A stretch of DNA of 48,772 nucleotides from Clostridia bacterium (GTDB lineage Bacteria > Bacillota > Clostridia > Christensenellales > Aristaeellaceae), in NCBI GenBank assembly GCA_017545905.1, contig JAFWXL010000012.1, positions 1 through 48,772 of the forward strand, given 5' to 3'. The translations under genes and the position numbers were made by a program. Shown here one piece after another: positions 1 to 48,772 of the stretch. Under the pieces are notes generated by a model. It searched no databases. It was not told the DNA's origin and saw nothing but the letters and a program-made list of their open reading frames with translations. How positions within the stretch are numbered: position 1 is the stretch's first letter; each line of letters starts with the position of its first letter.

Positions 1-106
1 CTTTGTACAACTGCGACTCGTGAAAATCGCAGTTCGCGTTCTTCTTGATTCTGTATCGTTTTCAAGGATCATGTCCCGCTCGAAGTTTCCCTCTCGCGTG
101 ACAGCT
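1..106 (-). other. 5' leader of a transcript leaving the window (rRNA/tRNA operon leader?)
   Basis: Stretch downstream of the strong promoter at 112-140 and read toward the left edge. It has no convincing gene. It holds a perfect 8-bp inverted repeat (AACTGCGA at 9-16 with TCGCAGTT at 27-34). On the minus strand at about 48-70 it carries a CTTGAAAAC-type stretch resembling sequences found just upstream of 16S rRNA in Firmicutes. That resemblance is from memory and is inference; the gene body lies outside the window. Confidence 0.4.
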
Positions 107-111
107 AGGCT

Positions 112-187
112 AGTATACTACTTTAGCCGACGTTTGTCAACGGATTTTTTCAGTTTTTTTCAGCTTTTTCAGCCTTTTTCCATTTTT
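112..187 (-). promoter_or_regulatory. Very strong sigma-A promoter with phased A-tract UP element
   Basis: Read on the minus strand, the -35 TTGACA (135-140) and -10 TATACT (112-117) are 17 bp apart. Upstream lie five A-tracts on the minus strand (T-runs on the plus strand at 145-150, 154-160, 165-169, 175-179 and 183-187), spaced about 8-11 bp and so roughly in helical phase. This is the form of a curved UP element of a stable-RNA promoter. The GC-rich stretch after the -10 would fit stringent control. Confidence 0.8.
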
Positions 188-263
188 GTGTATTTCTGTG
201 CATAGCAGAGCCTTTACTGTGCTCAATTTTTACTCAAAACACTTCAAGCACACTTGTTCACCT

Positions 264-293
264 AAAAAAAGAGAGTCGGATACCCGACTCTCT
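264..293 (-). terminator. Rho-independent terminator of infC-rpmI-rplT
   Basis: Perfect 10-bp stem AGAGAGTCGG (270-279) / CCGACTCTCT (284-293) with a 4-nt loop. On the minus strand it is followed by a run of seven T (264-270). It sits 14 bases past the rplT stop. Confidence 0.93.
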
Positions 294-307
294 GATTGCT
301 TATGAAC

Positions 308-658
308 TTAGGCGTTCTTGGCGATCTCGACGAGCTTGGCAAAAGCCGCAGCGTCGTTCACAGCCAGATCGGCCAGAACCTTGCGGTTGAGGTCGATGTT
401 CGCCTTCTTCAGGCCGCAGATGAACTTGGAGTAGGACATGCCGTTGATGCGGGCAGCCGCATTGATACGGGCGATCCACAGGGAACGGAAGTCACGCTTA
501 CGCAGCTTACGGCCGATATAGGCGTAACGCAGGGAGCGCGCGACCTGCTCCTTCGCAGAGCGATACTGCTTGGACTTAGAGCCAAAGTAGCCCTTCGCCA
601 GCTTCATAATCTTCCTGCGCTTCTTATGGGCATTGACTGCCGCTTTAATTCTTGCCAT
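308..658 (-). CDS. rplT: 50S ribosomal protein L20
   Basis: A 116-residue basic protein with the L20 start [16 protein letters not shown] and the conserved [11 protein letters not shown] and [12 protein letters not shown] stretches. L20 binds 23S rRNA early in large-subunit assembly; in Firmicutes it also represses its own operon by binding the infC leader. The length is usual for the family (about 117-119). An AGGAGG at 669-674 lies 10 nt before the ATG and supports this start. It is the last gene of infC-rpmI-rplT, 29 nt after rpmI and just before a strong terminator. Nothing odd is seen in the sequence. Confidence 0.97.
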
Positions 659-687
659 GGTTGTTGATCCTCCTTGCTGGCTGGTGC

Positions 688-885
688 TTACTTATACGGG
701 ATGAGCTTCTTGATGGTGTTAGCGTAGCACTCGGACACGTACGCGGCACGGCGCAGGTTACGCTTGGTCTTGCGGGTCTTCTTGTTGAGGATGTGACGCT
801 TGTAGGCCTTCGCGCGCTTAACGAGACCACGCTTGGTCAGATTGAAACGCTTGGCAGCGCCGCGGTGAGTTTTCTGCTTAGGCAT
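688..885 (-). CDS. rpmI: 50S ribosomal protein L35
   Basis: A 65-residue, Lys/Arg-rich protein beginning [17 protein letters not shown], the L35 signature, and ending KKLIPYK. The frame stays open 25 codons upstream, but the AGGAGG at 895-900 sits 9 nt before this ATG and L35 always begins near MPK(M/Q)KTH, so the shorter start is chosen. L35 is a component of the large ribosomal subunit. It lies between infC (25 nt upstream) and rplT (29 nt downstream), the canonical bacterial order. Confidence 0.97.
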
Positions 886-910
886 AAGGGGAATCCTCCT
901 CTCAGGATCT

Positions 911-1453
911 TTATTGTTTCGGAGCCTGCTTGGCTTCTTTGCTGGGGTCCTTCGGCGCAAGGATCATGATCATGTGGCGGCCTTCCGTTGCCGGCTTGCG
1001 CTCCACATTGGCCACGTCCTTGACACGGGTAACGAAATCCTGCATGACCGCAAGGCCGATCTCCTGATGGGTGATCTGGCGGCCGCGGAAGCGAATCGAA
1101 ACCTTGACCTTGTCTCCACCCTGCAGGAACTTGATAGCCGCCTTCGCCTTGGTCTGGATGTCATTTTCCTCGATCGTGGCGGAAAGCTGCACTTCCTTGA
1201 TGGAGACGACCTTCTGATTCTTGCGGATCTCGCGTTCCTTCTTGGACTGCTCGTAACGGTACTTGTCATAGTCCATCAGCTTGCAGACAGGCGGCTTGGC
1301 GCCGGGCACGATCTTCACCAGATCCAGGCCTGCTTCCTCAGCCAGTTCCATCGCTTTGCGAATCGGCAGAACGCCGAGCTGTTCACCGTTCTGGTCGATC
1401 ACGCGCACTTCGCGGTCGCGGATTTCCTCGTTCATCATCAGATCTACTGCCAT
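911..1453 (-). CDS. infC: Translation initiation factor IF-3
   Basis: About 180 residues with the IF3 N-terminal domain ([21 protein letters not shown]), a basic linker rich in Lys/Arg, and the C-terminal domain ([16 protein letters not shown]). IF3 binds the 30S subunit, keeps 50S away and checks the start codon. The frame is open to 1558, but that extension crosses the leader terminator, so the start is placed at the ATG at 1451-1453 (product [11 protein letters not shown]). The only good Shine-Dalgarno (GGAGGTG, about 1467-1473) is 13 nt away, longer than usual. infC in other bacteria often uses rare starts such as ATT, so the exact start is uncertain. Confidence 0.95.
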
Positions 1454-1498
1454 ATAGTTTGCGATACACCTCCAAATAGTCTTCGTGCTTGAAAGCAC

Positions 1499-1526
1499 AA
1501 AAAAGAGCGGGCAAGCATACCCGCTC
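1499..1526 (-). terminator. Attenuator-like terminator in the infC leader
   Basis: Stem GAGCGGG (1505-1511) / CCCGCTC (1520-1526) followed on the minus strand by six T (1499-1504). It lies between the infC promoter (1613-1641) and the infC start. A terminator here matches the known L20-controlled attenuation of infC-rpmI-rplT in Bacillus subtilis. That the control works the same way here is inference. Confidence 0.8.
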
Positions 1527-1612
1527 CTTAAACATTCTAAAAGGATGCCATGTGCCACGGTAGCTCAATTGCTCCGGGCGAGAAGCGGGCGGCTTCTACT
1601 TCGTACTGAATT

Positions 1613-1641
1613 AGTATACAGCGAAGCCGCCCTGATGTCAA
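1613..1641 (-). promoter_or_regulatory. infC promoter
   Basis: TTGACA (1636-1641) and TATACT (1613-1618) on the minus strand, 17 bp apart. AT-rich sequence upstream (about 1645-1672) could act as an UP element. Transcription would begin near 1605, giving a leader of about 150 nt before infC. Confidence 0.88.
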
Positions 1642-1726
1642 GCCTTTTATTAGGAATAATTTCTTTTTTGCAGTCCTCAGACCAGCCTTTCAGGAAGATC
1701 TGTCAGCGAAGCCGCCCGAGAGGGGG

Positions 1727-3523
1727 TCAGTGCGCCTTGGTACGGATCTCCTCTTCGAGCTTATCCACCAATTCTGCCAGCGTCATCTTGCCCAGATCGC
1801 CTTCCTTGCGGTTGCGCACGGCGACCATCTTGTCCTCAGCCTCCTGACCGCCGATGACGATCATATACGGCACCTTCTCCTGCTGAGCCTGACGGATCTT
1901 GAAGCCGATCTTCTCATTGCGCAGATCCAGCTCTACACGCATGCCGCGGCTGAAGAGCTCGCGCTCCACCTCGCGTGCCCACTCGTCGCCCTTCTCTGTG
2001 ACGGTGAGGATCTTCACCTGCGTCGGAGCCATCCAGGTCGGCAGCGCGCCGGCATACTTTTCAATCAGCAGCGCCAGCGTGCGCTCGTAGCATCCCAGAG
2101 TGGTGCGGTGAATGATGTAGGGCATCTTCTTCTGGCCGTCCGCATCAACGTATTCCATGCCGAACTTCTTGGCCAGCAGCATATCGATCTGGATGGTGAT
2201 GAGCGTATCTTCCTTGCCGAATACGTTCTTGATCTGGATATCCAGTTTCGGGCCGTAGAAAGCAGCCTCGTCGATGCCCACGGAATACGGCACTTCAAGC
2301 TTATTGAGGATCTTCTCCATCAGGCTCTGTGCCTCTTCCCACTGCTCCGCCGTGCCTTCATACTTGGCAGTGTTGGCCGGATCCCACTGGCTGAAGCGGT
2401 AGGAGACGTCCTCGGCCAGACCGACGGTTTCGAGCATGTACTTCGCAAGGCTCAGACAGCCGGCGAACTCCTCCTCCAGCTGATCCGGGCGCAGCACAAG
2501 GTGACCCTCGGAAATGGTGAACTGGCGGACGCGAATCAGGCCGTGCATCTCGCCGGAATCCTCGTTGCGGAACAGCGTACTCGTCTCGCCCAGGCGCATC
2601 GGCAGATCACGATAGGAACGCATGCGATTGAGATACACCTGATACTGGAACGGGCAGGTCATCGGACGCAGCGCGAAGCACTCCTTCTCTTCGTCGTTCG
2701 GATCGCCCAGGATGAACATGCCGTCGAGATAGTGATCCCAGTGACCGGAGATGCGATAGAGATCGCGCTTGGCCATCAGCGGGGTCTTGGTGAGCAGGTA
2801 ACCGCGCTTCTGCTCCTCATCCTCCACCCAGCGCTGCAGCAGCTGAATGACGCGCGCGCCCTTAGGCAGCAGGATCGGCAGACCCTGGCCGATGGAATCG
2901 ACGGTGGTGAAGTATTCCAGCTCGCGGCCGAGCTTGTTGTGATCGCGCTTGCGTGCTTCCTCCAGCGCGGTCATATGCGCGGTGAGCTCGTCCTTGGTGG
3001 CAAACGCTGTACCATTGATGCGGGTGAGCATCTTGTTGTTGCGGTCGTTTTTCCAGTAGGCACCGGAAACCTGCGTCAGCTTGAACGCCTTGAGCGCCTT
3101 GGTATAACACAGGTGCGGACCGACGCACATATCGATGTAGTCGCCCTGCTGATAGAAGCTGATGACCTCGTCCTCGCCCAGATCGCCGATATGCTCAACC
3201 TTGTAGATCTCGCCGCGCTCCTGCATGAGCGCGATCGCCTCGTTGCGCGGCAGGGTGAACGCCTTGATCGGCAGATTGCTCTTGACAATCTTGTTCATCT
3301 CTGCCTCGATCTTCGCCAGATCAGCGTCGTTCAGCTTCACATCGCCCAGATCAACGTCATAATAGAAGCCGTTCTCGGTCGCCGGGCCGTAGGCAAAGTG
3401 CGCATTCCGGTAGAGATTCTTGACCGCCTGCGCCAGAATGTGCGCCGCCGTGTGGCGGATGACGTGCAGTTCCTGCTCCTGCGGGCACTCGCCCGTCGTG
3501 CCGTCCTTGTAAATGATCTTCAT
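1727..3523 (-). CDS. thrS: Threonyl-tRNA synthetase (TGS-less form)
   Basis: A 598-residue class II synthetase that charges tRNA-Thr. The zinc-dependent editing domain has HxxxH at residues 24-28 (HTAAH) and the downstream DMCVGPH motif. The catalytic core has motif 2 (STLFRNEDSGEMHG), and the C-terminal anticodon-binding domain starts near TWMAPTQVKILTV. Unlike the roughly 640-residue E. coli enzyme, the editing motif begins almost at the N-terminus, so the TGS domain is missing. The start MKIIYKDGTTGE is supported by AGGAGAGG close upstream; the open frame farther upstream runs through the T-box terminator. Expression is under a T-box, and infC follows about 275 bp downstream with its own promoter. 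Confidence 0.95.
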   Translation of the reverse strand: MKIIYKDGTTGECPQEQELHVIRHTAAHILAQAVKNLYRNAHFAYGPATENGFYYDVDLGDVKLNDADLAKIEAEMNKIVKSNLPIKAFTLPRNEAIALMQERGEIYKVEHIGDLGEDEVISFYQQGDYIDMCVGPHLCYTKALKAFKLTQVSGAYWKNDRNNKMLTRINGTAFATKDELTAHMTALEEARKRDHNKLGRELEYFTTVDSIGQGLPILLPKGARVIQLLQRWVEDEEQKRGYLLTKTPLMAKRDLYRISGHWDHYLDGMFILGDPNDEEKECFALRPMTCPFQYQVYLNRMRSYRDLPMRLGETSTLFRNEDSGEMHGLIRVRQFTISEGHLVLRPDQLEEEFAGCLSLAKYMLETVGLAEDVSYRFSQWDPANTAKYEGTAEQWEEAQSLMEKILNKLEVPYSVGIDEAAFYGPKLDIQIKNVFGKEDTLITIQIDMLLAKKFGMEYVDADGQKKMPYIIHRTTLGCYERTLALLIEKYAGALPTWMAPTQVKILTVTEKGDEWAREVERELFSRGMRVELDLRNEKIGFKIRQAQQEKVPYMIVIGGQEAEDKMVAVRNRKEGDLGKMTLAELVDKLEEEIRTKAH

Positions 3524-3565
3524 CGTGATACCTCTCCTTGTCTGAGACAATTTTGCTGAGAGACG

Positions 3566-3780
3566 AAAAACGCTCGTCCCTCGCGTTGTTTCGAGGGACG
3601 AGCGGAAAATATCTGCCCGTGGTTCCACCCTGATTGGTGCTCTTTGCCGCTGTATCGCGCGCCTCGCGATCCGATCGGAAGGTGGTCTTCGCCGTTTCGC
3701 TTTGCCGATGCGCTTTCAGCCGGCGACGCATCTCTCTTTGGACAAGCCTGAAACGGTTACTCTTCTTCGTCATTTCAGAT
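3566..3780 (-). promoter_or_regulatory. T-box leader (threonine) with terminator
   Basis: The minus strand carries the T-box core AGGGTGGAACCACGG (3617-3631), which pairs with the uncharged tRNA acceptor end. It is followed by a 13-bp terminator stem (3571-3583 / 3592-3604) and five T (3566-3570). Upstream are Stem I-like elements, including a GAAGAAGAGTA stretch typical of T-boxes. The likely specifier is ACC (3686-3684) within GAAGACCACC, followed by a purine, matching threonine and the gene it controls. Confidence 0.93.
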
Positions 3781-3786
3781 ACGGAC

Positions 3787-3815
3787 AGTATAGCGCCCGC
3801 GCATGAAAAAGTCAA
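3787..3815 (-). promoter_or_regulatory. thrS promoter
   Basis: TTGACT (3810-3815) and TATACT (3787-3792), spacer 17 bp, just before the T-box leader. The -35 box contains the TGA that would end the ABC transporter reading frame in its restored C-terminal phase (3812-3814). Confidence 0.88.
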
Positions 3816-3934
3816 GAGATATTCTTCTTTTCCTGTTTGCTCAGCTGCGTGGTATACAGTGCATGATACGCGCCGCCGAGTGCGAGCAGCTCCTCGTGCG
3901 TGCCGCATTCCACTATCCCGCCGCGCTCGATCAT
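3812..3934 (-). pseudogene. Out-of-frame C-terminal 40 codons of the ABC exporter subunit
   Basis: Translating this stretch in the shifted frame gives a 40-residue ABC ATPase tail (MIERGGIVECGTHEELLALG, then GAYHALYTTQL). It would normally follow RQADMIL at the end of the upstream gene. The upstream stop TGA (3931-3933) and this ATG (3932-3934) overlap as ATGA. One extra base between CT and ATG would rejoin the frames. It is probably not made as a separate protein. Confidence 0.85.
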
Positions 3935-5643
3935 AGGATCATATCCGCCTGACGAATGGTCGAGAGCCTGTGAGCAATCACGAAGGACGTGGTGTTTTCC
4001 ATCAGCCGCTTTGTCGCCTGCTGGATCATCTGCTCGGTCGCCGTATCAACAGAACTGGTCGCCTCGTCAAGCACGAAGATTGCAGGCTTTGCGATGATCG
4101 CGCGGGCAAAAGAAATCAGCTGCTTTTCGCCAGTGGAGAGCTTGTCTCCGCACTCGCCCACGTCCGTGTCATAGCCCATGGGCAGCCTGGATGCAATTCT
4201 GTCCACGCTGACCGCGCGCGCCGCCTCTTCGATCTCCTCGTCCGTCGCATCCGGCCTGCCGTAGCGGATGTTTTCACGGATGGTGCCCGAAAACAGATGC
4301 GGCTCCTGAAGCACATAGCCGATGTGGCTGTGCAGCCAGAGCTGACTGCGCTCCTGAATATCGCGCCCGTCGATCAGAATCCTTCCTTCGGTCGGCTCAA
4401 AGAACCGGCACACAAGGTTGACCATCGTGCTCTTGCCCGCGCCCGTTTCGCCCACAAGCGCCACCGTTTTTCCGGCCGGAACATGCAGATTGATATGCTC
4501 GAGCACCTCTTCGCTGTCCTCAAGATAATGGAAGGAGACGTCCTCAAAGGTCACCTCTGCGCGCATCGGCTCCCAGTTTTCCGTCTTCGGCTCGAAGCAA
4601 TCGCCGTATTTGAGCACCACTTCCGCCTTGTCAACCACCGTTGGCTGCTCATGGATCAGCTCTGCCACACGCTCGACATTGGCCTGCAGGGAAATCATGC
4701 CGGAGATGAACGTCGCCGTCTGCCTGAAGAGCTGGAACAGGCTCAGCGCATAGGTCATAAACGCACTGAGCACGCCGATGCTCACCCTGCCGCCCAGCAC
4801 CCTTGCGCCGCCAAGCCCCAGCGTTGCACTCGCCGCCAGCGTGCCGCACAGCACAATCAGCGGAATATAGATCGCGCGCATGCGCCCGTGCGCAATGCCC
4901 GCCCGCGCGGACATGCTCGTGATCTCCTCAAACTCCCGGCAGAGCCTTCCCTCCAGCGCCAGCGTCTTGCTCGTCTTGGCGCCCATGATGCCTTCGTTGT
5001 ACCCGCTGGTGATGCGCGAATGCTGCGTGCGCACCTCGCGGTTGAGTTCGATGAGCTTTTTCTGAAAATACGCCGTAAACAGCGCGACAATCGGCGCAAG
5101 GATAATCAGCGTCATCGCCAGAGACGCATCCAGCTTCAGCAATACGACGTACACGCCCGGAATATAGGCAAGCGCCCAGAGGATATTGGGGAACGTCCAT
5201 GCCATCGAGGATGCAATCCTGTCCGTATCGCTCATTACGCGCGAAAGGCTGTGTCCCGCGCTGGTCACGTTATAGTAATCAAGGCTCAGCCGCTGCAGGT
5301 TGACAAAGCACGCCTCCTTGAGGTCGCGGCCCATATACATCTCCGCCGCCATGCAGCTTTTGAAATACGCCACCAGCAGCACCAGCTCCAGAATCAGCAG
5401 CACAAAGTACTGGCCGAGGAAGCCGCCAAACCCATCCAGCGTGCCGGCGATGATGAAATGATCCACCGCGCGGCTTTGCAGCAGAGGAAAAAGGATATCA
5501 ATGATCGCCAGCAATACATTGCTGATGATGATCACCGCCAGCTGTACCTTATAGCGCAGGATGATGGGCAGCAGCTGCTTCCACGGAATCAGGGAAAACG
5601 AGGCTTTTTTCTGCTCTTTCTGCCCGCTTTTCTCTTTGCTCAC
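3931..5643 (-). CDS. Heterodimeric ABC exporter subunit, catalytic NBD, C-terminally frameshifted
   Basis: Membrane-ATPase half transporter: about six membrane helices (residues 25-310), then a nucleotide-binding domain with Walker A GETGAGKST (398-406), Q-loop LQEP, signature LSTGEKQ (502-508, deviating from LSGGQ), Walker B IFVLDE with the catalytic Glu at 527, and the switch His 558. It pairs with the preceding gene, whose features are complementary (ATGA overlap), as in BmrC/BmrD-type multidrug exporters. The reading frame stops right after RQADMIL, while the missing last 40 residues are encoded in another frame (3812-3934). All catalytic motifs are kept. The break may be a real mutation or a sequence error. 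The substrate is unknown. Confidence 0.9.
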   Translation of the reverse strand: MSKEKSGQKEQKKASFSLIPWKQLLPIILRYKVQLAVIIISNVLLAIIDILFPLLQSRAVDHFIIAGTLDGFGGFLGQYFVLLILELVLLVAYFKSCMAAEMYMGRDLKEACFVNLQRLSLDYYNVTSAGHSLSRVMSDTDRIASSMAWTFPNILWALAYIPGVYVVLLKLDASLAMTLIILAPIVALFTAYFQKKLIELNREVRTQHSRITSGYNEGIMGAKTSKTLALEGRLCREFEEITSMSARAGIAHGRMRAIYIPLIVLCGTLAASATLGLGGARVLGGRVSIGVLSAFMTYALSLFQLFRQTATFISGMISLQANVERVAELIHEQPTVVDKAEVVLKYGDCFEPKTENWEPMRAEVTFEDVSFHYLEDSEEVLEHINLHVPAGKTVALVGETGAGKSTMVNLVCRFFEPTEGRILIDGRDIQERSQLWLHSHIGYVLQEPHLFSGTIRENIRYGRPDATDEEIEEAARAVSVDRIASRLPMGYDTDVGECGDKLSTGEKQLISFARAIIAKPAIFVLDEATSSVDTATEQMIQQATKRLMENTTSFVIAHRLSTIRQADMIL

Positions 5644-7445
5644 GAAAGCGCCTCCTCTCCCATCGCCGCCTGCATCGCCGCTGCGCGGGCAAACTCGCCG
5701 CCCCGCTCAAGCAGCTCCTGCGGCGTGCCCGATTCGGCAATCCTTCCGTCCCTGAGGACAATCACGCGGTCGGACTGCATCAGCGTCGCCACACGGTGTG
5801 CAATCAGAATCAGCGTCGAGCCGCCGGCCGCCTCGCGAAGGCGCGTGCGGATCGCCTCGTCCGTCTTTGCGTCCACAGCGGAAAGCGCATCGTCAAACAC
5901 CATCACAGGCGCGCCCGAGAGCAGCGTGCGCGCGATGGCCGCGCGCTGCTTCTGTCCGCCGGAGAGCGTCACGCCGCGCTCGCCGACAACCGTATCGTAA
6001 CCATTGACAAACTCGCCCACCGATGCATCCAGACAGGCATTCTGCGCAGCAAGCGCCACATCCTCCATCTCCGCATGCTCCTGCGTGATGGCGATGTTCT
6101 CCTTGAGCGTTCTGGAAAAGAGGAACGGCTCCTGCAGCACCACGCCGACGTTCCTGCGAAGCACATGAAGATCCATATCCCTCACATCCACGCCGCCAAT
6201 GCTGATGCTGCCCTGCTGCGGATCATACAGCCGCGCCAGCAGCAGCGCAATGGTGCTCTTTCCGCTGCCGGTTTCACCAAAGACGCCCAGCGTCTTTCCG
6301 CCTGGGATCGAAAAGCTGACGTCGTCGAGCACCTGCTTCTCCTCATAAGCAAAGCTCACATTTTCAAAGCGGATCTCGCCGTGCATGTCGGCCTTGACCG
6401 GATGCTCAGTCGGCTTCTCCTCCTCGGATTCCAGAATATAAAGCAGACGGTCGATGGACACGCCGGCCTTGCTCATTTCCGAAATTGTGCGGCCAAGACG
6501 GCGCACCGGCCATGTAAGCTGGCGCGTATAGCTGACAAAGGCCAGATACACGCCCAGCGTAATTTCGCCGCCCACGCACATATGCACGCCCAGCACCACG
6601 ATGGAAAACACCTGAATGATGTTCATCATATCGCCCAGCGTCCAGAAACCGGAGAGCCAGTCGCCAAGATTCAGCCAGAGGTTTGTATAGCGGCTATTCT
6701 TCTCGCGGAATTTTTCCAGCTCCAGCCGCTCGCGCCCGAATGCGCGCACCACGCGCACACCCGTCAGATTCTCCTGCACAACAGCAGAAAGCGCTCCCTC
6801 TGCCTCGTCGGTCTGGCGGTACTTGCCGGAAACATGATTGTAAAACACAATCGAATAACCCACAATCACCGGCACAAATGCCGCCGCCAGCAGCGCCATC
6901 TTCACATTCATCGTGAACATCACGACCACGCAGGTCGCGATCATGAACAGTGTGCTCACCAGATCGAGCAGCTGATCCATGACGAATGTGCGCACTACTT
7001 CCACATCAGAGATACAGCGCTGGATAATATCGCCCGTGGAATGGCGTACATGCCAGCTGTAGGGCAGGCGCTGAATACGGCTGTAAAGCGCATCGCGAAG
7101 CGACTTGACAAAACGCTCCGAGCCCATGGGCAGACGGCTGTCCTGCACATAACCCACCGCAAATTCGCACACGGAAATCACCGCTGCCAGCACGCATGCC
7201 ATGCCCAGCAGCTGCGAGACGTCCAGCTCTGCACAGAAACCGGGCAGCGCGCTCAAATCTCCCATCAGCACGCCGTCCACCGTAAAGCGGATCACCTGCG
7301 TGAACCCCATGCGAAGCAGCGTCAGCAGAAGCGACGCGCCCATACCAATCAGCAGCGCGCCCGCTGCCGGACGCAGATGCCTGAAAAGCAGCCGCGCCTT
7401 TTCTCCCCAGTTATCTTTGAAAATACTCTTCATACTCTGTTTCAT
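5640..7445 (-). CDS. Heterodimeric ABC exporter subunit with degenerate catalytic site
   Basis: A 601-residue half transporter with six membrane helices (about 30-320) and an NBD: Walker A GETGSGKST (390-398), Q438, signature LSGGQ (494-498), Walker B VMVFDD, H-loop His 550. The residue after the Walker B Asp is Asp 519 instead of the catalytic Glu. In known heterodimeric exporters such as TM287/288 and BmrCD this marks the non-hydrolytic site. The partner subunit carries a normal Glu and a deviant signature, so the two fit as one transporter with a single active site. It starts 17 nt after pdp and overlaps the next gene by 4 nt. Transported compound unknown. Confidence 0.92.
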   Translation of the reverse strand: MKQSMKSIFKDNWGEKARLLFRHLRPAAGALLIGMGASLLLTLLRMGFTQVIRFTVDGVLMGDLSALPGFCAELDVSQLLGMACVLAAVISVCEFAVGYVQDSRLPMGSERFVKSLRDALYSRIQRLPYSWHVRHSTGDIIQRCISDVEVVRTFVMDQLLDLVSTLFMIATCVVVMFTMNVKMALLAAAFVPVIVGYSIVFYNHVSGKYRQTDEAEGALSAVVQENLTGVRVVRAFGRERLELEKFREKNSRYTNLWLNLGDWLSGFWTLGDMMNIIQVFSIVVLGVHMCVGGEITLGVYLAFVSYTRQLTWPVRRLGRTISEMSKAGVSIDRLLYILESEEEKPTEHPVKADMHGEIRFENVSFAYEEKQVLDDVSFSIPGGKTLGVFGETGSGKSTIALLLARLYDPQQGSISIGGVDVRDMDLHVLRRNVGVVLQEPFLFSRTLKENIAITQEHAEMEDVALAAQNACLDASVGEFVNGYDTVVGERGVTLSGGQKQRAAIARTLLSGAPVMVFDDALSAVDAKTDEAIRTRLREAAGGSTLILIAHRVATLMQSDRVIVLRDGRIAESGTPQELLERGGEFARAAAMQAAMGEEALS

Positions 7446-7462
7446 TCAGCCGAAACCTGCCC

Positions 7463-8785
7463 TTATCGGGTCACACCCTCGCCTGAGACGGAGGCGTAGA
7501 TCAGCGGCGGCAGTTCCGGTTTTTCCTTTGAAATGGTAATCGCCTGCTGCATCCGGGATACAGCTTCGCCAGCCAGCTCGCGCCTGTTGAGATACAGCGT
7601 AGCCAGACTGTCGCCCTTCTGCACGCGGTCGCCAAGACGCACATCCATCACAAGGCCTACCGCCGGATCGATGACGTCGGTCTTTTTCTGGCGGCCGGCG
7701 CCCAGCGCCTGCGCACAGTAGCCGATGGCCGTCGTATCCATCTTCGCCACATATCCATCGTCGAGCGCAGGCACACTGAGCTTGTATGCGGCGTGGGGCA
7801 GATACGCCAGATCGTCGCACACGCGTGCATCGCCGCCCTGCGCAGCGAGCATTTCCTTGAGCTTGGCAAGGCCTGCGCCGCTTTCAAGCGCCTGCGTCAT
7901 GCGCACCTTGCCCTCGTCCACATCTTTGGCGATTCCGCTTGCCACCAGCATGCGGCTGCCCAGTTCCATCGAGACCGTCAGCAGATCGCCCTTTGCACGG
8001 CCTGAAAGGATATCGATCGCTTCCTTGACCTCCAGTGCGTTGCCCACATGTGTGCCCAGCGGCTGATCCATGCCTGTGACCAGCGCAAGAATGGGCTTTC
8101 CGGCCTTGGCGCCGATTTCCACCATCGCTCTGGCCAGCTCGATGGATTCCTCCACCGTCTGCATCAGCGCACCCGAGCCGGTCTTCACGTCCAGCACGAT
8201 CGCGCCTGCGCCGCTTGCCAGCTTTTTGGATACGATACTCGATGCGATCAGAGGAATACTGCCCACAGTGCCGGTCACATCGCGCAGCGCATAGAGCGCC
8301 TTATCCGCCGGACACAGGTCCTGCGTCTGTCCGATCACCGCACAGCCGATTTCCTGCACCTGCCGGATGAAATCCTGCTCGGACACGTCGATCGAGCATC
8401 CCGGAATGCTCTCGAGCTTATCCAGCGTGCCGCCCGTATGACCCAGGCCGCGTCCGGACAGCTTGGCAACCTTTGCGCCGCACGCCGCGGCAAGCGGAAC
8501 CAGCACAAGCGTCGTCGTATCGCCCACACCGCCGGTCGAGTGCTTATCCACACACACGCCGTCTATTGTGGACAAATCCACCACGCTGCCCGAATGCATC
8601 ATCTCCATGGTCAGGCATGCCGTCTCCTCGGCATTCATACCGCGCCAGCAGATCGCCATCAGCAGCGCTGCCAGCTGATAATCCGGCACGCTGCCGTCAG
8701 CAGCGCCGCGCGCAAACGCACGGATCTCCTCCGGCGAAAGCGCCTTGCCCTCTTTCTTTTTAAGAATGACGTCAACCATATTCAT
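7463..8785 (-). CDS. pdp: Pyrimidine-nucleoside phosphorylase
   Basis: A 440-residue member of the thymidine/pyrimidine phosphorylase family, which splits uridine, thymidine or deoxyuridine with phosphate to base and (deoxy)ribose-1-phosphate. Signature motifs: KHSTGGVGD (81-89, phosphate binding), GRGLGHTGGTLDKLE (111-125), DKALYALRDVTGTV (161-174) and DVKTGSGA (199-206). The C-terminal domain resembles a biotinyl-like fold. The start MNMVDVILKK has AGGAGG 7-8 nt upstream; the frame extends 20 codons further without support. It follows the DNA glycosylase gene by 20 nt and precedes the exporter pair. The deoA name is also used for this family. Confidence 0.94.
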   Translation of the reverse strand: MNMVDVILKKKEGKALSPEEIRAFARGAADGSVPDYQLAALLMAICWRGMNAEETACLTMEMMHSGSVVDLSTIDGVCVDKHSTGGVGDTTTLVLVPLAAACGAKVAKLSGRGLGHTGGTLDKLESIPGCSIDVSEQDFIRQVQEIGCAVIGQTQDLCPADKALYALRDVTGTVGSIPLIASSIVSKKLASGAGAIVLDVKTGSGALMQTVEESIELARAMVEIGAKAGKPILALVTGMDQPLGTHVGNALEVKEAIDILSGRAKGDLLTVSMELGSRMLVASGIAKDVDEGKVRMTQALESGAGLAKLKEMLAAQGGDARVCDDLAYLPHAAYKLSVPALDDGYVAKMDTTAIGYCAQALGAGRQKKTDVIDPAVGLVMDVRLGDRVQKGDSLATLYLNRRELAGEAVSRMQQAITISKEKPELPPLIYASVSGEGVTR

Positions 8786-8805
8786 GCTCGTCCCTCCTTC
8801 AGGAA

Positions 8806-9288
8806 TCATCGCAGGGTCTGCAGGGTTTCTTTCCAGATTCTGCATTTTTCGGCATACGGCATCGTATAGGCCGGGCTGGTGCTCGGCATCCGAATCACCG
8901 TCCTGTTTCCGGCATAACCAGATTTCAGAAACAAGCTGTGCGCCGTGCCTCCGTTACACAGCACGCTATGAATGTGCGGGCATTTTTCATACAGCGATGA
9001 AAAGTCGTTGAACTGAATATCCCGCATATTGCTGTCCAGGCTCCCCTCGCGCTCGCATACGCCGGCGACGTCCCAAAGCGCAAGGCCGTGATCCCGGATC
9101 AGCCGCTTTCTGGCCTCATAATCCGCCGTCGGTTCCACGCCAAAGACGTCAAATAGAATCGGCCAAAACGCGTTGCGCGGGTGCGCATAATACTGCGCAT
9201 CCGCCAACGATTTTGCACCGGGCATGGAGCCCACAATGAGTATTTCCGCCTCCGGCGCAAAGACCGGATCAAAGCTTCTGCAAATCAT
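8806..9288 (-). CDS. DNA glycosylase of the uracil-DNA glycosylase superfamily (deoxyinosine/Mug type)
   Basis: A 160-residue protein with the superfamily motif 1 GSMPGAKSLADAQYYAHPRN and motif 2 MPSTSPAYT, plus NAFWPIL typical of the single-domain group annotated as DNA-deoxyinosine glycosylase. The expected role is to remove deaminated bases (hypoxanthine, possibly uracil) from DNA. The start ATG overlaps the stop of the Sua5 C-terminal frame by 4 nt (ATGA), so translation is probably coupled. The substrate preference cannot be told from sequence alone. Confidence 0.88.
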   Translation of the reverse strand: MICRSFDPVFAPEAEILIVGSMPGAKSLADAQYYAHPRNAFWPILFDVFGVEPTADYEARKRLIRDHGLALWDVAGVCEREGSLDSNMRDIQFNDFSSLYEKCPHIHSVLCNGGTAHSLFLKSGYAGNRTVIRMPSTSPAYTMPYAEKCRIWKETLQTLR

Positions 9289-9569
9289 ACGCGTTCAATG
9301 TCAAAGCCTGCCGCGCGGCCCATGCGGTTCATCACCGCAAGACCGATGCCCGTCGCCTCGACCGCCTCGCACAGCGCCACGGTTTCTCCGCGCTCATCCA
9401 GCTCGCGCAGCGCACCGAAGAGCTTCGCAGCCGCCTCGTTCGGGCGCTTCACGCTGCCCAGTGAAATCCGCACGCGACCGCCGAAGTCATGCTCGTCAAA
9501 ACCGAGGATCGCCGGACGCTCGCCTGCTTTTTCTGCCGCATCGTAGCGCGCACAGATTGCAGCAATCAC
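9285..9569 (-). CDS. Sua5 C-terminal domain, in a separate frame
   Basis: A 94-residue frame starting with GTG. Its text (ERPAILGFDEHDFGG, then LFGALRELDERG and GIGLAVMNRMGRAA) matches the C-terminal domain of Sua5-type L-threonylcarbamoyladenylate synthases. It begins exactly where the upstream synthase frame ends, with a GTGA overlap, and one added base would fuse the two into a normal Sua5 of about 343 residues. It may be made by coupled re-initiation, by ribosomal slippage, or not at all. Confidence 0.8.
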   Translation of the reverse strand: MIAAICARYDAAEKAGERPAILGFDEHDFGGRVRISLGSVKRPNEAAAKLFGALRELDERGETVALCEAVEATGIGLAVMNRMGRAAGFDIERV

Positions 9570-10315
9570 CGCTTAGCCTGTCCGTCGAAGATCACCGTCT
9601 TCGCCCGAGGCGCGTAATGCTTGTATTTCATGCCCGGGGAGCGCACAATATCGCCCTCCGCCAGCGGGCTCATGACATGCTCGTCAACCTTCACATCGCC
9701 GAGCACGCGCTCCACCATCTCCGGCGTGATGCCGCCGGGGCGAAGGATTACCGGTACGTCGCCCGTTGCATCGATGACGCTGGACTCCACGCCCACCTCG
9801 CTGGCGCCGCCATCCAGAATCATCGGGATACGGCCGTCCATGTCCTCAAAGACATGCTGCGCAGTCGTCGGGCTTGGCTTGCCGCTGCGGTTGGCGCTTG
9901 GCGCCGCAATCGGGCAGCCGGAAGCTGCTATCAGCGCCCGCGCCGCCTCGCTGGCCGGCAAGCGGATGCCCACGGTATCCAGCCCAGCGCTCACGGCGCC
10001 GGGAATCCTGTCGCTCTTGGGCAGGATCAGCGTCATCGGCCCCGGCCAGAAGGCCTCCATCAGTTTTTTGGCGCTTTCCGGGACCTCGCGCACCAGCGGC
10101 GGAATCTCCGCCAGGCTGGAAACGTGCACGATCAGCGGGTTATCGCCCGGCCTGCCCTTTGCTTCGAATATCTTTTTAACAGCCGTCTCATCCAGCGCAT
10201 TGGCGCCAAGGCCATACACCGTCTCCGTCGGCATGCCGACCAGTTCTCCGTCCGCAATCAGCTGCGCCGCCTCGGCAATCGCTTCCGGAGAAACAGGCTT
10301 TACTTGCGTCTTCAT
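9566..10315 (-). CDS. sua5: L-threonylcarbamoyladenylate synthase (Sua5/TsaC catalytic domain)
   Basis: A 249-residue YrdC-fold enzyme making threonylcarbamoyl-AMP from Thr, bicarbonate and ATP, the first step of t6A37 in tRNAs. Visible motifs are PTETVYGLGANA (29-40), KGRPGDNPLIVHV (53-65), SANRSGKPSPT and GVESSVIDATG. The C-terminal linker SPGMKYKHYAPRA is a Sua5 feature absent from short TsaC forms; the rest of the Sua5 domain lies in the next frame. tsaB, tsaE and mtaB elsewhere in the window act in the same pathway. It sits 13 nt after prfA, the common clostridial order. Confidence 0.93.
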   Translation of the reverse strand: MKTQVKPVSPEAIAEAAQLIADGELVGMPTETVYGLGANALDETAVKKIFEAKGRPGDNPLIVHVSSLAEIPPLVREVPESAKKLMEAFWPGPMTLILPKSDRIPGAVSAGLDTVGIRLPASEAARALIAASGCPIAAPSANRSGKPSPTTAQHVFEDMDGRIPMILDGGASEVGVESSVIDATGDVPVILRPGGITPEMVERVLGDVKVDEHVMSPLAEGDIVRSPGMKYKHYAPRAKTVIFDGQAKR

Positions 10316-10328
10316 ATGAATCCCTTCT

Positions 10329-11396
10329 TCACGGCTTCAGGTTCATTTCCCTGAGCTTCTTCTGCTGGTCATCGGTGATCAGCTCATCGATAATCTCGTC
10401 CATGTCGCCATCGACAAAGGCGTCAATCGAATAGATCGTCCTTCCGATGCGATGATCCGACACGCGCCCTTCGTTGAAATTGTATGTACGGATGCGTTCG
10501 CTGCGGTCGCCCGTGCCCACCTGCGCGCGCCGCTCGCCGGCATAGGCTGCGTCCGCTTCGCTCTGCATCCTTTCGTAGAGCCTTGCCCGAAGCACGCGCA
10601 TGGCCTTTTCCTTGTTCTTGAGCTGACTTTTCTCATCCTGACAGGTGACCACCGTATTGGTCGGCAGGTGCGTGATGCGCACCGCACTGTCTGTCTTGTT
10701 GATATACTGGCCGCCGTGGCCCGACGCACGGTACACGTCAATGCGAAGATCATTCGGATCGATCTTCACGTCGACCTCCTCCGCCTCAGGCAGCACAGCC
10801 ACCGTCGCCGTGGACGTCTGGCGCTTGCCGTTGCTCTCGGTCACGGGAATGCGCTGCACGCGATGCACGCCGCTTTCATACTTGAGCCTTGAAAATGCAC
10901 CCTCGCCGCTGATGGTCATGATCGCTTCCTTCACGCCGCCAAGTTCAGTCATGTTCGCGTCCATCATTTCCACGCGCCAGCCGCGCCGCTCTGCATAGCG
11001 CGTATACATGCGAAGCAGCAGCGTGCCAAAGAGCGCAGCCTCCTCGCCGCCCGCGCCGCCGCGGATCTCCATGACGACGTTTTTCGAATCATTGGGATCC
11101 TTCGGAAGCAGCAGCAGCTGAATCTCCCGCTCTGCCGCCGGCACCTCATCCTCCAGCCGGGCAAGCTCTTCTTTGACCATATCCGCCATATCGGGATCAG
11201 AGAGCAGCTCCCGCACCTGTACCTGTTCGTCAAGCAGCTGCGCATAGCGGCGCACAGCCTGATCCAGCGGCTCAAGCTGGCTGTGCTCGCGCATGAGCGC
11301 ACGCCATCGTTCCTGATCGGACACCACGTCCGGCTCGGAAAGCAGCGCGCCCAGTTCCTCAAAACGCGGGCGGACCCAGTCGAGTTTATCCAGCAT
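10329..11396 (-). CDS. prfA: Peptide chain release factor 1
   Basis: A 355-residue class I release factor for UAA/UAG. PVT (184-186) is the RF1 tripeptide anticodon; RF2 would have SPF. The GGQ loop (228-230) promotes peptidyl-tRNA hydrolysis. The loop context is SGHGGQYINKTDSAVRITH, whereas SGAGGQH is what I know from most RF1 proteins, so an Ala-to-His and a His-to-Tyr change flank the motif. The gene begins 2 nt after the prmC stop, in line with coupled translation, and PrmC methylates this Gln. Confidence 0.96.
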   Translation of the reverse strand: MLDKLDWVRPRFEELGALLSEPDVVSDQERWRALMREHSQLEPLDQAVRRYAQLLDEQVQVRELLSDPDMADMVKEELARLEDEVPAAEREIQLLLLPKDPNDSKNVVMEIRGGAGGEEAALFGTLLLRMYTRYAERRGWRVEMMDANMTELGGVKEAIMTISGEGAFSRLKYESGVHRVQRIPVTESNGKRQTSTATVAVLPEAEEVDVKIDPNDLRIDVYRASGHGGQYINKTDSAVRITHLPTNTVVTCQDEKSQLKNKEKAMRVLRARLYERMQSEADAAYAGERRAQVGTGDRSERIRTYNFNEGRVSDHRIGRTIYSIDAFVDGDMDEIIDELITDDQQKKLREMNLKP

Positions 11397-11398
11397 CC

Positions 11399-12238
11399 TT
11401 ATACCTCTTGCTTGGTCTTTGCCGCGCCGACGACGCGCCAGTTACCGCCGTAATCCCTGAGCGCAAACGGGTCGCCGATATGCTCGCGCAGCAGGGCGGA
11501 CACAGCGTCCTTCTGCTGCCAGCCGATCTCAAAGAGCAGGCAGCCTCCGTCCGCAAGATACGCATCCGCCTCACGGCTGATGCGCCTGTAAAAATCCAGC
11601 CCGTCTTCACCGCCAAAGAGCGCCAGTTCCGGCTCGCAGCGCACCTCGTCCATCAGCTGCGCCATCTCTTCACTGTTGATATACGGCGGATTGGATACGA
11701 TCATGTCGAATACTTCGCCTTCCAGCGCGGCAAAACAGTCGCTTTTTATAAAGCGCACCTGCGCGCCGTTTCTTTCGGCATTACCCCTTGCTATAGCAAG
11801 CGCATCATCGCTGATATCGACCGCCGTCACGATGCAGTCCTTGCGATGCGCTGCGATTGAGACTGCCAGCGCACCAGAGCCCGTACCGATGTCCAGCACG
11901 CGCATGCCCGGCGAGAGCCGCCTGAGCGCCTCTTCGCACAGGATCTCCGTATCCGGCCTAGGGATGAGCACGCCGGGCGCGACATGAAAATCCAGCCCCA
12001 TAAAGCCCGTGCTGCCGAGGATGTACTGCATTGGCTCGCGCATTTCACGCCGGGCAATGATCGCCTCATAGCTTTCCAGCTTCTGTGCCGGCATATCCTT
12101 CCAGCTGTTCATGCGCAGCATCAGCGCATCCTCGCCCAGCACATGTGCAAGCATCACAGCTGCGTCATAATCGGCATTGGGCACGCCCGCAGCATCAAGC
12201 CGCGCGGTCGTCCGCTTGAGCAGTTCCCGGATTGTCAC
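11399..12238 (-). CDS. prmC: Release-factor glutamine N5-methyltransferase
   Basis: A 279-residue SAM-dependent enzyme that methylates the GGQ glutamine of RF1/RF2. It has an N-terminal helical domain (1-75), SAM motif I LDIGTGSGALA (115-125), DISDDAL (141-147) and the catalytic NPPY (183-186). It starts with GTG overlapping the yqhQ stop (GTGA) and ends 2 nt before prfA, whose product is its substrate. Confidence 0.95.
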   Translation of the reverse strand: MTIRELLKRTTARLDAAGVPNADYDAAVMLAHVLGEDALMLRMNSWKDMPAQKLESYEAIIARREMREPMQYILGSTGFMGLDFHVAPGVLIPRPDTEILCEEALRRLSPGMRVLDIGTGSGALAVSIAAHRKDCIVTAVDISDDALAIARGNAERNGAQVRFIKSDCFAALEGEVFDMIVSNPPYINSEEMAQLMDEVRCEPELALFGGEDGLDFYRRISREADAYLADGGCLLFEIGWQQKDAVSALLREHIGDPFALRDYGGNWRVVGAAKTKQEV

Positions 12239-13296
12239 GCCTGAGCGCCATCCTTTTCTTCGTTCTTTTCTTCAGTCTTTTCGTCTTCGCCCTCGACATA
12301 GAGGAAGACGTTTTCATCCAGATTGTCCGCATAGTGCTCCGCACCGGCCTTCGCCGCCTTCATGGACGCGATCGCAACTTCGAGCATCGCATCGTCCGGC
12401 TCGCGGGTGGTCAGATACTGGAGCATCAGGCCCGGCCAGCGCAGGATACGCACAATGATATGATCGCCCGCGTGCGCAAGGCCCTTGAGCACCTCATAGG
12501 ATACGCCCGTGACCACCGGCAGGATCAGCAGACTGCGGCCAAAGCGCAGAAGGAAGCTCAGCTTCTCAATACCAAAGAGCAGATAAATCAGCTCGTCGGC
12601 CACAGAGCCGATAAGGATGGAGATGATCATCACCAGGAACAAAAACGCCGTGCCGCAGCGCGGATGCAGACGGGAGAACTTGCGCGCATTTTCAGGCGTG
12701 AGCTCCTCGCCGGCCTCGTTGCAGTAAACCGTCTTATGCTCCGCGCCGTGATACATAAACACGCGCCTGATATCCGGCATCAGCGCCACCGCCCAGATAT
12801 AGGCGACCAGAATCGCGATGCGCGTCACGCCCGCCATGAGGTTGATCAGGATGCGGCTGTCCGTAAAATGCCCGATCAGCGTCGCGGCGCCGCTGGGCAG
12901 GAACACAAACAGAAACAGGCTCAGCAGCACCGCCAGCACCATCGCCACGGCCATGACGACCTTATCGATATTTGCGCCCAGCTTTTCAGCCAGCCACTTT
13001 TCAAACTTGGTCGGCTCCTCCTCCAGAACGCCGAGCATCTGCGTGCCCTTATCCAGCGTCTGCATACCCATCTTGAGCATGACCACCATGTTCACGCAGC
13101 CGCGGATGATCGGCAGGCCCATCCATTTATGCTTCTTGGCCATCGGTTCCTTGTGCTCACAGGTGACCAGAATCCTGCCGTCCGGCTTGCGCACGGCAAT
13201 CGCCATAGATTCGTTGGCCGGGCTCTGCATCATGACGCCTTCCATTACGGCCTGACCGCCGATGTCCTGATACTTGGGTTTCTTATTCTCGCTCAT
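12235..13296 (-). CDS. yqhQ: DUF1385 membrane protein (YqhQ family)
   Basis: A 353-residue protein with the DUF1385 opening YQDIGGQAVMEGVMMQSP. Hydrophobic segments lie near residues 112-135, 145-172 and 210-240, and HGAEHKTVYCNE and HPRCGTAFLFLVM are conserved. The tail after about 320 is acidic and Lys-rich. The family's biochemical role is not known to me. In Clostridia it commonly lies next to prmC-prfA, as here (4-nt overlap). Repeat element R1 lies directly upstream, and I see no clear promoter there. Confidence 0.85.
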   Translation of the reverse strand: MSENKKPKYQDIGGQAVMEGVMMQSPANESMAIAVRKPDGRILVTCEHKEPMAKKHKWMGLPIIRGCVNMVVMLKMGMQTLDKGTQMLGVLEEEPTKFEKWLAEKLGANIDKVVMAVAMVLAVLLSLFLFVFLPSGAATLIGHFTDSRILINLMAGVTRIAILVAYIWAVALMPDIRRVFMYHGAEHKTVYCNEAGEELTPENARKFSRLHPRCGTAFLFLVMIISILIGSVADELIYLLFGIEKLSFLLRFGRSLLILPVVTGVSYEVLKGLAHAGDHIIVRILRWPGLMLQYLTTREPDDAMLEVAIASMKAAKAGAEHYADNLDENVFLYVEGEDEKTEEKNEEKDGAQA

Positions 13297-13329
13297 AGGA
13301 AATACCTTCTTTCTTTATGATACAGGGGC

Positions 13330-13393
13330 TGCGTTGGGCTGCCGCCCAAACCCGCCCGGGGATGCAATCCCCGGACCCCTTCTTCGCTTCGCG
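13330..13393. repeat. Interspersed palindromic repeat R1 (short, two hairpins plus tail)
   Basis: Hairpin 1 is TTGGGC/GCCCAA (13334-13339 / 13344-13349). Hairpin 2 is CCGGGGA/TCCCCGG (13356-13362 / 13368-13374). The conserved tail ACCCCTTCTTCGCTTCGCG is at 13375-13393. It fills the gap between yqhQ and the membrane protein gene. It belongs to the family also seen at R2-R7. Confidence 0.85.
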
Positions 13394-13407
13394 ATTCTAT
13401 AATTAGG

Positions 13408-13845
13408 TTAGTCGCTTTCAAGTTCCTTTTCCTGCTGTGCCTGTCGGCGCATCATATACTGCATGAGAACCGTAAGCACAGCGAACACAAGCAGCGCGGT
13501 GCAGATTCCTGTGATCAGCGACGCAAGCAGATTGCCCCTGAGCGCCATCTGCAGCACAGTCACGCACACGCCTGCGCCAACGGAATAGCCCGCATTGCCG
13601 CGTATGCTCGGCCGGGAATCCGTATCCCAGACGCCGCGGCGGACATGGACGATCACCATCGCCACACTGGATACGACCAGCACGATCATTTCGCCCGCCA
13701 TCTGCGCGATCGCTGCGCCCATGAACATCTGCACAAGGATCGAAGCGCACAAAAGCCCATACATGAACCACAGGCCAAAATGCTCCGCCTGATACATCTC
13801 CAGCATTTCCCGCTCGTCAAGCACAGGCTTCTTATGCTTGAGCAT
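13408..13845 (-). CDS. Small four-helix membrane protein (DUF6773-like), partner of the HTH gene
   Basis: A 145-residue protein from the ATG at 13843-13845 (MLKHKKPVLDEREMLEMYQ), which has GGAGGAGG 9 nt upstream. Four hydrophobic segments fall near residues 22-45, 50-67, 85-105 and 110-132, followed by a charged tail (RRQAQQEKELESD). It overlaps the HTH regulator gene by 14 nt. Pairs of a small Xre regulator and a membrane protein of this kind recur in Clostridia. The DUF6773 assignment is from memory of the DEREMLEMYQAEHFG opening. Function unknown. Confidence 0.7.
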   Translation of the reverse strand: MLKHKKPVLDEREMLEMYQAEHFGLWFMYGLLCASILVQMFMGAAIAQMAGEMIVLVVSSVAMVIVHVRRGVWDTDSRPSIRGNAGYSVGAGVCVTVLQMALRGNLLASLITGICTALLVFAVLTVLMQYMMRRQAQQEKELESD

Positions 13846-14047
13846 CGTCAGATTCCTCCTCCCAGAACAGATCATTGAGCGTTTTGCCCAGTGCCCGGCA
13901 GATTGCCACGCACAGCGCCAGCGAGGGATTGAACCGGCCCGCCTCGATCATGCCGATGGTCTGCCGTGTCACGCCCACGCGCTGCGCCAGATCCTCCTGC
14001 GATAAATCGCAGCCCACGCGAGCAGCCTTCATCCTCAGGTTTTTCAC
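13832..14047 (-). CDS. Xre/Cro-type HTH regulator (YozG-like)
   Basis: A 71-residue protein almost wholly made of one helix-turn-helix (LSQEDLAQRVGVTRQTIGMIEAG, residues 15-37), ending in an acidic tail. It starts with GTG, with AGGAGG 8 nt upstream. It likely binds DNA as a dimer and may control itself and the membrane protein encoded next, as is usual for such pairs. The promoter upstream (14079-14107) is near consensus. The ligand, if any, is unknown. Confidence 0.85.
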   Translation of the reverse strand: MKNLRMKAARVGCDLSQEDLAQRVGVTRQTIGMIEAGRFNPSLALCVAICRALGKTLNDLFWEEESDDAQA

Positions 14048-14078
14048 TCAGGCGCCCTCCTCTTCTTTACCTGAGTTC

Positions 14079-14107
14079 ATTATAGATGGCATACGGCATT
14101 TTGTCAA
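14079..14107 (-). promoter_or_regulatory. Consensus promoter of the HTH/membrane protein pair
   Basis: TTGACA (14102-14107) and TATAAT (14079-14084) with a 17-bp spacer: both hexamers match the sigma-A consensus exactly. The leader to the GTG start is about 25 nt. Confidence 0.9.
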
Positions 14108-14130
14108 CTATATTTTGCATAGTGTAAAAT

Positions 14131-14158
14131 AGAAAAGCGTACGCCAGCGTGTACGCTT
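14131..14158 (-). terminator. Terminator of the nucleotidyltransferase-like gene
   Basis: Stem AAGCGTAC (14135-14142) / GTACGCTT (14151-14158), followed on the minus strand by TTTTCTATTTT. It lies 47 nt past the gene's stop and immediately upstream of the HTH promoter. Confidence 0.75.
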
Positions 14159-14204
14159 CATTCTCCGATTGCGCAAACAGCCGCAGATACCTGCAGCCCT
14201 CAGA

Positions 14205-14678
14205 TTATTGTTCGCCCCGTATAGCACTCCGGATCATCCGGATTTTCTGCTCATCCTGTTTATTTTTGACGTTTTTTCTGTAACCATCCTGAGCCGACGC
14301 CAGATACACCTTCAGATAATCCGGCAATTCCAGCAAAAGATACGAAACGCCCGCTTCCCGAATCACCGGGATTGCGTCGATGTCGACACCCGCAAACGGT
14401 CTCAGGTTTTCCAGCGAAGCAAATGCCGCGCTCACGCCCGATTTCTCGAAGGCATGCTCGTGCGCATCACAGAGCCTGTAGCCATTTTTCTCCATCAGGG
14501 AAACAAGCCTGTCCCATTCGCCAAACAAAACAGTCTCGGGAATCAGGATATCGACATCGTCTGCATTCAGGCTCATTCCCAGTCTGATTTCAAGGCCAAG
14601 AGATCCATAGAGCAGCGGTACAACACCAAACGCCCGATTGAGCATAACCGCGATCCCGAGAAACTCTGCTTTTTTCAT
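14205..14678 (-). CDS. Nucleotidyltransferase-fold protein
   Basis: A 157-residue protein. LLYGSLGLEIRLG followed by DDVDILIP (residues about 22-47) fits the GS...DxD pattern of the minimal nucleotidyltransferase fold. The remainder (LRPFAGVDIDAIPVI, ELPDYLKVYLASAQDGY) looks like the C-terminal part of the same domain. It may be a nucleotidyltransferase of the antitoxin/AbiEii-like or house-keeping type, but no toxin partner is adjacent. It stands alone between the rpmE terminator and its own terminator. The start ATG has GAGGAC just upstream. Function unproven. Confidence 0.65.
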   Translation of the reverse strand: MKKAEFLGIAVMLNRAFGVVPLLYGSLGLEIRLGMSLNADDVDILIPETVLFGEWDRLVSLMEKNGYRLCDAHEHAFEKSGVSAAFASLENLRPFAGVDIDAIPVIREAGVSYLLLELPDYLKVYLASAQDGYRKNVKNKQDEQKIRMIRSAIRGEQ

Positions 14679-14713
14679 GTCATGTCCTCACTTGGCGCCA
14701 AACAATACAAAAG

Positions 14714-14738
14714 AAAAAGAGACGGCCGGAACCGTCTC
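14714..14738 (-). terminator. rpmE terminator
   Basis: Stem GAGACGG (14719-14725) / CCGTCTC (14732-14738) with TTTTT on the minus strand (14714-14718), 13 nt after the rpmE stop. Confidence 0.9.
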
Positions 14739-14751
14739 AATTTCACGCATA

Positions 14752-14949
14752 TTACATGCCGTAACGCTTCTTGAAGCGATCGACACGGCCGCCGGCGTCA
14801 ACGAGCTTCTGCTTGCCGGTGTAGTACGGGTGGCACTTGGAGCAGATTTCAACGCGCAGCTCCTTCTTGGTGGAACCGGTGACGAAAGTATTACCGCAAA
14901 CGCAGGTCACGGTAACCTTCTGATACTTCGGATGGATGCCTTCCTTCAT
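14752..14949 (-). CDS. rpmE: 50S ribosomal protein L31 (zinc-binding type)
   Basis: A 65-residue protein starting [14 protein letters not shown], with cysteines 16, 18, 36 and 39 (CVC and CSKC) forming the zinc site of the type A L31. [18 protein letters not shown] is the family signature. The ATG at 14947-14949 is preceded by AGGTG. The longer open frame upstream runs through the promoter and is not used. It has its own promoter inside the 3' end of rho and its own terminator, so it can be made independently of rho. Confidence 0.97.
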
Positions 14950-15010
14950 GATTTTCACCTCTTTTACCGCAATACTATCGCATGAAAACCGCAAAGGTTC
15001 AGGCGGCTTC

Positions 15011-16447
15011 TCATACGCTTGAGCGGAGACTTCGTATAGTATACCCTTCTTTTTCCCAAATTGCAAGCCATTCCTGCAACTTTTTGAAAAAATCTATGTT
15101 TCTTGTTGTCTTTTCCATCATGGCAAGCAGCTGCTGCGTCGCCTCGCGCGTATGGCCCTGAGAGAGGATGCGCCGGACCGCACGCACCCCCTCGGCCTCC
15201 TGCTCGTTAAGGAGCAGCTCCTCCCGTCTTGTGCCGGATTTTGCCAGATCAATCGCCGGAAACACCCTTGCCTCCGACAGTGAGCGGTCCAGCCTGATTT
15301 CGGCATTGCCCGTCCCCTTGAATTCCTCAAAGATGACGTCGTCCATCCGGCTGCCAGTCTCCACAAGCACCGTCGCAATAATCGTCAGGCTTCCGCCCTC
15401 CTCGATATTGCGCGCTGCGCCGAAGAACTTCTTGGACTTTGTCAGCACGCCCGGGGCAAGGCCGCCGCTCATTGCACGGCCGCCGGGCGAAAGGCTGTTG
15501 CATGCCCGTGCCAGACGTGTGAGGCTGTCCATGAGCACAACGACATGCTTCCCCTGCTCCACCAGCCGCTGCGCACGCTCGTAAACCATATCTGCCACGC
15601 GGACATGATTCTCCTGCGGCGCATCAAATGTCGAATAGACGATCTGCGCATCCACGCTGCGCCTGAGATCCGTCACTTCCTCCGGACGCTCGTCGATGAG
15701 CAGCACAATCAGCTCGATATCCGGGTGATTCTCCCGGATCGACTGCGCGATCTTCTTGAGCAGCACCGTTTTTCCCGCCTTCGGCGGCGCGACGATCAGC
15801 GCCCGCTGCCCCAGCCCGATGGGCGCAATAAAGTCCAGCAGACGCATGGCCATGTCGCTCTCTCCGCTGCCATTTTCCAGCGTGAGCCGTCTGTTGGGAT
15901 GAATCGGCGTGAGCGCATCGAACGGACGGCGCACGCGCGCGATCTCCGGGTTATCACCGTTGATGCTGTCGATATACATCAGCGCATTATAACGATCGCC
16001 CAGACGCTTTTCACGCGTTCTTCCCACGACATAATCGCCGCTGCGCAGGCCGAAACGGCGGATCTGTGCAATAGAGACGTAGATATCCTCCGGCCCGGGC
16101 GAGCAGTTATTAGCCCGCAGGAAACCGTAGCCACCCGTCTGCACCTCCAGCACGCCCTGGCCGCTGCCAAGCAGACCGGCCTTAATCATTCTGGGCACAA
16201 CGGGATTGCTCGTGCCATATTCCTCATTGTAATACCCCAGCGGCTTGGGCTTGTACAGCCCGATTTCTGCATCCGCGTCCAGCGCAGAATCGGCCGCCGT
16301 CTTTTCCGGTCTGTCCGCCTCTTCTTCGCTGAGCAGACGCACAATCTGTGCCTTGTTCACGCCGTAAGGCAGGCGGACCTTTCTTTCCTTTGCCAGTTCG
16401 CGCAGCTGCACGACCGTCATGCGTTCAATTGATCTTACAGATTCCAA
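15011..16447 (-). CDS. rho: Transcription termination factor Rho
   Basis: A 478-residue RNA-dependent hexameric ATPase that ends transcription at unstructured C-rich RNA. The N-terminal Rho domain (10-45, [14 protein letters not shown]) is followed by a short acidic linker (45-62), the cold-shock-like RNA-binding domain ([14 protein letters not shown], 98-111), Walker A PPKAGKT (221-227), [15 protein letters not shown] and the Q-loop region [24 protein letters not shown] is the likely start, since GGGAGGAG lies about 9 nt upstream. It follows the methyltransferase gene by 126 nt with no strong promoter seen there. Confidence 0.96.
15038..15066 (-). promoter_or_regulatory. rpmE promoter inside rho
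   Basis: TTGCAA (15061-15066) and TATACT (15038-15043) on the minus strand, spacer 17 bp, lying within the last 20 codons of rho. Gives a leader of about 85 nt for rpmE. Confidence 0.75.
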
Positions 16448-16573
16448 CAGGTTTCAGCTCCTCCCAAAGGGACACATGTTTTTGTCACAGCCTGACCGGC
16501 TGCGGATGTGCTTCATTACAAGGATACGCCCTGTGAAGCCGGAATATGTGTGTTCCCCGGAAAGGTCTATAAA

Positions 16574-17575
16574 TTATCCCCTGCGCGCAAGGATGACGTC
16601 GCGGTTGATTGCCTGCTCGACCCAGTGTTCCAGATTGCCTGTTTCAACAATCTCAAAGCCCGCAAGGGCGCACATCTGCTCCAGTTGCTCCCGCTTGGTC
16701 ACATAGGTATTGAAGCTCATCGCCAGCACGCCGCCGGGCTTGAGCGCATCGTGCCATGCCGGCAGCGCCGCCTTCAGCGTGCCGCCGATGGAATCCTGCT
16801 TGCCTGCCGTGCCCTTCTGCACGCCGTAGGGAATATCGGTCACCATCAGATGAACGGATTTCGCCTTGAGCAGCGCCAGCATATCGCGCGTATCGCCCAG
16901 AATCATGCGAAGGCTTCGCGTATCTCCTGCCTTATAATGCTCCGGCGTATCGGAAAACACGAATTTTGTCTCCCTGCCGCCAGCCTTCCCCTTCACCGTC
17001 AGGGAAGACTCTGTCTTTTTATGCTTAATCCGATGGAATTCGAGATAGCGCGTCATATAGTCGCAGGCTTCCTTCACGTCTGCCTTGCCGATTTCAATGC
17101 CCACGCCGTTATATCCACGCCGAAGCGCAAGCATCAGCGTCGTGCCCCTGCCGGCCATGGGATCGCACACGGTCAAATCGCTGTCATGCATGTCGATAAA
17201 GCCGCTGGAAACCAGCGCCATGGTCAGCATGGTATCGGTGAACATTTCATTGGTCTTTCCCTTATACTTGAGCAGCGCCGGCAGGTCCTCGCCGATGTAA
17301 TCCGGATGCAGGCGCTCCAGCGCTGCAAGGCCGCCCGCTTCATGTGCAAACATGACATACACATTGGCCATCTGGCTGAGCATGCGCATGTCTCTTTCGG
17401 TAAGATTCTCCGCCTCAAACGCAAGTGCCGGTGCGCCGCCCATTTCAGTCGGCTTCACTTCGCACGCATGCCCAAGCGCCCGCAGCGTCATGAGCAGCTC
17501 CTGCTCGGCCAGCTGCCGCAGCGACTGGCGGTAACGGACATTCTGGTGCGGATAAAGCAGAAATGTGTATTTCAC
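16574..17575 (-). CDS. Trm11-like SAM-dependent RNA methyltransferase
   Basis: A 333-residue Rossmann methyltransferase. Motif I is VCDPMAGRGTTLMLAL (about 135-150) and motif IV is VTDIPYGVQKG (about 250-260), of the D-P-P-Y class seen in Trm11 and other tRNA guanine N2 or base N-methyltransferases. The N-terminal 110 residues resemble the substrate-binding part of this group. The substrate is not determined by sequence. The GTG start has AGGAGG 7 nt upstream and overlaps the stop of a possible small upstream frame (GTGA). Expression may depend on read-through from rpsU or an unseen promoter. Confidence 0.82.
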   Translation of the reverse strand: MKYTFLLYPHQNVRYRQSLRQLAEQELLMTLRALGHACEVKPTEMGGAPALAFEAENLTERDMRMLSQMANVYVMFAHEAGGLAALERLHPDYIGEDLPALLKYKGKTNEMFTDTMLTMALVSSGFIDMHDSDLTVCDPMAGRGTTLMLALRRGYNGVGIEIGKADVKEACDYMTRYLEFHRIKHKKTESSLTVKGKAGGRETKFVFSDTPEHYKAGDTRSLRMILGDTRDMLALLKAKSVHLMVTDIPYGVQKGTAGKQDSIGGTLKAALPAWHDALKPGGVLAMSFNTYVTKREQLEQMCALAGFEIVETGNLEHWVEQAINRDVILARRG

Positions 17576-17703
17576 AAACCTTCCTCCTCAGTATCGGTGG
17601 CTATTCCATCGGAGTCTGCGTCCCATTGAACAAAATAGCGGCCATTGGCCGCTCCCACTGCCGAACATCTGTTCAATCCCAAGTAATCCGATGCCCGCTG
17701 CAC
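17572..17703 (-). CDS. Possible 43-residue protein coupled to the methyltransferase gene
   Basis: A short frame starting with GTG (17701-17703) and ending in TGA (17572-17574), overlapping the methyltransferase GTG by the coupling pattern GTGA. The C-terminal part reads GRYFVQWDADSDGIATDTEE, an acidic soluble-looking segment. The Shine-Dalgarno is weak and distant (AGGAA about 13-14 nt away). It begins right after the rpsU terminator. No family recognised; it could also be only a leader sequence. Confidence 0.35.
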   Translation of the reverse strand: MQRASDYLGLNRCSAVGAANGRYFVQWDADSDGIATDTEEEGL

Positions 17704-17730
17704 GATTTTTGTGCAGTTTCCTGATAAGTC

Positions 17731-17757
17731 AAAAAAAGCTCCATCTTGCGATGGAGC
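17731..17757 (-). terminator. rpsU terminator
   Basis: Stem GCTCCAT (17738-17744) / ATGGAGC (17751-17757) and seven T on the minus strand (17731-17737), 12 nt after the rpsU stop. Confidence 0.93.
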
Positions 17758-17769
17758 GATTTTTGTGAA

Positions 17770-17943
17770 TCAGTACTTGCGCTTACGGGCAGCCTCGGCC
17801 TTCTTCTTACGACGGACGGACGGCTTCTCGTAATGCTCTCTCTTACGAACCTCAGCGATAACGCCAGCTCGCGCGCACTGCCTCTTGAATCTCCTCAGAG
17901 CACTTTCCAGGGATTCATTCTCACGAATACGGATCTCAGACAT
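17770..17943 (-). CDS. rpsU: 30S ribosomal protein S21
   Basis: A 57-residue basic protein ([19 protein letters not shown], ending [10 protein letters not shown]) with the full S21 signature [15 protein letters not shown] and an Arg/Lys-rich C-terminus. S21 helps the 30S subunit start translation by aiding mRNA pairing near the anti-Shine-Dalgarno. GGGAGGG lies just upstream of the ATG. It has its own promoter (18022-18050) and terminator (17731-17757), so it is effectively monocistronic. Confidence 0.97.
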
Positions 17944-18021
17944 CTAGTATCCCTCCCCTCGGCTCAATCATTCGACGATCCATTGCGTCAAACTCGCCGT
18001 CAATGGAGTACCGTACGCTTA

Positions 18022-18050
18022 ATTATAGCGCAACAAACTCCATTCGTCAA
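18022..18050 (-). promoter_or_regulatory. rpsU promoter
   Basis: TTGACG (18045-18050) and TATAAT (18022-18027), spacer 17 bp. The leader is about 75-80 nt. Confidence 0.9.
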
Positions 18051-18158
18051 CCGCATTTTTCATTTTCTTCAAAAGTTTTTAGTCATATTTTCTCAGAAAT
18101 CGGTTTTTGCGGTTTCAGGCAGCCCGTGTCGGATCATTTTTGCCATGCGACAGGCTGA

Positions 18159-18503
18159 TCAGGCCATTTCTCCCGCCATTGCGCGGCCGCCGAGCACATG
18201 CAGATGCAGATGCTTCACTGTCTGCTGCGCGTCTGCTCCGCAATTGGATACGACGCGGAAGCCGCTGTCCACGATATTCTCCATCTTCGCAACCGTCGCC
18301 GCAGCACGCATCATGTGCGCCAGCAGAGCGTCATCCTCGTCCTTAGCGTCGTACCAGCCCGACACATGCTTCTTGGGAATCACCAGTACATGCACCGGCG
18401 CCTGCGGCGCGATATCGCGGAAAGCAAGCACCTGCTCGTCTTCATATACCTTCGTGCTGGGGATCTGACCCGCAGCGATCTTGCAGAAAAGACAATCGTT
18501 CAT
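18159..18503 (-). CDS. HIT family nucleotide-binding protein (Hint-like)
   Basis: A 114-residue protein with the histidine triad HLHLH at 98-102, of which the last His is the family nucleophile, and CLFCKIAAGQIPS at the N-terminus (Cys 4 and Cys 7, possible metal site). Members hydrolyse nucleoside phosphoramidates or aminoacyl-AMP-like compounds; the physiological substrate is unknown. It overlaps mtaB by 4 nt and lies upstream of rpsU's promoter, a common order in Clostridia. Confidence 0.93.
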   Translation of the reverse strand: MNDCLFCKIAAGQIPSTKVYEDEQVLAFRDIAPQAPVHVLVIPKKHVSGWYDAKDEDDALLAHMMRAAATVAKMENIVDSGFRVVSNCGADAQQTVKHLHLHVLGGRAMAGEMA

Positions 18504-19798
18504 CTGATAACCTCTCCTCTCAATTCGTCCCTTTCGGTCTGCGTGATGCGCACGCTAACAATGCTGCCCGGCTGCGCGCCGCACACGCGTACATGCATGT
18601 ATCCGCCGGTATAGCCCACGCTAAGCCCATCGCTGTCAAGCTCTTCAATGAGCACGCTTTCGGTTTTGCCCACACGGCTTTCAAGCGCAGCATGCTCAAG
18701 CGCCTTGCCTATGGCGATGAGCTTCCTTGCCCGCTCCTCACGGATATGCCTGGGCACACTCCCCTCCATGACGGCCGCTTTCGTGCCCTCGCGCTCGGAA
18801 TACGGGAAGACATGCATTCTGGCAAAACCCGCCCGCTTGCAGGTGTCTGCCGTCTGGGCAAATTCCTCTTCTGTTTCACCCGGGAAGCCCGTCATCACGT
18901 CGGTCGTCAGTGCACAGTCTTCAAATGCTTCGCGCAGCATGGCGCATGCCTTCAGGAATTCGCCGCTGGTATAGCGCCTGCGCATGCGCGCAAGCACCGT
19001 ATCGCTGCCTGACTGGAGCGCCAGATGGAACTGATGGCAGACCTTGGGCAGCGCCCTGAGCCCCTCGACGAATTCTTCCGTCACAATCACCGGCTCCAGA
19101 GAACCCAGCCGGATACGCTCAATGCCCGCAACACCGTGCACCTCGCGGATGGCGTCCAGCAGCGTGACGGCGCCATGCTGCTCCCTTCCGTAGCTGGTCA
19201 GGTGGATGCCTGTGAGCACCGCCTCCTTGAAGCCCTTTTCGGCAAGGCTCTGCGCTTCCGCGCGGATCTCGTCCAGCGGACGCGAGCGGATCGGACCGCG
19301 GACCGAAGGAATGATGCAGTATGTGCACCAGCGGTCGCAGCCCTCCTGAATCTTCATCGTCGCGCGCGTATGCCCCTCGTGGGCATGCACCATCAGATGT
19401 TCAAACGGCGCCTGACGCAGCGTTTCCACGGCAACAAGCGTGCAATCCTGCTCCAGCGCCTGCTGCAGAAGCCCGACCACCTCGCCCCGCCGCTGCGTAC
19501 CCAACACAAGCCGCACGCCGGGGAGCCTGAGCTCATCCGCCGCGCGCTGCGCAAGACATCCTGTCACAACAATCGCCGCCTGCGGATTCTTTCTGTGACA
19601 GCGTCTGATCGTCTGCATGCTCTTCTTATCGCCCGTACCCGTCACCGTACAGGTATTGACAATGTAGATGTCAGCCTGCTCCTCAAATTCCACTGTGCGG
19701 CAGCCCGCCTCTTCAAAGCGCTCGCGCATGGCCTGCGTGTCGTATTGATTCACCTTGCAGCCCAGCGTATGAAAAGCTACCGTCCTGTTTTCCATCAT
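18500..19798 (-). CDS. mtaB: tRNA t6A37 C2-methylthiotransferase MtaB
   Basis: A 432-residue radical-SAM methylthiotransferase converting t6A37 to ms2t6A37 in ANN-decoding tRNAs. The N-terminal UPF0004 domain has Cys 14, 50 and 81 (GCKVNQYDT, NTCTVT, TGCLAQR) for one Fe-S cluster. The radical-SAM cluster is CDRWCTYC (Cys 154, 158, 161). A C-terminal TRAM domain follows from about 370. MtaB rather than MiaB is chosen from HTLGCKVNQYDTQAM and overall length. It shares the t6A pathway with sua5, tsaB and tsaE in this window. Either of two ATGs in tandem could start it. Confidence 0.94.
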   Translation of the reverse strand: MMENRTVAFHTLGCKVNQYDTQAMRERFEEAGCRTVEFEEQADIYIVNTCTVTGTGDKKSMQTIRRCHRKNPQAAIVVTGCLAQRAADELRLPGVRLVLGTQRRGEVVGLLQQALEQDCTLVAVETLRQAPFEHLMVHAHEGHTRATMKIQEGCDRWCTYCIIPSVRGPIRSRPLDEIRAEAQSLAEKGFKEAVLTGIHLTSYGREQHGAVTLLDAIREVHGVAGIERIRLGSLEPVIVTEEFVEGLRALPKVCHQFHLALQSGSDTVLARMRRRYTSGEFLKACAMLREAFEDCALTTDVMTGFPGETEEEFAQTADTCKRAGFARMHVFPYSEREGTKAAVMEGSVPRHIREERARKLIAIGKALEHAALESRVGKTESVLIEELDSDGLSVGYTGGYMHVRVCGAQPGSIVSVRITQTERDELRGEVIR

Positions 19799-19833
19799 GA
19801 ATATATTGATTTCTCCTCAATCGGTTATTCTCA

Positions 19834-20763
19834 TCACTCAATGTCCGCCGCCTCAAACGGCGCAATCTCCTTCATCACGCCGCTGGCAAGCACATAGAAT
19901 CTGCTCTTGAGTCCGCCGCAGAAGTCATAAGGATCCTTCTCCTGATAATTCTTCTTGAACGCGCTGCGCTCGAACACCACGGAATAGATGAACACGTCAA
20001 GCAGATCGCCGGTCTTCTCGTCGCGGCGCTGCGTATAAGCAGAGACCGCAATCTTCTTCGCCTGCGGCACTACGGCAAACGCATGGCTTGCCACATATTC
20101 GCCAAGGCCGAACACGCACGTGCGGTAATCCTCGTACTGCTGCTTCTTGGTCTTCTTCTTGATCTTGACCGTACCGTCCGCCAGCTCGGACAGCGCATTC
20201 TGCGGCATATCCTCGATCTCCGGCAGATCCAGATCGATCATAACCAGGCTCTTTTCTTCGACAACCTCTGTCTGGATGGCAAATTCGATCGGCGCTTCGC
20301 TCTGGGCAAGCCAGTCTTCCAGAGCCTGCTCCGCCTTTGCAGACTCCAGTGTTCCCTCAGCCTTCTTGGCCACATCGACCGCCTGCTGGTGGATATTGAT
20401 CAGCGCGATCTCCTGTGCGATCGCATTCATCTCCTCATCAGACGGGCGGGCCGGCTCCTTTTTCGCTTTGGACGCCGTGCTCTTTCTGGAAGCGGTCTTG
20501 GCCTTCGTTTCCTTCTTGGGCTCTTCTTCCTCTGCAGCCGCCTTGCCAAAGCCAAACACACTGCCAAGCTTATCCTTGAGCAGCGTATCCAGACGCACGC
20601 GATCATACACGCCCGTACCCGGAATGCTCCAGTTCAGGTACGCGCCCTTATTGCCTACATTCAGCGATACGCCCTTGCCCGGACCGACCGTAAAGCTCGC
20701 GCCGGTCTTGGAAAGATTGAGCTTGACGCCCTTGGTGATCTTGATGCTCTTTCTGAAACGCAT
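19834..20763 (-). CDS. DUF4236 domain protein
   Basis: A 309-residue protein. The first 55 residues (MRFRKSIKITKGVKLNLSKT, then NVGNKGAYLNWSIPGTGVYDR) are a clear DUF4236 domain. A Lys/Ala/Glu-rich linker follows (about 75-105), then a helical region (110-160) and a C-terminal domain with VFIYSVVFERSAF. No catalytic motif, signal peptide or membrane segment is seen. Function unknown. It has its own promoter (20799-20827), which overlaps the rsmE terminator, and is followed 35 nt later by mtaB. Confidence 0.75.
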   Translation of the reverse strand: MRFRKSIKITKGVKLNLSKTGASFTVGPGKGVSLNVGNKGAYLNWSIPGTGVYDRVRLDTLLKDKLGSVFGFGKAAAEEEEPKKETKAKTASRKSTASKAKKEPARPSDEEMNAIAQEIALINIHQQAVDVAKKAEGTLESAKAEQALEDWLAQSEAPIEFAIQTEVVEEKSLVMIDLDLPEIEDMPQNALSELADGTVKIKKKTKKQQYEDYRTCVFGLGEYVASHAFAVVPQAKKIAVSAYTQRRDEKTGDLLDVFIYSVVFERSAFKKNYQEKDPYDFCGGLKSRFYVLASGVMKEIAPFEAADIE

Positions 20764-20798
20764 ATCATTGCCCTCTTTCGTCCTTGATTGCTGCTTCC

Positions 20799-20827
20799 AT
20801 TATAAAATAAGGCGGGGATTCTTGCAA
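20799..20827 (-). promoter_or_regulatory. Promoter of the DUF4236 gene, overlapping a terminator
   Basis: TTGCAA (20822-20827) and TATAAT (20799-20804), spacer 17 bp, minus strand. The -35 lies in the loop and the spacer in the descending arm of the terminator hairpin at 20811-20836. Confidence 0.75.
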
Positions 20828-20836
20828 GTCCCCGCC
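20801..20836 (-). terminator. rsmE terminator
   Basis: Stem GGCGGGGA (20811-20818) / TCCCCGCC (20829-20836) followed on the minus strand by TTATTTTAT. It begins 11 nt after the rsmE stop. Confidence 0.82.
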
Positions 20837-20847
20837 GTTCAATCGCA

Positions 20848-21591
20848 TTATTCCATTTCGCCCATACAGGCCATGACCATCGTCAGGCTCGCCAGTCCAG
20901 CCGTTTCCGTGCGAAGGATGCGCGGGCCCAGTGTGACCAGCTTGGCCTTCGCATTTTCAGCCAGCCACTGCGCTTCCTTCTGGCTGATGCCGCCTTCCGG
21001 ACCGATCAGGATGCCGATGTTCAGCCCTTCCCGGCCTGCATACGGCGCAAGCACCTCACGGATGCTGCCGTCTCGCGCCTCTTCCCACGGAACGATCAAC
21101 ACATCCAGCTGCTCAAATTCCTGCGCAAGCTGCGGGAGCTTTTTCGGCTCGAGCACCTGCGGCACGCTGGTTCTGGCGCACTGCTTGACCGCCTCGCGCG
21201 CGATCTTCTGCCAGCGCTCAATCTTTTTGCCCGCATCCTTGCCCTCAAGCTTCACCACGCAGCGCTCCATTGCCACCGGGCGGATCGCATACACGCCCAG
21301 CTCCGTGGTCTTCTGCGCGATCAGTTCCATTTTGTCCGCCTTGGGCAGGCCCTGATAGAGCGTAACCTGCGTTTTCGCCTCGGTAGGACGCAGCTCGCCG
21401 CGGATCGCCACGGTCACAACCCCGTCCTCCACACCGGCTACGCCCGCCTGATAGCGCACATCGGCGCAGACCAGCTCCACTTCGTCGCCCACCTCAAGGC
21501 GAAGCACGCGCAGCGCATGGCGGGAATCCTCGGCGCTCAGCGTCGCCGTGCCGTTCTGGATGCCGCTTTCATCGGCAAAAAATCGATGCAT
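20848..21591 (-). CDS. rsmE: 16S rRNA m3U1498 methyltransferase RsmE
   Basis: A 247-residue SPOUT-class (trefoil-knot) methyltransferase. It starts MHRFFADESG, has LRLEVGDEVELV for the N-terminal PUA-like domain, and shows the knot motifs IGPEGGISQKE and LGPRILRTETAGLASL. It methylates U1498 of 16S rRNA. The start is set by the family N-terminus; the open frame upstream runs through repeat R2. It follows prmA by about 200 bp of repeat-containing DNA. Confidence 0.95.
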   Translation of the reverse strand: MHRFFADESGIQNGTATLSAEDSRHALRVLRLEVGDEVELVCADVRYQAGVAGVEDGVVTVAIRGELRPTEAKTQVTLYQGLPKADKMELIAQKTTELGVYAIRPVAMERCVVKLEGKDAGKKIERWQKIAREAVKQCARTSVPQVLEPKKLPQLAQEFEQLDVLIVPWEEARDGSIREVLAPYAGREGLNIGILIGPEGGISQKEAQWLAENAKAKLVTLGPRILRTETAGLASLTMVMACMGEME

Positions 21592-21620
21592 ATTCTTCCT
21601 CATTCCTTGCAGAATAGGTG

Positions 21621-21758
21621 GTCCGTTGGGCTGCCGGTCCGGGAAGCCCGCATAGTCGCAATGTTCCATTGCTCCTTGCGGTTTCCCACACTCCGCCTTG
21701 CTCAATGCGTCCACTGGACGCGCTCGGCTTCGGTGCCAAACCCCTTTTTCGCTTCGCG
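21621..21758. repeat. Interspersed palindromic repeat R2 (with inverted module A hairpin)
   Basis: Begins with GTTGGGCTGCCGG (21625-21637), like hairpin 1 of the family. The module A hairpin follows in inverse orientation (21641-21687): outer GGGAA/TTCCC, middle CCGCA/TGCGG, inner GCAATG/CATTGC. It ends with the conserved tail ACCCCTTTTTCGCTTCGCG (21740-21758). Located between prmA and rsmE. Confidence 0.85.
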
Positions 21759-21790
21759 CATACAGATTGTTGCTCTGCAAATAATATGCT

Positions 21791-22735
21791 TTATACAGCC
21801 TTCGCCGCCAGGCAAACCCATGAACCCTTCGCCAGACGGTTGCACACTTCATAGCCCGCAGCAGCAAGCGCAGTCTGCACGTCGTCCTCGCGCTCGCGGA
21901 TGATGCCGGAGCAGATAAACGTTCCGCCCGGAAGCAGATGTTTCTTCGCCGGTCCGCACAGGAAGCAGATCACATCCGCGATGATGTTTGCCACGATGAC
22001 GTCGGCCATTTCGTCCGCCTTCTCCAGCAGATCGCCATGCACCACGCGCACCTTGTCGGCAAGGCCATTTTTGACGGTATTTTCCGCTGCAACCTTGACG
22101 GCAAGCTCGTCCAGATCGATGGCCAGCACGTCGTCAGATCCCAGCTTCGCCGCCGCAAGGCCCAGAATGCCGCTGCCGCAGCCCACGTCGATGGTCTTGC
22201 AGCCCGGAGTCACGTACTTTTCCAGCTGTTCCATGCACATGAACGTCGTCTCATGCGTGCCGGTGCCAAAGGCCATGCCCGGATCAAGCTCGAGCACAAG
22301 ATCGCCTTCCTTTTCTTCATAGGCTTCCCAGCTCGGCTTGATAACGAGCCTCTCGCCCGCGCGGAACGGCTTGTAATACTTCTTCCAGTTCTCCGCCCAG
22401 TCCTGCTCCTGCACATTCTGATTTTCGAGCGCAAGGCTGCCGATATCAAAGCCCATGTCAAAGCGCTTCAGCTCCGCAAGCTTTTCGCGCACCAGCAGCA
22501 TAATCTCCTGCACGGAGGCGTCATTCTTGAAATACGCCTTGACGAGCACATCCTCGCTCATTTTGGCGAGCACTTCCTCATCGATCATATCCCACATGCC
22601 ATCTTCCTTTTTGGAAGAGGTCACATCATACCGGTCCTCAATTGACGTGCCGACAGCGCCGGCATTCATCAGCACTTCGCTGACGATATCTGCACCCATG
22701 GTCGTGGTATGCACTACGGTTTCAAGCCAATCCAT
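21791..22735 (-). CDS. prmA: Ribosomal protein L11 methyltransferase
   Basis: A 314-residue enzyme that trimethylates ribosomal protein L11. The N-terminal substrate-binding domain (1-110) contains DWAENWKKYYKPFR. The catalytic domain has GMAFGTGTHETT (about 154-165), SAM motif TIDVGCGSGILGLAA and the VIVANIIADVI motif. An ATG with GAGG upstream begins MDWLETVVHTTT, a family-typical N-terminus. It normally follows dnaJ in Clostridia and does so here, but a terminator and 320 bp of repeat R3 separate them, so its 5' leader is largely repeat sequence. Confidence 0.95.
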   Translation of the reverse strand: MDWLETVVHTTTMGADIVSEVLMNAGAVGTSIEDRYDVTSSKKEDGMWDMIDEEVLAKMSEDVLVKAYFKNDASVQEIMLLVREKLAELKRFDMGFDIGSLALENQNVQEQDWAENWKKYYKPFRAGERLVIKPSWEAYEEKEGDLVLELDPGMAFGTGTHETTFMCMEQLEKYVTPGCKTIDVGCGSGILGLAAAKLGSDDVLAIDLDELAVKVAAENTVKNGLADKVRVVHGDLLEKADEMADVIVANIIADVICFLCGPAKKHLLPGGTFICSGIIREREDDVQTALAAAGYEVCNRLAKGSWVCLAAKAV

Positions 22736-22753
22736 ATTTATACCTCTCTATTC

Positions 22754-23075
22754 CTGGGCTGCCGCCCAGACCTGCCTGAGGGATTTCTATCTCCTCGCTC
22801 GACGCTCGTCGGTCATGACAGCTCTGACAGCCCACAGGGCTGTCATTCACTCCTGCCCCAGTTCGGAGAATCCGAACCCTCAGACTCCCTTCCTTGCTTC
22901 GCATCTGCATAAAGCAGCCGCGAAGCGGTAATGGGGTCTGGGGGACCGGAGTCTGCCGCGCCTGGTGGGCGAGACAGGCAGACGGAGTGTCGGAAATCGC
23001 AAGGAGCGCTTGCGCGACTATGCGAGTTTCCCGGAACTGCATCCCCAGATGGGTTTGGGCGATAGCCCAACGTTC
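22754..23075. repeat. Interspersed palindromic repeat R3 (composite, longest form)
   Basis: Modules in order on the plus strand: hairpin 1 CTGGGC/GCCCAG (22754-22759 / 22764-22769); stem 2 CTGAGGG (22776-22782) with CCCTCAG (22877-22883). Stem 2 encloses an inserted block that holds a 9-bp hairpin TGACAGCCC/GGGCTGTCA and a GTTCGG/CCGAAC hairpin (22861-22877). Then come the tail (22884-22903), a module A hairpin (22992-23031) and an inverted hairpin 1 TTGGGC/GCCCAA (23056-23061 / 23066-23071). It fills most of the 399 bp between prmA and dnaJ. Confidence 0.87.
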
Positions 23076-23087
23076 CCCTTACCCATA

Positions 23088-23123
23088 AAAAAGCCTGAAT
23101 AAGAGATAATTCTTACTCAGGCG
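23088..23123 (-). terminator. Terminator of the hrcA-grpE-dnaK-dnaJ operon
   Basis: A 12-bp stem with one G-T pair (23094-23105 / 23112-23123), followed on the minus strand by TTTTTT (23088-23093), 11 nt after the dnaJ stop. Confidence 0.92.
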
Positions 23124-23134
23124 ATGAAAACCCT

Positions 23135-24325
23135 TTATTTCTTGTCGAACTTTTCCTTAAAGCGCTCTGCGTTCTCTTTGATATAGCTCTTCACCTGATC
23201 GGTAAAGCTCTTGCGCTTCTCGTACTCACGACCGGAGAGCGATTCCTCGAACTGGCGAAGCAGTTCCTTCTGCTTCTCGCCCAGATGCTTAGGCACCTCA
23301 ACATGCACCGTGAAGAACAGATCGCCCTTCGCTGAGCCGCGCAGCTGCTGAATACCCTCAGAGCGGATGCGGAAAGACGTTCCCTCCTGCGTACCGGACG
23401 GGATGCTGTACTTCATCGTACCGCCGAGCGTAGGCACATCGATCTCGCCGCCCAGCGCCGCCTGCGTGAAGCTGATCGGCACATCACAGTACAGATCATA
23501 TCGGTCGCGCTTGAAAATCTTGTGCGGACGCACAGCGCAGGTCACGTACAGATCGCCGGCTGGTCCGCCATTGCGGCCCGGCTGGCCTTCGCCCGGAATG
23601 GTCTTGAAGTTCTGGCCGTCGTCCACGCCGGCAGGCACATTCATCGTCACGGTACGCGTCACGCGGGTAAAGCCGCTGCCGGAGCACTTCGTGCAGCGCT
23701 CCTTGATCGTCTTGCCCTTGCCCCCACAGGTCTGGCAGGTGCGCATCGTCTGTACCTGACCGAACGGCGAATTCACAGACACGCGCTGCTGGCCGCTGCC
23801 GCCGCAGGTCGGACAGGTCTGCGGCTGGGTGCCGGGCTTCGCGCCGGAACCATGACAGGCGTCACAGGTCGCGTTGCGCTGGAACTTGAATTCCTTCTTG
23901 CAGCCAAAGGCCGCCTCTTCAAACGACAGCGTCAGCGTATACTGCAGATCACTGCCGCGCTGCGGCGCATTCTGGCGCTGCGCAGTGCGCCCGCCAAAGC
24001 CGCCGAAGCCGCCAAAGCCGGTGCCATTGAACATATCGAAGATATCTTCAAAGCCGCTGAAGCCACTGAAGCCGCCGTAGCCCGCGCCTGCGCCCGCGCG
24101 CGGATCCTCATGGCCAAACTGATCATAGCGTGCGCGCGTCTGCGGATCGGAGAGCACCTCGTAGGCCTCGTTGATCTCCTTGAATCGTGCTTCGGCTTCT
24201 TTGTCATCGGGATGCAGGTCCGGGTGGCTGGCCTTGGCCGCCTTGCGGTATGCCTTTTTGATTTCGTCATCCGAGGCGCCCTTGGCAATGCCCAGTACCT
24301 CGTAATAATCTCTCTTGTCTGCCAC
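23135..24325 (-). CDS. dnaJ: Chaperone protein DnaJ (type I)
   Basis: A 396-residue Hsp40 that brings clients to DnaK and triggers its ATPase. The J domain (1-70) has HPD at 34-36; a Gly/Phe-rich region spans 78-112. Four zinc CxxC repeats are at Cys 154/157, 171/174, 197/200 and 211/214, followed by the client-binding C-terminal domain. The GTG giving (V)[11 protein letters not shown] is chosen because AGGTGG lies about 8 nt upstream and the product then starts like other DnaJ proteins; the frame opens 4 codons earlier. Last gene of the CIRCE-controlled operon. Confidence 0.96.
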
Positions 24326-24368
24326 AGCAGTCACCACCTATTCTGAAACTTGCTGTAAACCGCGCGAT

Positions 24369-24393
24369 GCCGCCGCCACATAGTGACGGCGGC
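24369..24393. repeat. GC-rich hairpin between dnaK and dnaJ
   Basis: Arms 24369-24379 and 24383-24393 pair over 11 positions with one mismatch and a 3-nt loop (left arm GCCGCCGCCAC). No T-run follows on the minus strand, so it does not look like a terminator. It may protect or process the operon mRNA. Confidence 0.6.
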
Positions 24394-24430
24394 CTGCGCT
24401 CTTTCATCCCGCAAAGGATAGTGTTATGTC

Positions 24431-24490
24431 AGGCTGCTGCCCGGACCCGCCTGAGGGATCATACCTTCAGACGCCCTTTATCGCTTCGCG
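24431..24490. repeat. Interspersed palindromic repeat R4 (short, degenerate)
   Basis: Weak hairpin 1 (GGC/GCC at 24432-24441), stem 2 CTGAGGG (24451-24457) with CCTTCAG (24464-24470), and the tail ending CGCTTCGCG (24471-24490). It lies between dnaK and dnaJ. Confidence 0.78.
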
Positions 24491-24516
24491 GTGTTCATTC
24501 ATGCCTTGCGATCCGA

Positions 24517-26343
<1,827 letters not shown>

Positions 26344-26468
26344 TTATTTTCCTCCTGTCATTCACGTTCGTGAGGTAGAGTTGTTTACTAAATCTGAAAT
26401 CTATCTTCCTCGGCACAGCATTTCTTTTGTCAAAACGCTATGCTTGAAGTGGAAACGGCCACAGACCG

Positions 26469-27101
26469 TTAACCAGCCACGACTTTGACCATCGCATGAC
26501 GGATCACACGATTGCCGAGCTTGTAGCCCTTCTGCAGAACCATGCACACCGTTCCCGGCTCACCCTCGTCCTCGCTGCCCTGCATCACGGCATTGTGCAG
26601 CTCGGCATCAAACGGCTGGCCCAGCGGATCAATCTCCTCCACGCCCATCTTAGCGAAGGTTTCCTTCGTCTGGCGCAGAACCATCTCCACGCCCGCCTTG
26701 AGGCCGCCCTCGCCCTCGCCGGCAGCAGCCAGCGCGCGCTCGAGGTTATCGATGACGGGCAGCAGCTTGTCAATCGCATCCCTGCGGCCATCGTCAAAGG
26801 CTTCCTGACGGACGCCTTCGGTGCGGCGGCGGTAGTTAGCGAATTCCGCCTGCTTACGCTGCGCCAGATCGAGATACTCGTCGCACTGCGCCTTTGTCTT
26901 GTCCAGTTCAGCCTGCAGCGCCGCAACGTCGACTTCCTGCGCGGTCGTCTCCTGTTCGGCTTCCTGCGTCACCTTGTTCTCTTCGCTCATGTTCCTCGCC
27001 CTTTCCGCCTTATCTTTGAGGCCTTCCGCAGCTTTGCGGATTCTGTCACGCAGAGTGGCATGCTCACCGCTCTCGTGTTGTTTTTCATGTCTGTTATTCA
27101 T
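26469..27101 (-). CDS. grpE: GrpE nucleotide exchange factor
   Basis: About 210 residues: a charged N-terminal tail, a long coiled coil (AALQAELDKTKAQCDEYLDLAQRK), FANYRRRTEGVRQEAF and the C-terminal beta domain ending LGNRVIRHAMVKVV. It releases ADP from DnaK. The start is uncertain. The ATG used here (27099-27101) overlaps the hrcA stop and suits coupling. A second ATG at 26988-26990, giving MSEENKVTQ with GAGG upstream, would make a 173-residue protein with a more family-like N-terminus. Confidence 0.93.
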   Translation of the reverse strand: MNNRHEKQHESGEHATLRDRIRKAAEGLKDKAERARNMSEENKVTQEAEQETTAQEVDVAALQAELDKTKAQCDEYLDLAQRKQAEFANYRRRTEGVRQEAFDDGRRDAIDKLLPVIDNLERALAAAGEGEGGLKAGVEMVLRQTKETFAKMGVEEIDPLGQPFDAELHNAVMQGSEDEGEPGTVCMVLQKGYKLGNRVIRHAMVKVVAG

Positions 27102-28131
27102 CTCTGCCCTGCTGATCAATCAGTGTATTCAGCGATCTGCCGACCTGAGATATCACCGAGAGCGCCTTGCCGTACTGCATGCGCGTCGGACCGATCAGGC
27201 CGAGCGTATTCACCCTGCCGTCGCTCAGGCGGTAGCTTGCCGTGACGATGGAGCAATCCTTCGTCTCCTCCATACCCGTCTCCGGGCCGATCCGCACGGA
27301 GATCTCCATCTCGCCATTGTGCGAGAGCAGAGAAACCACCTTTTCGCGGGTCTCCAGCACGCTGAGCAGCGCTTTAGCCTTATCCACATCCGAATACTCC
27401 GGGAAGCTCAGCAGGTTTGAGCGCCCGCCGACAGCCAGCGCAACAACGTCGCTCTGATTCTGAGAGGGCTGCTGCTCGGCCATTGCGCGTACAATCTGAT
27501 GAATGCCCGTTTCGCATCCGCCGGACAGCCTGAGCAGCGCGCCCGGCAGCTCGCTGAGTCTCATGCCTTCCAGCTGTGCACTCAGGATGCGGGAGACTGA
27601 ATAGAGCTCATCCGGCGCAACACGTCCGCCCAGATCCAGCAGACTCTGCTTGACTGCGCCGCTTCGCGTCACCAGAATCAAAAGCGCGCGCCTGTCCGAC
27701 ACCGAAACCAGCTGCAGGTGCGAGAGCACCTGTTCGTTTCGCGGCGTGGTGGTCATCACAGCGGCGGTGTAATGCGTCATGCTTGAAAGCGCCTTTGCAA
27801 TGCGCATGGACAGGTCATCCACCTGATGCATCCGCCTGTCGAAACAGCGATTGATGAACTCGGTCTCCTCAACGCTCAGCGGCATCGGACGCAGCATCTG
27901 ATCAACATACAGTCGGTATGCCTTGTTCGATGGGACGCGGCCTGCCGACGTATGCGGCGAATCGAGGTAACCCAGCTCCTCCAGATCGCTCATCTCGTTT
28001 CGGATCGTCGCCGAGGAGAGCTTCTGTTCGTATTTGCGTGAAATCGTTCGGGAACCGACGGGCAGCGCGGTCAGGATGTAGTCATCGATGATTGCCTGCA
28101 AGATTCTGTACTTGCGGTCGATGATATCCAC
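27094..28131 (-). CDS. hrcA: Heat-inducible transcription repressor HrcA
   Basis: A 345-residue repressor of class I heat-shock genes. The N-terminal winged helix (1-75, SSATIRNEMSDLEELGYL) binds CIRCE; the GAF-like and dimerisation domains follow, with LGLIGPTRMQYGKALSVI near the C-terminus. It starts with GTG, with AAAGGAGG 7 nt upstream. First gene of its operon; its own promoter carries CIRCE, so it represses itself, with GroEL known in other bacteria to keep HrcA active. Confidence 0.96.
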   Translation of the reverse strand: MDIIDRKYRILQAIIDDYILTALPVGSRTISRKYEQKLSSATIRNEMSDLEELGYLDSPHTSAGRVPSNKAYRLYVDQMLRPMPLSVEETEFINRCFDRRMHQVDDLSMRIAKALSSMTHYTAAVMTTTPRNEQVLSHLQLVSVSDRRALLILVTRSGAVKQSLLDLGGRVAPDELYSVSRILSAQLEGMRLSELPGALLRLSGGCETGIHQIVRAMAEQQPSQNQSDVVALAVGGRSNLLSFPEYSDVDKAKALLSVLETREKVVSLLSHNGEMEISVRIGPETGMEETKDCSIVTASYRLSDGRVNTLGLIGPTRMQYGKALSVISQVGRSLNTLIDQQGRDE

Positions 28132-28184
28132 CTGCGTTCCTCCTTTCGGTTTGCTGTGTCTACACCGGCGTTATTCCGGTTTTG

Positions 28185-28211
28185 TTAGCACTCATCGCGT
28201 TTGAGTGCTAA
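28185..28211 (-). promoter_or_regulatory. CIRCE operator (HrcA site)
   Basis: Exact consensus inverted repeat TTAGCACTC (28185-28193), 9-bp spacer, GAGTGCTAA (28203-28211). It lies just downstream of the -10 box, so bound HrcA would block initiation. Confidence 0.98.
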
Positions 28212-28222
28212 TCAGCATGATC

Positions 28223-28251
28223 AAGATACCACGCTTACCCCATTTTGTCAA
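28223..28251 (-). promoter_or_regulatory. Promoter of hrcA-grpE-dnaK-dnaJ
   Basis: TTGACA (28246-28251) and TATCTT (28223-28228), spacer 17 bp, minus strand, with CIRCE starting 11 bp after the -10. Confidence 0.88.
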
Positions 28252-28294
28252 CTGCTTTTCATATCTTTTTTGACTTTTCCTGTCCTTCAAGCCA

Positions 28295-28328
28295 AACGCT
28301 GAAGCATCCACAATGACACTTCAGCGTT
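28295..28328 (-). terminator. Probable hemW terminator
   Basis: Perfect 10-bp inverted repeat AACGCTGAAG (28295-28304) / CTTCAGCGTT (28319-28328), 12 nt past the hemW stop. The T-tract on the minus strand is weak (TTTGGCTT), so it may be inefficient. Confidence 0.6.
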
Positions 28329-28340
28329 GGTTTGTTGGTT

Positions 28341-29510
28341 TCAGTCGTCCGTTTGCGGTTTTGAATCCATTTCCTCCATCAGGCTCACCAGCACGCCGTT
28401 CATCACCTGCATGCCGCGCTGCGTTAGACGGATTCTTTCCTTATTACTTGCCATGAGCTTTTTGCCGGTCATCTCACCCATGGTTTCAGGCCAGACGTCC
28501 TGCGCCTGCACACCAAAGTCGCGCGCAAACCGCACGGCATCCACCCCTTTCGTCTGGCGAAGGCCCATCATCATCCGCTCAAACATCCGCTCCGTTCTTG
28601 AGCCGCCGCCCTCTTCTTTCCTCACCGTATCGCCGCGCTCCGCCATCTCAAGATACTCTTCCCAGCTTTGCGGATTATAAAACCTGCGGCCGTCCATATC
28701 ACTGTGCGCATTGAGCCCTACGCCCAGATACGGCAGACATTCCCAGTAGACAATGTTGTGCCGGCACTGCATGCCTGCTCTTGCAAAGTTAGATACCTCA
28801 TACTGCGCATAGCCTGCCTCGCGGGTCAGGCGCATGGTCAGCGCATCCATCTCCTCCATGGCGTCCTCATCGGGCAGAGGCGCGCACCTTCCCCTGTTCA
28901 CACTGTCAAACAGCGGCGTGCCCTCCTCCAGAATCAGGCTGTAGCAGCTCAGGTGATCCGGTTTAAGCGCAATTGCCTTTTGGAGCGTATCACGCCACTG
29001 CTGTGCAGTTTGTCCCGGCAGACCATACATCAGATCAAGGTTCAGGTTTTCAAAGCCCGCTTCGCGCGCCATGCGCACAGCCGCTTCGGCCTCCTTCGCC
29101 GTATGAATGCGTCCGATTGCTGCAAGCAGCGAATCGTCCATGCTCTGCACGCCAAGCGAAAGCCTGTTCACACCCGCTTCGTGGTATGCGCGCAGGTTCT
29201 TCATATTAAGCGTACCGGGGTTGCCCTCCATGCTGATTTCGGCGTCGGGCAATACGTCAAAGCAATCGTTCACAGTCTGCATGATCGATTGAATCTGTTT
29301 TCCGGAAAGCAGCGTCGGCGTGCCGCCGCCGAAGAAAACGGTTACTATGCGCCTGCGCCCAAAGAAAGCCGCCTGCGCGCGGATTTCGCGGCAGACGGCC
29401 TGAACATAGCGGTCCCGCTGCTCCATGTGTCCGGAAAAGGACGCAAAGTCGCAGTAGGCGCATTTCTTCACGCATAGCGGAATGTGGATATAAAGAGAAA
29501 TGGTTTCCAT
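28341..29510 (-). CDS. hemW: Radical SAM heme chaperone HemW
   Basis: A 389-residue protein with the cluster motif CVKKCAYC (Cys 13, 17, 20), GGGTPTLL, and the C-terminal HemN-like domain (RHNIVYWECLPYLGVGLNAHS). HemW binds heme and inserts it into respiratory proteins. It was long annotated as an oxygen-independent coproporphyrinogen oxidase, but it lacks the extra Cys seen in true HemN. It follows lepA across 474 bp of repeat R5; hemW downstream of lepA and upstream of hrcA is the usual Firmicutes order. Confidence 0.94.
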   Translation of the reverse strand: METISLYIHIPLCVKKCAYCDFASFSGHMEQRDRYVQAVCREIRAQAAFFGRRRIVTVFFGGGTPTLLSGKQIQSIMQTVNDCFDVLPDAEISMEGNPGTLNMKNLRAYHEAGVNRLSLGVQSMDDSLLAAIGRIHTAKEAEAAVRMAREAGFENLNLDLMYGLPGQTAQQWRDTLQKAIALKPDHLSCYSLILEEGTPLFDSVNRGRCAPLPDEDAMEEMDALTMRLTREAGYAQYEVSNFARAGMQCRHNIVYWECLPYLGVGLNAHSDMDGRRFYNPQSWEEYLEMAERGDTVRKEEGGGSRTERMFERMMMGLRQTKGVDAVRFARDFGVQAQDVWPETMGEMTGKKLMASNKERIRLTQRGMQVMNGVLVSLMEEMDSKPQTDD

Positions 29511-29530
29511 ATATTCCTTACGGGGATACG

Positions 29531-29873
29531 CAAGGGCTCTGCCCTTGAACCCGCCGAGGGAATTCTTCCCTCGGACTCCCTTCTTCGCTTCGCGGTGTTC
29601 TATTGATAGATTTCTTATATAACTCCGGGGATGCGTGAAGGGGCCACAGCCCCTTCATGTGAAATCCGCAGGAGCGGCATGTGCGGGCCGAAGGATCGTA
29701 GTCTGCCGCGCCAAGTGGGATCGGAATCTCGCTCGCCCAGTGGGCGAAACAGCGGGATGGAGATCTGAACTGTAAGGGAGCGCTTGCGTGACCATGACTG
29801 TTCCCGGACCGAAGCAGGCAGACGAAGCTCGGAACCATAAAGGAGCAACGTTCGTTGCGACTATTATTGTTCC
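29531..29873. repeat. Interspersed palindromic repeat R5 (composite)
   Basis: Hairpin 1 AAGGGC/GCCCTT (29532-29537 / 29541-29546), hairpin 2 CCGAGGGA/TCCCTCGG (29554-29561 / 29567-29574) and the tail ending CGCTTCGCG (29575-29594). Then come an 8-bp hairpin TGAAGGGG/CCCCTTCA (29636-29643 / 29650-29657), one decayed module A copy (about 29767-29814) and one well-formed copy (29831-29873). The good copy has outer GGAAC/GTTCC, middle ATAA/TTAT and inner GCAACG/CGTTGC. It lies between lepA and hemW. Confidence 0.85.
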
Positions 29874-29900
29874 CGGACTGGCTGCAAGCCGCTTCCTGTA

Positions 29901-29940
29901 TCATTTTCTGGCCGTGTGCCAAAGGCACACAAGAAAATGA
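29901..29940. repeat. Two-tier hairpin after lepA
   Basis: Outer stem TCATTTTCT (29901-29909) / AGAAAATGA (29932-29940) and inner stem GTGTGCC (29914-29920) / GGCACAC (29924-29930), perfectly paired within each tier. It is 44 nt past the lepA stop. No clear T-run follows in either direction, so its action as a terminator is uncertain. Confidence 0.65.
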
Positions 29941-29984
29941 TGTAAACCGGTTCAAATACGCGCAGCTGATTTAAATCGAAGGCA

Positions 29985-31790
29985 TTACTCGTCCATCTTA
30001 AGAACGGCCATGAACGCCTCGCTCGGTACCTGCACACTGCCCAGCTGGCGCATGCGCTTCTTACCTTCCTTCTGCTTTTCCAGCAGCTTGCGCTTACGCG
30101 TGATATCGCCGCCGTAGCATTTGGCCAGAACGTCCTTGCGCATCGCCTTGACGGTTTCACGCGCAATGACCTTGCCGCCGATTGCAGCCTGAATCGGGAT
30201 CTCAAACATCTGGCGCGGAATGACGTCCTTGAGCTTTTCGGCGATGCTGCGGCCGCGCGTATAGGCGCGATCCTTGTGCACGATCATGGACAGCGCGTCG
30301 CAGATATCGCCGTTGAGCAGCATATCCAGCTTCACCAGATCGCTCTCCTGATAGCCAAAGAACTCGTAATCATAGCTGGCATAGCCGCGGGAGCGGCTCT
30401 TGATCTGATCGAAGAAGTCAAAGATGATCTCTGAAAGCGGCATCTCGTAGTGCAGGCAGACGCGGCTGCCCTCATAGACCATGTCCTTAAATACGCCGCG
30501 CTTGTTCTGGCAGGTCTCCATCAGCGCGCCGACATACTCCTGCGGCGTATGGATGCTCGCCTTGACAAACGGCTCTTCCATGTATTCGATTTCGCCAACC
30601 GGCGGCAGATTGGACGGGTTATCCACATCCAGCACAATGCCGTCCGTGCGGTGCACCTTGTAGATGACGCTCGGCGCAGTCGTGATCAGATCCAGATCGA
30701 ACTCACGCTCCAGGCGCATGGTGATGATTTCCATGTGCAGAAGGCCAAGGAAACCGCAGCGGAAGCCGTAGCCCAGCGCCTGGCTGGTTTCCGGCTCAAA
30801 GGTAAGCGACGCGTCGTTCAGACGCAGCTTTTCCAGCGCATCCTTGAGGTTCTCATAATCCGCGCCGTCAACCGGATAGATACCGCAGAAGACCATCGGC
30901 GTCACCTGACGATAACCCGGCAGCGTTTCCTTCGCGGGATTGGCGTCGTCGGTGATCGTATCACCCACGCGCGTGTCGTGAATATCCTTGATAGACGCGG
31001 CGATATAGCCGACGTCGCCCGCGCGAAGCTCGTCGCACGGGGCATAGCCCGGGCTTCTGGTGCCGACCTCGACAACATCAAAGCTCGCACCGGTATTCAT
31101 CATGCGGATGCGCATGCCCGCACGCACCTTGCCGGACATGATGCGCACATAGCAGATCGCGCCGCGGTAGTTATCATAGAAGGAATCGAAGATCAGCGCC
31201 TGCAGCGGTTCGTCTTCATTTCCTTCCGGCGGCGGCATCATCGCCACAACGCTCTCAAGTACGTCGTCGATGCCAAGACCCACCTTCGCGCTGATGAGCG
31301 GCGCTTCGCTTGCATCAATGCCGATGATGTCCTCGATCTCCGCTCGCACCTCATCCGGACGCGCGCTCGGCAAATCGATCTTGTTGATCACCGGGATGAT
31401 CTCCAGATCGTGTTCCAACGCCATGTAGACGTTGGCCAGCGTCTGGGCTTCCACGCCCTGCGTGCTGTCCACGACCAGCAGCGCGCCCTCGCACGCAGCC
31501 AGCGCACGGGAAACCTCGTAGGTAAAGTCAACATGACCGGGCGTGTCGATCAGGTTGAGCGTGTAGGTTTCGCCGTCCTTCGCCTTGTAATCCATGTGCA
31601 CAGCCTTGCTCTTGATGGTGATGCCGCGCTCACGCTCCAGCTCCATGGAATCCAGGATCTGTTCGACCATCTCGCGCTTTTCGTATACGCCTGTCTTCTC
31701 CAGCAGGCGGTCCGCCAGCGTGGATTTACCGTGATCGATGTGCGCAATGATGCAGAAATTGCGGATCTTGTTCATGCGTTCGTTTGCCAA
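29985..31790 (-). CDS. lepA: Elongation factor 4 (LepA back-translocase)
   Basis: A 601-residue translational GTPase. P-loop AHIDHGKST lies near the N-terminus, DTPGHVDF is G3 and NKIDLPSA is G4; EF-G-like domains and the LepA-specific C-terminal domain ([32 protein letters not shown]) follow. The start is taken as TTG (31788-31790), because GGAGG lies 8 nt upstream, giving (L)[11 protein letters not shown]; the ATG five codons later lacks its own Shine-Dalgarno. It begins 23 nt after the unknown membrane protein gene. Confidence 0.95.
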
Positions 31791-31813
31791 AGTGGATTCC
31801 TCCGTTGCTTGAA

Positions 31814-32737
31814 TTACAGGGTGTATGTCCATACGCCGCACAGCATCAGCGCAAAGCCGGCGCTCAGCAGCAGGCACACCCAGATCGAGTAATATTTCAG
31901 GCGGATTCCGCCCAGATTGTGCAGGGTAATCAGCTCATCACCCAGAAAGGCAGAAACCGCGCCCAGCGCGCTCATGACGCCGGAAAGCGGCAGCGGCCAC
32001 GGCCGGAACAGGCTCGAGGCGCACAGCGCACAAGCTGCAGCGGCCGTCAATGCGGTCATCGTACCAGTCAGACCGGCAAGCGCGCGCAGAAACAGCGGCT
32101 GGCGTGTATTGAGCATCACAAGCGCCAGATACAGCGACACATGGATCACAAGCATGATCACCATGGCGCTTTGCAGCACCACATTGCTGGGCACGCCCTG
32201 ATTGATATAGCTGAAAAAATAGTGCGCAAGCATCAGCGTGATTGCGCCGCAGCGCAGGAGCATCGCTGCCAGATACTGCTGATGCACGCCCCTGCTGACA
32301 GGCGCATAATCGCACTCCATCGCCGAGGACAGCCACATCAGGCACAGCGACGCAGACATGATGCCCATGCCGCCATGTCCCGTTGCAACAACGCCCAGCA
32401 CGCTGAGCATCATCAGAAACAGCGCGGCACAGAAGCGGATGCTTCTGCCGCGTTCATCCAGCCGCACAATGAGGATCATCTGCTCCCTGAAAAATGCGGC
32501 GGCCTTCGCCAGTGAATCGTCGATATGCTCGCTGCCTTCGCGCAGCGTGATATCCATCTGTTCTTCCGTGCTGACACGGGAAAACAGACTGGCTATGTTG
32601 CGCCCGAGCGTACCAAAGTACAGCTGCATGCGCCAGCCGATCGGGGAATTGGAAATCAGAATCGACCATGGCTTGAACACTTTCGGCACGATCTGGCACC
32701 ATCGATCGACCAGACTCTCAAAATACTCGTCGATCAA
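31814..32737 (-). CDS. Unknown multi-pass membrane protein
   Basis: A 307-residue protein not recognised. The first 95 residues are soluble ([33 protein letters not shown]). After that about seven hydrophobic segments run to the C-terminus (from about residue 102), including [17 protein letters not shown] and [15 protein letters not shown]. No transporter or enzyme motif is visible. The likely start is TTG, with GAGGAG 11 nt upstream. It is transcribed into lepA (23-nt gap) and lies divergent from the LUD gene. Confidence 0.7.
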
Positions 32738-32787
32738 ATCCCGTCAGCTCCTCGCAAAAGAATTGTCTTTTCCAATCAAGGGTTACC

Positions 32788-32796
32788 TGCTATAAT
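32788..32796 (+). promoter_or_regulatory. Possible extended -10 promoter of the LUD gene
   Basis: TG-C-TATAAT (TG at 32788-32789, TATAAT at 32791-32796) fits an extended -10; no good -35 is found 17 bp upstream. About 40 nt before the LUD start. Confidence 0.5.
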
Positions 32797-32835
32797 AATA
32801 ATTGGTTTCAGTATACTGTATGAGGAAGTGTGAAT

Positions 32836-33450
32836 ATGTACGATCAGCTCACTCTCGTCGCGGACAAGCTCCGCGCGCGCGGCTTTGAAGCAGCCGTGTT
32901 TGCCACTTCAAAAGAGGCTTCTTCGTTTATTCTCGGCGACATTGCCGAAAAGGCACAGGTTGCTATTGGCGGCAGCATGACCGTCAAACAGATGGATCTG
33001 CATGCAAAGCTGCGCGAAGCCGGCCACGAGGTGCTATGGCACTGGGAGGTCGAACCTGCGAAGCGCGGCACGCTGCTGCATCAGGCCATGAATGCGCCCG
33101 TTTACATCTGCTCCGCCAATGCCATCACCACAGACGGCCTGATGGTGCAGATCGACGGCAACGGCAACCGCGTCGCCGCCATGTGCTACGGTCCCAGTAC
33201 CGTATACGTGGTTATCGGCCGCAACAAGCTCGTTGAGGGCGGACTGCAGCAGGCCGTCAAACGCATCAAGAGCGTCGCCTGCCCGAATAACGCCCGCCGT
33301 CAGGGCATTGATACACCCTGCGCGAAGACCGGCAGCTGCGACGTATCCGCCTGCAAGACCTCCATGTGCCACATGACCGTCAGCTTCGACCTTGCTCCCA
33401 ACGGCAAACGCACCTGCGTGCTGCTTATCGACGAAGAGCTCGGCTATTGA
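32836..33450 (+). CDS. LUD domain protein (LutC/YkgG-like, DUF162)
   Basis: A 204-residue protein of the lactate-utilisation-domain family: DKLRARGFEAAVFATSKEA, VAIGGSMTVKQMDL and CSANAITTDGLMVQIDG are typical. The C-terminus is Cys-rich (CPNNARRQGIDTPC, CDVSACKTSMC), more than in plain LutC, and could bind metal or an Fe-S cluster. No lutA or lutB lies nearby, so a stand-alone role is likely. The start ATG (32836) is preferred over the GTG 6 nt upstream because GAGGA then sits at a proper distance. Confidence 0.82.
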   Translation: MYDQLTLVADKLRARGFEAAVFATSKEASSFILGDIAEKAQVAIGGSMTVKQMDLHAKLREAGHEVLWHWEVEPAKRGTLLHQAMNAPVYICSANAITTDGLMVQIDGNGNRVAAMCYGPSTVYVVIGRNKLVEGGLQQAVKRIKSVACPNNARRQGIDTPCAKTGSCDVSACKTSMCHMTVSFDLAPNGKRTCVLLIDEELGY

Positions 33451-33461
33451 GCATCGCCTCC

Positions 33462-33491
33462 GCCCTCCCTGAAAAAGGGGGGCTTTCTTTA
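33462..33491 (+). terminator. Terminator of the LUD gene
   Basis: Stem GCCCTCC (33462-33468) / GGGGGGC (33477-33483, one G-T pair), then TTTCTTTA. It starts 12 nt after the stop. Confidence 0.8.
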
Positions 33492-33501
33492 TTGTTCAGG
33501 C

Positions 33502-33670
33502 GGCTTCGAACAGACGCGAAGCGTAATCGGGCGTCTGAGGGTTCGGCTTTGCCGAACTGGGGCAGGCGTGAATGACAGCCCAGTGGTCTATCAGAGCTGC
33601 CCTGACCGACGAGCGTCGAGCGAGGAGAAAGAAATCCCCCAAGCAGGGCCCGGGGCGGCTGCCCCAGCTT
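33502..33670. repeat. Interspersed palindromic repeat R6 (inverse orientation, long form)
   Basis: Read on the minus strand this is a close relative of the left half of R3. It has hairpin 1 GGGGC/GCCCC (33652-33656 / 33661-33665), the block with the CTCGCTCGACGCTCGTCGG stretch, the GTTCGG(C)/(G)CCGAAC hairpin (33541-33557), and the tail ending CGCTTCGCG (33515-33534). It lies between the convergent LUD and ligase genes. Confidence 0.85.
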
Positions 33671-33679
33671 TACCTCATT

Positions 33680-34888
33680 TTACCGCTTACTTCCCTTCGT
33701 ACCCGCAGCAACCTTCTGCAGAATTGTGGAATCAAAAGCATAGACGTTGGTGTTCTTGTCGGCGTGGGCGCGCAGCGCGTCTTCGACCATCTTTTCCACC
33801 AGCTTGGCAAAGCTCACGCCGCATTCCTTCCACAGGTAGAACGCAAGAGAGCCCGGGATCGTGTTAGGCTCGTTGACATAGAGCACGTCGTTTTCATCAA
33901 GGATAAAGTCGATGCGCACCGTGCCGCGGCAGTCCAGCAGCCTGAAGATTTCCTTGGTCATCTTCTGAATGCGTGCAGTCAGCTCATCGCCAATCGGCGC
34001 AGGCACCACGCGGGACAGGCTCTTCATGCCGCGGCTGCCCTCGCCCTTCGCGCCCGCATTGCGCAGATACTTCTCAAAGAAATTGAGGAATTTATCGCCC
34101 GTGGACGGCACAGGCATCTCGCACACGGAGGCGCGCACGTCCTCGCCGTAGCCCAGCGCAGCGCAGTTGATCTCCACCGGATGATTGATGCCGACCTCCA
34201 CGAGAATGCGGCGGTCATAGGAAGCCGCAAGATCGATCGCCTTATCAAGCTCTTCACGGTTACTGACCTTGGAAACGCCGATGGACGAGCCCAGCGAAGC
34301 CGGCTTGACAAATGCCGGATACTTGATCTTACGCTCGATGTTTTCGATGATACTCTCACGCTCCAGCTTCAGCTGATCGCGTGTGAACCACACAAAATCC
34401 AGCACCGGATAGCCTGCGCCCCTGAGCATCTGCTTCATCGCAATCTTATCCATGCCGACGGCAGAGCCGAGCACGCCGGCGGACGCATACGGAATATTCG
34501 CCATATCCAGCATGCCCTGAAGTGTGCCGTCCTCGCCATGCAGACCGTGAAGCACCGGAATTGCCACGTCAATATGCGCAACCGGCGCCGGCACCTTGGC
34601 AAACATGCCCGCGCGCTGCGGCGGCCATGCCCACAGGTCGCCGGCATTCGCGCTCACGTCAAGGTTCACACGGGTAATGCCCTTGCCCATCGGGTTGAAT
34701 TCACGGAAGGTTTCGATCTTGTCAAGCGCCTCGCCCGTGTACCACAGGCCTTCGCGGGAAATATAGACCGGCGTGACGGTGAATCCCGCCTGCTTTGCCG
34801 CCTCAATAAGCTGCAGGGCGGAAATGATGGACACGTCATGCTCGCAGCTGCGGGAACCAAAGATTACCGCAATGTTCATTTTGCTCAT
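33680..34888 (-). CDS. ddl: D-alanine--D-alanine ligase family protein
   Basis: A 402-residue ATP-grasp ligase. The N-terminal GSRSCEHDVSIISALQ, HGLHGEDGTLQGMLDMANIPY, FVKPASLGSSIGVSKV, RIDFILDENDVLYVNEPNTIPG and ending kinase-like loop are Ddl motifs. Substrate D-Ala (or another D-residue) is inferred. It is longer than the usual 300-360 residues: there is an insertion around NFFEKYLRNAGAKGEGSRGM and an extended C-terminus. It is third in a hydrolase-MurF-ligase unit (13 nt after murF), which suits production and use of a D-Ala-D-X dipeptide for peptidoglycan. Confidence 0.88.
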   Translation of the reverse strand: MSKMNIAVIFGSRSCEHDVSIISALQLIEAAKQAGFTVTPVYISREGLWYTGEALDKIETFREFNPMGKGITRVNLDVSANAGDLWAWPPQRAGMFAKVPAPVAHIDVAIPVLHGLHGEDGTLQGMLDMANIPYASAGVLGSAVGMDKIAMKQMLRGAGYPVLDFVWFTRDQLKLERESIIENIERKIKYPAFVKPASLGSSIGVSKVSNREELDKAIDLAASYDRRILVEVGINHPVEINCAALGYGEDVRASVCEMPVPSTGDKFLNFFEKYLRNAGAKGEGSRGMKSLSRVVPAPIGDELTARIQKMTKEIFRLLDCRGTVRIDFILDENDVLYVNEPNTIPGSLAFYLWKECGVSFAKLVEKMVEDALRAHADKNTNVYAFDSTILQKVAAGTKGSKR

Positions 34889-34901
34889 ATTTGATCGCTC
34901 C

Positions 34902-36452
34902 TCACTCGCTGTAATTATCCGGCAGATCGTTTTCGTAGAGCACCACGTCTCCTGCCTGCATCATTGCATGCAGCACCTTCGTGCTCTCCTCAAGACTGCT
35001 CACCACATGTATCTTATCCTCGGGGAATCCCTTGGCGGTCAGGCCGTCGATAATCGGCTGCGTGTGCTTTCTGCCCACGAGAATCGCAATGTCGACGCTT
35101 TCTGCCATCTGCTCGCCGAATTCCCGGTTGAACTGCGCTTCCTCGCCGCCAAGCTCCACCATGCCGGGCGTGATGACGATGCGCCTGCCCGGGAAACCCT
35201 TGAGCACACGCAGCGCCGCCTTCGCGCCGACAGGATTGGAATTGAACGCATCGTCGATAATCGACACGCCGCCGCCCCCGCTGAGCAGCTCCAGACGGTG
35301 TTCCACCGGCTGGCAGCGCGCAACGCCCATCGCAATTTCCGCCGGGGTCATGCCCAGCCTGCGGGCCGCCGTGCAGCAAAGCAGCAGATTGGCAATCGAG
35401 TGCTCGCCGAGCAGCCGCGTTTCACAGCGCGCGCTTTCGCCTGTTTCGATGTCGGTGAGCGTAAAGCGCGTGCCGAACGGCCCCCACTCCATGTCGCTTG
35501 CGGTCATCAGGTCGCCGGGCATATATTTGCTTGCAAGCGGGCACCTGTGATAGAGCTCTTCACAGATTGCCCCGTCGCGCGCCAGAATCGCCGTGCCATT
35601 TTCCGGCAGGCCGTCAATCAGCTCATATTTCGTGTTTTTGATGCGCTCAATCGTGCCAAACGTATCCAGGTGCTGCGGGCCGACAGAGGTGAGCAAGCCC
35701 ATCGTCGGATGCACCAGATCGACCAGCTCTTTGATATCGCCCACGTGGCGCGCACCCATCTCGGCAATAAACACCTGATGGCTGGGCATCAGCTGCTCGC
35801 GGATGACCCTCGTCACACCCATCGTCGTATTGAAGCTCGACGGCGTCGCCAGCACGCTGTATTTCACCGACAGGATATCGCGCAGCAGGAATTTTGTGCT
35901 CGTCTTGCCATAGCTGCCGGTGATACCGATTCTAATCAGGTTCGGGTTCTTAGCAAGGCGCTTCTTTGCATCGTCGACGAACTGCTGATTGATATGCTTT
36001 TCAATCGGCTGTGCGCATACGGCGGCAAGCGCAATGATCAGCGCTTCAAAGGCGGGCAGCGCCCAGCGCAGCGGCAGCGCAATCGCGCCCGCAATCATCG
36101 ACAGGACAAACGCCACGGCCACATGCATCGCGATCAGGCGCTTCACGCGCTCCGTAACCACAAACGGCTTTTTGAGCTTTTCCTTTTTTGCCTGAACAAA
36201 GAGCAGCGCCGCCATCGCGCCAAAGAGCACGATCCGGATCAGACCATGCAGACCTGCAAGCACGCAAAGCACAAGAACCGCACCCAGCGCCGCAAAGGGA
36301 AGCACCGTCTTTTTGGCATTGCGCCTGATGCTGCGGAAAAAACCCGGCAGCTGATAGCTTTCCAGCTGGAAATAATGCAGCAGACGCCAGCCGCTCAGCG
36401 GCAGCAGCGCGGCCAGCAGCAATGATTCCAGTATGCTTAAAATGATGGTCAT
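34902..36452 (-). CDS. MurF-like ligase with an N-terminal membrane domain
   Basis: A 516-residue protein. Residues 1-150 hold about five hydrophobic segments (4-21, 50-70, 71-87, 109-127, 131-147) and replace the usual MurF domain 1. The Mur ligase ATPase domain follows: GITGSYGKTSTK (176-187), FIAEMGARHVGDI and FNSNPVGAKAALRVL, then the C-terminal ligase domain. MurF joins D-Ala-D-Ala to UDP-MurNAc-tripeptide; the membrane domain suggests a lipid-linked or membrane-held substrate, which is inference. It follows the hydrolase gene by 3 nt and precedes the D-Ala ligase. Confidence 0.85.
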   Translation of the reverse strand: MTIILSILESLLLAALLPLSGWRLLHYFQLESYQLPGFFRSIRRNAKKTVLPFAALGAVLVLCVLAGLHGLIRIVLFGAMAALLFVQAKKEKLKKPFVVTERVKRLIAMHVAVAFVLSMIAGAIALPLRWALPAFEALIIALAAVCAQPIEKHINQQFVDDAKKRLAKNPNLIRIGITGSYGKTSTKFLLRDILSVKYSVLATPSSFNTTMGVTRVIREQLMPSHQVFIAEMGARHVGDIKELVDLVHPTMGLLTSVGPQHLDTFGTIERIKNTKYELIDGLPENGTAILARDGAICEELYHRCPLASKYMPGDLMTASDMEWGPFGTRFTLTDIETGESARCETRLLGEHSIANLLLCCTAARRLGMTPAEIAMGVARCQPVEHRLELLSGGGGVSIIDDAFNSNPVGAKAALRVLKGFPGRRIVITPGMVELGGEEAQFNREFGEQMAESVDIAILVGRKHTQPIIDGLTAKGFPEDKIHVVSSLEESTKVLHAMMQAGDVVLYENDLPDNYSE

Positions 36453-36455
36453 GCT

Positions 36456-37277
36456 TTATCTCCCCTCCAGCAGGAAGCTGCCCACGATCCGCAGGAATTT
36501 CGCGTTCTGCTCCAGATAGGCAAAATGGCCGCAGCCCGGCTCCACAACAAGGCCCGCATCCGGAATCTTCTCTTCCATCAGCCGGCCCATCCAAAGCGGC
36601 GTCTCCGTATCCTGCTCGCCCCAGTACAGCAGCGTGGATGATTGTATCTTGTCAAGCCGGTCCGTCAGGTCCAGCGTAATCACTTTGTTGAATGTCTTTC
36701 TCATTTCGGGCGTGAGCGCACGGTAATCCGGCGAGCCGAATTTCTGCACCAGCGCTTCCCGGCCCTTTTCGGGCAGATCGCCGAAGATATGCGCCTTATC
36801 CAGCACGTTCATTGTGCCGCGCAGGCCCTTGTAGAGCTTCTGTTTGGCCGTCGCCTTGCCGGTGGCCGGCTTGCGGATGCCGGCTGCGCCGGTGAGAATC
36901 ATGCGGCCCACGAGTTCAGGATATGTGCTTGCAAGCAGAATTGCCACGCGTGCGCCGAAGGAATGCGCCACGATGTCGCACGGCGCAAGACCAAGCTCAC
37001 GAATCACCGCTGCGGTCATCTCCATGTATTCGGGAACGCCCCACGGCTCGGGCGGCTCGGGCGCCTTGCCCTGATTGCCGTGACCGGGAAAATCGATCGC
37101 CGCCACACGCATGTGTTTTGCCAAAAGGCCGGAAACGGTGCTCATCATCTGCGCAGAGCATCCCCAGCCGTGCAGAAGCAGCGCCGCGCGCTGTCCTTCT
37201 CCGCTGAGCATCACATCAACCTTTGCACCGCAAACATTCAGCTGCATGATCCCGCACTCAACCCCATTCTTTCCCAT
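36456..37277 (-). CDS. Alpha/beta hydrolase
   Basis: A 273-residue protein with the fold's oxyanion region LLLHGWGCSAQM, the nucleophile elbow AHSFGAR (Ser in the G/A-x-S-x-G position) and a C-terminal GCGHFAYLEQ carrying the catalytic His. A cap segment (about 150-200) lies between. It resembles small lipase/esterase and C-C hydrolase families; the substrate is unknown. First gene of the three-gene wall unit. The ATG at 37275-37277 has AGGAG 11 nt upstream; a second ATG ten codons later is possible. Confidence 0.85.
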   Translation of the reverse strand: MGKNGVECGIMQLNVCGAKVDVMLSGEGQRAALLLHGWGCSAQMMSTVSGLLAKHMRVAAIDFPGHGNQGKAPEPPEPWGVPEYMEMTAAVIRELGLAPCDIVAHSFGARVAILLASTYPELVGRMILTGAAGIRKPATGKATAKQKLYKGLRGTMNVLDKAHIFGDLPEKGREALVQKFGSPDYRALTPEMRKTFNKVITLDLTDRLDKIQSSTLLYWGEQDTETPLWMGRLMEEKIPDAGLVVEPGCGHFAYLEQNAKFLRIVGSFLLEGR

Positions 37278-37293
37278 AATTCTGGATTCTCCT

Positions 37294-37315
37294 ATTATAC
37301 TCCATTTTTTGTCAA
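37294..37315 (-). promoter_or_regulatory. Possible promoter of the hydrolase-murF-ddl unit
   Basis: TATAAT (37294-37299) lies 17-18 nt before the hydrolase start. A TTGACA (37310-37315) lies only 10 bp upstream of it, too close for a normal pair; at 17 bp the hexamer is a poor TTTTAT. The -10 is likely real and the -35 unclear. Confidence 0.45.
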
Positions 37316-37382
37316 AATAAAAGAGGGCAACGGCGATTGATGACCATTGTCCTTCTATTCTATGCGCGATATTCTGCCGTTT

Positions 37383-37862
37383 TCATTCTCCGCACGATTC
37401 AGTGTCTGCGTAATGAAACTCCTTATACATAATCAGCGCATCCTCTTTGTTATCCTCGTAGTAGCGCTTGCGATAGCCCACGTCCAGAAAGCCGCAGGCA
37501 TGATAGAGATTCTGCGCGGCAATGTTGGAACGGCGCACCTCCAGCGTCATCATGGACATGGAATTCTCCATGGCAAGCGCTTCCAGCGCCCTGAAAATCC
37601 GCATGCCGTAGCCCATGCGCCTGTGATCGGGATGCACCGCCACATTGCACACATGCGCCTCATCCAGCACAAACCACATACCCGCATAGGCCAGCACGTT
37701 TCCCGCGCCGTCATCATATACCAGCCAGCGCGCCACAACGTTTTCCTTCACGTCATGCAGGATCGATTCCTCGCTCCACGGCATCGCAAAGCATCGCTTC
37801 TCGATCTCATGGATCTGCGCGACGTCCTCCTCGCAGATGCCTCTGATAAAGGGCTCAGCCAT
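37383..37862 (-). CDS. rimI: GNAT acetyltransferase RimI (ribosomal protein S18 N-acetyltransferase)
   Basis: A 159-residue GNAT enzyme: IHEIEKRCFAMPWSEESILHD at the N-terminus (RimI signature), VAVHPDHRRMGYGMRIFRALE as the acetyl-CoA motif A, and LEVRRSNIAAQNLYHACGFLDVGYRKRYY. It acetylates the N-terminus of S18, possibly other proteins. The ATG at 37860-37862 has AAGGAG 7 nt upstream and overlaps the tsaB stop by 8 nt. tsaE-tsaB-rimI is the standard Firmicutes order. Confidence 0.94.
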   Translation of the reverse strand: MAEPFIRGICEEDVAQIHEIEKRCFAMPWSEESILHDVKENVVARWLVYDDGAGNVLAYAGMWFVLDEAHVCNVAVHPDHRRMGYGMRIFRALEALAMENSMSMMTLEVRRSNIAAQNLYHACGFLDVGYRKRYYEDNKEDALIMYKEFHYADTESCGE

Positions 37863-38580
37863 TTGCATTCTCCTTCTGGGCGGCCAGCTTTGCCGCACGC
37901 TCGCGCTCCGCCTGCGGCGCGCGCAGATACAGCGGCAGCAGCGTCATGCAGTCTTTCAGATTCGCTTCGTCTTTTGCATATTCAGCCGCCAGCGCGCAGG
38001 CGCTCGCCGCGCGAAGCCCTGCGTGATGCGCTGGCGCAAAATGTGCCTTATCGCCCAGCTGCTCGCGGATCACCGTTTCAAACGCCGCCGCACCGTCGCC
38101 AAGGAACAGCGCATCGCGGCCATCTGCCTTCACGCGTTCCAGATACACGGTCAGCTTTTCGGCTTCGTCGTCCATGATCCTGACAGGCGGCATGCCGCTT
38201 TCAAACATCGCGCCGTACACCTGCTGCGCCCGGGCGTCCAGAATTGGACAGACCAAGCCGTCAAATCCGCTCACATTCGCCGCCAGCGCCTCCAGCGCGT
38301 CCACGCCGATGCAGGGTTCGCCTGCCGCATGCGCAAGCGCCTTCACGCTCGACACGCCGATACGAACGCCGGTAAACGAACCCGGCCCCGCCACTGCGCC
38401 GAACAGATCGATATCAGCAACCGTCATTTCGCACATAGTAAGCGCCTGATCGACCATCGGCATCACACGCTGAGAGTGCGTCTTTCCGCTGGTGAGCTGC
38501 AGCTCGCATATGATCTGACCATCCTTCATCACAGCCACGCTGCACGCCGGGCCGGAGGTATCAATCATCAGAATATTCAT
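37855..38580 (-). CDS. tsaB: tRNA t6A37 biosynthesis protein TsaB
   Basis: A 241-residue ASKHA-fold protein, MNILMIDTSGPACSVAVMKD at the N-terminus and GAVAGPGSFTGVRIGVSSVKALA as the family core. TsaB dimerises with TsaD and scaffolds the complex that moves the threonylcarbamoyl group to A37. The start is set by GGAGG 6 nt before the ATG; the gene overlaps tsaE by 20 nt and rimI by 8 nt. tsaD is not in this window. Confidence 0.95.
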   Translation of the reverse strand: MNILMIDTSGPACSVAVMKDGQIICELQLTSGKTHSQRVMPMVDQALTMCEMTVADIDLFGAVAGPGSFTGVRIGVSSVKALAHAAGEPCIGVDALEALAANVSGFDGLVCPILDARAQQVYGAMFESGMPPVRIMDDEAEKLTVYLERVKADGRDALFLGDGAAAFETVIREQLGDKAHFAPAHHAGLRAASACALAAEYAKDEANLKDCMTLLPLYLRAPQAERERAAKLAAQKENANG

Positions 38581-39067
38581 GGCAGGCCTCCATCTTATCA
38601 AGGATTTCGCTGATCCGCGCCTCATCAAACGCACCGGACGGCACAAGGGTGATCGCCCTGGCCATGCCGTCGTTTGCATAGCGGATGTCGATTGCCAGAT
38701 GATCGGGCGGCATCGCCTCCTGTGCCATCTGCGGCCATTCGATCAGCGATACGCCGTCGCGCGCGGGGATGAACTCGTCCAGCCCCATTTCATAAAGCGC
38801 ATCCTCACCCTCCAGACGGTACAGATCGAAGTGATAGAGTTTCATTTCTCGTCCGTCGTGGATATTGAGGATGGTAAACGTCGGGCTGGGCACAGGGCCG
38901 CATACGCCCATGCCGCGGGCTGCCGCGCGGGTGAGCACGCTCTTGCCCGCGCCCATCTCGCCTTCCAGCAGCACAACATCGCCCGCACGCAGACAAGCGC
39001 CCAGGGCATAGCCCAGGCGCTGCGTCTGATTTTCAACCGTACTAAGCAAAGAATACAAGATAGTCAC
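38561..39067 (-). CDS. tsaE: tRNA t6A37 biosynthesis ATPase TsaE
   Basis: A 168-residue P-loop protein with Walker A LEGEMGAGKSVLTR (34-47), PSPTFTILN, and HFDLYRLEG as the Walker B-side motif. TsaE resets the TsaB-TsaD complex with ATP. GTG is the apparent start, but no good Shine-Dalgarno precedes it, so the start is less certain. It follows ribU by 22 nt. Confidence 0.94.
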   Translation of the reverse strand: MTILYSLLSTVENQTQRLGYALGACLRAGDVVLLEGEMGAGKSVLTRAAARGMGVCGPVPSPTFTILNIHDGREMKLYHFDLYRLEGEDALYEMGLDEFIPARDGVSLIEWPQMAQEAMPPDHLAIDIRYANDGMARAITLVPSGAFDEARISEILDKMEACHEYSDD

Positions 39068-39089
39068 CCGTTATTTCGTTTGGCAGATC

Positions 39090-39692
39090 TCAGCGGCTGC
39101 CCTTCTGATGCAGCAGCGGAGACACGCGCTTATAGAGCAGATACGTCACAGCACTGAGTACGACAGCCTTGAAAACATTGAACGGCGCAGTGATCGCCAG
39201 CACCAGTTCAACCGTCGTATCGATGAAGCCAAGCACCTTCTGGCCCATGCCGATGATCACCTCAAGCGGCAGGTTCATCAGCACCTGATATGCCGGAATG
39301 AGGATGAAGTAGTTGACCAGCACAGCAGCCACAACCATGGTCACAGAACCGATGAGCATCGCCACCAGCGCGCTCCTGCGGTCCTTATGACGGCGGTAAT
39401 ACAGGCTCGCGGGCACGACAAACGCACATGACATCAGGATATCCGCCAACTCGCCCACGCAGGCCGTGCTCGTTCCCAGCATATGCACCAGATTCTTGAC
39501 GATGATGACCGCAATGCCCTGAATCGGACCCATCGCAAATCCGGCCAGAATCGCCGGCAGCGTGGATAGGTCGAGCTTGTAAAAAGCCACAACCGGGATC
39601 TCGATGTAGAACAGGATCACGGCCATCGCGCTGAGCAAGCCGCAGCGGGTCAGGTTGAACATGGCGTTTGAGTTTCTCTTGGACTGGATCAT
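39090..39692 (-). CDS. ribU: ECF transporter S component for riboflavin (RibU-like)
   Basis: A 200-residue hydrophobic protein with about six membrane helices. The core FYIEIPVVAFYKLDLSTLPAIL and GFAMGPIQGIAVIIVKNLVHM matches RibU-type S components; the Asp/Leu-rich segment lines the vitamin pocket in known structures. The FMN riboswitch upstream strongly supports riboflavin as ligand. It needs the shared EcfAA'T module, not seen here. AAGGAG lies 7 nt before the ATG; the longer open frame upstream is leader. Confidence 0.93.
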   Translation of the reverse strand: MIQSKRNSNAMFNLTRCGLLSAMAVILFYIEIPVVAFYKLDLSTLPAILAGFAMGPIQGIAVIIVKNLVHMLGTSTACVGELADILMSCAFVVPASLYYRRHKDRRSALVAMLIGSVTMVVAAVLVNYFILIPAYQVLMNLPLEVIIGMGQKVLGFIDTTVELVLAITAPFNVFKAVVLSAVTYLLYKRVSPLLHQKGSR

Positions 39693-39744
39693 GATATTTC
39701 TCCTTCCGGCGCATATGCGCCTATGCACATTTACCGACAAGACA

Positions 39745-39771
39745 GCCCCTGAAAGCTGAGCGATCAGGGGC
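39745..39771 (-). terminator. Hairpin between FMN riboswitch and ribU (expression platform?)
   Basis: Stem GCCCCTGA (39745-39752) / TCAGGGGC (39764-39771), 11-nt loop. The downstream tract on the minus strand is only TGTCTTGTC, weaker than a normal terminator. It lies between the aptamer and the ribU start, where the expression platform is expected. Confidence 0.6.
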
Positions 39772-39901
39772 CGTTTGCGATGTAAATTTTCCTGCAAAGC
39801 ATCAGCCTCGTTTGCAAACCAGCGAGTTCTTCGCCAGTTTGTCGGTGATGCCGCCGGCAGCATGCCGGTCTGCAATGCAAAATACGCACAAAGGAGATTG
39901 G

Positions 39902-40011
39902 CTCTTCTTCCATCCAGACTATACTGTCGGCTCCGGAATCACACCGGATCAACCTGTTACGGCTCGCGGGCTGTACCGCCGGTAGGGACTTGCACCCTGC
40001 CCTGAAGATCT
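39902..40011 (-). promoter_or_regulatory. FMN riboswitch (RFN element)
   Basis: The minus strand shows the RFN hallmarks in order: ATCTTCAGGGCAGGGTG, CCCTACCGGCGGTA, AGCCCGCGAGCC, GATCCGGTGTGATTCCGG, AGCCGACAGTATAGTC and GGATGGAAGAAGA. FMN binding would lower ribU expression. Confidence 0.97.
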
Positions 40012-40039
40012 CTCAAAGACTGCTTATTCAGTTGGCCTT

Positions 40040-40068
40040 ATTATAATATAGCCTTTTTTTCCTGTCAA
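40040..40068 (-). promoter_or_regulatory. Promoter of the FMN riboswitch-ribU unit
   Basis: TTGACA (40063-40068) and TATAAT (40040-40045), 17-bp spacer. The -35 is 9 bp past the merR-type gene stop. Confidence 0.9.
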
Positions 40069-40077
40069 TACGGGCGC

Positions 40078-40827
40078 TTATCTTTTTGCCGTGCAATATG
40101 CAATCGCACGGGACATGCATGCCGCCGTGCCCTCGCCGCTGCGGTCGATATTCGCGCGGAAACGCTCATCCTCCATATACATCCGGCCGAGGCCTGCGAG
40201 AATCTCGTCTGTACAGGCATAGAAATGATCCGTGATATACCGCTGCCAGTCCCTGACCAGCTGCTGCACACGCTCATCCGCAGGCTCAAGATCGCGCACG
40301 GCGGCAAACTTCGCAAACAGTGCCTCCATACCGCTCTGGATATTCTGCCAGTCGGCCTTGCCATACTGCGCCGTTCGCTTCTCGCTTTCCTTCCAGGCCG
40401 CAGTATCTCCCCATCGCTCCTTTGCTTCTTCGGCGTACTGCCGCTTTGTCTTTTCGATTTCGCTCATGTCAAATACCTCCAATACTGGCGAGCTTTTGCC
40501 CATCATCGCCTCATCCAGCCGCGCAATCATCGCATCAATACGCAGGCGCTGCAATTCAAGCAGCTGCTTTTGCCGGCGCATCGCCTCTCGTGCATCATAA
40601 TCCGGGCTTTGCATAATCGCTTTGATCTCATCGAGCGCAAACCCCAGTTCTCTGAAATAGAGAATCTGCTCCAGACGCGAAGCCGCCTCCTTGTCGTAAA
40701 GGCGGTAGCCCGTCTGCGTTACTTCGCTCGGCACAAGCAGCCCGATGGCGTCATAATGCCGAAGCGTTCGCACGCTCACACCCGCGCGCTTTGCCATTTC
40801 TCCGATGCCAATGAAGCCTTGTGTCAT
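40078..40827 (-). CDS. MerR-family regulator with TipAS domain
   Basis: A 249-residue regulator. The MerR winged helix (5-75: IGEMAKRAGVSVRTLRHYDAIGLL, GYRLYDKEAASRLEQILYFRELGF) is followed by a coiled coil (about 80-108) and a C-terminal TipAS ligand domain (125-245: WGDTAAWKESE, AKFAAVRDLEPADERVQQLV, MYMEDERFRANIDRSGEGTAA). TipAS domains bind thiopeptides or other small, often cationic drugs. It is probably an autoregulated activator: its promoter has the 19-bp spacer and palindrome typical of MerR targets. No obvious efflux gene is adjacent. Confidence 0.93.
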   Translation of the reverse strand: MTQGFIGIGEMAKRAGVSVRTLRHYDAIGLLVPSEVTQTGYRLYDKEAASRLEQILYFRELGFALDEIKAIMQSPDYDAREAMRRQKQLLELQRLRIDAMIARLDEAMMGKSSPVLEVFDMSEIEKTKRQYAEEAKERWGDTAAWKESEKRTAQYGKADWQNIQSGMEALFAKFAAVRDLEPADERVQQLVRDWQRYITDHFYACTDEILAGLGRMYMEDERFRANIDRSGEGTAACMSRAIAYCTAKR

Positions 40828-40859
40828 AAAGCTCTCCCCGTTCCATTCGATTCAGCTTC

Positions 40860-40878
40860 GTGTACCGGCCGGGTACAC
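40860..40878. repeat. Palindrome at the start of the merR-type transcript
   Basis: GTGTACC (40860-40866) / GGTACAC (40872-40878) with a 5-bp centre, lying just downstream of the -10 box and so around the transcription start. A candidate second binding site or a 5' mRNA hairpin. Confidence 0.55.
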
Positions 40879-40882
40879 GTCA

Positions 40883-40913
40883 AGCATACGTCATGACGCA
40901 GCGTCAGGGTCAA
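40883..40913 (-). promoter_or_regulatory. MerR-type promoter/operator (19-bp spacer)
   Basis: TTGACC (40908-40913) and TATGCT (40883-40888) on the minus strand are 19 bp apart. The spacer holds a perfect 13-bp dyad, TGACGC-A-GCGTCA (40894-40906). Overlong spacers with a central dyad are the hallmark of MerR-activated promoters, so the downstream MerR gene probably controls itself here. The -35 includes the stop codon of the ydcF gene. Confidence 0.82.
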
Positions 40914-41476
40914 GCTGTTTTCTGATCTTTTTTTCGCTCCTTTTTTCCATAAATCAGACCAAAGAGCATGCGCATCCATTTGGGACGCACTGCGGATTGC
41001 TGATTCCAGTTCACCAGCATGTCAATTGTATAGGGAAGCTCTGTCCGCTTCTTTTCCTTCCACGCATCATCATGGGGCAGCACGGCAGCATAGCCCTTTG
41101 CCCGAAAGCCCGCACGCATCGCCGTCAGCACGCTGCGGCGCACATGGTAATCGCTGGTGACCACCAGCACACGCTTTCCCTTTGCCCCTCCAAGCGCATC
41201 TGCGGCAAAACGCATATTCTCAATGGTGATCTGCGATTGATTCTCAAGCAGGATATTTTCCTGCGCAACACCCTCTTCAAGCAGCAGCGCCTGCATGACC
41301 TCTGCCTCGGAGACATGATGCCCCTCTGTTGTGCCGCCGCAGGCGACGATGACATCCGAATATCCTTCCCTGTATGCCTTTGCCGCCGCCTTCACACGCA
41401 GGCGCAGCTCCTGTGTTGCCTGATCGTTTTCATCCAGACCATAGCCCAGCAGCAGAATCGCATCGTATTTTTTCAT
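40910..41476 (-). CDS. YdcF-family protein (DUF218)
   Basis: A 188-residue protein with the DUF218 pattern: ILLLGYGLDEND at the N-terminus, GYSDVIVACGG, TIENMRFAADAL and VLVVTSDYHVRRSV. Members bind SAM or act in envelope/sugar-related steps; the reaction is unclear. Lys/Arg-rich C-terminus, no signal peptide or membrane segment, unlike the longer ElyC type. Its own promoter faces the peptidase gene promoter. Confidence 0.85.
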   Translation of the reverse strand: MKKYDAILLLGYGLDENDQATQELRLRVKAAAKAYREGYSDVIVACGGTTEGHHVSEAEVMQALLLEEGVAQENILLENQSQITIENMRFAADALGGAKGKRVLVVTSDYHVRRSVLTAMRAGFRAKGYAAVLPHDDAWKEKKRTELPYTIDMLVNWNQQSAVRPKWMRMLFGLIYGKKERKKDQKTA

Positions 41477-41505
41477 GCTATTGTCTCCCTTGGTTTCTCG
41501 CTTTC

Positions 41506-41534
41506 ATTGTAGCGCAGCGTCCGCACCGCGTCAA
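41506..41534 (-). promoter_or_regulatory. Promoter of the YdcF-family gene
   Basis: TTGACG (41529-41534) and TACAAT (41506-41511), 17-bp spacer, minus strand, about 30 nt before the start codon. Confidence 0.8.
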
Positions 41535-41542
41535 TGCGTACC

Positions 41543-41571
41543 TTGCTCAGCACACGGTTTCATAGTATAAT
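41543..41571 (+). promoter_or_regulatory. Promoter of the M28 peptidase gene
   Basis: TTGCTC (41543-41548) and TATAAT (41566-41571), 17-bp spacer. Its -35 is only 8 bp from the divergent -35 of the YdcF-family gene. Confidence 0.8.
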
Positions 41572-41608
41572 ATAAGCAGTGAATTTCATAAGAAGGAGCG
41601 ACCCTGCC

Positions 41609-42838
41609 ATGAATATAGACAAGATCAACCGCATCCTGCAGGAAACCGCCTACATCCGCACCGGCGGCAGCGAGCAGGAGCTTGCCTGCGCGGATTATCT
41701 CAAGACCGAATGCGAAAAACTCGGCTTTTCTGCGCATCTGGAGGCATTTGACGTGCCTATGGCTGCGATCCGGTCTGCCAGCCTGATCGTGGACGGCAAG
41801 TCAATCCCCTGCAAGGGCTATCTGTGCGCAGGCAGTGCCGAAATCGAAGCGCCGCTGTACTATATGCCTGAGGTCACACCCTGTGCGCTTTCCCAGTGCA
41901 GAGGAAAGATCGTGCTGCTGGACGGCTATCTGGGCTACTGGAAGTATCAGGATATCCTTGCAAACGGCGCCGCCGGCTTCATCACCTATGACGGCAACGC
42001 CAACTATGCCGACGAGGACATCGATCAGCGCGAGCTGCGCTCCTACGTGAGCAAGGGCGTGAAACTCCCCGGCGTAAACATCAACGCGAAATCCGCCATC
42101 GCACTGGTAGCAGCCTGCGCCGAAACGGCGAAAATCTCCCTTGCGCAGGACGAGTGGAACGGCCATTCTCACAACGTGATTGCTGAGCTTCCGGGCGAGA
42201 CGGACGAGTGGATCGCGCTCACCGCGCACTACGATACCACCTCCCTCTCCACCGGCGCATACGACAACATGTCCGGCTGCATCGGCCTTCTGGGCATCGC
42301 CGAAGCTTTTGCTGCCGGTCCGCGCCGCCGCGGCCTGCGCCTGGTTTTCTGCGGCAGCGAAGAGCGCGGTCTGCTGGGTTCCAAGGCTTACTGTGCTGCG
42401 CACGAGGGTGAGCTTGCCAAAGTCGTGCTCAATGTGAATCTGGATATGATCGGCTCGATTATGGGTCCCTTCAATGCCGTCTGCACCACTGAAGAGCGCC
42501 TTGTTCATTACATCGATTACCTCGCCTCCATTGAAGGATTCCCGCTCAAGTCGCGTCAGGATATCTATTCCAGCGATTCCACGCCCTTTGCGGACAAAGG
42601 CGTGCCTGCCGTCTCCTTTGCGCGCAATGCGACCAGCAACACCGCCACCATCCACAACAGCTATGACACGCTCAAAGTGATGAGCGCCGCGCAGCTTGCC
42701 CGCGACATTGATTTTATCTGCGCATTCGTGGGCGCCATGGCAAACGCCGCGCATTTTCCCGTCAAGCGCGAGATACCCGAAAAGATGAAAGAAAAGCTGG
42801 ACGCCTATCTCACCCGCAAGCGTCCCAAGGACGCATAA
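41609..42838 (+). CDS. M28-family zinc aminopeptidase with PA-like insert
   Basis: A 409-residue peptidase. The M28 metal ligands are all visible: TAHYDTT (His), GAYDNMSG (bridging Asp), CGSEERGLLGS (catalytic Glu and Glu ligand), VNLDMIG (Asp) and IHNSYDT (His). An inserted PA-like segment (about 90-150, RGKIVLLDGYLGYWKYQDILANGAAG) sits before the catalytic part. No signal peptide, so it is probably cytoplasmic. AAGGAG lies 10 nt before the ATG chosen here. The small Cys gene follows 18 nt later. Confidence 0.92.
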   Translation: MNIDKINRILQETAYIRTGGSEQELACADYLKTECEKLGFSAHLEAFDVPMAAIRSASLIVDGKSIPCKGYLCAGSAEIEAPLYYMPEVTPCALSQCRGKIVLLDGYLGYWKYQDILANGAAGFITYDGNANYADEDIDQRELRSYVSKGVKLPGVNINAKSAIALVAACAETAKISLAQDEWNGHSHNVIAELPGETDEWIALTAHYDTTSLSTGAYDNMSGCIGLLGIAEAFAAGPRRRGLRLVFCGSEERGLLGSKAYCAAHEGELAKVVLNVNLDMIGSIMGPFNAVCTTEERLVHYIDYLASIEGFPLKSRQDIYSSDSTPFADKGVPAVSFARNATSNTATIHNSYDTLKVMSAAQLARDIDFICAFVGAMANAAHFPVKREIPEKMKEKLDAYLTRKRPKDA

Positions 42839-42856
42839 GGAGGCCATGCAGAAATC

Positions 42857-43084
42857 ATGAGCATTCTGATCAAGGATACGACGCGCGAGGAGCGCGAGCG
42901 CATTGTGAATGAATCACTCGGCGCGATGGACGCTTCCTGCGACGGCTGCAGCGCCGGGCTGTATGAAATGTATGAGGATTATATCGAAGGCCGCCGAGAG
43001 CTGCGCGAGATCAACATGCAGTACCGCTCCGGCTACGTGCGCTCAAACACAAAGCCCGACCGCATCGGCTGCGGGATGGGTTAA
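42857..43084 (+). CDS. Small conserved-looking Cys protein
   Basis: A 75-residue hydrophilic protein (MSILIKDTTREERERIVNES, then CDGCSAGLYEMYEDYIEGRR and a CGMG end). The CxxC and the C-terminal Cys could bind metal. I recall similar small proteins in Clostridia, sometimes misnamed as purine-synthesis proteins, without known function. It follows the peptidase gene in one unit, with AAGGAGG upstream. Confidence 0.75.
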   Translation: MSILIKDTTREERERIVNESLGAMDASCDGCSAGLYEMYEDYIEGRRELREINMQYRSGYVRSNTKPDRIGCGMG

Positions 43085-43090
43085 GGATAA

Positions 43091-43357
43091 CGTTAGGGCT
43101 GCCGCCCTAATGCCTGCTTGGGGACATTGTCCCCAAACCCCTATTACGCTTCGCGCCGGTTTTAAGTATCATACCCGCATTCCCTCCGCTGCGCGCATGC
43201 GCGCAGCGATGAAGGGTGCAGGGGACCGAGACCGGCCGCGCCCAGTGGGCGAAACAGGCAGGCGGAGCGTCGGGAATCGCAAGGAGCGCTTGCGCGACTA
43301 TGCGAGTTCCCCGGATCATTGTCCCTGCCAGGGGTATGGGGACAGCGTCCCCATACG
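43091..43357. repeat. Interspersed palindromic repeat R7 (composite, both ends hairpins)
   Basis: Hairpin 1 TTAGGGC/GCCCTAA (43093-43099 / 43104-43110), hairpin 2 TTGGGGAC/GTCCCCAA (43118-43125 / 43129-43136), tail (43137-43155). A perfect 20-bp palindrome of GC alternation follows (43188-43207), then a module A hairpin (43271-43313). The far end has a 9-bp hairpin TATGGGGAC/GTCCCCATA (43335-43343 / 43347-43355). It fills the gap between the small Cys gene and the isomerase terminator. Confidence 0.87.
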
Positions 43358-43384
43358 TTCCTCGTTCATCTTCAACCGCATAGC

Positions 43385-43417
43385 AAAAGGACGCTGCCCT
43401 GTTCGGGCAGCGTCCTT
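43385..43417 (-). terminator. Terminator of the sugar operon
   Basis: Perfect 13-bp stem AAGGACGCTGCCC (43387-43399) / GGGCAGCGTCCTT (43405-43417), 5-nt loop, then TTTTG on the minus strand. It starts 16 nt past the isomerase stop. Confidence 0.85.
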
Positions 43418-43433
43418 GAGGTTTTGGGATTGA

Positions 43434-44921
43434 TTAAGCCCAGGGATTCTCCGTCGGATACGGCAGGTTCTTGGGCTGGTTGTAGGCGATGTCGCCGACG
43501 CCCAGATACTTGAAGATCTCAAACAGCGTCTTGCCGACGTGTGCGAACGCAACAGCGCCATGGTGCGGATAGCGCTTCTGCACGAGCACATGGCGGTAGA
43601 AGCGGCCCATCTCCGGGATCGCAAAGATGCCAATGCCGCCGAAGCTGCGGGTCGCAACCGGCAGAACCTCGCCCTGCGCGATGTAGCTGCGGAGCACGCC
43701 CTCGCTGTCGCACTGCAGGCGGAAGAAGGTAATCGGGCTGGCCGCGATGTCGCCCTCGAGGGTGCCGCGGGTGAAGTCCGGTTCGCTTCCTTCCGGCTCA
43801 AGCAGACGATGCTGGATCAGCTGATACTTGACCGCACGATCCGCGCACATCTTGCAGCTCGGGGTATTGCCGCAGTGGAAGCCCATGAAGGTATCGGTCA
43901 GGCTGTAGCCGTACTGCGCGATGTTGTCCTCATCATAGATGTACTTGGGCACGCTGTTATTGATATCCAGCAGGGTGACGGTGTCGCCGCTGGCGCAGAT
44001 GCCGATGTACTCAGAGAGCGCACCGTAGATATCCACTTCGCAGGAAACCGGGATGCCGCGGCTCGCCAGGCGGGAGTTGACGTAGCACGGCTCAAAGCCG
44101 AACTGGCTCGGGAACGCCGGCCAGCACTTGTCGGCAAACGCCACGTACTTCTTGGCGCCCTTATGGTTCTCAGCCCAGTCCAGCAGCGTCAGCTCAAACT
44201 GCGCCATGCGCGCGCTCAGCTCCGGATAGAACTTGCCCTCGCCCATCTCCTTGGCCATATCCTCGCAGACAGCCGGAATGCGCGGATCATTCGCGTGCTC
44301 CTTATAGGAAACCAGCAGATCCAGTTCGGAATTCTCTTCGATTTCAATGCCCAGCTCGTACAGGCCCTTGATCGGCGCATTGCAGGCAAAGAAGTCCTGC
44401 GGACGCGGACCAAAGGTGATGATCTTGAGATCCTTCAGGCCCAGGATGGTACGCGCGATCGGCACAAACTCAGCCATCTTATCGGCGATCTCCTCGGCGG
44501 TGCCCACCGGATACTCCGGAATGTAGCCCTTGAGATGACGCATGCCCAGGTTATAGGAGCAGTTGAGCATGCCGCAGTAAGCGTCGCCGCGGCCGTTGAT
44601 CATATCGCCGTCGCCCTCGGCAGCCGCCACGAACATGCACGGGCCGTCGAAGTACTTGGCGATCAGGGTTTCCGGAGTTTCCGGACCAAAGTTGCCCAGG
44701 AACACGGTCAGCGCGTTGCAGCCAGCCTCGTTGACCTCGGCCACGGCCTTGAGCATGTCCTTTTCGTTTTCGACGGTGGTCTTCGCTTCATAGACCGGCA
44801 GACCCTTGGCTTCGCAGACCGCCACGATGTTGGCACGGCGCTTTTCGCTCAGCGCGATCGGGAAGCAGTCGCGGGACACCGCAACGATGCCCAGCTTGAC
44901 GACAGGAATGTTGGTCATCAT
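43434..44921 (-). CDS. L-fucose/L-arabinose isomerase family protein
   Basis: A 495-residue protein of the fucose/arabinose isomerase fold (VVKLGIVAVSRDCFPIALSEKR, NALTVFLGNFGPETPE, FVAAAEGDGDMINGRGDAYCG, CEVDIYGALSEYIG, HCGNTPSC). Such enzymes interconvert aldoses and ketoses using a divalent metal; some members in sugar operons act on other sugars. The exact sugar is not visible. AGGAG lies 8 nt before the first of two ATGs. Last gene of the importer operon, 33 nt after the permease. Confidence 0.87.
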   Translation of the reverse strand: MMTNIPVVKLGIVAVSRDCFPIALSEKRRANIVAVCEAKGLPVYEAKTTVENEKDMLKAVAEVNEAGCNALTVFLGNFGPETPETLIAKYFDGPCMFVAAAEGDGDMINGRGDAYCGMLNCSYNLGMRHLKGYIPEYPVGTAEEIADKMAEFVPIARTILGLKDLKIITFGPRPQDFFACNAPIKGLYELGIEIEENSELDLLVSYKEHANDPRIPAVCEDMAKEMGEGKFYPELSARMAQFELTLLDWAENHKGAKKYVAFADKCWPAFPSQFGFEPCYVNSRLASRGIPVSCEVDIYGALSEYIGICASGDTVTLLDINNSVPKYIYDEDNIAQYGYSLTDTFMGFHCGNTPSCKMCADRAVKYQLIQHRLLEPEGSEPDFTRGTLEGDIAASPITFFRLQCDSEGVLRSYIAQGEVLPVATRSFGGIGIFAIPEMGRFYRHVLVQKRYPHHGAVAFAHVGKTLFEIFKYLGVGDIAYNQPKNLPYPTENPWA

Positions 44922-44954
44922 AATGTATTCTCCTTATAAAATCATATTGTGGAA

Positions 44955-46205
44955 TCAAGCCTTTTTCTTGTTGCCAAACGGCAGCTGGATCAGGTTGTTC
45001 TTGCTGATGACGTCGAAGGCAACCGCGCCCAGCAGAACCAGACCCTTGACGACCTGCTGCAGGTTGGAGTTCAGGCCCAGAATGGACATACCGTTGTTGA
45101 GGATGCCCATGATCAGCGCGCCGATCAGCGCGCCGCCGACGGTACCGGTGCCGCCGTAGGCGGAGGCGCCGCCGATGAAGCAGCTGGCGATGGCGTCCAT
45201 CTCAAAGCTCTGGCCGGCGGTGGGCGCCGCGCTGTTCAGACGCGCCGCAAAAACCAGACCGGCAATCGCCGCGATGAAGGACATGTTGGTATAGGCAAAG
45301 AACATCATCTGCTTGGTCTTGATACCAGAAAGACGCGCGGCCTTCATGTTGCCGCCGATGGCGTAGAGATGACGGCCCTTGACAGTCTTCTGGGTAAAGA
45401 AGGTATACACTGCCAGCAGAATGCCCAGGATGATCAGGACGGTCGGGATGCCGCGATAGCGCGCCAGCAGATAGAACACGCCGATGATGACGACAGAAAT
45501 GATCGCGCTCTTGATCAGGATGGAAGCAGTGGACTGATAGTCGTAGCCCTTCTTCTTGCGGCTGTTGTTTGTGATGATCTGAATCGCGGTGAAGCCCGCG
45601 GCCAGCACGATGCCCACCAGCATGCACAGAAGATTGAACTTCTTGCCGCCCAGCATGAAGCCTTCCACGATATCCGGAATGAAGCCGGTGGACAGGCGCT
45701 GATACGCCTCCGGGAACGGGGCAAGCGTCATGCCGTTGAGGATCAGCAGGCACAGTCCGCGGAAGACCAGCATGCCGGCCAGCGTGCAGATAAACGGCGG
45801 AATGCCCACATAGGCAATCCAGAAGCCCTGCCATGCGCCGATGGCAATGCCGATAAGCAGGCACAGGATGATGGACAGATAGACATTCCAGCCCCACTCG
45901 ATGATAAACGTGCCGGCACATGCGCCGACAAGACCAACGACGGAACCGACAGACAGGTCGATATTGCCGCCGGTAAGAATACACAGCAGCATGCCGATCG
46001 CCAGAATAATGACGTAAGCATTCTGGAAGATCAGGTTGGATACATTCATGGGCTTGAGCAGCTTGCCGCCCGTAAGCACATAGAAGAACAGAATGATGAC
46101 AGCCAGAGCGATCAGCATGCCGTATTGCTTGAAATCAAACTTGGGCTTTTGCTGCATGGCCTTCACGGCCGCCTGCTGCTTATTGACGTTATTGTTTTGA
46201 CTCAT
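44955..46205 (-). CDS. mmsB: Multiple-monosaccharide ABC importer permease
   Basis: A 416-residue membrane protein of the XylH/MglC/GguB group with about ten helices. [23 protein letters not shown] and [19 protein letters not shown] are the family's substrate-path and ATPase-contact motifs, and [21 protein letters not shown] is the conserved C-terminal part. The length (over 400) and pairing with MmsA/ChvE-like subunits favour the MmsB/GguB type over galactose MglC. It overlaps mmsA by 4 nt. Confidence 0.92.
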
Positions 46206-47749
46206 GCGCCGATCTCTCCCTTACTGTCTTGCATAATGTGGCCCATGATGATTTCCTGAGAGGCTTCCTTGGTCGGCATTTCAGCAATGAGGCGGCCTTC
46301 GTTCATGACGTAGATCCGGTCGCTCATGCCCAGCAGTTCGGGCAGCTCGGAGGAAATCATCAGCACAGCCTTGCCCTCGGCCACCAGCTGATTGATGATC
46401 TGATAGATTTCGTACTTTGCGCCGACGTCAACGCCGCGGGTCGGTTCGTCCAGAATCAGCACATCCGGGGCGGCGAAGATCCACTTGCCGACCAGAACCT
46501 TCTGCTGGTTGCCGCCGGAGAGGTTGCCCACCAACTGCTCGACTGTTGGAGCCTTGATGCCCAGCTGCTCGCGCAGCAGCTTGGCCTTGAGGGTCTCAAT
46601 ATCCACATCCAGCACGCCATGATTGCTGATGAATGCAGGACGGGCCATGGTCAGGTTATGCTTGATGGAATCTGAAAGCACCAAACCGTCGCCCTTGCGG
46701 TCCTCGGTCATATAGGCAAGGCCTGCATCGATAGCCTGAGAAATGCTGCGCAGGACAAGGGGTTTTCCATCTTTATAAAGCTCGCCGCTGATGTGCGTGC
46801 CGTAAGCGCGGCCGAAGACAGACATGGCAAGCTCTGTGCGGCCGGCGCCGACAAGACCAGAAATACCCACCACTTCGCCCTTGCGGATGTTGATGGACAC
46901 GTTGTCTACAACCTTGCGGTCGGTGTAGACCGGATGATAGACGGACCAGTTTTTCACCTCCAGCGCAACATCGCCGATATGGCTTTCGCGCGCCGGGAAG
47001 CGGTTGGTCATTTCTCGTCCGACCATGCCCTTGATGATGCGCTCTTCAGAAAGCTCATCCACACCCTTCACCAGGGTTTCGATACTCTGACCGTCGCGGA
47101 TAATCGTAATCTTGTCGGAGCAGTAGCTGATTTCGTTGAGCTTATGAGAGATGATGATGCTGGTGATGCCCTTGGTCTTCTTAAAGTCGATCAGAAGATC
47201 AAGCAGCTTCCTGGAGTCGTTTTCATTGAGCGAGGATGTCGGCTCATCCAGAATCAGCAGCTTCACGTTCTTGGCCAGCGCTTTTGCGATCTCCACCAGC
47301 TGCTGCTTGCCCATGCCGATATCCTTGATGAGCGTGGCGGGGTTTTCATGCAGGCCGACGATCTTCATGTATTCGGCGGCCTTCTGATTGGTCTTATCCC
47401 AGTTGATCACGCCGTGCTTCGCCTGCTCGTTGCCAAGGAACATGTTCTCAGCAATGGAAAGATACGGTACCAGCGCCAGTTCCTGATGGATAATGACGAT
47501 ACCTTCGCGCTCGGAATCCTTGATGTTTCTGAATCGGCATTCCTTGCCTTCATAAATGATGTCGCCTTCGTATGTGCCATAGGGATAGATGCCCGAAAGC
47601 ACGTTCATCAGCGTCGATTTTCCTGCGCCGTTTTCACCGCACAGGGCATGAATCTCACCCTTTGTTACCTCGATGTTGACCCTGTCCAGGGCCTTGACGC
47701 CGGGGAAAAGCTTGGTGATATTATTCATTTTCAGGATGGTATTATCCAA
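46202..47749 (-). CDS. mmsA: Multiple-monosaccharide ABC importer ATPase (two NBDs)
   Basis: A 515-residue protein with two nucleotide-binding halves. The first has Walker [10 protein letters not shown] (38-46), signature [14 protein letters not shown] and Walker [14 protein letters not shown]. The second has the usual degenerate [10 protein letters not shown], signature [14 protein letters not shown] and [18 protein letters not shown] (47747-47749) is the best start, as GGAGG lies 7 nt upstream; an ATG seven codons later is the alternative. It powers uptake with mmsB and the binding protein. Confidence 0.94.
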
Positions 47750-47773
47750 TTGCCTTCCTCCCCGAATCCTGAG

Positions 47774-47801
47774 AAGGGAGAGGGACGTATCCCTCTCCCT
47801 T
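47774..47801. repeat. Strong hairpin between the binding-protein and ATPase genes
   Basis: Perfect 12-bp stem AAGGGAGAGGGA (47774-47785) / TCCCTCTCCCTT (47790-47801) with a 4-nt loop that reads TACG on the transcript strand. No T-run follows. It starts 36 nt after the binding-protein stop, where such hairpins in other importers guard the 3' end of the abundant binding-protein mRNA. Confidence 0.75.
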
Positions 47802-47836
47802 GATTGATTCAACCGTTATGCTGATGTCACTCTGAA

Positions 47837-48772
47837 TTACTCAGCAATCTCCTCGGCGGTGTAGTAGCCGGAAGCGATCAGCAGCTCTTCATAGTTGTTC
47901 ACGTCGCCGAAGACCGGGGTGCAGTTGAAGGACGGGACCATCTTCACGCCGTTGTCGTATTCGCCGTTGAGTTCCGGGGTCTCACCCTTGAGCAGGGAGT
48001 CAACCATCTTCACGGTCTGGGCAGCCAGGGTACGGGTATCCTTGAAGACGGACATCGCCTGCAGGCCCTTCACCATGTTCTTGACGTTCGGCTTGTCGCA
48101 GTCCTGACCGGTGATCAGCGGGATGTTCTCCTGGGTGAAGCCGGCAGCGACGAGGGAGTTGGTGACGCCCAGCGCGGTGGAGTCGTTGGAGCACAGGCAG
48201 ATGTCGAGGGTCTGGCCGCCGGTCAGGGCGTCCGGATAGTAAGCGGACAGGATGTTGTCCATACGAGCCTGAGCGGTCTCAGACTTCCAGGCCGGGGTCG
48301 CGACGGTGGCGAAATCGGTCTGGCCGGAGACGCAAACCAGCTTGCCGGCGTCGAGGTACGGCTTGAGCAGATCGAACGCGCCCGCGAAGAACAGGCCGGC
48401 GTTGTTGTCGTCCGGGGAGCCCGCGGTGAACTCGATGGTGTAGGTCTTGTCGGTGTTGGCGAGATCGAGGGTATCGATGACGTACTGGCCCTGGATCTGG
48501 CCGACCTTGTAGTTGTCGAAGGTGGTGTAGTAGTCAACAGCCTCGGTGGCGGTCAGCAGGCGGTCATAAGCGATGACCGGGATGCCGGCTTCCTTGGCCT
48601 GCGCGAGCACGGTGCCCAGAGCGGAGCCGTCGATGGAGGCGACGACCAGAACCTGAACCTCGTTGAGGATCATGTTCTCGATCTGGGAAACCTGAGTGGC
48701 GACTTCGTTGTTGGCATACTGCAGGTCAACTTCGTAGCCGGCGGCTTCGAGCTGAGCCTTCATGTTCGCGCC
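47837..48772 (-). CDS. chvE: Sugar-binding protein of the importer, N-terminus outside window
   Basis: At least 311 residues of a periplasmic-binding-type lipoprotein or secreted protein (type I fold): VLVVASIDGSALGTVLAQAKEAGIPVIAYDRLL, then FAGAFDLLKPYLD, DICLCSNDSTALG and LITGQDCDKPNVKNM. The fit is to the ChvE/multiple-sugar group, in agreement with MmsA and MmsB. The signal peptide and first residues lie past the right edge, so lipidation cannot be judged. First visible gene of the operon. Confidence 0.9.
   Translation of the reverse strand, partial: GANMKAQLEAAGYEVDLQYANNEVATQVSQIENMILNEVQVLVVASIDGSALGTVLAQAKEAGIPVIAYDRLLTATEAVDYYTTFDNYKVGQIQGQYVIDTLDLANTDKTYTIEFTAGSPDDNNAGLFFAGAFDLLKPYLDAGKLVCVSGQTDFATVATPAWKSETAQARMDNILSAYYPDALTGGQTLDICLCSNDSTALGVTNSLVAAGFTQENIPLITGQDCDKPNVKNMVKGLQAMSVFKDTRTLAAQTVKMVDSLLKGETPELNGEYDNGVKMVPSFNCTPVFGDVNNYEELLIASGYYTAEEIAE

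Follow-up and report, generated by a model that had tools for sequence, protein, structure and literature searches.

The locus analysed here, a 48,772-nucleotide stretch of a Clostridia bacterium draft genome (the window), raises the question of what maintains a short hairpin that recurs along it with different stems around the same internal loop. A sequence-only reading had described four such hairpins (R2, R3, R5 and R7) and proposed that an invariant AGGA/GACTA loop flanked by compensating stems reflects a selected RNA or single-stranded DNA structure, perhaps bound by a protein.

A double-hairpin element in the window

All four module A hairpins were found at the positions claimed for them, with the stems described. 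A search for AGGA and GACTA separated by 6 to 23 nucleotides, requiring three or more pairs in both the inner and the outer stem, returned four sites in the window, against a mean of 0.01 in 100 mononucleotide shuffles. Permuting the loop words (360 permutations) yielded a mean of 0.03 window sites, with no other word pair exceeding one. In the whole draft genome, the pattern CAAGGAGN{4,14}CGACTATG matched 49 times and its reversed control did not match at all.

In most copies, the four in the window included, module A forms the 3' part of a double hairpin (module B followed by module A) that starts with G[G/C]ACC and spans approximately 90-99 nt, reaching 108 nt in other genera; module A occurs without module B in a few copies outside the window, such as those at loci L025 and L009. 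The features identified in the window are the following.

21638..21736, minus strand: R2 full double-hairpin element (module B and module A); cmsearch 91.7 bits, E 2.5e-21
21641..21687, minus strand: R2 module A hairpin (AGGA/GACTA; inner stem GCAATG/CATTGC)
22917..23079, plus strand: host palindrome H (a CGCGAAGCG-type hairpin and two hairpins), split by R3; from sequence, limits set by eye; element-free counterpart in genome G003
22943..23035, plus strand: R3 full double-hairpin element; cmsearch 109.4 bits, E 9.1e-26
22992..23031, plus strand: R3 module A hairpin
29693..29877, plus strand: R5 outer element (29693-29717 and 29809-29877); from sequence, limits set by eye
29718..29808, plus strand: R5 inner element, inside the outer copy, with GGGA/GACCA; cmsearch 63.4 bits, E 3.7e-14
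29831-29873, plus strand: module A of the R5 outer element
43223..43315, plus strand: R7 full double-hairpin element; cmsearch 109.3 bits, E 9.5e-26
43271..43313, plus strand: R7 module A hairpin

These copies lie within other hairpins. Between dnaJ and prmA, R3 occupies the first hairpin of an H palindrome; between prmA and rsmE, R2 lies in the second hairpin of an H palindrome; and R7 sits in a host palindrome hairpin (CAGGG...TCCCTG). At R5, the apical loop of module B in the outer element is interrupted by the inner copy, and the same element-in-element nesting was observed at L028 and L035. Three of the four window sites correspond to spacers within one conserved, co-directional gene cluster.

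Conservation of the motif and covariation of the stems

The asserted invariance of AGGA/GACTA holds for R2, R3, R5 and R7, but not for the fifth, weaker copy at 29718-29808, where GGGA/GACCA represents a double change from A-U to G-C. The motif is kept in 115 of the 118 rows with letters at these positions in alignment A2, composed of loci fetched mostly by patterns requiring AGGA/GACTA, and in 88 of 102 such rows in A3, which contains mostly top model hits and shares part of its elements with A2. In other genera, represented by 19 rows of five genomes, 13 rows retain it. Rather than an unpaired loop throughout, the motif is best read as an A-U pair, a G-C pair, tandem G.A and a bulged A, with part of it behaving as Watson-Crick pairs. 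GA/GA...A makes up the fixed core, and the motif itself contains compensatory changes, one of them in the window. A kink-turn was rejected by inspection, since relative to the G.A pairs the bulge lies on the side opposite to that in the kink-turn layout.

The RNAalifold consensus comprises 28 pairs, with 98.5% of alignment cells paired. Double changes affect 16 of these pairs, versus 9.6 in shuffled alignments (0/500 as high) and 1-8 when the structure is slid. Under a home-made tree-aware null, two of 28 pairs reached E<0.05 in alignment A1, both in module B, with module A pairs 56/90 and 57/89 at 0.05, and five of 28 did so in A3, including three module A pairs; the only pair detected outside the consensus extends the inner stem. 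The stems hence covary across the collected copies, also when descent is modelled, and the motif bases do not vary as freely as the stems. The folding energy of single copies is not unusual (z of -0.25 for RNA and -0.14 for DNA). Departures from pairing involve G.T in 53 cases and A.C in 40 (p 0.21), and with both mismatches similarly common there is no sign that one RNA strand is selected locus by locus.

Presence and absence at orthologous sites

Comparison of orthologous spacers located R2, R3 and the R5 pair only in the genome of origin. Close relatives present at those positions either the simpler host palindrome H alone or short spacers, and in G003 the spacer orthologous to that of R2 contains H and no element. 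Across 40 loci around prmA or hemW (28 and 12 genomes, respectively, own genome included), the only hits were the three of the genome of origin and a differently placed one in G022. Insertion of the element explains the swollen lepA-hemW, dnaJ-prmA and prmA-rsmE spacers of this genome. MITEs of DDE transposons carry terminal inverted repeats and target-site duplications; here, visual inspection of paired empty and filled sites revealed no such duplication, and the element ends are only weakly complementary.

Orientation with respect to genes is mixed, with 5 sense and 16 antisense copies between co-directional genes, 17 between convergent and 16 between divergent ones, according to crude gene calls and leaving out 33 of 94 copies inside long ORFs, many of them surely spurious. 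Copy orientation did not agree with GC skew (8/17), and therefore no lagging-strand signature is apparent. Since R2, R3 and R5 are missing at orthologous sites, gene orientation is mixed and A.C is about as common as G.T, selection on the fold looks tied to mobility and not to a local RNA function. The proposal of a folded single strand selected around a fixed motif is supported by the covariation, with the unit being a two-hairpin mobile repeat instead of one hairpin.

Insertion site preference

Analysis of 75 de-duplicated sites indicated that copies begin immediately 3' of GG, with G at position -1 in 88% of sites, the first model base being G in 96%, and with C enriched at +8 to +10. Mapping placed 87 copies in H. 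Of these, 80 lie at most 6 nt from the midpoint of either main tip, zones that together contain about half of all H positions; 24 of the 87 lie strictly within H loops, versus 18%, and 79 share the orientation of H. Copies in H may be non-independent, since H and its insert could spread as one unit.

Contiguous flank stems of at least 6 were observed at 24 of 93 sites, compared to 5.3% in swapped flanks. Flank duplex energy surpassed that of swapped flanks (75/10,000 permutations as good), with the own partner in the top 5% for only 10 of 102 sites. Targeting of hairpin tips outside H is only moderate: a strict joined-flank test identified 26/102 sites versus 19.8 expected, and results over 36 hairpin-tip settings ranged, without de-duplication, from 14/74 versus 13.1 (no excess) to 105/182 versus 58.3.

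Distribution and search for a mobilising enzyme

The model returned 62 hits in the 2.5 Mb draft genome of origin. Within the genus, 21 of 29 genomes gave hits (G006 and G012 one weak hit each), and among 200 genomes sampled from the order 16 did so (15/199 without the genome of origin). The carriers are uncultured gut Clostridia and a few viral contigs (L113, L114 and L295). The remaining three of six pattern-matched viral contigs (L292-L294) yielded no model hit and were taken as chance matches, as were seven stemless genome-scan matches (L068, L090, L092, L098, L099, L107 and L111). By eye, some copies adjoin or sit in a second tRNA-Asn copy. An Rfam search of the whole window identified no family that matched the element at the gathering score, its two hits being unrelated, and in the R7 region nothing approached a cut-off.

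No enzyme among those searched tracks the copies across the 29 draft genomes, with Y1_Tnp, RVT_1 and IS110 each missing from several copy-rich genomes. Y1_Tnp (PF01797) was matched in 16/29 genomes, including the copy-free G002, G004, G024, G025 and G035, and not in G000 (62 copies), G026 (109), G036 (52; 94% complete), G011 (47; 96% complete) or G034; these being drafts, a Y1 gene could have been missed. RVT_1 (PF00078) was present in nine genomes and IS110 transposase (PF01548) in seven; both are missing from G000, G022, G026, G033 and G036, and IS110 also from G011. A half-site search over a set of collected loci for an autonomous version with an internal ORF returned only self-nested, truncated or unrelated sites. 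Judged by the gene content of these drafts, the element is unlikely to be of the RAYT (Y1), IS110/bridge-RNA or retroelement type.

Alternative explanations and proposed mechanism

A covarying structure, dispersal, presence or absence at orthologous sites, nesting and a preference for GG all characterise this element, which is probably mobile, non-autonomous and selected for its structure, with two adjacent hairpins in about 90-99 nt. An element acting at the RNA level, either as a functional non-coding RNA or as a retro-mobile RNA inserting in hairpin loops, would also place the RNA fold under selection. Covariation around a G.A motif resembling the non-canonical ones frequent in RNA agrees with this, as do the clustering of three of four window sites in co-directional spacers and the shared orientation with H despite its palindromic tips, which would fit recognition of one strand. 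The balance of G.T and A.C argues against it, as selection on an RNA strand would be expected to enrich G.U, and so do the mixed orientation to crudely called genes, the absence of RVT_1 from 20/29 genomes, copy-rich ones among them, and the lack of a matching Rfam family, making this explanation unlikely.

We consider it still less plausible that the element is a REP-like palindrome which, like REPINs, depends on a Y1/RAYT (HUH) transposase for its movement. Single-stranded DNA transposons insert 3' of a short fixed target, and the element is likewise structured, non-coding, present in high copy and inserted 3' of GG, with Y1_Tnp in over half of the genomes; yet Y1_Tnp is missing where copies abound (G000, G026, G036, G011) and present in five copy-free genomes, the unpaired GTAG/CGTC tag is absent, and there is no strand bias with GC skew. 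Very improbable, finally, is a cis-acting role in which the modules serve neighbouring genes as protein-binding or termination hairpins, having arisen or spread by ordinary recombination: the location of three sites in one conserved gene cluster would suit it, but the same spacers are element-free in every relative examined, bar one differently placed copy, and copies appear in viral contigs and, by eye, at the second tRNA-Asn copy.

For the mobile element favoured here, the fold would be under selection because only folding copies would be recognised and copied, with copies decaying freely once inserted. Insertion would occur just 3' of GG and would thereby generate nested hairpins; within the genus, most insertions would fall where a hairpin tip of H, itself a dispersed palindrome, has its 5' edge, and some in the element itself. 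We infer that an enzyme supplied in trans might bind the folded strand, likelier single-stranded DNA than RNA, at the G.A motif; protein binding is possible. More tentatively, the element could represent a mobile class that targets folded hairpin tips and, being itself a hairpin, builds hairpin-on-hairpin stacks. It would be recognised as a folded strand by way of its conserved tandem-G.A motif, and the enzyme moving it would belong to none of the Y1, IS110 or reverse-transcriptase families.

Comparison with known systems

A literature search, with poor coverage of subscription journals and hence not proof of absence, found no publication on such an element in Clostridia. The results connect insertion polymorphism at individual bacterial loci with a single-strand fold that covaries, the copies extending to viral contigs and to several families of the order, and make the movement of very small non-coding repeats testable, through known empty sites, a mutable fixed motif and copy-rich genomes for an enzyme search. 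Miniature elements derived from IS200/IS605 have hairpins near their ends and insert 3' of a short target, as does this element, but here no Y1 gene tracks the copies and no GC-skew strand signal is seen.

The small dispersed repeats (SDR) of cyanobacteria, reportedly described by Elhai et al. in 2008, are said to be very small, non-coding, subject to compensatory changes and inserted both into one another and into further repeats. Their units measure 21-27 nt, and they are not known to have a cognate enzyme. The element is likewise non-coding, dispersed, self-nested and marked by compensatory changes, and differs in its two hairpins, its 90-108 nt, its occurrence in Clostridia, its fixed tandem-G.A motif and its GG/hairpin-tip target. 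It would thus qualify as an SDR-like structured mobile repeat, a likeness in behaviour. Insertion of SDR5 in HIP1 is described in one report (PMC4390886).

According to another (PMC3733652), REPs are palindromes of 20-40 bp with an unpaired GTAG or CGTC tag at one end, the CGTC class apparently having no dedicated transposase. On that description, both are palindromic repeats and the CGTC class shares the seeming absence of a transposase, whereas the element has two dissimilar hairpins and no unpaired tag; its internal CGTC (A1 columns 47-50) is paired in three of the four columns, with CGTG, CATC and TGTC as variants. Mitochondrial GC clusters and hairpin elements spread, merge and shuffle, their amplification mechanism being unsettled (PMC4478555, PMC2800124), and on these descriptions they resemble the present element as spreading hairpins, theirs being organellar and ours bacterial.

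Recurrence and structure of the double hairpin

A sequence-only reading of the window had described four hairpins, R2, R3, R5 and R7, in which co-varying stems flank an AGGA/GACTA internal loop, and all four were confirmed in the window sequence. When the window was scanned for AGGA-N6..23-GACTA in combination with an inner and an outer stem, each of three or more pairs, exactly these four sites emerged; the mean was 0.01 sites in 100 mononucleotide shuffles of the window and 0.03 when the loop words were permuted in 360 ways. In the genome of origin (G000, a 2.53 Mb draft in 115 contigs, 78% complete), the pattern CAAGGAGN{4,14}CGACTATG produced 49 matches and its reversed control none; among the matches listed, the inner stems differ with compensation, the motif and adjoining pairs being fixed by the pattern. 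The copies of the window, and most of those retrieved elsewhere, carry this hairpin (module A) 3' of a second one (module B), and the true unit is the double hairpin:

Module B, 5' of module A: [G/C]ACC-GAA-GCCTGCC...GGCAGGC-GGA-G-C-GT[C/G]
Module A, 3' of module B: GGGAATCGCA-AGGA-...-GACTA-TGCGAGTTCCC, then CGGA

Module A occurs without module B in some copies (locus L025, longer hairpins of L009 and others). In L017, L009, L016 and L022, loci of G000 that in some cases lie at contig ends, the longer hairpin combines module A with an additional outer AGGA/GACAA loop (GACTA instead of GACAA in L017), and belongs to a repeat that often ends contigs. Inspection by eye also showed another hairpin type (L017, L014 and others) with a second AGGA/GACWA-kind loop further out.

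The covariation of the stems was upheld by RNAalifold on an alignment of 52 full copies (A1), which yielded 28 pairs with 98.5% paired cells. Double changes were present in 16 pairs, versus 9.6 in shuffles and 1-8 when the structure was slid. Phylogeny was taken into account by a home-made null that redistributed substitutions over the branches of a FastTree tree and scored column pairs by a G-test with APC. All these figures lean towards the structure, since it was itself obtained from A1, and a further alignment, A3, was fitted to the model. Under the null, two of the 28 pairs in A1 reached E<0.05 when every column pair was considered; both belong to module B, no pair outside the structure passed, and module A pairs 56/90 and 57/89 stood at 0.05. 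In A3, five of 28 pairs passed, among them two in the middle stem of module A (56/121, 57/120) and one in its inner stem (67/105), and the sole pair outside the structure (70/102) lengthens the inner stem. The stability of single-copy folds was not unusual for their composition (z -0.25, -0.83 and -0.14), and the evidence for the fold is hence its covariation.

The internal loop had been read as invariant, which holds for GA...GA and the final A, constant also in 19 rows from other genera, but not for the whole motif, with variants such as GGGA/GACCA. In the RNAalifold structure, the leading A and the adjacent G of AGGA pair with the T and C of GACTA, leaving tandem G.A/A.G and one bulged A. 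This pairing is backed by two rare double changes: GGGA/GACCA, in one row each of A2 (another alignment) and A3, in the inner R5 copy of the window and, by eye, in L165; and AAGA/GATTA, in one row of A2. Against it, ACGA/GACTA, ATGA/GATTA and ATGA/GACTA (five A3 rows) are unpaired at the second position.

Insertion into a host palindrome

The minus strand of the window encodes, in order, lepA, hemW, dnaK, dnaJ, prmA and rsmE. The 205-nt prmA-rsmE spacer consists of a simpler dispersed palindrome, H, whose second hairpin holds R2. In the relative G003 (PrmA 96% identical) this spacer is 108 nt long and contains H with the hairpin intact; in G022 it spans 207 nt, and the other hairpin of H contains a copy distinct from R2. 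It measures 4-51 nt in 22 of 27 relatives, and G010, G007 and G008 have other long spacers. The dnaJ-prmA spacer ranges from 47 to 263 nt across 24 measurable relatives and, by eye, G003 presents the counterpart of H without R3. At lepA-hemW (474 nt), R5 adjoins H instead of lying inside it; the nine measurable relatives comprise G022 (175 nt, same H, no element), G003 (105 nt, with H), G005 (177 nt) and six with 2-19 nt. When all 40 loci, some with flanks truncated by contig ends, were searched with the model, only the genome of origin (R2, R3 and the inner R5 copy) and the prmA-rsmE spacer of G022 gave hits. Since the G003 spacers contain H without R2 or R3, H predates the element at these two sites. 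Copies also nest: R5 is two copies, one within the module B loop of the other, and in L028 and L035 the inner hairpin of one module A contains a further copy.

Other elements of the window are:

22771-22919 and 33499-33647: second nested family, roughly 105 nt, TTCGG...CCGAACTGGGGCAGG...GACCGACGAGCGTCGAGCGAGGAG
39898-40013, minus strand: ordinary FMN riboswitch (Rfam search)
1493-1607, minus strand: ordinary L20 leader (Rfam search)

The second family occupies the same first-hairpin loop of H and is also found in the G010 prmA-rsmE spacer; its two window arms are 83% complementary and therefore inverted copies.

Across 75 de-duplicated genus sites, G precedes the element in 88% and is the first model base in 96%, with C enriched 8-10 bases downstream. 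Among 87 copies mapped to H, which were not de-duplicated and may include joint spread of H and insert, the first main hairpin tip accounts for 49 and the second for 31 (midpoint at most 6 nt away, for which about half of H positions qualify), with four following AAGGG in the body and three elsewhere; 24 of the 87 fall strictly inside apical loops, against 18% expected (p 0.018). Insertion is usually directly 3' of GGG, where the tip begins on its 5' side. Joined- or swapped-flank tests over all sites gave a moderate, setting-dependent excess. In G109 and G089, several copies lie within GCCGCTTTTTCTTTT-type palindromes whose long, matching arms flank them (e.g. L236, L237, L246). By eye, L159 holds two tandem copies in an apparent second, broken tRNA-Asn copy beside the intact gene, and the copy at L164:96-203 adjoins a 5S rRNA gene, following an apparent repeated 5' fragment of 5S.

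Orientation matched that of H in 79 of the 87 copies, though the hairpin tips are palindromic; either recognition of one H strand or spread of H and insert as a unit could account for this.

Distribution

Scoring the best first-look candidates, covariance model R1 gave 62 hits in the genome of origin and at least one in 21 of 29 genomes of the genus, including G006 and G012 with one weak hit each; counts reached 120 in G033, 109 in G026, 77 in G022 and 52 in G036. Under stricter filters, 16 of 200 genomes evenly drawn from the order, own included, had hits, spanning 14 of 103 genera; copies elsewhere in the order have unrelated stems and a mostly unchanged motif. Named matches to one fixed-length pattern were MAGs of uncultured Clostridia, several with labels naming the hindgut of water deer, buffalo, goat or sheep; seven of the 64 stretches matching it were set aside as chance. 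Full copies were identified in three viral contigs: L295, L113, with portal and terminase genes near the copy, and L114, with three full and two partial copies alongside portal, head protein and primase genes. At L114:775-996, tandem 64-base partial copies (module B and the 5' arm of module A) precede one full copy.

Selection and mobility

Departures from pairing comprised 53 G.T and 40 A.C (p 0.21), suggesting that copies decay irrespective of RNA strand. Given these similar numbers, the most likely cause of the covariation is selection that acts on active source copies rather than on each locus. Across 17 stretches, the strand of the copies showed no bias relative to GC skew. In the near-complete genome G109, nearly all listed copies on C2, C4 and C11 (L296-L306) have minus-strand orientation within their contigs, an excess unexplained by GC skew.

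No Rfam family matches the element. Searches for Y1, RVT_1 and IS110 returned no match in G000, G036, G026, G027, G034 or G010; G036 harbors 52 copies and is 94% complete, yet lacks all three. These known enzymes do not track copy number, and the mechanism can hence be proposed only as far as a folded strand of the element that would be recognized in trans.
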